A stretch of DNA of 64,000 nucleotides from assembly GCF_020382885.2 (NCBI RefSeq), contig NC_058515.1:11639223-11703222 (forward strand), given 5' to 3'. Source of the DNA: Scatophagus argus. Taxonomy: Eukaryota > Chordata > Actinopteri > Scatophagidae. A program made the translations under genes and the position numbers. The notes below the pieces were generated by a model, which worked only from the letters and a program-made list of their open reading frames with translations, did no database searches and had not been told where the DNA came from. This document shows, in pieces, positions 1-64,000 of this stretch (positions are counted from its first letter, which is position 1; each line of letters opens with the position of its first letter).

Positions 1-741
1 ACAGCAGCAGCAGCAACAGCAACGAGGCTTTTGTGCTGGCTGCAGCGCATTTCCACCCGCCAACTTATTCTAACAACATCCCACAGATGCGTCTGTGTTA
101 CTTTGTCTCCTCTCTTAGCTGTTCAAATTACACACGTAGCTACAGCAGTTTTTGGCAGTAGTTGCTTCTTCTAAAGGCTTGGGAGATCATACATGCATTA
201 GTAATATCATAGAAATCCTGCCACAGTCCGCACTCCAAATGTTTTTAAGATGACTGCGCGCAAACCGAACTCCGCTTGTTTAAATCATCTATTTGTCAAA
301 TTAAGTCCAAAGTGTGTAATCTTTACATTTACAAAATCACAGTCTCGTCTCGTAAGGCCAAATGTTTGCCATTCCTGCACAGATTTATGTGGAGCTTGTG
401 CGGGATGTGTGAACTCTGAGTGGCCCGGTGCCCTCCTTCTGACCTCTGGGATTACAGTAATCTCTGTTGATTGATCTGATTGATCAGATTCATCTCCACG
501 AGGCCGCAATCCAGCCGTACACGAGGGGGGACGCAGACGAGGCAGTCCGTGCGGTGGTGCAAATAAACATTGTGTGTGTGTGTGTGTGTGTGTGTTCCCT
601 TTTGGCCTGTGGGCTTTTGAAGGCACAGAGGAGATCTGGAGTTTTACTCAGGATCATGTGCCAGAACATATGCGCCTTTATATGCAGTAATGCAGTGGGG
701 TTTTGAGAACAGCCTTTAGCAGAAACATGATTCAAACAATA

Positions 742-766
742 GTGATGGTGATCAAATCACCATCAC
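742..766. repeat. Short perfect inverted repeat
   Basis: GTGATGGTGAT (742-752) and its exact reverse complement ATCACCATCAC (756-766) are separated by three bases. It lies 3.2 kb upstream of vax2. No gene or terminator context is evident. Confidence 0.7.
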
Positions 767-1103
767 AGAAATAAATAAATATATCAAGGACCCAGATTTA
801 GTGCTGACTGCTTTAGGCTTCAAGCTGAAAGAACATTCAGACCATCATGTGGTAATAAAACTGCACCATAATCAACTAAACTTCTCCTCAGTGTCTGCCA
901 TAACTTCACAGAAAGGAAAACTCACTCATTAATCCACCCAGCCAGTGAATGAATTAATAACATAACATTGGCGATTAGTGAGGGCTGATAATGAATGTCC
1001 AACATACATTTTAAGTTTAAATTGAAGTCAACATTAAGGTGCTTTGTTTCAGGTAAACATCCTGCGTTTAAAACTGACTGTGTTATTATTTTACATCATA
1101 TAT

Positions 1104-1200
1104 GGAAATACTCAAGTACAAGTAGCTTGAGATACTGCTTATGTGCAGTACTTGAGTAACTGTACAGATTTAATAGAAATATATCTGGACTTTTTCTACT
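1104..1200. repeat. Diverged copy of a common teleost dispersed repeat
   Basis: The segment carries the words ACTCAAGTACAAGTA and CAGTACTTGAGTAA, facing each other, which are characteristic of a very abundant fish repeat with AAGTAC/GTACTT-rich ends. It is diverged and short, and is recognised from memory only. Confidence 0.45.
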
Positions 1201-1544
1201 TATTTTGAATTATTTACATTGTGCCCGTATTAAACGAGGTGTGCTATGCTGCCTATTTTGTAACAAAAGCCACATCCAAAGAATGGTTAAAACATTATAA
1301 TCACAGAATCACATAAAAATGGTAATCTAATACGCCTAAAGACCGAAATCAAAATATGAGAAGCCTTTGTAAAAAGTTAAACGTGGTAAAAAAACAAAAA
1401 ACAAATAAAAAAAATCTGCTTTTTGGAAGGTTCTAGTTGTGCATCAGCAAACACAGAGAGGGTGAAAACACTGGTGTGTGTGTGTGTGTGTGTGTGGCAG
1501 CACAGCAGCAGCAATCAGTCCCCTCTTGTCTCGCTGCTGAGTGC

Positions 1545-1650
1545 AGTGTCTGATTGACAGTTTCTATTCATCCTCTGTGAGATTAGGCCATCTGAAAGGA
1601 GTAACGACCCATGGCTGTGAGCAGTAATTACGGCCTCGGATAAGAAACAT
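1545..1650. promoter_or_regulatory. Candidate upstream enhancer with PBX/MEIS and homeodomain sites
   Basis: TGATTGACAG at 1551-1560 is an exact match to the composite PBX-MEIS/PREP site. Within 75 bases follow GATTA (1581-1585) and the palindromic homeodomain site GTAATTAC (1624-1631). The block is non-repetitive between simple-sequence flanks, 2.4 kb upstream of vax2. Enhancer function is inference. Confidence 0.3.
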
Positions 1651-3029
1651 AAGAAAAAACACACACAGCAAAACTATAATTATATAAACCCGCTCAAAAA
1701 CCTTATCTTTTTTTTTCAAAGAAAAAAAAAAAATCCCTTTTGCTGCAGTGTTCCCAAAAGACGTTTCACCTGTAAAGAGGAAATTCCAGCCAGTGTTTTG
1801 GCCTTTCCTGAGACTGAAATTATCTCACAATCACAACAAACTACAGGCTGCACCATCAACATCAAGCCGGCTGAAGGAAACGGGCTGGTGTTCCATGAAT
1901 ATATTTTTATATACAGTGACTGACTGTGCTGGCTTATCTGCAGTGGGAAACAGATAGTAACCTCACTTTATGGTCTTTTATTTTGTCATGCAGGGCTTCG
2001 AACACATTATGTGTTAACAGCTCATGCGCCAGCGAGCTTCTGTGGGAGTGCAGGGTGCCATCAGCATTTTATAAAACAAGACAAGAGGCAGGTGTGCATG
2101 GAGAGGAGCACCTGTTGAATCCAGTATTTTCTTTGATCATTTTCGAGCCTCAGTTTGGACTTTACTGTGATGTGAGTTGTACATGTTGTCTGAGTGACAG
2201 GGCGTCAGCAGTGTGAGCTGTTGGAGGCCCGTGTTTAATTTTAAATCACACAGGTGCTGTTTTAGTTTGATTTGAACATATTTCTGGGCAATTTTGACAA
2301 ATTTTTATTTTGTGCATCACCTAGAGTTGAGTTCTTATCAGGCTGAATGGGCTTCTGAAGTGGCATTCAGGGACTCTTTAGGGAATTTTAGATTTCCCAG
2401 CTCTTTGTGACAGGGATGCACCACACTTAACGTGTTTAATTTGACTTACAGACTCTGGAGTCAGATAAGAAAAATTAAAGCCAGGGTTACAGGAGGGATT
2501 TTAATGAAGATCTCATTTAGAGGAGCAAACTCAAACTCTTAAATATGTCTGTAAAAGACATTTAAATGTGACTGTGAGCTTTCTGTTTACACATAAACTA
2601 AAATAATGTCAGATTAGCTGACATGAGTATCAAATATTTAATAATTTAGCGTTAATATTTCGGCTTATATATGTGGGCCTATGGGCTTTTCATACATGCA
2701 TGATTATTAAATTCAGTTTTTAAGATAATCTTTGTATGTTGGGAGTATTAAGCGTCACGAATCAGTAAAACCGTGTCGCGTTTTTAATTTTGAGTGAGTT
2801 TTATCTCACTGGGTCAGAGGGGCTTCTGAAGCTACTGTTTTCTGCTCCAGAGCTCAGAGTTGGGCCGTAAAACAAAAAGAAAATGTCAGAGTCCGGCGGT
2901 GCTGCGGGGGGAAGCCCGAGCAGCACCGCATTTGACTGCTTTAAGAGAAGAACAGCGCACACAACCATCGTCTCAGTTCTCCGTGCCTCAGCCCGGTCTG
3001 CAGCGTCTCTCATCCTCTTGTCACAACGT

Positions 3030-3095
3030 GCCCTGCCAGCGGACCAATCGGCGACGACCTTGCGTGGACAGGAAGTGACGCGCGGGGTTCCTGCC
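3030..3095 (+). promoter_or_regulatory. Candidate vax2 promoter segment (CCAAT and ETS/CRE-like sites)
   Basis: A CCAAT box (3044-3048) lies 23 bases before GGAAGTGACGC (3071-3081), which overlaps an ETS core and a CRE-like half site. The surrounding 2880-3200 segment is rich in CG dinucleotides compared with the AT-rich flanks. It is about 0.9 kb upstream of the vax2 start codon. This could be the promoter, implying a long or spliced 5' UTR, or a nearby regulatory element. No TATA box was found. Confidence 0.28.
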
Positions 3096-3860
3096 TCTGT
3101 AAAGTGTACCGTGTCACCACAAATATTATCCACAACATCTCTGCTCTGTTGGTGCAGGCAGGGTGTATCAGCCGCCCCGCTCAGACGTGATGTCTCGGCT
3201 GTAAAGCAAATTATACAAACTGACAAGAGTGCTCCAGACTTCATTTGTGAGCAAATGTGACCAGTTCCCATTTCCCGACAGTTCCCTCCTGCAAGGTCTC
3301 AACACAGACATCTTTTCTTGTGGGCTCTCCAAAAGCAGAAGACCACCGACCCCCCCTTTATGTGGCCACTTCACCACCAACAACATTCACTCAAGGAGCC
3401 GCAGACGCAGTCGATTCTGACCGGGGTTGAAGTAACAGGCTGCAGCTTTGGACAAACCAGGAGAAACTTTCCTCCCTGGCCTGTGCACGGTGAAGTGTGA
3501 CCGCTGCTGTGTGGGGTTTTTTTGTGTGTGCGCCGCCTCTCACTTTATTTCTACGTGGGTGAGCAGTGTGTGCTTGTGTTTTGTGGCACCTCCCCGCTCC
3601 TCCGTAGATCTGGTTGCCCCCTTGTACCTTACAGGCTGCACAATGCGTTTCTTGTGCACCTTCTGGCTGCTATAGTTAGAGCAGGATCCCGAGATTTCTC
3701 CCTTCAGCCGAGTCCCTCTTGCCTTGGTTTGGACTCCGGATTGCGCGTCATGTCGCGACACCTGAAGCGCACCCCGGTTCCGTTGCAGGACTGCATGGTT
3801 CCTTTGTAACTGGATCTACTCTATTTTTTTTTTTATTTTTTTTTGAAGAGAGAGCGGGGC

Positions 3861-3923
3861 ATGCTCTCCTCGTCTCTGGGGAACACTTGCAAAGAGGAGA
3901 AGAAAGTAGAAAGAGGAGGGTGA
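3861..3923 (+). promoter_or_regulatory. Possible uORF in the vax2 5' UTR
   Basis: An ATG at 3861 opens a 20-codon frame that stops at 3921-3923, 55 bases before the annotated vax2 ATG. If transcription starts upstream of 3861, as the surrounding purine-rich leader suggests, this short frame would be translated first and could damp vax2 translation. The transcript start is not visible in the sequence, so this is inference. The peptide has no recognisable motif. Confidence 0.3.
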
Positions 3924-3978
3924 GCAGCAGCGACAGACGGAGGGAGAGATAATCTTAGAGAGTGTAACTTAGTTGTAG

Positions 3979-6900
3979 ATGTTTGATCAGGCCACGACTA
4001 TGGGCGATGGGAACCACCGCTGTGGACCCAACCCGCTGTGTCCGGACCGGATGGAGACCAAGTGCCGCGCCGAGATAGGGAGCCGGTCCCCGGTTCAGAG
4101 CTCCACCGACACCCCGGGGACATCAGCGTCTACTCCAACGTCCTCCAGCGAAGACGGACACGACAAACTTCTGGGAGTGGACCCTGACTACTGTCGGAGG
4201 ATTTTAGTAAGGGGTAAGTGGACGAAAACGAAGCAAAACGCTGGTTTATTCCGCGCGTAAAACTAATTCTCAGAGTGGAGATCTGGCAGAGTTTCCAGGA
4301 AATTGAGGTTATTTTAGCTCAGTTAGAGAATGAACACAATCCTGACAGGCTTCCCCCCTGACACATTTATCCCTACACATACGCTATTGACATTCACAGC
4401 AAATGCAAAAAAAAAAAGAAGAAGAAGAAGAAGAACCTGAATGTGAGTAGTTTGGTGCTCGTCCCCCTGAAAACATCAAAATGTTACTGGCCAGTTGTCA
4501 AAAAGCAGCTCTCAGTCTGTTTAAAAGTAAAGCTGTGTCTGAAACCGGATGCTGAGTACAACATCTCTGGTGCAGGTTGGGCTGGAACAACAACAACAAC
4601 AACAACAAAAGCTCCTGTTTTGATAACAATAGGCTACTTTGACGTCCGTGATACCTAAATGATTGCAACACCAGACCACACCCGCAAGTATTTTTTCAAA
4701 TTTAAAAGATACAGTGTAATATAAAACTAAGCCTTTAAGAAAGTGAAAATATATAAATTGCTCAGTCAGCTCAGTAGTCAAAACAGTGAGCTAGCCTGCT
4801 TAAATATTAACTCATTATTTTTCTCTTGCATGTAGTGAATAATTCTCTTTAACGCAGCTCTGTCTGAGGGTTTAAAATCAGACCAGAGGTAGAAAAGAAA
4901 ACAAAGAAAAAAAAAATAAAAGCTATTTAGGATGATCAGGTGAAGTTCACTCCTCGAGGCTGTCGTGTCACTTTTTTAAAAAAAAAAAAGAAGAAAAATG
5001 GAGACAGAAGAAAAAAGCGCTATAAATAGGTGTGTGTGTGTGTGTGTGTGTGTTGGTTTAGTTGTTAATTAACGTCAGAATAACATTTGATTCAGTATTG
5101 TGCAGAGTGTCCACGCCCTCCTGAGGCCAGCAGCCTCTCAGTGGTGCTGAGACTTCTCTAAAAATACAAAAAATTAAGATAAAATCACTGCAGTCACAAA
5201 CACTCTTAAAACGTAATTTTTAAAAAAATCTCATATAATTTATTTTTCAAAATTCTTCATGTTCAGCCTATGGGTGATTTTGTATCTTCTATTTTTAAAA
5301 CTTAGTAGTCCACAGCGTTTGAATTTAATTCGTATTTGCACGTTAAAATAAAGAAAGTGAACTTGTTCAGTAAATGTATGTTGTGTGGGTGGGCAGCAGG
5401 TTCCAACGACATAAAGAACGTGTGTACATCTGTCTCCACGTGCATTTAGGATGCTTGTAATTATTATTTCATTATAACTCCAGTGGTGAATATAAAAAAA
5501 ACGATAAAAAATAAAATACATCATGTGAGGAATAATTTGATTAGAGGAGAAGTTTTCTGCAGGAAGGACTTTTTTCTTTTTTTTCTAATTGCTTTCCTAG
5601 AAGAAAAAGTCAGCAGATTGCACGTTTCCTGTCCATTCAGAATCTCGTAAAGAAAAAGCTAAAATTAAAATGCAACTGCTATTTTCGTGCATGGTCTCCT
5701 TTTGATTTTCGTCGTGGTGTGTAACTGTAGCCAATCAATACGTCGGCCAGTCAGCTCTCGGTGGATATTGTGGCTGCAGCTTTGCTTAGTTTTATTGTTT
5801 TTATTCGACGTTTAGTCGTGTAGTCTCTTCTGCCGTACAGAAGCGGCTCGTTCAGCCTGGAAACAGTAAAATAGGAACGACCAGTTTTAAATTGCAAACG
5901 ACTGGGGAGGCAGTGGAATTAAAAGGGCGAAAGAGAGAGAAATTATAGACGTGGATGCACATGGATAAATAGATTAATAACTCTTAAATAACCCGGCTTC
6001 TTCTGAGCGTCCATCAGCGCCAGCAGAAATCGTCTGTAATCGTATTTTTTAACGTTTATTATTACAGATATACTTATTATTGACTCTACAGCTGCTGTCA
6101 GACTGCTTCCCTTTTCATTTAATTCCTCCCCTGCCGATCATATCCTTGTGTTTTCCATGAGATGTGGAAGGTGTTCAGATATTCTCTGTAAAAGCCTGTG
6201 AACCATCAGTGCTCGGTTAGACGTACAGTCGTGTGTGTGTGTGTGTGCTCCATCAGCTGGTTACTGAGGTCCATCAGAGGAGGAAATGGCCTGCAGAAGG
6301 ACAGGGGTGTGAGCTGGAGATGTTTTACAGCTCGTAGTGAGCGGACGACGCCTACAGTGTCAGGATTTGTTTTTGAAACGGAGTCTGGATGCTCGTGTTT
6401 TGCGCAGAGAGGCCGGGGTCACCGAGAGGTCAGCAGGTCTCTGCAGCCGCCTGTTTCTCTCATCGGCTCACAAACGCTCTCATCACAGGCTCACGTGTTT
6501 TGTTTTTTTTGTTTGCTGCCTCCAGAGCCAGAAAAGTCGCCACTGTATGTCTGTATATCACAAGACTTTCTAGCATCTCACATACCTGGCGACACATTAC
6601 ACACAGTCATTATGCGTGCGTAAAGAGCGTAAAGATAGAGAGCTCTCATGTTTCATTACGTAGTTCAGGCGTGTAGGCTAACCAAACACGTAGGAATGAC
6701 TGCTGAGAACACTGTGATTGAAATAAGTGCTTAATACAGACCAGGGCGCACATAACTGATGAATTTACTTTAACTATTTTCATTCCTCTGCAGTAGCAAA
6801 AGCAGCCCACAGTTTCCTTTTACGCACTGATTCTCCTTCCGCTGCACCTGCTGTTTTTAATTACCACAAACGTTTTGGTTACTTTTTCATTGTCGCGCTT

Positions 6901-9900
6901 TAAAATAACGTTAATGCAAAGGCGGATGTAGTTTTCCAACAGGTCCAATTTGCCTGTACAGCTAAAAAATGAAATATTCAACTTTGGTTTTTACTGTTAC
7001 TGCAGTGTTTTAGTCGCTGTAGCCGGCAGCTCTATAGAAACACTATGGATGTTCGGGTCAATCAGTTTTGTTTCATATTTAATTCAGCACACTTCATATT
7101 TTATTGGATTACATATTTTATGACTTCAAAACCCTGGACAAAGGGGAGGTCTTGTCTGGCCAGCGCTTCCTTTGAATGCGATAAATAAGCACAGATATGC
7201 TCGGTTAGAGCGTAGCCAAAAATACAAAGATTTTACTGGAGGCAACAGTCTTTCGAAACCCCATATTTGTCAACTACAGCAAAATTAAGTAACGAATTGT
7301 GATTTTCTTTTCTTTTCTTTCTTTTTTTTTATTTAATTTTTTTTTACAACAATACAAACAATTTGTTGAAAGCTTCTGGATCCAGGGTGGGTTGTAATAA
7401 CTTTTATTTCCCATGTTTCCCATGTTTTTCCCCATTCTTTCTAGTATTTTAATTTGCTATAATCTAACTTTTCAAATGTACGTCATATGCTAGGAAACAA
7501 ATATCAAAGCAGCCAATTCTCGATAGCAGCCTGAGCCAAGGACTTAACTAAACATAAAATAAAATAAAATTCAATGCACAATAACACCGTTAAGTCGACA
7601 CTTGTCGTTGAAAGACAATGACACGCAGCCTTATTACTTGGAGTGGAAACAGTTGAGAATGAAGCTTTTGATGACATAAATAGCTTTATAGTGAATTTAA
7701 GTGTCGTGCAGACAAATAAAGCTGTGCCACGTTTGAAACTCGGACTAGCTCAGTAGCCTCAGAGTCAGGACAGACGTCCAGTCCGCTGGAGGGAAAGTAG
7801 AGCAAAATTCACCTTGTGTGCATTATTTTTCCCATAAAGTCTCAAACAAAGTGGGTGCAGTGCGGTCCGTCAGATGGTTTCAATTGGACTTTTAGTTGAT
7901 GGAAACACAACATATTTTCATTTTAAGCACGCAGATCTAACGTAGCCTCTGTCGACAGCCACTCAGGGTCAGTTGTGCGTTTGAATTAGTATAACTCAGT
8001 TAACATATGGTTGGTTAGACCCACCTAAAATCGATTATAGTTCGCGGTGTTGGGCAGAGTTTGCTGTTGTAATGACATTCACGCATAATTACAGAAAAGC
8101 AGCTACTTGCTCTAATACCTTTGCTGTTCTTTTCAACACACCTGCGCACAACTGCGCCAAAGGGCCTTTCTTCTGGCGTCTTGTGGTAAAAATAACGCAC
8201 AAAGCGGCACAGACGCGCATCCATCCATTTCTCTCTTTCTCTCTCTGAAGCCATTAGCCCATAGCTTTACTCATGAATATTACATCAGTTTGGCACCATG
8301 TAGGCCCACTTCACCACAGCCTTAAAGAAAGTCGAGTTTGTCAAAATTTAAAAGGGATTCCATTAAAATTTTCCGTTAGTGGTCGTTCTTTCTAAATTGT
8401 TCATTGTGTTTTTGGTTATTTATTTATCTCTTTATTTTCTCCTGCGGACAGATGCTAAAGGCACCATCCGGGAGATCGTGCTGCCGAAGGGCCTCGACCT
8501 GGACCGGCCCAAGCGGACTCGGACCTCCTTCACGGCCGAGCAACTGTACCGGCTCGAGCTCGAGTTCCAGCGGTGCCAGTACGTGGTGGGCCGCGAGCGC
8601 ACTGAGCTCGCGAGGCAGCTCAACCTGTCCGAAACCCAGGTAAGAGGGGCAGGGGAATGCTAGTGTTTCCAAAAATTAAATTAACCCTAAGAATGAAACA
8701 AACAAGCAAACAAAGAACCTAATATAAATCTGTCTTAATCTTGACAAATAATGGCAAAAATTATTTCCAAAACAACCGGTTAGCTAGTGGCCTATAGCCA
8801 CCGATTGCCATTTCTGGCCTTAGCATAGCCTAGCTTGTTTTAATAATAAAGACACTATTTATTCGTTTTAAAAAGTAGCTGAATGCTGTAGGACATTTCG
8901 GTTTACAGCAACCTAATATTTCCCACCATTTGGTCACAGGTGTATTTGGGACCTTTAATTGGCTCCTCGACCAATCAGAGGGGAGGAAAACTGCCCCGCC
9001 CCCCAAAAAACACTGTTGAGCCGTCTTCTCCACATCCGGGGCCCAATCCATGCTTAGAATATTTACAGTTCGACAAGACTCGATTTTCATTAATGTTTCC
9101 TCGTCACAAAGCATAAACAGGCCCCAGGGGGTTTGTGCCTGCGCCAGTAAAGGCTTTAAACGAGCATGAAGCCTTGCGATGGCTACAGTGCAGCCTAGGT
9201 CTGCACAACTGGTTCGTGTTTTTATACGCAGACCTGGTAATTTATATAACCAAGGTCCATTTGCCAATGTGACATTTTATGCACATTTAGATACACAAAA
9301 CTCTGGGTATGTAAAACATCAATATTAATAATAAACGGTGGGTCATTACGTCTTTGACACACGGAACATAATTCAGATTTTTCATATAAGGCAAATAAAT
9401 ATATAATAAGTAAGGAATATAAATAAGTGAAAATAAACGCCTCTTCAACCATCTGAATATTTCGTCTTCTGCAGTTGGGTGTGGGTTTGTGTTGTATGAA
9501 AAACCTGACCCCATTGGTGTATCCGGCCTCCCCTGAATCTCTCATTCACTGACCCCCGCGCGCTTCATTCAAGTCTTATAGGCAGCGCCACGAGCCCAAC
9601 CCCTCCAAGTTTATGATGGACGTCACCTGCTAATGGGACGTTACAGCACTGCATTTTTTTATTTTATTTTTTATTTTGTTGAAGCAACTACAATTTCTAA
9701 ACAAGATCCAGCAGATTATTTTTCAGTGTTTCAGACCAGCTTTTGATTTGTATTTTTTTTTGTTTTAACTCCAGCAGAAGCACAGAAAAAGCACTAAGGC
9801 GCGCTTTTATTCCACAAACGGGATATTAAACAAGAATCTCACATACTAGTTTTATGGTATAAAACAAGCGTTTTGGTGTATCGTGTAAATTCGAGCGAAA

Positions 9901-10373
9901 ATCTTGTGAATTTAGGTGTGTTTTTTATCCACCGTGGGCCTGTGAAGGAAGGAGTGTTTTATTTCCTACTTAGGAGTTAATTGCAAAACATATGCTGTGC
10001 GTGCTGCATTGCCACATCTTCTGACAAGTGAATAACACACAAATCAATACGCCTGTAGACAACACATCTCAGTAGTAATAAAGTCTTAGTAATGTCCTCC
10101 AAACCTCGAAAACAAATCAACGAAGTAATAAAAAATAAATCACCAAAATAAAGTACGAGTATGGGTGAATTTTTTGAATTTTTTTGTAGTAATTTTAACA
10201 TCTTGTGAAAATAAACTCCGAGAGGTTGCGTGTTTTGAGGCCTTAAATCACTTCTTGTGTAAATAAAACACTTGTTGCAGGAACTTTACGCATCACCACT
10301 GCGACACTGTGGAGGTCCCAAACTAAACAATCCAAACACACAAAAAGACTCACACATAGAGGTGGTGGGAAGG

Positions 10374-10409
<36 letters not shown>

Positions 10410-11490
10410 ATTTGGGAACACAGCAGCCACTGTGTCCCTCATTAGTGCTGACACTAGGGGTGTTAATGGGAGGGCCTCAGCTTCCTGCTGCTGCTGCTGA
10501 GGAGACGCAGGGCAGCAGATGATTGGCTGAAGGAAGCCCTCTCCAAACTGCCTGACCTTCAAGGGAGAACAAAATGTAAATCATAGGCTAAAAGTCTCGA
10601 CAGTAATGGCGTGAAATATTCAACCCATTGCTCTGAAATGTCTTAATGCTACGTGCTATTGAAGCACCTTTTAAGCGTGATCGAAAGGCTTTTAGTCGGC
10701 ATTAGTGGAGTTTTCTCCATCTATTTGTGGTGTTTGCATGTATACATAAATATATATTTTTTCTTCTCAAGGCTAATCACAGAAAGAGAGATGGAAGCTG
10801 TAGGGCCCTTTTTAAGTGACTTGTTTGGGTTGTTTTTCTGAGTTTTCAGACTCGCTGTGTTTGTCGGTGTTTTTCAGGTCGCTGAAAACCTTTCACGGGT
10901 TTTTCCCACGAAGTCATTTGATTTTTTTATGTCCAAATTAAAGACCGCTGGGGTTTAAAAGCAGCTCCATTAGCAAACAGGCTTTCACCTATCTATCTAT
11001 CTATCTATCTATCTATCTGTCTGTCTGTCTGTCTGTCTGTGATGGGGGGTGACTTCCTTCAGATGCAGTCGAAATATGAACGTATTAAATCCGTCGCATT
11101 TAAGGCTTTAAAACTTGTAGAAAAACGTTGTCCCCCCCCCACGCGTCGTTGTAATAATCCCACATAAAATGATGTCAAAAGTCAGAAAATTTTATTCCTT
11201 TTCCAATAAAATCACAAGCATATGAACTTCCCCGTTTGTTTTAAGAAACACTTTGGGAAGTTTATAGCAAGTAAACACCGATTAAAGCTTTATTACAGGC
11301 TGTTAGAATACACTCTGATGAAGGTGACAGGCCTCTTCATCTGCGACTGAAACACAAATACTAATTACAGTAATATGGGAGGCTGGATCGTTAAGTGTTT
11401 TTTAACAATGTTTGGGGATTTGATCGTTGACCCATGCTGTAACTCCAATTAGTTTGGTCAGGTATTCAAACTGATCACGCAACTGGGCAG

Positions 11491-11531
<41 letters not shown>

Positions 11532-14500
11532 CCATAAAATGCAAAAGGGTCCAAAGGGCAGAGCAGTAACTAAATCTAAAATAATTTCGTGATAATTAGA
11601 AATTATTAGATTTCTCCAAAGTGTCTCCGAGAGGAAGACGGAAGTCCACGATATTTAAGAAAAAAAATCGTGGCTCCCTGATTTATTTTATTGATTTATT
11701 TTTTAAAAATTTTAATTTTTCAAAGCTAACTTTAATATGTCCACTCAGTACTTGTAGCTTGCACGTCTTTTACTTCTCTGTTTTCATCCTCCAAAAACGA
11801 GTGAATAAGTCCATCTGGACTGAATTCATATTCAACATGGATGTCATTGTAAAGCATAGTCCCGCCTCCACACAAAGAAAACAGAAACTTTTCTGCTAAT
11901 TACACTTCAAATCCGAACCCAGTCTGTCTGAAAGGCGTCAGATCGGTTTCATTCGGGTGTCGGGGTCGAAACCCGCGCATAGAAACTTCCCTTCAGTCTC
12001 TTAATGGCTGCAGCATCGTGAGAAGAAGCCGACGACTCTCGGTGCAGTCAGTAACCACACAGCTGTAACTCGTTACTGGGTAATCAGTTACCATCCGAGA
12101 GCTCTCCCTTCGTCCCGGCAGGTGGCTCCCCGCTACAGCGTAACACAGCAGGAGGGGCTGGGGAGTGTGTGTGTGAGTGTGTGTGATTGAGAGAGTGTAC
12201 ATGAGACACACACACACACACACACAGGAAGATCCTTGGTTCATTTCAGTTGCCTTTATGATCAGTTTGCTCATGGACGAGCACAGATTAAAGAGGACTC
12301 TTTATGGACCGGATGTTCACGGATGCCTCAGCTCTTATTTTGAAGGTATGTTGTTTGAAGTGAAGGGGATCATTTAAATTAGGACTAATTCATGTTTGAG
12401 AACTGCGTGAGTCTGTTTGAAATGAGCAGAGGGAAAAATCTAATGACAAAAACACTCTGCACATTTCCATCTTATTACATGAACATCTCAGAGGTTGTTT
12501 TCTTCAAAGTTGCCTCAGTTCTTCAAACAGACAACAACAAAAAAAATTGCAAGCTTTTTCTTTCTGCACAAAAACTTTCTTGGGCTAGTCCTACCCTTTC
12601 AGGAGATTTCAGGAGCCCGTGGTGTGTGGTCACATTAAGCTCTTCCACAGTCCTCCTGAGCTGAGTGCAGCTGATGCATATGCTGCCATTGTATCAGTCT
12701 ATTGTTGTTTGCAGCCCTTCCATGGAGAAGCTATGGATTTAATGGTCCCTGGGCTTTGTTAAACTGGTTTAATCCTGCAGCAAATGGGTGAGAGCTCAGT
12801 GATGGAATCATGTTTAATCTTTAATGTGTAGCTGGCTCAACAAGGCCCAGATGTGGGCAAGTGTTTGCATTTGTTTTCCCTCCATGCTTCATCTCAGTTG
12901 TGAAACAAGTTTAATGTGTAATCACATGGAGAGGCGTTTTGTTATGGAAAACTAGCTAAAATAAGCACAAATAAAGATAATAATACCCAGCATTTCTGCA
13001 TTAAAGCATCTGAAAGCTGTTTGTTTTATGCCTTGAGTTGTGTACTTTTATCCCAAATGTTTCAACCACGGTCAAACCCAGAGGAATCTGTAGTTTCATT
13101 CAAGGTAACCTGAAATTTTTAAATGAATGTTAGTTAGTGCACTCGGGTGCTTTTGTATGATTTAAAACCACCACCCACCTCAGTGAGAAACAGCTGACCT
13201 CCCGACAGGTGTGCAAGTCAACTGGGATCAGCGTCACACTTCCTCTCATGTCCTGCCTGCCATCTTGTCTCTCAGGCGGACAAATTCTTCCAACCCAAAC
13301 AGCCTGGAGTGCAGTTTAGTGACGGCCGTGAAAACTTTCAGACCGCAGCTTCTTGTTGCTGTCTTGTGTTTCTGTCACAGATCAGCGCCCCCTGGAGCAG
13401 ATCTAGCTATCTGGGATCTGATTTTAACATGTCATGTAAAACACCTTTTGAGGACAGAGAGAGACAAGCTCTTTAAGATGACCCCGATGTGACCTCTTGT
13501 GAAATAACTTCCTCCTGAAGAAGTTACACCTTTAAGTCGTTTTCTGCATGCATTTATATCACATGGTGAGGACAGTATAGGACACTCTGGGCTTAACTTA
13601 TGGAGAGAAAAATGTCAATGTTTTCCATTAAAAAACGAAAAAAAGGCTCAGTCTGATATCACGTGCTGTATATCTTTCTCTGCTTTCCTCTGTGGGCTGA
13701 GGCGACGGGAGACAAGATGACAAGTTGTGTTCATGCGTCTACGTACAGTGAATGTCCTCGTTGTGTGTATTGTTCTCCATGACGGCCCAGACAGACGGTG
13801 TCTGGCCGCTCGTCTGGAGCGTGGAGGACTTGGCCATGACGTAACGGCGTGCAGATGTAGCAGAGAGACGGCCGCACAGTATGGAGATTGTCTAAACACT
13901 CAGAATAGAGAGGGAGATAGGAAGGGACGCAGGCAGACAGACAGACACTCGCTGTCTTTGTGCTTTCAGTTAAAATGTTTGGGCTTGTTGTTGTAAAGAA
14001 ACTCTGTCCTCTTCACTCTGCCGTGACCCAGAGCGAGAGAGTCGTCCTCAGAGCGGGAACTTTTGTCCAATTTGCTGATGGTCAGGAGGAAACCTGCGAA
14101 GCTCTGATTATCTAATCAACTGATTAGATAATCAAAAGAACATAACAGCAATTAAGTCGTATTTGCCTTTGTCCTTAATCACTCTCTCAGATTGAATTGA
14201 CTTGTTTCATCAGCTACTGGGAGTGTGAAGTGTGTGTGCACGTGTGTGTGAGATGCCAAGGGTTTTCCAAACACGCAGAAGACAGTCCTTCAGCTGAGGT
14301 GAAAACAGGAAAATCAACAAAATTGGACACGAGAGGTTTCTGCTTCTTGCACGCAATCACACACAGTCACACACTCACGCACCGACTGCTAATCAGTGTA
14401 GTCAAAGGTTGCCAATACAACCACTTTGTGTCATTCACCAGACAAATGTGTAATGCAGTTAAACCGACAGATTACCTGTGTGGGAGTCCACAAACGCGCA

Positions 14501-17500
14501 GTCCCCCTCAGACGTACGCTGCATTTTAATACTTTTAATACACGCAAAGCGGTGACGTGTGCTTTTACATGTGTGGTGAAAGAATTTAAGAGACAGGATG
14601 TGAAACTGCATGACTTTCAGCTGGACACTCAGTGGGTAAGTGGACTGAAATGCCTGCCCAGGAACCTGTTAAAGGTCGGACAGCTCAAAGAACTGGGTGT
14701 CAAGTTAAATCTTCGGGTGTACTCTTTGGGCAGGCCCTGAAACTACCTGACCGAGTCAGGTGAGTGTGTGGTGACGCACTTCAGGCCGGGATAAGTACAA
14801 ACAACAACAACTGAACCTCAGGAAAAAGATCAAGGAAGAATCGCTTGCGAAATGTACAAACCAAATATACATTTAAGTACAAATGAGTGTCATGCAAGTC
14901 AAAAAATAAGGGCTGCTGAATTATAATTGACATTGCCAACAGTGAGTCCAGTGACTGCTGGGTGACATGCCAGAAACGTCCACAACCTGAATCCCTGCTG
15001 GTTTCTTTGTCAAATGAGTCTCTAGCGTTGCAGCGAGTGAAGGGAGGAGATAACCTGGTGGGGTGGAGGACAGGACAGAGGGAGGGGCAGAGGGAGGGAT
15101 GAAGGGGTAGAAAAAGAGGTGGGCCTCATAACAGTCCCAAGTGCTTTTGCGCTAAGGAGGATTAGGCAGCCATATCTACCAGCGATTCTATAAGACGGCG
15201 TTAACCCCTGGCTGAACCCGGTCGGACATGTGCTGCAGTGATGGAGCACCAGATCGGGTTCATTCGGGCAAGGTTAGGTGATGGTTTGGGGTTTAGGGGT
15301 CTGGTAAAACAGGACGGTGGTGGTGATGATATTGGCCCAAGTTTCAGGAGCGTAGAGTCAGAAGATGTAAGGCAGGTGGAGGTGGAAAAGAGGAGGAGGA
15401 CGAGGAGGATGGAGGTCAGGATGGGAGAGGAGCCATTTTGTGTGGATGTTCTGAAGAAGCAGAGTGTTGTATCTCACCTGCAAAACAAAATGCAAACATT
15501 TGAGAAGACACAGGAACAACAGGATATAGTCAACAAAACAAAGTCCAGGTCCACATCCAGGTTGTAAACTATCCAACATCCAGGTTGTAAACTACAAACC
15601 AAATATACATTTGGCCTGAGATGGAAATTAGTTTTGAACTGATGCTGGTACAGTGAAATATATAAAATAAATCAAATTAATTTTTTCTCTCTGTCTCTCT
15701 CTCTTTTAGTTCATTTCTAAACACACTTTCTGTGTGTTTAATATCATTAATTGTGATAATTAATTTAATCTCTGACAGCTAAGTAAAGTCACTCGTTCAT
15801 CTTGTTTCCTGGTTTTGGCTTCTTCAGTAACGTCGGCTCGTACCCACTGGTCTGGTACGTGCAGGTCAGTGGCCGCCGGTCCGCCTGGTACAGTCTCCAT
15901 GGAAAAGAAGTTTTCATTGTGTGCTGCTGCTCATCACATGCCTGGGATCAGGGGGTCTGACCAGGGTCATGGTGGGAGCAGAGAGCTGCTGGAGGGGTCA
16001 CCGAGAGTGTGAAAGACAGTCGCCAAGTGTCCTTATTAAAGACTTTATCGTCACAATCCTGCATTTCACTTTGCATTACGGGCATTATGCACAGCCGGGC
16101 AGGAGAGAGAGTTTTATCACATAGATGTTTTAATGCTCTCCGTCGTTGTAGCTTAGGTCAGTAAGGCAGAGCAGTGATTAAAAGTGGTATATGTCTGTTT
16201 GTCAGGGTGATAAATCAGACTAAACAGTTCAGAACAAAAGAGATGAATAATAAAGAAAACATTAAACAAACAAATATCGTCCTTGTTCCAACTTTCTCCC
16301 ACCTTTAACTTGGCACAGTGGCATGTTAGGACAGAGTGGAGCTTAGCTGTTTTGTTGAACAGACACATATGGATGCCTGGTTGATCTGTACACTGGGTCT
16401 TGATCTGGCTTAACCTTTTTACCTCTAGCCCAGTTTGCCTGCCGCTCTGTTTGCAGCGGTCTGCGTTCACAGTGCAGGCCTCTGATTGGCTGACCTCTGC
16501 CCGACTGTCTTGTGTATATCATGTCTGCCGGCCTGATCATCTCTCCCTCCATACGTTTGCCTCCATCCTTTCTTTTTGTTTTTATCCCTCCCACCTTGTG
16601 TCCCTTTCACCTCATCCTTTGTCCAGCCCACTTGTTCCTCCTCACCTTTTCCTTGCAGCTGCTTTTTCTTCAATGCATGGGAGGGACTTTCAAAGTGAAA
16701 CCAAGCAGGTTAAAGTCAGTTTCATTTGACAGCAGGTGTGGAGGTTTGAGCTTTCAGAAATCAGTTAAAAAAATGTTGTTTTTTTTTTTTTGCTTTTTTG
16801 CCATATGCACAAAAACAAAACTCTGACCCTTGTTTGTAATTATCAGTGTTTAATTAAATAAGTACGCTTTATTTCCATCAGCAGCACAGTTGCCATAAGC
16901 ATACACAAGATCAACAAATGTGTATTCAAGCCTGGATGAAAATAGCAATATTTTTTTATGTTTTTTTAAAGATATATAAAACTACTAAAAGACAGACTTA
17001 CACATGTTAGATTCTGTGTTTTCATGGGACTGGTTGGCAGTAAAAAAAATTAACACCAGACTTTTTCTTTAATGGCAGCTGTTTCCTTGTCATTAAATCG
17101 ACCTCAACATTTGACAAAAAGACTGAAAAGAGCACAGCTGCTCACTGTTTTCCACTATGTAACGATCTGACCTGAAAACACAATGACATGGATATTAGTT
17201 AAGAATTTTTTACGCTGACTTCCTGTTGCCCTGTTTATTGTCACACCCACCCGCCCGTCCTTTCACTGGCCTCAGTTATGCCACCCTCCACCTGAGCCCT
17301 AGTGTCCTCATCCAGGCTCCACCCATAACTCAACACCGCCCAACCCTCTACCCCCACCCCCCATCAGGCCAGAGTGCAGCAGGGCGTGGTGCAGAGGGCG
17401 AGGCCGGGGCAAATGCAGGTCACGCCAGATCCAGATCTCCCTGTGTAATCTCTGCCCCAGCTCTGAACCCTGGATCCCATTAAAAAGGATTTACATCCAA

Positions 17501-20500
17501 TAGTGTAGATGTACCAAAGGCAGCTTTGCTTTCTTCCCTTCTCATCATTTCCCCCCTCTAATAAAATCCCTGTAAAACATCAGCAAGCTTTCCCCCCCTC
17601 CATTTTTTTTGCGATGTGAGCACAGGACTGAGCCACTCCCACAGCACGGGGATAAAGGAGAGGAATTGGTTGGGAGTTTCCTCTGTAGCGAAAGCTTTTT
17701 ATGGGATGTAGATGTTCGACATGACGCTGAGTGAGAGAGAGAGGAAGTGAGTCGGGAGAAGGAGAAGCAGCTTCACTGAGACATTTTCTGCTGCTTATCC
17801 CACCCTACCATCATCCCTCCCCCCTCCCTCCCTCAATCTCCCCTCTTATCTCCATTTCTTCTATCCCTGTGTGCCTCTTTGGGTCTTTACAGTAAGACTT
17901 GCTGGTGTAAGTATTCCCCTCTGAGCTCTAGGATCCTCTCCGATCCCATTATTTGCACCGTAGTCAGTAGCTGAAACTATGATCTCAATTGCCCCAGTGG
18001 CCTGTTGAGCCTGCCATTACACTGTACTGATACTGGTAGTTAAAACCAGCTGGCCCGATTACCTCCGAGCAGTCAACACATTGAGCTCATAACTTAGGCC
18101 ACAGAAATGGTCTGTAGAAGATAAGTGCTCAGGTTTGCCGCCGTGACGGTCCTGTGCAAACCTGCTACAGGCTGGAAGAGATAAGAACACTCATTGAGAG
18201 GCTTTGGAACAGTTGGATAGAGGCTGTGAAGTGTTGATGCCGTCTGTATCCTTTGGAAACAATAAAGTGCCCTTGAGCAATTATTCAAGAGAACACAAGG
18301 GGAATATCTAGCTCTTCAGAGGGTAAATACTCAGCCAGATAGTTGCTTAATTGTGTCTGTATGCTGTTTGGTACCGAGCAGGTAGCACACGATGTTGAAA
18401 ACTGCCTGCTGAGGCCGACACTGTGAGAACACTGAGAGGAAACCAAAATAGTAAAGCTGAAAATATTGTCACTTAGTGTCATTTGATGTGCTGCAGAATC
18501 CTATTGTATTATATAGTATTGGCGTTTGTGTCACCATGAAGCAAATGTGTCTTTAGCTGTAAATAATGAAAAGTTAGAAATACTTGAGAAATACTCACTT
18601 CAGTTTCATTCCAGCGGAAACTTAAATGAGTCCTGTTCAGATCACAAGTCTCCCTGTTCAGTGTCACGGCTACTGGTGTCACAAGACTTTCAGATGTGAT
18701 TGGTGGGTTGGGGCTACGCATGTCGTCTGGACCGGATCCACATCGTCATGCACTTTGAGAGTCCTTACTCTAGCCAGTTGGCCTGATCGCAGTCTTCATC
18801 CAAGTTACTCATAAACTTTTTTCAATGGAAATTCAAGTCTTTGACTTGTGTGCGCTAAGAAAAAGCTTCTGAATGTTTTCTCCCAACAACCCCTGCAGCA
18901 TAATCCATGTTTTTTGTTGCCAAAAACCTGCAGAGGGACCAGAAAAGTAGTTTTAAAGTAGTGAGCAGGTGTTATGCCAGGGGACTGCGGGGTGCAACAT
19001 GAGAGTTAGAAAACAGAAAAAATACTCAACTACTGGACCCATGATTTAGCTGAAGCAGAAGTCTTTCCATAATGTTTCGTCTTACTCGACTTCAGAGCGG
19101 GCTGGGATCAAACCATAAGAATCACAGCACAGTGTGCTTGACGACCCTTTGAAGTTAAATTGAGGTTAAATGGAAGTTAAGGCGCTATTTGAAGTCTGTG
19201 ACTTCTACCGTCTGTGAAACTGAAACCTTCAAATCTTTGTGATATCGACCCCAAACCATTGCTTTACACCCACACAGTGAAAAGGATCTCAACACCCAAA
19301 GTGGGTTTTACTGATAAATGGGGTCATGTGAGACACACTTTGTGTGTGTGTGTTACCTGTATGAATGTGTGTGCCCACGTAGTCCTGCTGTGTTTCTATT
19401 GTGCCTTCACCCGGGCTTTATTTCAAGTATTTGTGTGTGCATTTATTCCGACTGTTGTGCAATCAACAAATGGTTTATTAAATTAAGCCACAGACCTGCA
19501 GGCTTACGCATTTCTGCTGTTACACGAGTTTCCTTTTTAAGTTGTCTGCTGCCAATCCCCACTTATCAGGGATTAGGTTATTGGATTTCTACGAAAAATC
19601 GTGAAGAGGCCGAAGGAAAGCCTGCCGTGTGTGTAAATAACTTTGGATGTGGTGTTGGCTAAACTTGAAGATGAGTGGAAAAACAGAAGAGATAATCAGG
19701 CTTGTTAACACAATCTAAATTTTATATGGGGTCTCCGTAACAGAAAGAAAAATTTGGATGTTCAACAACAAAACCTCTGAGTTTTCCGATGTGACTGACC
19801 AAAGGAATCAGAAGCTCAGAAGATTTTATTAAAGTGAATGTGATGTTTGTCATGTTTGGGTTTTGGACTGCTGTGTGGAACAAATCAAGACACTCTCAGA
19901 CATTACGATGAGCTTGAGGCATCTGTGATGGGCCTATTTATTTATTTTACTGTTTTCTGACATTTCTGACTACAGTGAAACCTTTTTAGGCGCTATTGTA
20001 ATATTAATTTTGTAAAATTGATTGCTTTACATGAGCCAACCTATTATAGATTCCCTTGTGTGTGAAATTTGCTTTTTCACATGTGGAAAATCACAACTGG
20101 ATGTTGTTCACCTGACATTCACTGCCAATTTCCACATTGAAAGTTCAGAAAAAGGGGAAAATACTTACAACATAATTGTTAGTTTTTTGTAGCACAAATA
20201 AGCCAGCTTCTGTATCTGCTCTGTGCGTCACTGTTAACCTTGTACTGTGATGATTTTTACTATTGTCACACATCCCAAAGAAACACTACAATGAGTACAA
20301 TGGAAGAAGAGGTCAGGAAAAAGGCAAAAATGTTGCGGCAACATAATTCATTTTCTGGGTGGAAAAAGAAAAGGTTTTCACAAAAGTTTTTTCTCTCACA
20401 AAGTCACGGGTGAAGCTGAAGTCTGAATAACTAAGAAATTCTGTAAACTAAGAACATATCAAACTTCGCTAACTTCAGTAACTCCCAGACTTGTTTCTGA

Positions 20501-22231
20501 TCTCCTTCTGTGAGTGATTTCTAATGCATTTTTCCTGTTTTTTTTTCTATCAAGACAACAAGACTGTACCATTTCATTCAAACTCTCTTGGTCACAATAA
20601 GTTGAAAACTGTGACGTCTTTTCCGTCCCCCTGCATGCCACGCTGTAGTGAGTCTGTGGTGAAACATGGCGCGCAGTGAAACTCGGTCAGGATCGTATGT
20701 ATTTTTCATGCGTGTGATTCCTCTCTGTGGTGGCTCTCCGTGCAGCGATCACCCGTGACCCCACCGTGCCCTCCAATCAACATCCTGCCCAGCCCCAACT
20801 CTTCCACACGCTATACATTAAAGCTACGCTGGAGCCCATCAATTAAACATGGCGGACAAGGACAGGAAGAGTTCACCGTGCTTCTCTCGATCTGCTGCGG
20901 GTGGCGTGATGGCTCGTGTGGGGAAACTCTGAGGGTTGCTGCCGTGAGAGGGGAGGATGGTGCAGATGTTGATAGCGATTGTTATATTTTCACTTTCCTT
21001 TGCCATCAGCTTCACGTGTGGTGCATGTCAATAATCTGTTCTCCTTTTTCTAAGGCTATAATGTAGACTTCTGCACACATGCAGGAGTATATTTGCCTTT
21101 TGTGCGTTTCTATCATGACCGAGCCAGTACTCCCACTCTGCTCTGATGTCTTATGCATCTCTGAGCTGTGAAGTGTGAGAAAAGGTAAAGTGCGCGGGAC
21201 CAGCCATGATCAAATGTGCAGAGAAAACAGCAGAGTTGATCCAATGACTTGTGCCAGGGGGATTACAGTACCTCTGTTGTTCTGCACGGATTTATGCGTG
21301 TATGACTGGTTTACCGCTAAGGTGTTGCGTGCTCTCACAGCTCGCAATCATCAGTGCACAGAACATGCTACAGCATGGATGTGCATCAAACAGAGGTCAC
21401 AAAGAAGTCAGTCACACACACACACAACTTTGGGGCATGCAAAGAGGATATAGGATAATGTCAGGATGAGTTACATCCGTGACCTGTGCACGCTATGCTA
21501 AAAAGGAGAAACCTGCGGGCAGCTCGTGTGCCACGAGACACTTTCGGCAGAATAACAGCACCAAATAACTTCAAAGCTGGCATGAAATCAGCAGCATTTA
21601 GCGGTTTTTACAACATCACAGATTTGGCAACAGTTTGCGCCGCTTTCATTTCTGATTTACCGCAGACAACATGCGTGTTTGGGACAAATGCTGATAATCT
21701 GAATCTTTCTTCTTGGTTGCGTGGTTTCAGGTCAAGGTGTGGTTCCAAAACCGCCGGACCAAACAGAAGAAGGACACCACCAAGGATTCAGACAAACGCT
21801 CCTCGTCCACGAATGAGTCGTTGGCCACCTGCAACATCCTGCGCCTCCTGGAGCAGGGCCGCCTCCTGTCGGGCCCTGCCCCGCCGCCTAACTCTCTCCT
21901 GGGGCCTCCGCCACATCCGGCACACAACGGCTCCCTGCTGAGCAGCCCGGGCGGAGGTTCCTCCACCTCTCCGGGCATCAGCAGCAGCACCCCTCCCAGC
22001 TCCCTATCAGGGGGGACTTTCGGGCTGTCACTGCCCTCGCTGGGTGGCACCCCACCCTCACCGCGGCTGGGAGTCCCACCTCCGCACTCCCTCTGCTTCT
22101 CCATGCCGCTGCTTGGAAGCGCTCATCATGAACTGACATCCACCTACGGCTGCGGTTCTTCCGCTTTTGAGCCGTACATGCGGCTGGACAGGAAGGAGGC
22201 GGATCTGGGAGGGAAGAAGACAGTTTCTTAA
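3979..22231 (+). CDS. vax2: Ventral anterior homeobox 2 (Vax2), three coding exons
   Basis: Homeodomain transcription factor that patterns ventral retina, optic stalk and ventral forebrain; it acts in the nucleus. Coding exons are 3979-4213, 8452-8639 and 21731-22231, all with GT-AG borders. Exon 1 ends in phase 1 and completes an Asp codon with exon 2; exon 2 ends in phase 0. The product is 307 aa, close to human VAX2 (about 290). Residues about 79-97 form the conserved [19 protein letters not shown] block before the homeodomain (residues 98-157). The recognition helix [11 protein letters not shown] opens exon 3, so the intron splits the homeodomain between its positions 44 and 45. The C-terminal half is Ser/Pro/Gly-rich, with the Vax motif [11 protein letters not shown] and the tail [28 protein letters not shown] and a GKK-containing C-terminus favour Vax2 over Vax1. 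The first Met (MFDQ) has a weak initiation context (T at -3); Met8 at position 4000 (MGDG, A at -3 and G at +4) matches the mammalian start and could be used instead. Confidence 0.95.
4214..8451 (+). other. vax2 intron 1
   Basis: A 4,238-bp phase-1 intron with donor GTAAGT and acceptor CGGACAG. Mostly AT-rich unique sequence with short homopolymer runs and a (GT)n run near 5030-5053. A CG-richer stretch of about 5690-5850 and another near 6780-6960 are non-repetitive and could hold regulatory elements, but no specific site stands out. No coding exon or RNA gene is supported. Confidence 0.8.
9617..9652. promoter_or_regulatory. CRE / E-box / TAAT cluster in vax2 intron 2
   Basis: GACGTCA (9619-9625) overlaps an adjacent CACCTG E-box and is followed by CTAATGG and a second CRE-like half GACGTTA within 36 bases. 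Clustering of these sites about 1 kb after exon 2 is suggestive of an intronic element; function is not shown by sequence. Confidence 0.25.
10376..10408. repeat. (GT)n microsatellite
   Basis: Uninterrupted GT dinucleotide run of about 33 bases in vax2 intron 2. Confidence 0.95.
10989..11040. repeat. Compound (CTAT)n-(CTGT)n microsatellite
   Basis: A CTAT tetranucleotide array passes directly into a CTGT array; a single base change (A to G) in the unit explains the switch. It lies in vax2 intron 2. Confidence 0.95.
11495..11529. repeat. (CA)n microsatellite
   Basis: Uninterrupted CA run of about 35 bases in vax2 intron 2. Confidence 0.95.
14105..14134. promoter_or_regulatory. 30-bp near-perfect palindrome with paired TAATC/GATTA sites
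   Basis: Two exact 14-base arms, TGATTATCTAATCA (14105-14118) and its reverse complement (14121-14134), are separated by two bases. Each arm holds GATTA and TAATC, the core recognised by OTX/CRX/PITX-type (K50) homeodomains, and the centre forms a CAACTG E-box. It sits inside vax2 intron 2. A binding role is inferred from the motif; a cruciform-prone sequence with no function is the alternative. Confidence 0.4.
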
Positions 22232-25200
22232 GTAGTCTGTCCCTCTTTTAGGGCACCAGGGGACTGGAACTTGTCTTTGTTAGAGCTTTTCTCCTCAGTT
22301 GTTCACCCTGTTGCCTGTTTGGCACTTGAGCGGACAGGGGAAAGAAAGCACCCTGGGCCATAAGAAATGTGAAAAAGGAAGAGACCAGGTTACTTTCCCT
22401 GCGGCACCATTTTGTGCCACAGCACTGTGGGGGGACACAAAATGGTGAAAAGGACGTGATATGACGGAGACTCTCCCACATTAAAAAGAAAAAAAGAAAA
22501 AAAAACTTGTGAATTTTTGCAAAAAATGCCGTGAGTGTATGTTGTGTGAACCCTGACAGGTTTTTATCGCCACTCTCTTTGCAGTGGTTTTAAGTGACTC
22601 TTCACTTTCTTTGTCCAGTGTGTTTGTGTGTGTGTGCTTTTCTCTCTATACAGGCCTTCATTTACTGTTCAGGAAAAAAAAAAAAATACTTGACGTGGAT
22701 AGTTGAGACGAGAGGTATTTCAAAGAGAGCAGTTTGTACACATTTCGGTACATATTCCCTTACAAGTGGCCATGTTTGATTTTTGTTAATGTGCTTTCAC
22801 AATATGGAAGAAATGCTGAAAGAAAAAAAAAAAGGATCGTAGCATTTTAATATCGGTCTGTTTGGTGTCCAGCGGTAGTTTTTGTAAATTCTTTATTTGC
22901 TTGTGTTTGTGTATAAATTAATATGTGGTAGGATCTGGACAAAAGGTGCAAAAATCACATATCTGGATCTGACAGAGCAGAAAAGTTGTGTGAGAAAGCT
23001 GGTTAGACTCTGCCAAAGCATTCATGGATTAAACTTTGGAGGTGCCACACTCGTGTCCTCCAATCACTGAAGCAAGTCAAGGTCGAGCAGAGAGGCGACC
23101 TTTGAACCCGGATTAACTGTTCAGTCTTTAATTCACACACGTTTCCCTTTGAGTAAATGTCTAAGAGACAGTTGGAGACTCAAAGGAAGACTTCTTAAAC
23201 ACATCTGGCCCAGTTTTTGCAGAGAACAGATTTGTGTTGGCCAGAATTGAAAGAATTCAAGAGACTTTAAGGCATCAGCTCAGTCCACAGTGGAGATTTC
23301 TGCTTTGCATCTTATTTCTCAGTGTGTATGGGACGAGAGCTGCTGCAATCAACTAAAAAATTCATCTGCAACAATTTTGATAATTGGTGAAAATGTTTTT
23401 TTGGTTATATTTCCAACATTAACTGTCTGATCTCACCTTTTTAAACACGAGGCTTAGCCAGCAGATCAAATGTGTGTCACCGAGGCCTGAGAAATCCGGA
23501 CCTGATAGTGAAAATAATCATTAGTTGCAGCCCCAGTTTTGACATATATTTGACGGTGAGGCACAACACCTGTAGAATCTGCTGCTGTTTTCCCCCAGTA
23601 CTTTCGCTTTTCTTTCTTTTTAAGTCGACCCTTTTATGGTTTGCAGCATCCTAACTGTCACAAGCGCTGTGTCCTCAGGTCATATCCATACTTAAGAGAA
23701 AACTTACAGTATTTTTACACAGGAAACTTTTTACGTTGTGCACAAGCTGCAGCATCACATGTTAAAATTAGTTTTTTTTTAAAATGGTATTCTTCAAATT
23801 TGTGTTTTTTTGATTGACTTTTGCTCGTCCTCCCGTTAGACTTTACCTCCACCCGTTTTAAGTGAAAAGATTTCCTCTGCATGTCCCTCATTGTAAAGCA
23901 CTTTATGTTTGTAGGTTTTTTCACGTCCTCCTGAAGAACCTCTCGGCTTTATTAACAGTTGGTTTATTCTTAGAAAGGCATTTTTCCAAACTAAAGCCAG
24001 AAAATTCCTCAGTTATTTCTTTAAGCTACATTTTTAATTGATTTGAAACTAAATGGGCTTCAGGATCCAAAAATAGCCACACATTTTTCTGTGGCTGTGG
24101 AATGAGAAAACGTGTGTTAAATTCCCACGGGCCAAGCTGAAAGAGAAAAGAAAAAGGATTCGCTGTAGTAGTTTTTCTCTGCCCTCATAGGATGCCATTT
24201 GTCCAGGTTTCCTTGTCCAAAGAAAATCAAAACTCACCTCAGAGAAACTGCAATTTGCAACAGATTGCCCTCAATTTGAGCATGTCAGATGAGTTATCGC
24301 CCCTATTCATAACTTCTGCCTCTCCTCTGTGTGCAGCCTCTCATTTCCACCTCTTATTCCCTCGTGTATCTATTCATTTCCAGGTTCTCACATGGTGAGG
24401 TTTAACGCATTTCCTGATCTTTTTCTCTCACATCTTGCTGAAGGTGACTCGACATCTGTAAAGAAAAAGATGCCATGACATCAATTTTTTAAAAAAAGCT
24501 TCTTACTCGTTAAGGCCAGACTGTGGCTGAAACAGTGGAGCATGTTTCCAGCTGCAGATGAATTTCTCATGGAGTGCCCCGAGAGGTTTTGACCTCCCCG
24601 TCTGTCGGCTCTCCAGGCCTTTTTGCACCCGTGTAGCGCCGCCTGGTAGCAGGTGATTTGTTGTTGTTGTGTTCAGACCCCAGCGGTGCTGCAAAAAACC
24701 ACTGTTATCCACTCACGGCTCTTTGCAGCGGTGCATCTGTGCTGTTGTTGAACACTGTATTATTTTCTATAAGCACCATCCATAATTCACATGCTGTGGC
24801 ATCAAATATTGAGCAGAGAGATGGAGCTGAGAGGTCAGGAGGCTTGCTTCCCGTGTAAGGTCGTTGTACTTTTTCACAAACCCTGTTTATTGTTTTTTTT
24901 TTTTTTTCCTTGTTTGCTCACAACCAGGTTGTTGCTTTCCTGCTGTGTCATAAGAAAAACAGTATCTGTTCACCCCTTTCTTTAGCTGGAATATTTACAT
25001 TTATTTCTTGCAGTTTTTCAAGCTGAAATATGAACTCTTTTCAGTGACAGGAGTGGAATATCAGTCATATATATAAATATACATAAACAAAAAAAAAAAC
25101 AAAAAACAACAACTTGGTTTACTGGGTACAAAAGAAATCTTCTTGTTCTCCATATTTCTCTCAACATCCAGAATCAGCACTGGCTCCATATTTCTGTCAC

Positions 25201-26519
25201 TGTACGGTGGTGTTTCGTAATGTAAATCTGCTGTTCCTGCATCGTAAGCTCAGTCAGACTACTGAAGAGCAGTTACTAGCTTGAGGGAGCTTTGTAAAGC
25301 CTTGCATCAGTTTAACTTTTGATTTATTAGTTATTTTTATTTTTGGTTCTACACTTTCTCTGCTTTCTTTAGCTTCCTTTTCAGGCTGTTTCTCCTCATT
25401 CCAGATGAGTGGAAAGTGTGTTTCTGTTGAGTGCAATCTGTGACATCTCGAACTTGTTTAGGTTACCACCATCTCAGAAGCTCTCACTACCGCGTCATGA
25501 TGTTTCTGATGGGTAAAGTTCCCTTTGAGATTGTGTGGAAATGTTCACTTGTTTTTAAAAAATGAACTGCTTGGTTTACTTTTTCTTTATGCACAGCCAA
25601 GGTCCTGCAAAGGCCCTAACTTCTTTTCTGTAAGCAGTAAAAGTTACTTAATGTCAAGCTAACGGCACCAGCTACTACTTATGATGAACTGTATGTACAT
25701 ATATATAAATTTATATATGAATATATATACATGGGTCTTTGCACAAGTTGTCTCCATGTCCGCTCCATGTGGTTTTAACAGGAAAAAACAAAATGCGAAG
25801 GAAGATTCAGAAAAAAAAGACTTTATATATGCTTTACAATTCTTTGTCTCATTAACATTTTGCACTTATTTAAAGAGGCTTACTTCTGTTTCTGGGCTGA
25901 CAGAGCTGTTTTCACGCTCGGCCAAGATATTGTACAATATGTATATGTATTTTTATTCATATGCATATAAATATATGTCTATGTAATTTGCTTCTTGTGT
26001 TCTGTTTTCCCTTATTTCCTCACTTGCTTCAAGGCCGTGACGGCTAAAACCTGAGATGTGGACAGATTTTTCAAGGAAAAAAACAAACATTTTTTCAACA
26101 TTTATGACAGAAAACTATTTGAGAAAGCAGCTTTTAGAGGAGGGAAATATGAGTTTCTCTTTGTAATCAGTGACTGCTATCTGCATGTCTGAGTTCCTTC
26201 CATTCATTCTGAGGAGTCCTGGTGTTTGCCTTATACTCTAAGCTTTATAAAAAAAAAACAAAAAAACCTTGACTTCTTTGTCCTTTCCATCAGCATGGCA
26301 AACAAAACAAAACAAAAAAAACCATCAAAGCAGTGGACATTTCACCTTTCTGTGGTGGCATTTCCATTAAATACTTTTAATTCTGTTTTGGTTCGCATAG
26401 TGGTACACAAAGACTGAACTGATGTGCCCTTGGGATATTAATTGGATGAAAATATGAGTATGCCTCACAAAAATGTGGTCTGACTTAGGCTATTTTGCTT
26501 CTTTTCTGTAAAAAATAAA
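22232..26519 (+). other. Probable long vax2 3' UTR
   Basis: From the stop codon to about 26519 the sequence is AT-rich with many T and A runs and contains no coding exon I can support, as expected of the long 3' UTRs of developmental transcription factors. The extent is inferred from the strong AATAAA at 26514-26519. Earlier ends are possible, so the boundary is uncertain. Confidence 0.4.
26514..26519 (+). terminator. Candidate vax2 polyadenylation signal
   Basis: Canonical AATAAA, followed within about 30 bases by a T-rich segment. It is 4.3 kb downstream of the vax2 stop codon. Other A-rich signals occur nearer the stop, so this is one of several possible ends. Confidence 0.3.
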
Positions 26520-27029
26520 TCAGATATTTTAATGGTAAAATAAGTCTTTTATTAGAATGAAAAATCAGTCAAAAAATGTCTCGTTTTTTATGTGAAACTG
26601 CAAGTTTAACTGACTACACATGAAGTGACTGGAGCAGAGTGTGTATTGGCTGCCATATGAACAACCAGGAAAAACCCTTGTTGTCCTTTCATATCCCATT
26701 TCAACAAAATAGTTCCAAAAACAAAACTGGAAAAAAAAATGGTGATGCTACTTTTAATATACTAAAAGATTTTAAAATTTATTCAATCACTGCGAAACTC
26801 TGAACACTGTGGCTCTCTGTAAAGGCCGGCGTTACGCAGGTTATATGTTAGTTGGGCTGACACTGGCTGAGTGAGGCCTGAAAACACTAAATAACCAGTC
26901 TGGTGCACTGATTCAAACCTTAAATGTGTCAGTTAAATCACATTTAGATGATTTCTTATCAAAACTCTACCAAGAAAGAAAGTAGGTTTTAGCTGTAAAG
27001 GTGGCACACCACATATATCCACCCTGTTA

Positions 27030-27330
27030 ACCCCAGAATTCGACAAGGAGCACTTCTCCAAGCTGGGACAATTGACCTGCAGGGTGCCAATTATAGTGAT
27101 TGGCACCTTTATTTGAGCGAGGAAGAGGCGAGAGGACCAGCAGAAAGGAGACCAGATGGGTGGCCTGTTTTAGAGGTGGGGAGGAGAGCGGGGAGGCGAC
27201 GGAGAGGAGGAACTGCCCTGCAGCCAAGGAGGAAACTGTGGTGATAAACAGGTTCCAGTGAGGAGCAACAGAACTTGACTAATAGGGTTTTTATTGGTGG
27301 TTTTAATTGGTAATCTCTCGCTGGAGGCCA
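27030..27330. promoter_or_regulatory. Candidate regulatory block with CCAAT inverted repeat
   Basis: GGTGCCAAT (27083-27091) and ATTGGCACC (27099-27107) are exact inverted repeats around a seven-base centre, giving two CCAAT boxes in opposite orientation. About 200 bases on, TTATTGG and TTAATTGGTAATC (near 27290-27313) add homeodomain-type sites. The block is GC-balanced within AT-rich surroundings, 0.5-0.8 kb past the putative vax2 transcript end. Function is inference. Confidence 0.25.
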
Positions 27331-29029
27331 TATTAACCAGTAAACTATTAACAAATAGTTTAAGATTGTGCTTTAGCAGAAGGAGGAGAGAAGTACTGAG
27401 CAGTAGCTGCATTTTCCTTAAAATATAAACAACAACTCAGTTATCAGTAATAATAAAAAAATATGTAGATTTTTTTACTTTTAAATAATTCTTACATATG
27501 AAACATTTTAATTTCCTAACAATTTGTACTTGATATAAATATATTTTTATATATAGTTATTGGAAAGGGAATTGTAATTTGGTAAAAATATAAGGAAAAT
27601 TGATGCAGTGTTCAGCAGGTACATTTCAATTGCACAGCAATTCAGCTGAAAATTTGAGCACAAAGTTTATATGAATAAATTTAATAATCAATGAACGATA
27701 ACAGAAAATAAGGTTTCAATTTAATTCCTTTGGAAGATAAAAATTGTGTGTAGAGACTCAGCAAAACCAACTGAATTCTAGTAACTTACTCAGAAACTTA
27801 ATTTAGTCTGAAATCACACATTGCTTCCCTGGAAACTTGCAAAGAAATTTTTATTAATTATTAGCAAATCACGAACCTGTAAAATAAAGTGTTATTGCAA
27901 AAGTCTCTCTGCTATGAACACAACAATTACAGTACGTCAAGAAAAACTGAGCCTTTTTGAAAATGAGAAGCACATTTTTCTTAGATCTGATGCTTTGAAA
28001 TGCTTGCTTTTTGAATAGAATGAAAGGAAATCGAACACAATGAAATAAAATAATTATTTATTCTTCTTTTGAGGAGGAATTCAGACGCTGGAATCAGCTG
28101 TCACCCTAAGCAGTCAAACCCATATTAGATTCATCTTAATTAGTTTGGTCGTAAACAACAAAAAGCTTTGTGTATATGTCGATGATACTGTGATTTATAC
28201 CAATACTGCAGCAGTTGGGCCTGCAAACCTGCAACAAATTTGCCAAAAAGCATTGTGTGATTTATGGATCCATGTCACCTGCAACTATCAAAATGTCATC
28301 AAAAATACTCGGAGAGAAAAGACGGAAAAAGGAAGAGGATGCAATGTAAAATATATTTTGTTTTGTTTAGAATGCTCAATAGGGGAACAAAATATTTATG
28401 TTGTTACACATATAAGTGATCATCTACCACAGGGGCCCATGATTATTATTCCATAATGTCTTTAATATAGCCACAACTGCTCATATTTGACTGTCTTTGT
28501 TGCTGCATTTGTCAGACTCTTTCCTATTAAGTCTTAACATAAAAGTAAACAAAACTGCTGTATATTTTATCAGTACATGAAAGGCTGGTTTGCCCATCAC
28601 AATGCAAGTAAATTTGTCTTTGATGTGGCTAACAAGTAAAAACGCTCCGAGTAAAACGCAGAGTTATAAACAAAAATATTCAATTTCAGAGGATAAGAAG
28701 GAGTAAATAAATGAAAGGATGCCTGAAATGTGTCCTCTGCCGTGTGCACCTGATGCTTCGTCTCGTGCTTGGCGTATTGGGTGTGAGTGAGCGCCAGCCC
28801 CATTCTACATTGGCACTGTTTGTTGTGCATCAACAAATGCACTCCCAGCTCCATGTTGGCTCTTGTTTCTCTTTTAACACGCACCGTATGTGTTTGTGTG
28901 CTATTGTGGAGGGTCCCCAGACCTTTAGGAATGCATTACTGTCCTGCCACCCCACCACCACCACCTTTCCTCCCCCTCTGCCCTCCTTCCTCCATCCTCT
29001 CCCTCCTCCCCCCCTCCCCGTCCTATGAA

Positions 29030-29180
29030 GCAGCTCAGCAGCCCAGCAGGGGGGCCCCTTCACTAATTAGGGTCACTAATTGGGGGTTGGCCGGGGCAGA
29101 GACCCCTCCACACCTGCATGGTCATGTGACATTCAAAGAGGTGCGTAGGGTCAAGGGTCGTGTAGTTGGGGGGGAGGTGG
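29030..29180. promoter_or_regulatory. Candidate enhancer with paired CACTAATT sites
   Basis: CACTAATT occurs at 29061-29068 and again, same strand, at 29074-29081, so start points are 13 bases apart; the first copy continues into a full TAATTAG homeodomain site. The surrounding sequence is unique and GC-rich. Similar pairs recur near 34936-34953, and one reversed copy lies at 49891-49898. Confidence 0.3.
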
Positions 29181-32100
29181 ATTAGATTGACTGAGCAGAC
29201 GAAGAGAGTGTTTAAAGGAGGAAAGGGGCAGGCAACAAGACAACAAAAAGGGCAAAATGGACTAGTGGCTAGGTTTTTATTTTGCAAGTATGTCAGCTAT
29301 TGACCAGACCCAAACGCAGACACAGACTCAGGAGGATGGATGGAGGTAAATGGGTATTTTTTGTAATAAGCAGGGAATAGAGATGGAGATAGTGGTGAGG
29401 CGGCTGGCTGAGGCAGAGAACAGAGGATGGGGATGTATGGCTGGGGAGATAAGGCGGATAAGGCTTGAGGTTGTAAGTTGGAGAGCAGGAAAGAAGCGGC
29501 AGTAATGTTGGTCTACTGTGGCTGGACAAACAATCTGCCAGTGAGTGACTGGATAGATACACTGCATGGTGATGAGCAGGTAATCAGGAGACGGGAGAGA
29601 CAGGGAAGGTTGCACCACACCCACATTACACAAAGAGCACAAACAGAGAAAGACAGGCGGACGTGGGAGAACACGAGGAAAAACCACAAGTCACAGCTGC
29701 CAGAGACACAAACGGATTTACAGCTTATTCACTTTTGAAACAAAATGTTTGCAAAACGGAGATATGTTGAGAACAGGTTATTTTGGTGTCCCACACTGTC
29801 AACTTTGCTATCCCATTGTGACCTTTGAGCTACAATGTGGAGAGTATCAGCTTCACATGGTCGTCAAACATTAAAGTGAAAGTGCACCTTGTTTAAACTT
29901 TGAAAAAATGTTGTCCAAAAATCTGCGGAGAAACGCAGAGGAAGTGTGAGATGACAGAATAAAAGGCATGTTGAGAAATTAGGGCGGGGACATGCTGCCC
30001 TGTCAGAGGTTAATTGCCAGGTGACCTTAAGTGCCGGACAGCTCAGTGGAGGCCTCAGACCCGCCTGCCTCTCTCAGCTCTCGTGGACTAAGTGATGTCT
30101 GCTTGTTTTGACACGATTCACACAAGAGTCGGGGTTAAGCTCGGCGAAGAGATTCACAGCTGCATTCCTGAGAACCAAACCAGCCCCGAAAAACCTTCCA
30201 CAGAGAGAAAGAGTGAGAAAGAGAGAAAAAGGGAGAAGACGAGAAACGTAAATAACCCAGCTTTAACAAACTTTTTTAAATGATGAAAAGGCAGGATGTA
30301 AGGCTGATTTGTGTGGAAGGACACAGCACAACATGTTAAAGAAGGCAGTGAAATGTGTGCATTAAATATTTACAGTATATTATGCATATTAAATATTAAA
30401 AGTAAATTATTCATGGGTTTTACAGCCTTCTTCTGTGAAAGACGCGTTGACATGTCACAGTGGCAAAAGGCACAAGTGTAAATGAGATGAATGGTGGCTG
30501 CTCCAATTTCTGGGTCAGGTGACCAAACCCACAACTTTGACTTGACAGCCAACTTGAAATCAAACAAAAGACCACTACTGAGAAGATGGAGCTGTGGCTT
30601 TTTTGTTTTTTCATTTATAGGCTACGTGTATTTGTTGAAATATTTTGTAAAATTCGAATGAATGCATTTACATCTTGGCAAAAAAAAAAAAAAAAAATTT
30701 TGAAAGTTCATCCCCTGACCGGTGAAAAGCTCTCAAATGACTATTAAATGAACCCTTTCCAAGATCAACCATGAATGCTGAACCTCAAAGTAATTTTCTT
30801 TCAAATAACAAATATTGACATATTTAAATATGTTTATTTTATATACAATACACTGTAGTATGTTATATGTACAGTAAATTCTATACATAAATGTATGGAT
30901 TTTATGTCTTCAGAATGCAGTATTTTTTCTGAAGGTTTGCTGATGCACCGTTGTGTCAAAGCACACACGCTTGCATCTTCTCGGGTTGAAAATATGTCAA
31001 AAGCATGTTTTCAGTCCCATCTGCAAACACAAGCATCAAGGCCTCGAACACGAGTCCAACATGTGGATAAACAGGCGTTTAGACGGCACACAAACACACA
31101 CACACACACACACACATGACAACACATCACTGCACTGTTTCCATTTTCAATTTCTCCACCTTTTACAGAGCTGAATGGTTCTTTCCCCTGCATACAAAAG
31201 GAGCGCAGCTGAAGACATTAAAAGTTGAGATTGCATGTTGTATTTTGCCCTTCTGCACAATAAATTGGTGCGACGGTGGAAGAGGAGGAGAGGCCACAGA
31301 CTCCTCTTTTTACTGATGACTATGGTTCTGCTACCTAAATATCCTTTTCAAGACCCAGACTCTTCAATTAGTACTTTTCTGTTGTTGCAGGATTCAAGGA
31401 CATCCTTCCCCCTCCCCTGTTTTGTCTATGCACCCAAACGCCTGAGCGAGCCACCTTTTTACATCACCTCTTCACCTCTTCTTTTGCAGTCATGACAGTT
31501 TAGGGCCGTATTCAGCTTAGCACGGCTGTGATATTATGTGAAACAAGTGCAAGTGCATCAAGAACATACCAGAGCTGTTTTGTTTTGTGCTGCGAATCAG
31601 CAGGCAGAGCTGCAGATTGATTTGGTAGAGTCGGCCTTGGCTGTAAAGCGCCTTTTGTGGCGGAGCCATTCCTACGCTTATGTTTCTTGATTAGGTCGGT
31701 GGATTGTCAGAACGTGATCACTCTTCAAGGACACATGATGGCATCTTCATTTGTCTCCTGAAGCACAACGGACACAGCCCCTAAAGAAATGATCTTTCGC
31801 CATTAACCACATCAAACAGTGATGAAGCCTTGAAACCCTGGGTTAGACGAAACTTGACAATCTCTGGTTTTAAATCCACTATAACTTCTTGTGCTCCTCT
31901 TCCTTCACCCTGCCAAGAGTAACGCAGAGTGCTTCCTCGACTGACGAATGCGTTGTTCTATGCGAAAAGCTTCTTATATTCCATTACCATCGCATACTTC
32001 GAGACTCGACGAACTGGCAAAGCATTCAAGGAAAACTGACAATAGCTAATTACATTTCAGAGATACTGAGAGGGAATATGTTATTTCGTATTCAGCAGCA

Positions 32101-33214
32101 CAAGAGAGTGCTTTTAGAAATAGCAGGTAAGTTGAGGATGAGCAGAGTGCAGCGTGTGGTGCAAAAATACAGCATTTAGTCAGAAAGAAAGTGGAGAGCG
32201 AAGACAGTACTTAAGAGTTTGTATAAATCAGTCTTGATAGAGTGTGTAAATGTCCTTGTAGGTATACATATTTGTCTTTCTTAAGTATCTCATTGAAAGC
32301 TTAAGAGCACTTGGCTCATATGACTGAAGTTTTCTTGGGATATTTGTGTCCCTTCACTGTCTCTTCAGTCAGATATCGATTGTGTCTTGCTTCATTTCTA
32401 AAGCATATTGAAGTCTTGTGTATCTTCATCTCGATCAGGGGTTGTATTTGCTCCATTCACCGTGCAGATTTTCCTAGTAGCTGTGTACGACGTTTCGCAT
32501 TTCTTAAATCTTGATTTCAACCCTTTGCTTGCATGATCCCGTCAGGCTCGACTTGACCCTCCACTCCGCTCCCCTGGGGTCACTGCAGGTTGCCCTCATT
32601 AGTAACAGGGGGTCTCCACCTCTGCCCAGTCTATTACTCTGTTTGCGTCCTCCCTAATAGAGCCAAAACGACCACACATGAATCGAGGTTCCTACCCGGA
32701 CCATAACCTATAACCTCGGGAACTTCACTGCGTTCTTTGCCTCCATTCATACTTTATTCACTCGAACTCCAGCAATCTGTTTAGTCAATGAAAAGGGAAA
32801 AGACATATGCAGACAAGCAATCACTTCCTCATCCTGCCCTCGCCTCAACCCCCCCGCACATACACACACACACACACACACACTCACTTATACATCGTTC
32901 AGTGCTCAAGCAGTGCGCTTCCGGGCCTGCACCGAATACAGAGGGAGCTAGAGAGAGAGACGGAACAGGGGCTCAGAACGGGATTATTGGGGAAGAGGAA
33001 GAGGGGGGAGGAGGGGGGCCGAGACAGGGCAGGGGGCCCCTCTCTGCTTTTCAACGGACGTGTGAACAAAAGCTTGGTCAAACTGTCGGGCCCGCAGCCT
33101 AGGGTGTTTACTGCTCTTGTATCTATAACCAACAAATCAAGGATCCCCCCCTTGCCGCCCCCACCACCACAGCTCGACTCCCCCTGTTGCCCCTTTTTCC
33201 CGTGAGCTGCCTGG

Positions 33215-33345
33215 CTTTATTGGGAACAGCAAATTAAGGAACCATCCATCTGGGTGTGATCACCAATTATGGAGGGAAGCTGTCAGCATGCATTAAGGCC
33301 TGCAGGGAAGGCGGGCGTGTTATAGGGCGGCTTTTTTGAAGAAGG
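33215..33345. promoter_or_regulatory. Candidate conserved non-coding block
   Basis: Unique, GC-balanced sequence between simple-repeat flanks, with AATTAAGG, CCAATTATGG and GCATTAAGG homeodomain-type sites within about 70 bases and a TTTATTG site at the left edge. No reading frame or RNA structure is evident. Called only from base composition and site clustering. Confidence 0.2.
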
Positions 33346-33910
33346 AGGCAAGAGAGGGACTTAAAGAGTGAGAAGGCGATGGGATATGATTAAAAAAAAA
33401 AATTTCCAGAAATTAAAACATGGTCTTCTTTATAAAGTCTACAGCATCAAGAATTCACCAGGGCCTTCCTTAACAATCCATATTTTTTGTCTCGAGAGAA
33501 CAAAGTCATCTCATTATCCGCCACTTTGCTGCTCCAAACAAATTTACATTGTCAGCAGAAGCAAGGATGAGTGAGTGCACTTTTTCAGGGGGACATAAAG
33601 CGACCATGTAAGCGATATAAATATGGTAAAAACTCAATGCAGCTTATGGCCGGCCCCCTTTTGTCACTGCTCACTGGTACAGGCCATGATTCCCTGTAAC
33701 ACTTCTCCTCTGGCCAGCTTTCTCACAACACAATAGGGCCGTCATTAACTTTTTGCTCCATCGGAATGCTGAAAGACCCCGTCGACCAAACACCCCCTTC
33801 CCCTCCCCTCCCGTCCCCTCGTTCCACCGTCCATCCCGCTTTTCTCTCCGCTCGCTGGTTTTCCAGGGCTCTAATTTGTGAAGGCCAGGTGTGCGTGGAC
33901 CACAGTAACA

Positions 33911-33942
<32 letters not shown>

Positions 33943-34210
33943 TGGTGGGCGGGTGAGGTTGGGTGAGGAAAGGGGTGAACGTGGGGGAATAAGGGGTGGG
34001 CAGCAGACAAAGGGATCTCACAAACCAGAGGGCATCAGGGCTGACTATTTTCGGCCTCTCAAGTAGTTGTTTGAATGTCTCTCCAGTTTTATTTGTGAGA
34101 TTTACCAATAAACCAGCAGTTCTCAACCTGCGGGCCACAAGATAAACCTGAGGGGTCACGAGATGAATAACAGGAGAAGAAAGCAGAAAAACAGACTGTT
34201 TTTCAGACCG

Positions 34211-34234
34211 AATGGCTCAATTATTTGAGCCATT
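34211..34234. repeat. Short perfect inverted repeat
   Basis: AATGGCTCAA (34211-34220) and TTGAGCCATT (34225-34234) are exact inverted repeats around TTAT, giving a ten-base-stem, four-base-loop hairpin. No gene context. Confidence 0.7.
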
Positions 34235-34704
34235 ATTGTCTCTCTTTTAGCTCTGTGTTAGTCTCCACCATCTCCTGAGTTAAATAGCTGGTTCTTAAAT
34301 CTGCTTAAAGCACCTCTGTGTGCTCTAACTTGATGCTGCTTTTCGGCTAAAGGGAGCTGCTGTGTGTCACCAAAACTGATGCTAAAGCAGTACTGTACCA
34401 AATTAGTAACGCTGTGGTGCAGAAAACCACAGCAGTGAGCTGAAAGATTCTCCAGCTGGGAGGAAACTGGTGTTCGGTGATAACTCTGTGCTCCCATCCC
34501 GTTACATGTAGTCATGTGATCTTTGTTGTTATAAAGATACTGATCATAGCTTCTTTAATCTTGTGTGTTTTATGTGTATGCTCTGTGCTGCTCCTGATTC
34601 GGATCTGTGGGAGTTAAGTTACAGAAAACTGTGGTTTCTGTGTGATGTGTCACTTCGAATATGTACTCTGCTGGTGAGTACGACTATGAATGTGCGAATG
34701 AGTC

Positions 34705-34706
<2 letters not shown>

Positions 34707-34741
<35 letters not shown>
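34707..34741. repeat. (GT)n microsatellite
   Basis: Uninterrupted TG/GT run of about 35 bases. It is followed by a purine-rich GGA-type tract at about 34840-34930. Confidence 0.95.
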
Positions 34742-34744
<3 letters not shown>

Positions 34745-34929
34745 GAGAGAGAGCTACAAGTCGCTCCAAAGTTGTTCAGCATCCAGAGCGTGTTGCTTAA
34801 AGCTTGGCAGCTTTGCTTTTTTGGGGAGACACAGCAGGTGGGTGAGGAGGGAGGTGGCAGCGGAGGAAGGACAAGGAGGAGGAGGAGGACGAGGAGGAGG
34901 AGGTGGGGGTGGAGGTGGAGGTGGGGAGG

Positions 34930-35110
34930 ACCAGGACTAATTGCCACTAATTGAATTGGATGTGCTGATCAGATGGGAGGCTGTGGAAGTAATCTGAGTT
35001 GTCACAGCAGATAACGCTGGGCCGTCCCAGAGTGTCCGCCTCATGTGACAGCCTGTAACATAGCCTGCGAGAGGGCACCGGCCCCCTTTGTCACCGCCAC
35101 AAAAGGGGAG
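34930..35110. promoter_or_regulatory. Candidate enhancer with helically phased ACTAATTG pair
   Basis: ACTAATTG occurs at 34936-34943 and 34946-34953, exactly ten bases apart (one DNA turn), followed by GAATTGG. A unique, GC-balanced stretch continues to about 35110. The motif overlaps the CACTAATT pair at 29061-29081. Enhancer function is inference. Confidence 0.3.
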
Positions 35111-36015
35111 AGAAGCAAACTCGCCAGTTACAGTGAGAGGCGACGGCGTCGGAGCAGGAGGAGGGACTCGTGCAGGGGAGAGGGGGAGGGGAATGGCGGA
35201 AGGAAGGAGGAAACAAGAAGAGGGGGGAGAGGTGACTCAGATGAAAGAGGAAAGCTGAGGAAGGGAGAGATGTTTGTGGGTGAAAACAGCTGTAAAATGA
35301 GATGAAGACACACACCGGCAGGAGCAAAAAGTGGGGGCGTGGAGGGAAATGTGTTTTCGCTAGGTTTCATTCACAAAAGCTTCGTGTGTCGAGGTTCAAG
35401 TCAGAAGGTCTTTCATCAGAGGGACCACTGGGTGTACGACATGCTGTTGTGCTTAAACAAATACAAAAATATCACTGAGCTCGATGTGCTTGAAATATTA
35501 AATAGCAACAATGAAAGAACTAAAGAACACAGAAAACTGTGAAAGCCTGCGGGTTAGTGAGGACAACCTTTGGGTTTATTCACACAAGCAGGAGAAAATG
35601 ACAACTGAGCATCCAGTCAACAGAGAATTTATTGAGACAAATTATATTATTTGAGAGAAAATTTTCAATAGAAGACGGACTTGCTTTATTTAGCTGTTTC
35701 ACTGTCAGCAACTGTTGACTTTCAGCAACTTTATCAGCATTGTTGCTCGACTTTTTAAGCATCATCAGGCCAGCTGTCGTCAGGTTGAGCTGAGAAAAGA
35801 TTTCTTGTAGCCTACTTGTTGAAAATTGGTTTCTAAAGGGGATGCATTGTGAAAAGCTGTCACGCCTGGCTTAAAAGCTGAACTGCAGCTCGTCCTTGAT
35901 TTTTGTGAAGGGACCCCTCCCTGCACACCCGATGAGTATGGATAAAAATAAATGCTTGTAAACGACGATGATCAGTAATTTGCCTGTGAGCTTTTTTTTT
36001 TTTCCTTTTTGAGTG

Positions 36016-36135
36016 GTTTTCCAAAGCACACCTGCAGCTCTGCGGCGTACCGAACAACCGCTGCTATTGGTCACACAAACACAAGACAATACGAGTTCAG
36101 GTGGACGACAGAAAAGAGGAAGAGATGGATGAGAA
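36016..36135. repeat. Repeat A, copy 1 (120 bp)
   Basis: Matches 36389-36508 over the same 120 bases with two differences seen by eye (A/G in the GCTRTTGG word; T/C near the end). The near identity points to a recent duplication. The minus strand of both copies reads without a stop for about 38 codons, but I recognise no protein family. Confidence 0.9.
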
Positions 36136-36140
36136 GAGAC

Positions 36141-36383
36141 GGCAGCAGTGAAATACAACATGCACATTAATGCATGATATTACTTAATTATTAATCCCAA
36201 AACATCAGATGTAGTAGTAAGAAACACAAACAGGGAAGATTTGGGGTTTTATTATTATGATTATTGTAATTATAATTATTATTTTACTGCATTACTTTGT
36301 ATTTCATTGCATTACTTAGCAGGACTTTTACATGTAGTAGAGTATTTTCACAGTGTGGTATTAGTATTTGTAGTGAATAATGA
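36141..36383. repeat. Repeat B, copy 1 (about 243 bp)
   Basis: Lies between the two A copies and matches 38532-38773 at roughly nine bases in ten. It contains the words ACTGCATTACTTTGTATTTC and AGAGTATTTTCACAGTGTGG, characteristic of an abundant teleost dispersed repeat, plus an AT-rich TTATTATTATGATTATT core. Confidence 0.8.
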
Positions 36384-36388
36384 CAACA

Positions 36389-36508
36389 GTTTTCCAAAGC
36401 ACACCTGCAGCTCTGCGGCGTACCGAACAACCGCTGCTGTTGGTCACACAAACACAAGACAATACGAGTTCAGGTGGACGACAGAAAAGAGGAAGAGACG
36501 GATGAGAA
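36389..36508. repeat. Repeat A, copy 2 (120 bp)
   Basis: Direct-orientation copy of 36016-36135, offset by 373 bp. The order A-B-A fits a tandem duplication of an A+B unit that then lost its second B, or an insertion of B with duplicated flank. Confidence 0.9.
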
Positions 36509-36597
36509 AAAGAGGTAGAGAAGCAGAGGGTGACTGTGGGTCTTTCCCAAGCCTGCAGCAGTCCAATTAAGCAGGATTTCTCCCTCTGCACATCTGA

Positions 36598-36599
<2 letters not shown>

Positions 36600-36659
<60 letters not shown>
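36600..36659. repeat. Compound (CT)n-(CA)n microsatellite
   Basis: An 18-base CT run passes directly into a CA run of about 42 bases. A second (GT)n run lies at 36841-36868. Confidence 0.95.
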
Positions 36660-36660
<1 letters not shown>

Positions 36661-36839
36661 CAGCTGTGCAGTCAGTTTGGTGCTGCTGAGGGAGGGGTTA
36701 AGTCTTGTCAGCGTGATGAAAGCGGGCGAGTGTTGTGCGTGTGAATCTGAGCGTGCATGTGTGTATGTCCACATTTGGGCATTTTTATGTCACTATGCAT
36801 ATATACTCTGAGAAAGTGTGTGCCTGCGCAGCTCACTGC

Positions 36840-36871
<32 letters not shown>

Positions 36872-37015
36872 GGGTGAGTTATGCATGCAGTGGGCATCCC
36901 GGGGCACGCAGATGTGTGAGTGTTCAGGACTAAATGCTGGCGAAGCCCGCTGCGAGGGGTCACGACCTTTACAGAATCAGTGCCTCTGCATGTCAGGACT
37001 AATGGAAGGGCCCCA

Positions 37016-37450
37016 CCAGCTGCACAGAAAGGAGGAGGAGGAGGAGGAGGAGGAGGAGGAGGAAAAGAGTGAGAGGTAGCAAAAAAGATGAAGAGTGAAT
37101 AAAGAATGAGGTGGAGAAAGAAAGGGATGGATAGGAAGATTTGGGAGCTGGTGGGAGGAGAAATGGTGAGGAAGAGAAGAAGAAGAAGTGTGAGCCAGGA
37201 GGGGCATGAATGGGAGGGAGAAGGAGGATGGAAATTTTGAGCAAGAACACACATATTTTAGGAAGAGAAAGGTTGGAAAGTAGAAAAAAGAAAGCAGAAA
37301 AACTGAGAAGAAAGAAAAAAGAGAGGATACCAAGGAATACTGGACAAGATGGATAGAAGGAGGGAAAGAGAGAGGCAGAGCGACAGGAAATGCAAGGTAA
37401 GGATGAAAAAGAGAGCATCAGGAAAGCCTAGACAGGAAAATAAGTGAGAA
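37016..37450. repeat. Polypurine tract beginning with (GGA)n
   Basis: A (GGA)n run (about 37031-37063) opens roughly 430 bases in which the plus strand is overwhelmingly A and G. Open frames across it are low-complexity shadows. Such tracts can form triplex DNA and slip in replication. Confidence 0.8.
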
Positions 37451-38531
37451 ATGTGGAGGTGGGGGGGCGTGATGGTGGGATGGACAGATAAAGAGGGAAA
37501 TAGAGGGAGAAATGGGTGTGGCCTTGGTGATGAATGCAGTTTTTTTTCCTGCTTTGAGTTCTCTGTCTGTCTCTCCCTTTTGATCTTGCATTTCCAGTTT
37601 TATTGCAAAGATCTTCAAAGATTTTTTTTTACATGCCTCAGTTGTAGATAAATATGTTGGCCGAACTGAGTGATTGGTTGGCTGCTTTAGGGGCGTATTG
37701 TGAGGATGAACCACTGGTGGAAACTACTGTATGTCTACGTGCAATCAAGTGCTGTGCATAACACTTTAGAGGTAGTTTTCAGTTTGAATCTTTCCATTTT
37801 GTACTTCAGAGGGAAACATTCTTTGACAGCTTTCCAGTTTCTTGGCAGATTTAAATGTTTAGAAAATAAATGAGCTGATAAAAGTCTGTATTTTTTAGAA
37901 TAAACTACTAGACATCAGTAAAAATAATAATAAAAAAACCAAACAGAAAAATATCCTGTTAAATGAGTCCTTTTGTTCTTCCAAAACCTGAACGCTTTCT
38001 GCAGATGAGACTGTAATTGGATGCAAATTATAATGCAGGACTTTTACTTCTGATTGACTGCAGATATATTTTTGTTCATCAGTTTATTAATTAGCATGTG
38101 CTGATATGTGTGAGCAGAAACAAATTGATGTGAGAAGGAAAAGAGACAGGCTTCACGTCAATAGCAAAAAACAAGCAGCAATTTATGTTTTAATCATTCA
38201 TTTGCTCAGCAATATGAAATAAGGCTTTTGTGAGCATGCGGTCTTGTGATTTGCTCTTTGATGGTCCGTGGCTGCTTTTTTTAATTTTTATTTTTACACA
38301 GAAGCATGTTTCTACGAATTTATATTTTATTATAACAACCTATTATTATTTAAATGTAAATACAGCCGTGATGAACTGAGAATATTCTCTTATTTCTTAA
38401 GGCAAATCAACTATTTAAACACCTGGAAATTTTATTGTCACAAAGCTGAAAACAGGGTTGTTTTTCTGAGCTCTTCAAAAAATTTTTAATTTTGCTGCTT
38501 TTGGTGTTTAAATTAGTTCAAACGAGCTCAA

Positions 38532-38773
38532 GGCAACAGTGAAACACAACACACACACACATTTTAATTAATTATTAATCCAAAAACATCAGATGTAGTA
38601 GTAAGAAACACAAACAGGGAAGATTTGGGGCTTTATTATTATGATTATTATAATTATTTTTATTATTTTACTGCATTACTTTGTATTTCAATGCATTTAG
38701 AGAATTTAGCAGGACTTTTACATGTAGTAGAGTATTTCCACAGTGTGGTGTTAGTATTTGTAGTGAATTATGA
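38532..38773. repeat. Repeat B, copy 2 (about 242 bp)
   Basis: Direct-orientation copy of 36141-36383, 2.4 kb downstream, starting and ending at the same points in the element but more diverged than the two A copies are from each other. No A copy adjoins it. Confidence 0.8.
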
Positions 38774-41424
38774 TTACTTCTCTCGCCACTGGATTAACAG
38801 ACAAACTGTTTAGCAGAACTAAGAGGGACGATAAGCGTGTGTTTAGGGATTGTGCGAGCACTGGGGTAATTGATGTCAAACCGATGTTTTGTTGTTGTTT
38901 TTTTTTTGAAGAGAAAATAAGCACCAATCAAGATGAGGTGAATGAACAAACAGCAAGTTATGACTTAATATGATCATTTGAAAAATCAAAAAACTTCACA
39001 GACAGACGGACAGACAGAAGCATCTATCAGTATCAGTCTGGCAGCTCTGTGTCTGCTCGCAGTGTGTGTGTGTGTGTGTGTGTGTGTGAACTTCAGTGCC
39101 ACTGTGTGCCCACCATGACCAGACAGCCTGCTTCCTCTCCTGTCATGACCCCCCCCCCCCCTCCAACCCGGACCGTCTGTGCCACTTTGTGCTGGGTTCA
39201 GCAGACGGTTTCCACCACTGACATCATCACTGTGAGACGGTGATGTAGCTGCCCTTACAGGTGACGTGCCAGAGGCCAACAACCGAGGGCACTGACACGG
39301 CATGAGCGCATTTTTATCAGTGAAGACACGAGTAAATAAATAACAATAATAAGTAAACATTATTGTGAGCTCATAGAAACACTGAGCAGATTCTGTGTTT
39401 TGTCACAAGCGAGGAAAGAAAGGAAAGGAAAGTCTGTTTTCGTGCCATCTTTGAATTCTTACATTTGTGTGTTTATTACCACTTTTTAATCCTGAATACC
39501 CGGCTCACATGTATTTCCCCTGCAGTTATTCATATTTGGAGCTGGAGCAAAGACTTGTTGAGCAACAGGTGGCAGATCACAGAGTTAGAGTGACACCTAC
39601 AGAGCTCCGGCTGCAGCTTCACTCAGAGAGGACACATGCCGAAAATCACAGCACATGTGGCCTTCACAGGTTCGGGCGTCCCAGTTTTTTTCAGGGATAG
39701 ATAAATGTAGACGTTATATAAATCACTAGGTTTACACTTAAACAAGTTGTCTTGTCCAAAGAGAAGTTTTTATGAAAATACAGATGAGGTGCAGCAGTGT
39801 GTAAATTATCTATTTTAGTGTTGTCTTAAACTTATTCCAGGCTATTTTGTATACTGTATTTAAAGCATATTCATCCATTTTAAACAAAATCCAATATATT
39901 AAACTAAAATACATTTGAGGAGCATATGCATATATATATATATATATATATTTTTTTTTTTACCAAATCCTTTTTTAAGAAGTTAATTTAAAAAAACTTT
40001 ATTGTTGTTTAATTTAGTCTCAACAACCACACAAGAATCTTGGGGAGGAAATTCAATAAATGCAATCTGTGAAGAGGAAATCTGAGCTCTATCTTACATT
40101 AAAAAAAAATAAATCTAAAAGCACAAAGTTCTGTGGTGATTAAAAGTTGAAAAGAGTGGGGAAGACACAGGGGTTGATGTCACCACAGAGGAGGCTTACA
40201 ACATTTCCACAAGCCACCCGAGCAGCACATCGCGCTGAAAAATTAATATAATACGCCTGCATTTCTGATCATGTTTGATTCAAGACTGAGAATCACAGTG
40301 AGTGTTTAGTGTTAAAATCAGGGCTTTGTTTTCACACAGTAGAGCAGCCTGTTGATACCTGCCGCAGTGAATGTAAAATCAGTGCCTCAGCTACACTCTT
40401 TCACTCCCTTCAGGTGATAAAATCAGTTTCAGTTGTGCTATAAGTTGAAATCTAAAGGTGAAAACTTCCCCTTAAACGTCTGCAGGGGCGGATCGATAGC
40501 AGCGGTAGCCCGTACGATATGTGAATATTTTCCCCCACCTCAGTGGATCAGTGCGCGAATCCGCCTGTGTGTGTGTGTAAGTGTGTGCTGAAACTAATCA
40601 CAGGAGAATATTGTCATTTACTCCCTCTAATAGACTCGGTCATCATCCTCTGGTCTAAACTAATGCAGAGACAAATCCCCCGCAGGGAATTGACTCACGG
40701 GCTTCTATTCTCAGCCAACTGGACTCGTTCATTTCATCACCTGCAGCCTGTAATATTTATGCGTCTCCTGCGTCAGCGTAGTGGTGCATCATAAAATACT
40801 GTAACATGAACGCACTTTAAATCTGCGATGGTGATGTAATATCAAGTGGTAAACGTGGCCCACATTTTAAATATCCCATTAAGTGCTTATAAAAATCCCT
40901 GCTGGCTCTGACCAGATGGGTAAAGGATAGTTTGGGGTCGGGGAAAATGATCTCCTTCTGTTTTGAGGCAAACACACACACTCACACACACACGCAAGCA
41001 CACAAAAAGTGTTGGTGTTTTGTTTGGACAAAATGTAATGGCCCGGATGATGACAGAGAGGGGGAGAAAGTGCGAGAGGGGAGGAAAGACAGTGGATGGA
41101 GCCAGCGGTGGCGGCTGCGGCGGCCCTGTTCTGTTTGTGTTTCCAGCGTACAGTGGAGTCACCAGGAGGCCAGCAGTGTCTGCGAGGCTGTGCTGTCACA
41201 ACGCATCCCGTCTCCTCCAACTACACTCCACCTCCCCTCCACGCACTCAGCATCCTCCTCGCTCAGTTTCCAGAAACATAGTACCCGCTAAAAAAAGAAA
41301 CAAAACAAAAATAAAAATCAACAAAAAACCAAAAAAACACCCTCCTCTTCTCACTCGCCTCTTAAAATTCGCCTTACATCCCCAGCCTCTCTCGCGGGGT
41401 CCTGCCGAAGGCCTTGTCTTACGC

Positions 41425-41478
41425 AAAGGTCACATCCCCGCTGACCTCTTGTTGAACCCAGCTTGACCTTTGCAGGTT
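41425..41478. promoter_or_regulatory. Cluster of nuclear-receptor half sites
   Basis: AAAGGTCA (41425-41432), TGACCT (41442-41447) and TGACCTTTGCAGG (41464-41476) occur within 52 bases; the last resembles a DR1 element with one mismatch in its second half. Receptors such as RAR/RXR, ERR or ROR bind such sites. This could be chance, as half sites are only six bases. Confidence 0.22.
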
Positions 41479-42940
41479 AGCGTCTCTGTCAGCTGCAGCT
41501 GTGCTGCTGCTAAAAGCCCAGATTATCCAATCACACAGTCATTAGCGCTGAGTGGGCCAGAGCCAAAGCAGGTGAGTGTGTCTCTCTCTCAAAGTCTTTC
41601 TCTGTCTTTTACAACCAACCACAGACGTACATTTTACTCAGCAGATGATCACAACCGTCCCCTCTTTATCACATGTTCAAAAACGCATCATATCAGTGGC
41701 GTTAAAACCCAACAATCTGTCACCTCGTTACAAACTCGTGTAAACTGCCAGATGCGACTGTAGTATCATAAACTAAACCGGGTGGCTTCAGCTTCATTAA
41801 ACCTCAGTTTTCAGACAGAGTCGTGGACCAGAGTGTGTGGATGCAGATGAGACGGGGTGGGGGGGTTGCCAGGATTGAGATTTTCAGGATGACAGGCATG
41901 TGTGGCATCCAAGCCAATCATGGCAGAGATTTAAAGACGACCAGCTGGGTGGTTTCAGCTGCAGGGCGTTTGCTTTTTTTGATGGTCTGCCAGAGCTGCA
42001 GCACAGTTTTAGAGGAAAGAAAATGGACTCTTAGTGATTAAAAATTTCAAATTAAAAGAAGATGAATTTAGTGTTGTGCATTTCCCTATAATTTGACTGT
42101 TGGAACTTAGCCTACTTCATGGACTGATAACAAACACAAGCATAGGATTGTTTATAATTTTAGCCACTCAATAATTAGTCATAGCTTACCATGCACTTTA
42201 AAAATGTATTTTTATTGTATTTCATATAGCTGTATCTCACTGTCTTTTGTGCCTTATGTTAAGCACTTTGAGTTGAATATTCTGTTCCACACGCATTGCT
42301 TTACTAAATATGTGCCCAAAATGTTAATATAAAAACATGTCTATTAACCAAATATAAAGATATTCAAAAAATATTGTTGTATGAAGTTAGCTTGAGGAGG
42401 AAAGTGCATTTTTTCTGTAATATTTCTCATTTTTGCAGCTTTAATGTGTCATATGTTATCATCCATATTGGCTTTCGAACAGTAAAGCACACGCACACCG
42501 CTAAGACTCACAGTAATGTAAAACAAAAATATTTTAAATGTTTAACCTCTTTAACAGCTCTGTCCGTTACGCAAACTCATGCTGTGCTCAGCCGCAAACA
42601 ATTTTATTTTAAATTAACCTAAGTTTTCCCAAGACACCAAAAAGATGCCTTTTTAGAAAAATCTGAGTGAAAAGATAAAACGCGTATTTGTAAAGCTGTC
42701 AACATAAACTGTGGGTGTTGTTGCAGTTTTAAGGAATCGCGATCTGACACGTGTTGATCTTCTTTTTGACGTTTAAACCCGGGCTTTCACCTTGAACCTG
42801 CACTTCTTCGTGGTGAATTGCAGCGTGTGACATTATGTAGGTCCATACTGTGTGTATTATACCGATATAGTGTGTAATTAATAAGTCCTTGTCCTGGAAA
42901 GTAGGTCTATTAGATTAGATCCTGACGTTCTGATTCGTAT

Positions 42941-43023
42941 GTCAGGATGGCCGAGCGGTCTAAGGCGCTGCGTTCAGGTCGCAGTCTCCTCTGGAGGCGT
43001 GGGTTCGAATCCCACTTCTGACA
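42941..43023 (+). tRNA. tRNA-Leu (anticodon CAG)
   Basis: The 83-base sequence folds as a class II tRNA. The acceptor stem GTCAGGA (42941-42947) pairs with TTCTGAC (43016-43022), followed by discriminator A (43023). The anticodon stem CTGCG/CGCAG encloses loop TTCAGGT with anticodon CAG at 42975-42977. A long variable arm (TCTCCTCTGGAGGCG region) and the T arm GGGTTCGAATCCC follow. The A box (TGGCCGAGCGGTC) and B box (GGTTCGAATCC) of the internal RNA polymerase III promoter are intact. A T run at 43030-43035 can terminate transcription. There is no intron and CCA is not encoded, as expected for a eukaryotic gene. Confidence 0.97.
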
Positions 43024-43029
43024 GCAGTA

Positions 43030-43035
43030 TTTTTT
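43030..43035 (+). terminator. RNA polymerase III terminator of tRNA-Leu
   Basis: Run of six T on the coding strand, seven bases after the tRNA 3' end. Confidence 0.8.
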
Positions 43036-43778
43036 GTTAGGCCACGCTGTGAAAACATCTATTCATCAGCGCTTAGACTAATAATGACGGCTTTTAGCTA
43101 CACTGTAGTCAGAGTCGGTTTTAATTATTATCTCACACTATTGTTCTGAAGAAATACGTTTAACCCTTGACTGTCCTCAGCAATTTGGTAACGCAACCTA
43201 ACTTGTTGCTACTGAATAAATATCTTGTAGAATAAATGTAATAGAATAATAGAATAATTGTATAGAGTCCACTGTCAAGTGGACTTCTCTTTTTGTGCGG
43301 TCTATCATATACATCTATATATGATGTAAAACAATACTGCAGAGATATTGATTTAAAGAACTTGTAAGCTATAAGTATGTTTGATTAAAATGAAGAACCA
43401 TCTGACATTACGACAGAAAATACGATAGGATCCGAAGTTATCATGTCTGCAGCCGTGGTCCGTATTTTTTGAATTACCTTGACATTTCTTTTCAAAAGAC
43501 TAGACAAATTAAAATGAATCAGCACTCATTTCCAAATGAAACAAAACAGTGTTTGAGAATATCAGAAGGAAGAGGAAGGCCAAAGGCTGGCTGAAGCCCA
43601 TGGCAAGCTTTGTTTAATCTTTGTGCTTTTTCAAACATAAATCCTGCTGGCTTTTTCAATCTGTCTCAATTTAACCAGAATTTAAAAGACCCAGTTTTAA
43701 TGAGGATCCAGTTGTCTGACAATGTCGCCCACTGCAAGATACACCAGACAACAGCTAATGTTAAGTGACAATTTCACC
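43036..43778. other. Spacer downstream of tRNA-Leu
   Basis: AT-rich unique sequence with no open frame of note, no clear repeat and no recognisable RNA gene. Confidence 0.6.
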
Positions 43779-43811
43779 TTTATTAACATGGTGAGGAATC
43801 ATTAGTAAAGG

Positions 43812-44247
43812 TCAGGGTGACGGGCTGGACAAGGTTTTGGTGCTCAGGTGGTGCCTGTAAAGAGAGCAACAGAAAAAAGAAAAGACTCATTAAATCACAA
43901 GGACGTCACTGCCACGAATCACAGCAGCTTTTATCGTTCATCTGTACAGGGCATCCATGTGTATGTTGAAGGTGATTTAAAAGAAAAAAAAATTTAAATT
44001 AGGTCTTTTGATTAGAAAATATTTATTGTCCCATGTCCCATGTGTTGTAGGGAGAGAAAAGATCTCTTGAATCTAAATTTATAAAGCAGGGTCAAGGCTG
44101 TCATTGAACACTGGCATGTTTCAGCACACAATGGGAATGCTTGCTAAATAATGTCTGACTTTTACAGATAACTCACCTTGCGGACATTTTTGCAAGGGTC
44201 AGGCTTTGGTTATTCCACAAGCCAAAACCACTATCTGACTCTTCCAT
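43812..44247 (-). CDS. Tentative two-exon minus-strand gene, 37-aa product or non-coding RNA
   Basis: On the minus strand an ATG at 44247 in a good context (A at -3, G at +4) opens a frame that runs to a near-ideal donor AAG|GTGAGT (exon 44247-44177). A strong acceptor, TTGCTCTCTTTACAG, precedes a second exon (43854-43812) that continues the frame to a TGA, and AATAAA (43784-43779) follows 28 bases later. The join would encode 37 residues starting MEESDSGFG. I recognise no family, and more 5' exons may exist. What supports a transcript is the aligned set of start, donor, acceptor, stop and poly(A) signal; a non-coding RNA or chance remain likely. Confidence 0.25.
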
Positions 44248-45060
44248 GATTTGTCTGGAGTTTTCTCGGTTTATTACAGATCACACATACTTAAACACGT
44301 CCAACATTCAGGTCTTATATTTTTTCAAAGAACGTAACACACCTGGATTGTTTACAGACTGTCAACAAGTACCTGCAACGATATTTGAGATTTGTTTTAT
44401 TCGACTTAGGACTCATTTTTTTCTCTACTTCATGTTGGAAGACACACACCAAAAAGTATACATTTTTCTTTTACAGTCAACAAAGATCAAACTAAAACAA
44501 TGAATTAATCCTAACAACCAGTCTGTGTAGCCCAAACCTGATAAATTTTAAGCTTACTCCTTTGTTTTTCATGAAAATATTCAATCTTACAACATAATAT
44601 GCGCTCGTGGTGACTGCTACACTCTTGGTGAAGGCTGCTGCTAGAAATAAACCGTTAAAAAAAATGGCTTTAAATTATTTATAGCGGGGGAATGAGTGTC
44701 ATCAACATCATCTTGTGAACTGTCATCAAGATTATGGTTCCCACGGCAGGTCTGATGTTTCCGAAGTCGTGAAGAGAAGTCGAGCACAGAAGAATAAAAG
44801 AGGCTTTGCCTTTGCCTGCGACAGTGTGAGTGACATTGATCCTGCAGAAGAGAGACAGTGTGACCACATGCATGAATACAGCCTACATTCTCCTCTTTTT
44901 ACTGTACGAACAAGGGGGCAGAGGTTCAAACGCCTCACACTCTAGCTGACTTACATCAACAGTAAGATTCAACAAACATGATCAATATTTAGATACATGT
45001 AAGTGCGTCTTCTGAGGAGCGTAAGGAAAAAGTTCCTCTTTTTAAAACTGTGGCAGTGGA
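44248..45060. other. Spacer before the shootin-like gene
   Basis: No exon is supportable. An open frame at 44715-44945 on the plus strand contains KRGFAF, which recalls an RNP1 motif of RNA-binding proteins, but the rest of the RRM is absent, so no call is made. Confidence 0.5.
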
Positions 45061-45094
45061 GGAGGGCTTTAGCAGAAATTCCCGCTTGCTTCCT

Positions 45095-45135
45095 CCATAA
45101 AAAGGCGACTGCTGCTCAGACAAAAAGCAGGTTTC
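45095..45135 (+). promoter_or_regulatory. Candidate TATA-type promoter of the shootin-like gene
   Basis: CCATAAAAAGG (45095-45105) is TATA-like and lies about 100 bases upstream of the first coding ATG (45202), which leaves room for a short 5' UTR. No other core element is clear. Confidence 0.3.
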
Positions 45136-45201
45136 TGTTAGTGCTGGGATGTGCAGTTTAGTTTAGCTTACCAAGGAGCTAAAAAAGTAAACTGTGGCAG
45201 G

Positions 45202-48200
45202 ATGTGGATGCAAGGTGAGGACAGTGCAACAGCAGGTAGGACTTGATAATGTGCGTACAAACTCCTGCTGAAATATTGGTTTTAGTCACATGATATGATA
45301 GTCACATTTTGCAGTTTCAATGAGTCCTTTCGGTATCTAAATAATTGGGTTCAGTACTTGCATGATAATCAGGTTAGATTTCCTTTTCAGGAATAATAAA
45401 ATGTTCACATCTTGTGCTGTTGTTCATTCAGTCAAAGGTCATCCATTTTTGTTATTATTGTTAATATATATGTTATATTGTTTTTATTATTCCAGCACAC
45501 TCTTGATTGGGGACGTTTAGTGTGCTTTAGCACTTTGAATGAAACATGAGATGGAGCCACTTCTTTATTACAGTTCACCATTTTGGGGAGTGTGCTGTTT
45601 CACTTTCCTCGCAAGATGACTTTCACTTCTCTTTGATATTAAGCTACAGCCAGCAGAGGTTTTGCTGAGCTTGACAGTAAAACATCGGGTTTGTGTGCAA
45701 GAACTTTGTAGCTGGGCAATGTGAAAAGTCCCATAAACCCCACATAAAACGAAAAATTATCTAGTCTTATAGCAAACTGAGATTTAACTTGCCAGTTGCT
45801 GAGCTTTAAAGAGACTAGTAGGTCGTTTTGTTTCCTTGAAAAGAACAAATCAGTCTTGTCCTCATGCTAAGCTAGGCTAAACACATACTGTCTCTGGCTC
45901 CATGTGTTTGGAAAACATGTTAAATTCACCGTCTTGCTGATAGATAGATAAATGACAAGTCCACAAGACCACTCTCTGTGGTATCTGTTGGGTAAATCTG
46001 AAGCAGCAGCTAGCAGCCAGTTAGCTTAGCACAAAAAAAAAATCTTCTAGCAACTCTAAAGATCTTTAATAAACATTTTAGCATAACACAAAACTCAGCT
46101 TATTGGACAAAATGAAGCAGAAGCTGGAGATTATACTGTGACTCAGAGGCCGCAGAAAGTGAAACGCATTTTTTGTAGGATCCTTAAGTGATTTCACTTC
46201 CTGTGTTTCTTGCACCGACCTCCATCACATGGCCTCACCAAGTTCCCCCTGCAGTCACACTGACAGGATGTGTGGATTTCGTGTGATTATCTTGCCTCTC
46301 AGATGAGTGTTTTCTGTTTCCACAGCCTGTTTGACAGAATGATGTTATTTTCCCCACAGAGTCTGACGGAGAGAGTGATTTATCTTCTGAGGATGAGGGA
46401 GACATTCGGGTATGGCCGCTAATGGCTGGCAGTAAATTGCTGGTTAATTAATGCCACTTTCTAATGTGCATTAGAGACAATCAGCATGAGAGGAAACACT
46501 GAATTTCCTGCTCAAGCAGATGTACTGTTATTTGCTGAATGTCAAACGACTTCTCCCACGTGATTACATAAAAATATCATACAAATTGGACAGGCTTTGG
46601 TTCAAAAAAATTTAACTAAGCTAACTATTTAAAAAGAAAGAAAAGGAATCGAATTGAATTGAATACCATGAGAATAAAATCAAATACTTGTGTATTTTGT
46701 TGTTACCTGATTGATCTCATTCTCCTTTCTCATGGATGTTTGACTGTTAGTGTGAGATCCTGGAAATGCAAAGGGATGAAGCCAATCAGAGACTGTCTGA
46801 ACTGGAGGAAGGTGAGAACAATTTATTCATTTTAATATCTGTTTGTCCTGATTCAGGACCATAAGCGAGGTAGAGACTATTCCACAAAGCAGAAAAACAT
46901 TTAAACTTCAAAATCACATCTATGGCAACATAAAGTCTCCAGTGCAGGGAAAAATGCATCATGTTCAAATTTCACAAAGAAAGGGCGTTTATGATTCAGG
47001 TTTAATCTGTGCAAACTCTCCTCAGGTTACCTCTCTCAGATGTTTTTAGTGAGATGACCGTGAGATGATTAACTTTTCTCCTCCTCTCATTTGCAGTCTC
47101 CAATCAGCTCCTGAAGGAGATTAATGTACTGGAGATGCAGTTCCAGATTGAGCGCTCCTGCAGGGAGAGTGCTGAGGCACTGGCTGCCACAGTACGTCTT
47201 GTAACCTCTGCAGTGATGCTCCTTTCCTTTCCTTTCCTTTCCTTTCCTTTCCTTTCCTTTCTGCTTTTTCATTCACTCTCCTTTCCTTTTTGTTGTTTGC
47301 CTTTCTTTCATTAGGTCCCTCGTCTCCTTTCCTGTCATTTTCGTCCCAATGTCCTTTCATTCCTTTTCGTTTCTTTCATTCCTTTTGTTTCCTGTCCTTT
47401 AATTTCATTTTCTTTCATGTTATTCTTTCACTCTGCTGCAGTTTCCTTCACTTCTCTCCTCTTGTGCTCTCTCTTGTCGCTTCCCTCCCTGTATGTCCTT
47501 TTGTTTTGTTTCATTTTCATTCCTGTCTTCCCCTCCGTCACCTGTGCTGCCGTTTCTCCTCCTTTCCTTTCATCTCCTGACATGTCAGATGATAGACTCT
47601 AACCTCACCTTACCTTTGTCATTTTCACACTGATAGATCAAACTAAGGCGCACACACAGCGACCTCCAGACTCACCCTCCTCTCCTCTCATGCCCTAGGT
47701 GACCAAAGAGAACAAAGTCCTGAAGAGGCAGAGCCAGATGCTGATGCCGCTCATCCCCGAGCTGCCTGAAAACTCTGCTGCCATGAACTTAGACCAGGAG
47801 CCCGACCCCATGGTTAACTGTGACTTGGTTGATGTTGGTGTGGACAGGAATGAGGAGGCGAAGCTGCTGCTGGAGAGTCAAGCCAAAATCGCAGGTTTGA
47901 CAAAACGGCTCGAGATGTTGACAACAATTAAACTTGTGTCTGGCAAACCAAAAGTGAATATATTTTGCCATATGAGGAATATATGAAACAATAATGACCC
48001 TAAAAGGAGAGATGGTTTAGCTAATGTTGTTCCTGATATCGTAAAATAATCATCCCGATATATTAAACATCACCACTTCAGACAGTTAGTTAGAGAAGCC
48101 TCTTAACAGCAGTTAATTCACCATGTGTGTATTATTACGTTGGTTCACAGCTGAAGCACATGGGTGACCTTAGACACGCTGTGTTCCCCGTGAAAACCTC

Positions 48201-48539
48201 ACAGAGTAAAAATTTAAAGCTTTATTTATCAAGAAGGGATAAGATTGACAACACCTTTGGATCACAGCACATATGAGTGTGAAGATACAACTAAAAAAGC
48301 TTCTAAATGATGTTTCTGTAATAAAGTGCTTCAGAATCATCATCACCACAGGAGAACTGGAGTTGGATTTGAGGTTTTTTCAAGCGGCGTCAAAGTCTTG
48401 TAAACATCACAAACCTCTTTATGACTGTGTGCCAGAGCTGCAGACGTCTGTGGACGCTTTGCTGGCTGAGAAGCTGAGGCTGGAGCAACAAGTGGAGGAT
48501 CTGACCAAAGAGCAGGTCAAACTCAGAGAGCAGGTACAT

Positions 48540-48588
<49 letters not shown>

Positions 48589-51500
48589 TGCACGTTATCA
48601 CCAACCCTTTGCTTTCAGCTGGCTCTGGAGTTCGAAGAGAAAGAGGCTGTACTGAGGAGAATAAGCAAACAGAGCAAGACCATGAATAAAATCAAACGAG
48701 GTGAGTCCTCACAACATTCAGCTGATGATTATTTTCATTATTTGTTTAAAAAACAGTCATAAAATTGGGATAAATGATTCTTTTTGTTGTTTCATCCAAC
48801 CAGAAGTGTAAAAGCCAAAAGTCATTTAAAGGGCAATTTCACCCAAATTACAAAAACACAACATATTTTGTCTTTTTTCTGGTGATAAATGGTTTTGTTT
48901 GATCTTCTGAGTTTTCCTGTTGCAACAGCAATGCAATGTGTGTGTATTATTACTGCAAAATGGTGAGTTTTTATATAAAATAGAGAAAAGCAACAAATCA
49001 TAATGATTTAAATACTTGAATATGATGTAAATTAGTGAATATATGACCTTTTTGCTTTGATTTATTTGACAACTTAATGAAGCAGTGGATCATTCCGGCG
49101 CTACGTTTCAGCTTCCGTTGCCCAGTCAAAAACATAATGAATGACATCATCATCATCATCATCATCACTGAATTTCATGTGTGTTCTTTATGGGTGTGTG
49201 TGTTTTGTGTGCACAGTCTCCCAGCTTGTCACAGAGGAGTTCACAGAGATGTCTCAGAAGCTGGAGCTGGAGCAGGGCCTCCGGCAGCACGCCGAAGTCT
49301 TCGCCCACCAGGTGTGAGCGCGTGGCATACGTGTGTGTGTGTGTTTGTGTCTGTGAGCTGTGTGTACACGTGTGTTTTTCTGCAAAACATTTTGTCATAC
49401 ATTCACACTTATAGATACTGAGGGTGACAGGTCATGCCACAGGAAGGGAGCAGGAGTGTTGGAGCTGACCTTCGGGCAGCTGGGGCAAACACACCAACAC
49501 TTGGGCAGAAATGGGGAGGTGGGATTGGGGGTGCTTGCACACATGCACACACACAGACACACACACTGACACACTCTTCTGCTGTCAGAGTGCAGATGAT
49601 GTGGCAGGACAGGGGAAGGAGTCTCCTTTCTCTGTTTTCACATGGATGACACTTTGGTCAAATCTGGGCTCTCTGGGTGAGGCGAGGCATTCACACAAGC
49701 ACACACATACAAGACAAAAGCAGACACACACACTCACAGACATGCGGGAAAAACACCAATTCACTTAAAACCCACATACCCAAACACACTTTTTTTTTGC
49801 TGCCCCAGCTGCTCATATAATGAAGGCCTTTTCTTTCAAAAACGTGTCCCCGCTCCCTTCCCTTCCCCATTTAGCCCCTCCCTTCCCCATAATTAGTGGT
49901 CATCATTGCCGCTGAAGGAGAATAGCGGTCTTTAAGCACAACCTGTCTTTGCCTGACACCTTTATGTTTTGCCGAGCATATAGCAATTGTCGCCTTTGTG
50001 CACGGTGTCCTCCATTTACCGGACAGGCGCACAATGGGCTGCCTCGCAGGGGTCCTTACCTGTGAAAAGGACCCCCAACTGTTCACACAATTCAGCCCCT
50101 TTACTCTCAATTCATGGTAAAAGACCCCCCTGTGCTGAATGCCTCTTGTGTGCACTACTATTTGTCTGTTTTCATGTGTTTTGAAAACACATGAACACAC
50201 CATTCACACCTCTTCTCTGTGATGCATGGTGGTATAATGATGCAGGGCCTCAAACAGGAAACAATTTGGCTGTTTTTTTTCACATCTGTGTGTGTGTGTG
50301 TGTGTCTCTTTGTCCCTTTGTGTAGCTGTGTGTGATTGGGTCTGCGTGTTTGTATGTATGAAATAATTGCGCTAATTGCTGTGTGAAAATTGCTCTCTGC
50401 TTAAGGGAGACCAGAGATTAGAGTGGTGTAATTTGCAGCGCAGAACCCCGTGCTGCATGCGCTGATACAGAGCTCACCAAACCCGCTGCTTCGGTTTGTC
50501 CTCACAGGTCGAAATGCAGAAACCATTTTTTTGTTGTTGTTGTCACGCTCTCTGACCACAGGCCTGCTCTCACAAGGTGCCCATTTAGTCAGTCAAAAAG
50601 ACCAGATCATGCTTTAATGACTTTTCCACGGTTCTACCAGGTGATTCTGATATTTTTAGGTGTTTGTATATTAAAAAGGCGACTCCAATTAAAAAGTTAT
50701 TGCCTCCTATTGATCGCATTTTCAGGTGCCTCTCTTACATTAATGACCAATTGTATTAAATGCCTTGTTTTTTCTGTGGCTACGTGCTCATGAGCTACGT
50801 TAATGTCCTCTGCCAGCATGTTTTTGTTTCTGTGTTCGTGTTATACCCGACTTGATGTGCAAACTAGTTTCCCTTCGTGGATTAATTAAGTTATTTAACC
50901 TCACAGATCTATGACATTTTCCCTGCATATATGATATTAAGCATCACACAAGCTCATGCAAAAGAACAAAAGGTTTGTTTAGAGCACTCTGAGCGTCTGG
51001 TGTATTTATTAGTCACACCACAGAAGAAAGAATCACCAGAGAATGAAGGCTGTGCTTGACATTTTGCATTTTTCCTAACAAGCCACTTATGTTGGAACAT
51101 CGGAAAAACGATGCTTTGTCTCGCAGCTAAATCATCCTGTTTGCATTGTTATGACTCATCAGTGAAGCCGATGAGTACCAAGGCTTCCAAGTCATTGTTC
51201 AGTCAAATATTGGTTTGAAAACATTTTCTCTGCATTGTGACAACCTCCTGGGGGAAGAAAATGAATCAACAGCCACTCATATTTCACTTCATTCTCCTTC
51301 TTAATTGTGGTTCATTGTCACTGATGCATTTCTTTCCCATTTTCGCGGAGGCGGATAATCATGAGGAAGAGCGGAAGATGTCAGAAGGTGAAGCTGGATT
51401 TGTTGTGTCTTGTCAGATGGTGGCGCAGCAGAAGGAGACCCACGGACAGAGCGTGATGCTGCCGCAGAGCTCAGAGATCGGCCTGCAGCTGCAGCAGGCG

Positions 51501-51641
51501 CTGGAGCAAATCTCCACCATCAGCAAAGCCCTGTGTGATGTACAACGCTTTTACCAGGACCAGGTGTGTGCAGCTGTGATGAAAGAGAACAAAATGCATA
51601 TCCACTTTGACCTTTTTATGTTCGTCATCATGTCTCCTGTT

Positions 51642-51686
<45 letters not shown>

Positions 51687-52442
51687 TTGTCATTCCTGTC
51701 AGAGTGCTGTGGAAGGCACCAGCGTCCTCTCTGAGCACCAGAGCCTGAAAGAACAGCTGGAGACGAGCAAAGAGGAGACGAAAGCCTTAGAAACTCGGCT
51801 GTGTGAGGCTAACAGGACTGTCACGCAGCTCCAGGACCAAGGTAGCTGCCAGTAGAGACACGTTTCTCAGCAGAAACAAGCCTAATGGTAACCGCAGGAA
51901 AGAGTGAAAAGCAATGAGTGACTGCTGAAGCCAAAGTGACAGCAACTTAGGATCCAAATATTTAAGTTGTTGTTGATAAATGAAGTGCAGTCCTTTGAAA
52001 GCTTTTCTTTCTCTCTGGATTAGACCGGTTTTACATTCTATATGGTTCAATGTGATTTTGCATTGTCCAGCCGAATTCGCTCTTTGTTTATGACACCGAT
52101 GATCAGATGTTTTGTTTTGTTCTGTTCCTCTGCAGTGAAAGAGCTACAAGATAAACTGAACAAGGAGGACACCACTGATGAACCGGAGGAGAGTTCTACT
52201 CCTGCTCCTGCTCCTGCTCCACCTCCACCGCCTCCTCCAGCTCCTCCACCTCCTCCACCATGCACCACTGCCACCAAGTATGCCCTTTCCCTCTGTCATT
52301 AAAACAGTGGGGAGCGTGGACAGTCTTATAGTTTCACATGATTGTTAAAATATTGATTCAGAGGCTTTTTACACTCAACAATAACAACAGCAACAACAAA
52401 AAATCCTCACCCACCCAGTATGATGAATCTGACCCTTGTGAC

Positions 52443-52492
<50 letters not shown>

Positions 52493-54075
52493 ACAAAGTT
52501 CACTTGACTTCCTGAGAAGCAGAAGGAAAGAAAAAGCCAACAACGCTGAACAAAACAGTGAGTCTCACACGGTTAAAGTCTCCCTCCAGTCAAAAATGTG
52601 TTTTTCCTTCTTGCTGTTCCAGTTGAATTTTCGAGCCTGGCTGTGAAGAGTGATGTACATGCAGAGTCTGACACTATCGGACTGTTTCCACATTCATCTG
52701 CTGAAAGTGTAAATTCTCTCTTTTCATGCAGTAATTTGCGCATTTTTTTTCCTGCCTTAAATATCTCAGAAATGCATTAGAAATTTTTGATGTGTGGCTC
52801 GAAACAAGCACAGATGCAATCTTTAAAGTAATTCTCGGATTTTTAGGATATTTCCTTTTTGGTTTCTCAAAACACAGTAAACAATACTTCATCTCTGATT
52901 TGAACACTCTGTTTTCCTGAAAATATGCTACAGTGACACTGCAGAAGTGGCCGTGACAAGTTTAAATATTTTATCCATTTCTACTCTTTAAGAATCAGCA
53001 CCCTTTTTGGACATGAAGACGAAAGCTGTGGATGAAATGATGGAGAGAATAAAGAAAGGCATCGTCTTGAGGCCTATCAAGAGAATACAAGTGCGCAAAT
53101 TGCATTCGCAACTTACACAAACTCATATGAGTGCAAAAGACAAAGTAATGAATAATAAGCTCTGACACTAACATCTGACTTTGCTCACAGGATGACAACA
53201 GCTCATGGCAGGTCGGTTTTCCCGTACTTCTTTGTCACTTTTTGTTTTTATCATAAAGCAGCTGTGAACCAGTTTTATTCACTGCCTTCAAATCCTAAAT
53301 CCTCTTACAGGACCAGAGGAGTGAAAACAGGAAATCAGCCATCCTGGAGTTGAAAGGAATGCTGGTAACGTACTTAAACTCACATTAGTATCCTGATGCT
53401 AAAGCCTTGAGTGATAAATGACATCTTCATCCATTCTACACACCAGGACAACATGAAACATCAGCCCCACCGCAGGGTGTCATCCAGGAAGGGGTTTGGC
53501 CGAAATGTTGGGGAGGCAGAGCTCCTGCAAGTCCTCCAGAGGAGGAGGAGGGTGATAGGCGAGAACCAGGACCAGCCTTCCTCTGGACAAGCACAGGGTA
53601 CGCTGTCCCATCAGTCCTGTGTTCATAATGACACGACAGTGTGTGCTGTCTTTCATTGTTGCCTCTTGTGTCCATGTCAGTGGTCTGTTTAGGGCCAGAG
53701 GTATGCTGAGGCACGACTCAATTAGTAATCGTCTCAAAGGATAGTTTCACATATTTCATTAAAATCCAAATTAGGATTACAATATATCTTGCTAGCATTT
53801 CAACACATTACAGATCAGATACTTGAGGAAAACTAAGCGTCTAAATAATCCCCTTGTGACTGTGTTTGAGCCCTTGAACAAAGGAGTAGTTTTTGGACAA
53901 CACAGACAGCGAGCAAGTAGATTCTCCAAAATGGTAGAATGTTCCTTTAATAATTTGAGGCCACTAATAGGAAAACAAGTCTATGTTTATTTTCATTGTT
54001 GCATAATTTTTAAAATGAGATAATGCTTTTTTTTTTCAAATTTTTCAGATTTGTGTCTAACCAGAGGATGCGGTC

Positions 54076-54106
<31 letters not shown>

Positions 54107-54274
54107 TCCTGGTCAGACCCTCACTCAGGTCCACAGGCTGTCCCAGCAGCAGGAGATGTTCCCTGGGCAGGGGAGTGCGGCAGCGCCCCTGTGCTCCGGA
54201 GGCTGAGACAGAACCGAGAGAAGAGAGACTCTCGCCTCAGAGCATCAGCACTGCTCTTCAAACAAGACGACTGA
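45202..54274 (+). CDS. Shootin-family coiled-coil protein, 17 coding exons
   Basis: Paralogue of shootin-1, which links actin retrograde flow to L1-CAM through cortactin in growth cones. Coding exons: 45202-45214, 46360-46409, 46751-46811, 47097-47191, 47699-47894, 48436-48533, 48619-48700, 49217-49311, 51417-51563, 51703-51841, 52136-52277, 52499-52557, 52999-53090, 53191-53211, 53311-53364, 53447-53597, 54117-54274. All have GT-AG borders and matching phases, giving 550 aa (human shootin-1 is about 631). Family blocks: CRESAEALA, TKENKVLKRQS, VSQLVTEEF, a proline run (APPPPPPPAPPPPPP) after a long coiled coil, then AVDEMMERIKKGIVLRPI, ILELKGML and AELLQVLQRRR. Ser85 in KRQS aligns with the PAK1 site Ser101 of shootin-1; at the second site (Ser249) the basic residues are replaced (HGQS). 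The N-terminus is about 16 residues shorter and acidic. The start exon (13 coding bases) is the least certain part; the other exons are well supported. Exon 13 uses AATCAG as acceptor because the nearer TTAAG breaks the frame. Confidence 0.88.
45540..46060. repeat. Probable degraded dispersed repeat, intron 1 of the shootin-like gene
   Basis: Phrases such as CTAAGCTAGGCTAAACAC, CTGTCTCTGGCTCCAT and CAGTTAGCTTAGCACA are hallmarks of an abundant fish repeat rich in GCTAGC/TTAGCTTAGC words. The copy is diverged and its edges are uncertain. Confidence 0.4.
47218..47580. repeat. (CCTTT)n array and decayed polypyrimidine tract, intron 4 of the shootin-like gene
   Basis: About eight perfect CCTTT units (47221-47261) pass into some 320 bases of degenerate TTTCC/CTTTC sequence on the plus strand. 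Open frames across it on either strand are low-complexity shadows. Confidence 0.9.
48542..48587. repeat. (GT)n microsatellite beside a splice donor
   Basis: A 46-base GT run begins eight bases after the exon 6 donor (exon end 48533). GU repeats in pre-mRNA bind CELF proteins and TDP-43, so its length could influence splicing of exon 6; the intron is only 85 bases long and more than half of it is this repeat. Confidence 0.95.
48815..48985. repeat. Degraded teleost dispersed repeat fragment
   Basis: The words TTTAAAGGGCAATTTCACCCAAA-like (start near 48826) and GGTGATAAATGG recall a common fish repeat whose ends read AAAGGGACAGTTCACCC. It is diverged and recognised from memory only. It lies in intron 7 of the shootin-like gene. 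Confidence 0.35.
49790..50130. promoter_or_regulatory. Candidate enhancer in intron 8 of the shootin-like gene
   Basis: Intron 8 (49312-51416) is the second longest after intron 1. This block is unique, GC-balanced and rich in homeodomain-type words, including ATAATTAGTG (49889-49898), the reverse complement of the CACTAATT motif found in pairs at 29061-29081, plus CAATTCA and CATTTAC words. Such an element could act on vax2. This is called from composition and motifs, not from alignment. Confidence 0.28.
50171..50195. repeat. 25-bp perfect inverted repeat
   Basis: TTCATGTGTTTT (50171-50182) and AAAACACATGAA (50184-50195) are exact inverted repeats around a single G, in intron 8 of the shootin-like gene. 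Cruciform-prone; no known element recognised. Confidence 0.7.
50540..50830. promoter_or_regulatory. Second candidate regulatory block in intron 8
   Basis: Unique sequence with clustered sites CTTTAATGAC, CCAATTAAAA, CTATTGATCG, CATTAATGACC and CAATTGTATTAAAT, i.e. many TAAT/ATTA cores in about 180 bases. No coding potential. Function is inference. Confidence 0.25.
51642..51686. repeat. (GTT)n microsatellite upstream of exon 10
   Basis: About fourteen GTT units end 16 bases before the exon 10 acceptor (exon start 51703) and occupy the place of a normal polypyrimidine tract. Confidence 0.95.
52447..52491. repeat. (CT)n microsatellite forming the exon 12 polypyrimidine tract
   Basis: A 45-base CT run ends seven bases before the exon 12 start (52499) and must serve as its pyrimidine tract, so repeat length is part of the splice signal. 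Confidence 0.95.
53191..53211 (+). other. 21-nt in-frame microexon of the shootin-like gene
   Basis: Exon 14 encodes only DDNSSWQ, with phase 0 on both sides, so it can be skipped without a frameshift. Its acceptor reads TTTGCTCACAG, with a TGC just upstream, the kind of context used by the neural splicing factor SRRM4; its donor GTCGGT is weak. Both are typical of regulated neural microexons. Inclusion is inferred, not shown. Confidence 0.55.
53735..53960. repeat. Probable degraded dispersed repeat, intron 16 of the shootin-like gene
   Basis: It begins with AAAGGATAGTTTCACATATTT and ends with CCAAAATGGTAGAATGTTCC followed by TTTAA, resembling the two ends of a common fish repeat (AAAGGATAGTTCG ... 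AAAATGTCGAACTATTCCTTTAA type). The interior is diverged. Confidence 0.35.
54075..54102. repeat. (CT)n microsatellite upstream of exon 17
   Basis: A CT run of about 28 bases lies just before the exon 17 acceptor (CTGGTCAG, exon start 54117). Confidence 0.95.
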
Positions 54275-54385
54275 CAGTACTTACTGCAGGAAATGACATA
54301 GATAATAAATATAACTTCTTGTCTTTAAGAGTCATCACCTTTCTATGCCAAAATGTACAGTTTTGTTGATGAAACAATTCAAACA

Positions 54386-54391
54386 AATAAA
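54386..54391 (+). terminator. Polyadenylation signal of the shootin-like gene
   Basis: Canonical AATAAA 112 bases after the stop codon, followed by a T-rich stretch. This gives a short 3' UTR. Confidence 0.7.
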
Positions 54392-55258
54392 GACCTGAGT
54401 TATATTTACCTAAAATAATGTCAGATGTCAGGTGTAACAGACAGTGGGTGCAGGTGTCAGATCCCACGTTCAGGACTAGGGAAAAACAAAGACAAAATAT
54501 TTTTTCAAATGCCATTTAACTCAGATTTTCTTCAAATAGCCAGAACTTGTTGCGTGCCAAAAGAAACTCATTGAGTCGTGTTTAACGTCCATCGTCTCTC
54601 TTTTTGGGTGCCTGCGTTTGAGCTGATCTAAGTGCAAGTTACGGGATTTTTATGCCACAGAATATAAATAGAAAATGGCCTGGACCATAAAAGAAAAACA
54701 CTTAGGTTATGTGAATACTTCTCTCCCCCTGAGGTGTCTGTTTCTCAAAGTGCCATCCAGCAGAAAGATGAAGGCTGCCATTTATTTAGGCACATTAAAG
54801 CCCTCACACCCAGAGTCCAGAGGTGTTCCTGAGATAAGAGCCTCAGGTGATCTGTGTCACTTCCTCCTGAAAGTATCTTTAAATGTGGCAGGTCGCCTTT
54901 TGTTTTCTCACCTTCACACAGATACTGTATATGTGTGTGCATGCATGCATGAATGAACACATACGCCCTCGCACCAAGCTATCGAGCCGTATCTATCTGC
55001 CTATATGCCTTTGCGAAAAGCATTTGAAAAGAAGATGAAATTACTCCCACCTTTGACTCTGACACCATTTTAGTGTCTTTGCACTGTTTCACATTATATA
55101 TTTACCTTATTTAGCTCTTTTTACTAGAAGGTCTCGGTCTGTTCACTCTCCGGCATACATTTTTTATTGTTTCCCTCCTCAGTCTCAAAGGTGTTAGCTT
55201 TTGGGATGCAGTAATGTATTCTGCCCCCTCTGTGTTATTGAAGCAATGCACATAAGGC

Positions 55259-55314
<56 letters not shown>

Positions 55315-56009
55315 TATACAGAAACTGAGAAACAGGAAGCTTTTAAACTTATTCAACTTCATTCAAGGCTACTGATGAAATGGGAAGGATGTTGTGTAGA
55401 ATTACATGCTTTGTCTAATTTATTAAAACAGATGAGGATTTGACCATGCACACTGTAGTGAATTCATCAAAGCACATCATGAGACATTTGGTCACAAACA
55501 CTCAAACTATGTGTTTTTAAAACACTGCTGAAGAAAGGAACTTTGGGAAGGCAGTATCCCCTTTGCACTCTAAAAACTTTTCAGTAAATTTAGCCACCTA
55601 TCACATTCCTCTTCTGGGTCATTTAATTCAACCAGGGACCTAACCTACCACGCTAACCAGAGCTCCTCTTGTCCACATGCTGAACTTTCCTCATTCCAGA
55701 TGAGACCCGCACCTTGACTAAAATGGTAGCTCGTTGACGTGAATGTGTCAGTGAGGCAAATATAAAAGTGCTATATAATTGCAGCCAATTCCCACGCATT
55801 TCTTAGGACAGATCTTATCTAATTTAACTTATCCTCCAACCACAGATGGCGCTACAACCAAAACAAGTCCCTTCTTTTCTGCTCTCTTCAGTCTGTGCTG
55901 AGAACACACGGGGAGGAACTTTGACCGCTGCGCCACTGCTAGTTAGCAGCCAGCTATCAGTTTTGTGTATTATTTTCATATTTCTCTGCGTTGTTTCATA
56001 TGCAGAAAA
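54392..56009. other. Spacer between the shootin-like gene and tex261
   Basis: Holds a compound (GT)n-(GA)n microsatellite (55261-55311) and otherwise unique sequence. An AGATGGCGCTA word (near 55844-55854), which resembles a YY1-type promoter element, lies about 160 bases upstream of the tex261 ATG and may mark its promoter. No further exon is supportable. Confidence 0.55.
55261..55311. repeat. Compound (GT)n-(GA)n microsatellite
   Basis: A 39-base GT run passes directly into about 12 bases of GA. Confidence 0.95.
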
Positions 56010-59307
<3,298 letters not shown>

Positions 59308-59550
59308 GGAGCTCAGTCCTGGGGTGCAGCCTCTTGCGTCGGGGTGCGCGAGTGAGTGTATGTGTTGGAAATTAGGGGGGAAGCAGGAAGGACTGTGGAA
59401 ATTTGTTTTTCGGATGGGACTTAAACAGGGCAGCAGCCAAAGTGGAAGAAGAGCACATGAAGAGGACGGACCAATGAACAGATCAGAGCTTCCTGCTGCA
59501 CGAGCCCACAAAGTTTGCACAGGCCACGTTTGTCTGTCTTCGTCTGTCCT

Positions 59551-59578
59551 TGTCTGTCTGTCTGTCTGTCTGTCTGTG
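59551..59578. repeat. (TGTC)n microsatellite in the tex261 3' UTR
   Basis: Seven TGTC/CTGT units about 245 bases after the tex261 stop codon. Confidence 0.9.
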
Positions 59579-59682
59579 GTGACTGCCAGCAACATCTACT
59601 AGAGAACTCACTGAGGGGATCTTGTCCATAGTGCAATGCTTTTGAATTCTGTTGGACTCCTCCATTTTTTTTAAGCTTTGGT

Positions 59683-59688
59683 ATTAAA
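59683..59688 (+). terminator. Candidate tex261 polyadenylation signal
   Basis: ATTAAA, a common variant signal, 376 bases after the stop codon, followed by GT-rich sequence (TGTATGTGCG). No closer AATAAA was seen. Confidence 0.4.
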
Positions 59689-59699
59689 ATATGTATGTG

Positions 59700-61210
59700 C
59701 GGGGTCTGAAATTAACAACCACAAAATACCTGTAAATTCTGACTTTGGCAGATAAATCCTTATCGGTTTTCTTCTTGAGATGACATCTGCTGTCATTTGT
59801 GTATTGTGTGTTGCTCACACTTCATCTGATTCACTACACAAAATGGCATTAAGAGACCAAATACAGCTAGCAACAACTTGAAATGAGACATAAATGTGAT
59901 GACTTAAAAGGTTCCTTCTGGCTAAATCCAGATGTTCAAGCATGGATTTTGGTAAGTAAGTAAGCCTAGAAAGTATAAAATGGCTTTAAGTGGCAAACCA
60001 GCTGCTAGAAACACAGAAGCACACTGAAGCTCTCATTGATATTACTTTAAATGAGAACAGGCTATCTGAAGTTTAATTCTAAGTAATTTGCTTCTGTTCT
60101 ATGAAAACTTCCAGTTCCATGGTATAAATACTTCTAGCGCTGATCACTTCATAACTAAATACTCTTAAAGTGATATTCAGCTATCTCTGACGCGTGTCCA
60201 CAAAAACGGTGCACTTTGTTTTTTCTTGTCTCGCTTTAATCACCCGCACTGCAGTCTACAACAGCCCTGTCTTCTCTGAAAGTCTTTTCTGTTTTTTAAA
60301 AAAATAATAGTAATAACTAATTTTTATTTTTACACTGAACGTTTAAATTGAACTGACATCAAAGAAAAATTCAAACACTTCCGAAGATCAAACCGTGCAG
60401 TGACCCAGGAAAGCTTACTGGTGTCAGGGACAAGAACTGCTCAAAGTGGTTTGATGAAAGTACTATTAAAGGAGCCGAAATTCTTTTTTTAATGTAGGCT
60501 GGTATGCACAAAAGTGTGTCATAAAATAAAAGAGATTTTTGCTGAAATAACTCAGAGATTAAATGATTCTTTTCATGGGTTGGTGTGAAAGGAAATAAAA
60601 CCAAAGTAGATTTACTGAGCCTCGTCGTTTCCAATTAAACCAGGTTAATCCACCCGCTCGGTGTTAAATTTCATTTGCAGTGAGCTCCACAAAAATGTGT
60701 GTGTGGTATGTGTGTTGGACTGTAGCTAGATGACATTTTGTTATTCAAGTCCCATATGGCTCGGTCACAGTGGGTGCATCAGGTTGAGGCTAGTCTGCTC
60801 TTTGACCCCCACTGAGGTGTGAAGTGCTTCATGAAGTAAAGGAAAAAGACAAAACCACAACACACACTCACATACACACACCTTTAGCTGACAGGCCACA
60901 GCTCACAGTTACACACATGCTGTTGACAAGCCCTCACCTGGATCCCCAGTCATTACCCTGGGGGGGATCAGTGAAAGTGCAGGGATACATCTGTGACAGG
61001 TGACCCAGTTCAGTGAGGTTTTCTCACCTTTCCCTCACCCTTCCCCCCCCCCGTCTGCTTTTGGAGGAGCAGTGTCTGGAGTGTGTGGCATTTTTAATTT
61101 TGTCACTTTGAGCTGAAGTTGTGGGGTGGCAGGATGTCAAGCTAAAAGTGGCTTCTTTCCATGTCCAACAAGCCGGGATGTAAAACTATAAGAAATGTTT
61201 CACTACCTGA
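59700..61210. other. Convergent spacer between tex261 and ankrd53
   Basis: Unique AT-rich sequence with a short C run near 61044-61053. No gene, RNA or clear repeat is supportable. Confidence 0.6.
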
Positions 61211-61215
61211 TGGGT

Positions 61216-61221
61216 TTTAAT
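61216..61221 (-). terminator. Candidate ankrd53 polyadenylation signal
   Basis: ATTAAA on the minus strand, 67 bases past the ankrd53 stop codon. Confidence 0.4.
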
Positions 61222-61288
61222 ACATTTTTTTAAACACATCTACTAGTTTCAGGTCTAGCTGAGACTCTTCCAGTACAGAGTGGAAGGA

Positions 61289-63448
61289 TCAGTAGTGTCC
61301 AGGCTCCAGCACCTCAGCCAGGTGCATGGCCACCTCTGTCCAGGGGGAGGTGCTCCGCCCCTGGGGGTATCCTCGCCGCTGGACCTGCACAATGCTCTGT
61401 GGCTCGAAGTGCCAAGGGGAGGCAATCCTGGAAGGGAAGGCTCTGGGGAACAACACTCTCTTGAGGACATCCAGGGGCAGGTCAGGGGCGGGGCGAGGCG
61501 TATTGTCCCACTTGGTGATGTACTGAAACCTCTTGCTGTTGCTGTCCCTGCACACTGCAACGCTGTCCCGGAGGTCCAGCTCTTTAGGGGTCTTCTCTGG
61601 CTGGAGGCCCATGAAGATGGTCCAAGGCCTGGAGGATGAGGCTTTAGGTTTCTTGATGGAGGAGCTCCTGTCCTCCTGAGGGCCCTCAGGTGGGTGCTTG
61701 GCATGTTTTGGATCAGAGCGGCTCTGATCTGCTGGAAGGCACTGGCTGTGGTACTGGCTAACCAAGGCTCTGGGGCAGAAATCCTTTAGGAGAGGAAAAC
61801 CTTTCTTGTTTGCCCACTCTGTCATCTTCGCATCACTAAGTGTCTGGGAATTGACGCAGAGAAAGTGTGATTAGTTTCTGTGAGATGTTCAATATATCCC
61901 GCAAATGTCATAAAAATGAAGTGAATTTGCAACAATTAGAAACTGATTTTTGTGATTCCGTCACAGTGTGAGGGTAATATATGCCCAAATGTTGGATGAC
62001 AGGATTTCCACAACACAAACTAACCTTTTTACTGAGATCATTCAGTTTGGCCATATCCACAAGATCACAATATAGAGCTTGAACTAGCTTCCTCTCCTGC
62101 ATTTCTTTCTTCTTATCTTCCTGCCACGCGCAGCTTCTCAGATACCTTCACAAAGACACAAGAAGCCTGATATCGTCATCTTAGCCGAAACAGTTTAATC
62201 GGACTTTCATTTTTGATACAAAATGTTCTTGCAGCTCTTTACCTTGCTACCTTCCTGCAGCACCAGATGCGTGCCAGATCCAGAGGAGTGTGTCCATTGC
62301 TGTCCCGGGCCGACACATCTGCTCCGGCCTGGACTAGGATCTCTGTGCAGTCGAGGAGGCCTTCAGAGGCAGCCAGGTGAAGCGGGGTCATCCCTGAATC
62401 TGTGGTACTGTTATTAATAGTAAAATTACTTACCCATATTTTCTGAGCTTCATCATCTTTGTGTTCACTATCATCATAACCATCTCACGCAGCAGCAGCT
62501 GTAAATGCCATCATCTCACTGTAATCATTATTTTGCTTTTGCAGTATTATTTACATTCTACATGTACCTTTTAAAATAACATTTATATTTTAACCCAAAA
62601 TAGAAAATAAAACCTGCCCTAACTGAAAACCTGCCTAAAGCCGTTATTCCCAAATAATGCCCCTACACATCGATGTCGGCCCCATGCTCCAGCAGGTATC
62701 TGAGGCACGAGGAGGTGTTGGGTGAGCTCTGGGAGGACAGGACCATGTGAACAGGCCGGCGACCCTGGAGGTCACTGCTGTTGATCCACCCCGGCCCGGA
62801 CTCCACCAGGAGCTGAATGGTAGGCAGCTGGCCGTAGAGGCAGGCCACGTGGAGCACTGACAGGCCCTGGAGAATGAAACACAAATTGTCCTGTGATATA
62901 AATTACCCCCCTTTTATAAACTGTTGTCCACCCACAAGACTTGGGCTTATACTGAGTCTAAGTGTCAAGGCAGTAATGACCAATAAGTGTTTTTCGCAGC
63001 AGACATGTCGTCATGTTACAGCAGGAGAAGCACAAAAGTGTGTAATATGGAAAATGGAGTAACAGCACCATTAAATGTCATCAATGTCACATGTCTGAAC
63101 GTTTCCTGCTGTGACAAGTAATATGTGCACATGTGCAAATTGATTTGGTAATGTTTTTATCATATCAGACATTTGATTATTTCCATTTTGTGAATGTATG
63201 TGTTTTTAATGAAATACATTTGAAAACGGAAGTTACTGGACAACACATCCACAATCACTTCACGGTACTCCGAGTACTTAAGTATACAAATTTGGCTGAC
63301 TTTTCACCTTCATTGATGTATATTTAAGTTAAAGTATGCTATCATCATAACACTCCCTCCTTATGCCACAGGAGTGATCAACCAACGAGGCTACCTGTCT
63401 GTTCACGCTGACGTCCAGCTTCTCCGGGCTCCCAACAGCTGGAAACAT
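61289..63448 (-). CDS. ankrd53: Ankyrin repeat domain protein 53, five coding exons
   Basis: Mammalian ANKRD53 binds the spindle protein PSRC1/DDA3 and affects mitosis; it is expressed in ciliated tissues. Minus-strand coding exons: 63448-63395, 62866-62667, 62407-62243, 62145-62025 and 61843-61289, all GT-AG and in phase, giving 364 aa against about 530 in human. Three ankyrin repeats are visible: GLSVLHVACLYGQL, RRPVHMVLSSQ ... LRYLLEHGAD and GMTPLHLAASEGLLDCTEIL with AGADVSARDSNGHTPLDLAR. Then come a charged AWQEDKKKEMQERK helix, a low-complexity linker, and a conserved C-terminal domain (PLDVLKRVLFPRAFPSRI ... WTEVAMHLAEVL) that matches the human PFEVLLRMLYPRVWPYRM region. At exon 3 the acceptor TAACAG (start 62407) was chosen over CCACAG because only it keeps the frame with the exon 2 donor. 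The start (MFPAVG) is the only in-frame Met before an upstream stop; it lacks the roughly 100-residue human N-terminus, so an unseen 5' exon is possible. Confidence 0.9.
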
Positions 63449-64000
63449 GCATCTGTCCGGTGGAGCTTTGCGGGTAAGTTTGCTGCAACACGTAGAAAAT
63501 GCGTTTGTAAATGACTATCGTGGTTATTAATACTATCAGGCTCAAAACAGGTTGAATCTAACTTTCCCCAAGATTTAAAATGCCATCCAGTCGCCTACAG
63601 CCACGTTAACTTGAGGATGTTGATTTAGGGCGAGTGAATACAGTCACGTAACGTTTAAAACGACCCATATAACAAACCGAAGTGCGTAAAACAGCTGACG
63701 CTAGTTTGACTAATGTACAAAAGACGTATACTTTACGCCCAGAAAAATGTTCTTAACGTTATTTACCAATTTTTACGTCTCCCACGTCTCCTTTTTCCGG
63801 ATTTGTTGACAGGATCCATGGTTGCTATGGAAACGTGGCAACCTTGAATTAAACCCCGATTTACGGCAACTGCGTAACAATAGTTTTATGTTTAAAATAA
63901 CAATAAAGCTTCGCACCAGATATAAATAATAGCCCCGCTTAATCTGGGGCACAGAATCACTGAACTGAACTAGAACTACATGTTATTATTTTTTTTATCT
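63449..64000. other. ankrd53 5' flank, right edge of window
   Basis: Probable promoter and 5' UTR of ankrd53 with the X-box described separately. No start of another gene is visible before the window ends. Confidence 0.5.
63821..63834. promoter_or_regulatory. RFX X-box upstream of ankrd53
   Basis: GTTGCTATGGAAAC is a near-consensus X-box, the binding site of RFX factors that drive ciliary genes, and a further half site GGCAAC follows at 63837-63842. It lies 373 bases upstream of the ankrd53 ATG. ANKRD53 expression in ciliated tissues fits such control. A gene beyond the right edge could share the site. Confidence 0.6.

Follow-up and report, generated by a model that had tools for sequence, protein, structure and literature searches.

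A shootin-family gene beside vax2 in Scatophagus argus, very probably one copy of an early duplicated vax–shootin pair

Introduction

In the genome of Scatophagus argus, a gene of the shootin type lies downstream of vax2 and shares its strand. Which shootin is it, and how did it come to lie beside vax2? The stretch of DNA analyzed, herein called the window, spans 64,000 nucleotides (C23:11639223-11703222), and the genome searched comprises 570.7 Mb in 48 contigs. VAX1 and VAX2 form an ohnolog pair according to the text of PMC4504502, and the text of PMC2211742 describes NKL homeobox genes as concentrated on the paralogon 2p/8p, 4p, 5q, and 10q. The main text of PMC3827601 (2013) reports that the neighbors of atp6v1B, including Shootin, Slc18a, and Gfra, are multi-copy. 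Most of these copies lie within 10q26, 2p13, and 8p22, and some within 5q31-33, which is described there as consistent with vertebrate whole-genome duplication; atp6v1Ba and atp6v1B1 are derived from an ancestor near a vax gene. Table 1 of the same paper places atp6v1B1 in tetrapods, coelacanth, and gar, with only atp6v1Ba for the teleosts shown. Its main text names shootin once, without saying which copy adjoins vax2. In the passages and listings covered by the literature search, no placement of a shootin beside vax2 was found, and the main text of PMC6704158 (2019), which describes the zebrafish shootins, contains no words beginning with "vax." The explanation given below is largely in print already in these 2013 and 2019 papers. 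With PMC3827601, PMC6704158, PMC4504502, and PMC2446394 already published, the window gene is a species-level case within a family, and of an explanation, that have both been described before.

Architecture of the vax2–shootin locus

The vax2 gene occupies 3979..22231 on the plus strand. Its coding exons (3979-4213, 8452-8639, and 21731-22231) join to an open frame of 307 aa with a Pfam Homeodomain match at E 1.6e-22, in agreement with the original prediction of vax2 at this place. The shootin-family gene follows at 46751..54274, also on the plus strand, with 24.5 kb between the vax2 stop and the first shootin exon found. Downstream of it lies a TEX261 homologue at 56010..59304 (plus strand), which had been predicted as well and was recovered as six exons by spliced alignment with a TEX261 probe (score 878, taken without a shuffle control); the Pfam Erv26 match to one of these exons is weak (E 0.0072, below the cut-off). 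Ankyrin-repeat exons are found on the minus strand at 62239..62902, where two frames match Pfam Ank (E 6.6e-12) and Ank_4 (E 7.3e-9). By position, they would be ANKRD53-like. No match to V-ATPase B was found within 20 kb of the window.

The shootin-family gene consists of 15 coding exons encoding 529 aa in one open frame. These are 46751-46811, 47097-47191, 47699-47894, 48436-48533, and 48619-48700 (exons 1–5); 49217-49311, 51417-51563, 51703-51841, 52136-52277, and 52499-52557 (exons 6–10); and 52999-53090, 53191-53211, 53311-53364, 53447-53597, and 54117-54274 (exons 11–15). AG precedes all 15 exons and GT follows all 14 internal ends; the exons are in phase, and the sole stop is the terminal one. 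The borders were placed by hand, from splice-score lists and the sequence, because the automatic fits held spurious upstream pieces and other borders; the choice kept the frame open. For exon 4, the paralogues guided the replacement of the border at 48385 by 48436 and the choice of a 98-nt exon, where the automatic fit had given 149 nt. One of the two N-terminal candidates listed for 40000-46740 is an acidic exon at 46360..46409 (plus strand) with the right phase and splice scores of 3.4 and 3.1. The shootin on C10 has N-terminal exons of 45 and 53 nt, for which neither the window nor the shootin locus on C12 yielded a convincing counterpart. The rat shootin gene has 17 exons according to the text of PMC4673418, and 17 had been predicted here. 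The same-strand gene with 15 in-phase exons stands, whereas the number 17 is not supported, since the N-terminal exons were not found.

Membership in the shootin family

The family assignment was made with a human SHTN1 protein probe that did not come from a database entry and from which the proline run was removed for spliced-alignment scoring. On 40001-54600 the probe scores 529, as opposed to 176-208 in all 12 shuffled versions, 211 when reversed, 157 on the opposite strand, and 131 on each of two other stretches of equal length. Judged by these scores and the open 15-exon model, a shootin-type gene on the vax2 strand is confirmed, and it is homologous to shootin, above chance, along the coiled-coil and C-terminal blocks. 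The most shootin-specific exon is 47097..47191 (plus strand), carrying a CRESAEALA stretch that is common to the C10 shootin and the human probe. The proline-rich stretch expected of the family is present in the exon 52136..52277 (plus strand), between the coiled coil and the C-terminal block, and the exon 52999..53090 (plus strand) holds the conserved MKTKAVDEMMERIKKGIVLRP stretch. Of the two PAK1 sites (rat numbering), the Ser101 position appears kept in the window protein within LKRQS; at the Ser249 position the serine seems kept and the basic context lost, with GQS for RQS. Searches with the window protein gave weak matches only, namely Mito_fiss_reg in Pfam (E 3.6e-4, below the cut-off) and adenylyl cyclase-associated protein in the PDB (E 0.0015). 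These sit over or beside the proline-rich stretch.

Shootin and vax loci in the genome

At least three shootin loci are present in the S. argus genome, located on C23 (the window), C10, and C12. A genome search with a first version of the window protein listed 58 matches, with 79 of 93 candidates scored. Among the matches listed, those outside the window include two in order on C10 (23.13-23.15 Mb, E 0.079 and 0.26) as well as a run of four in order on C12, which spans 0.796-0.800 Mb with E-values from 0.0145 to 0.087. Each of these matches is weak individually, and most of the other weak matches cover the proline-rich part of the query. The SHTN1 probe detects both loci by tblastn, with best E-values of 8.7e-13 on C12 and 6.0e-10 on C10, and its spliced fits reach scores of 908 on C12 and 929 on C10. 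Summed by hand, the C12 shootin comprises about 570 aa without its N terminus. Exon lengths of 61, 95, 82, 95, and 147 nt are identical in all three shootins as fitted automatically; the third exon is unequal, with 196 nt in the window, 172 nt on C10, and 169 nt on C12. The recurrence of these lengths shows that DNA was duplicated; retroposition does not account for it. A retroposed copy was considered and is ruled out by the 15 intron-separated exons of the window gene.

On C10, all three genes of interest lie on the minus strand. vax1 is found at C10:23,239,792-23,243,874 (from the genome search, with its last exon read) and the shootin at C10:23.126-23.163 Mb (from the spliced fit), and between them lies a V-ATPase B gene at C10:23.168-23.183 Mb. 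Hence, the order on C10 is vax1, atp6v1b, shootin on one strand, and that in the window is vax2, shootin on one strand. A duplicate vax–shootin block with common order and orientation is thus present on two chromosomes. The search for vax loci listed 103 matches, with 129 of 208 candidates scored, and among the matches listed only C23 and C10 stand out. Among these, vax1 on C10 shows 90% identity over 68 residues and 53% in a second exon, and all other matches are homeodomain stretches with an identity of at most 62%. V-ATPase B fragments match on C10 and C20 only. Because of its gene order, the C10 gene is taken as the SHTN1 orthologue. The possibility that the window gene is shootin1 itself was rejected on account of these neighbors. 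C10 having a vax1–atp6v1b–shootin block of its own, the window shootin is a paralogue distinct from the vax1-linked gene, as had been predicted.

The neighborhood of the C12 shootin differs. One exon beside it belongs to THOC3, with THO complex subunit 3 as its best PDB match (E 4.6e-36) and the THOC3 propeller as its best Pfam family (E 4.4e-21, below the full-length cut-off). A single-exon protocadherin lies there as well, its best match being a protocadherin without a specific name. In human, THOC3 lies at 5q35. Homeobox exons were also read on C12 (2.87 Mb) and C10 (8.39 Mb), both of which look NK1-like, whereas on C23, at 9.34 Mb, two exons in tandem look Hmx-like.

Relationship of the three shootins

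A tree was calculated from four proteins (the human SHTN1 probe, C10, C12, and the window) over 405 columns and without an outgroup. Over these columns the human protein is 43.2% identical to C10, 44.7% to C12, and 33.3% to the window protein; C10 and C12 share 38.0%, C10 and the window 32.3%, and C12 and the window 35.1%. The unrooted maximum-likelihood (ML) quartet is (human,C10)|(C12,window), with a bootstrap of 85 under LG+G4 and 92 under JTT+G4. Simple site counts rank (human,C12)|(C10,window) first with 10, followed by the ML split with 8 and the remaining one with 4. In the AU test, run eight times on two column sets and four models, (human,C10)|(C12,window) is best in all eight runs and the third split is rejected in all eight; (human,C12)|(C10,window) is never rejected (p 0.10-0.34). 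The window protein forms the longest branch of the quartet, with 1.17 and 1.27 substitutions per site. As a phylogenetic check on the original prediction, then, the pairing of the window protein with C12 has its bootstrap support, whereas the AU test leaves a pairing with C10 standing. With a human row that did not come from a database entry and no outgroup, the tree leans toward a duplicate from the genome doublings at the base of the vertebrates (2R) without proving it. The case for a 2R duplicate is carried by synteny, because the AU test does not reject window with C10.

The same quartet bears on the order of the 2R segments. The ML tree pairs the shootin linked to vax2 (2p) with the THOC3-linked one (5q-like), as opposed to the vax1-linked one (10q). 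There is an even chance that the three shootins help to settle which segments are sisters; if so, of the two topologies between which the main text of PMC3827601 does not decide, they would favor [Ba-B2, B1-B0]. The text of the Lbx study (PMC2446394) groups the 10q (Lbx1) paralogon with Lbx4 and the Lbx2 paralogon with Lbx3/Tlx3, and the ML pairing of the shootins agrees with this grouping.

Origin of the vax2-linked gene

Very probably, the window carries the vax2 copy of an ancestral vax–shootin pair duplicated in 2R, and its shootin, a paralogue of SHTN1, has diverged but looks intact. The ancestral pair would have been copied along with the chromosome that carried it, 2R being the date we infer. 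One copy would have become vax1–(atp6v1b)–shtn1 and another vax2–shootin, and a third shootin would survive without a vax gene on the THOC3-linked segment. That the two vax loci agree in gene order and orientation fits a joint duplication with the accepted ohnologues VAX1 and VAX2, and the presence of the pair at both loci is good evidence for it. Of the original prediction of a 2R duplication, the matching vax1 and vax2 blocks and the paralogon described in the texts of PMC3827601, PMC2211742, and PMC2446394 speak in its favor; the tree alone would also be compatible with window and C10 as closest relatives.

A duplicate of the teleost-specific doubling (3R) is quite improbable. Its two products would then be the window gene and either C10 (shtn1) or C12, and each version finds something in the tree: the one with C10 survives the AU test, and the one with C12 matches the ML grouping. 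The neighbors in the stretches seen nevertheless differ at each locus, with vax2, TEX261, and the ankyrin gene in the window, vax1 and V-ATPase B on C10, and THOC3 and the protocadherin on C12, and only two vax loci stand out among the matches listed. Moreover, shootin2 and shootin3 occur outside teleosts, in frog, marsupial, and coelacanth, according to the main text of PMC6704158. A later translocation of a shootin copy to vax2 would make the likeness to the vax1–shootin order a matter of chance. In its favor, no shootin is known to adjoin VAX2 in human; the equal order and orientation at vax1 speak against it, as do the Shootin copies within the paralogon published in the main text of PMC3827601, and it is held to be highly improbable. 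Equally little probability is given to a decaying pseudogene. The N-terminal exons that were not found in the window and the longest branch of the quartet would fit decay, yet 529 open codons in 15 exons with all splice borders present would not, even considering that the borders were picked to keep the frame.

Identity and predicted function

The shootin paralogue in the window can be compared with the known members of the family. With SHTN1/shootin1 it shares exon lengths, coiled-coil sequence, the proline-rich stretch, and the IKKG-LRP block, and the C10 gene matches it in where, and on which strand, it lies with respect to a vax gene; in sequence the window protein differs, being 33.3% identical to the human probe protein and 32.3% identical to C10 in the 405 columns. 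The Shootin copies of the atp6v1B/vax paralogon (main text of PMC3827601) have the same explanation, Shootin having multiplied with its neighbors in the vertebrate whole-genome duplications. According to the main text of PMC6704158, zebrafish shootin2 has 561 aa, lies on chromosome 7, and is found in fish, frog, and Tasmanian devil; shootin3 has 655 aa, lies on chromosome 14, and is found in fish including coelacanth. Like shootin2, the window gene is a paralogue distinct from shootin1, and its 529 aa plus the absent N terminus (perhaps about 35 residues, going by SHTN1) come near 561 aa. Shootin3 is longer than the window model and is better fitted by the C12 gene. At Ser249, zebrafish shootin2 lacks a corresponding site (main text of PMC6704158); the lost basic context in the window protein may correspond to this, whereas the retained serine differs and is in line with shootin3, which has the site, so that the position favors neither of the two. 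By length, shootin2 is favored over shootin3, being about twice as likely an orthologue. The predicted loss of a shootin copy in mammals has to be narrowed: if the gene is shootin2, the loss concerns placental mammals and not mammals as a whole, the marsupial Tasmanian devil being reported to have shootin2 (main text of PMC6704158).

Zebrafish shootin1-3 all move with F-actin retrograde flow (main text of PMC6704158). By homology, the window product would most likely be a cytoplasmic coiled-coil clutch molecule acting between actin retrograde flow and adhesion in migrating cells. A little-studied shootin paralogue is tied to vax2 in one fish genome, with a vax–shootin pair at both of its vax loci. 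In fish annotation, caution is advised against naming the vax2-linked gene shtn1. Genes long retained beside vax genes may have regulatory DNA in common.

Paired exons of the shootin gene

Two exons of the shootin-family gene, at 47097-47191 and 49217-49311 on the plus strand of the window, are both 95 nt long, have equal phase and carry similar sequences (VSNQLLKEIN.. and VSQLVTEEF..). The shootin genes on C10, where the shtn1 orthologue is linked to vax1, and on C12, the third shootin locus, by THOC3, likewise contain two 95-nt exons each. The pair looks like an old internal duplication.

Neighborhood of vax2 and of shtn1

With three fragments of the C10 V-ATPase B gene as queries, the stretch upstream of vax2 (window positions 1-3978 and the preceding 20 kb) yielded no exon of such a gene; a genome search placed such exons on C10 and C20 only, and this distribution agrees with a loss of atp6v1b1 in teleosts. 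Directly 5' of the V-ATPase B gene that neighbors shtn1 lies a 344-aa open frame (G000:C10:23184847-23185878, minus strand), which we take to resemble a Tc1-type transposase.

The interval between vax2 and the shootin gene holds two translated stretches of 20 residues at ~36057 and ~36430 (plus strand), alike at 19/20 residues and spaced by 373 bases, which suggests a putative direct repeat. A tRNA-Leu (CAG) gene is also located between the two genes, at 42940-43025 on the plus strand (ARAGORN; Rfam tRNA, 54.8 bits). Elsewhere on the vax2 contig, two tandem homeobox exons, presumably Hmx-like, are found at G000:C23:9340400-9343600.
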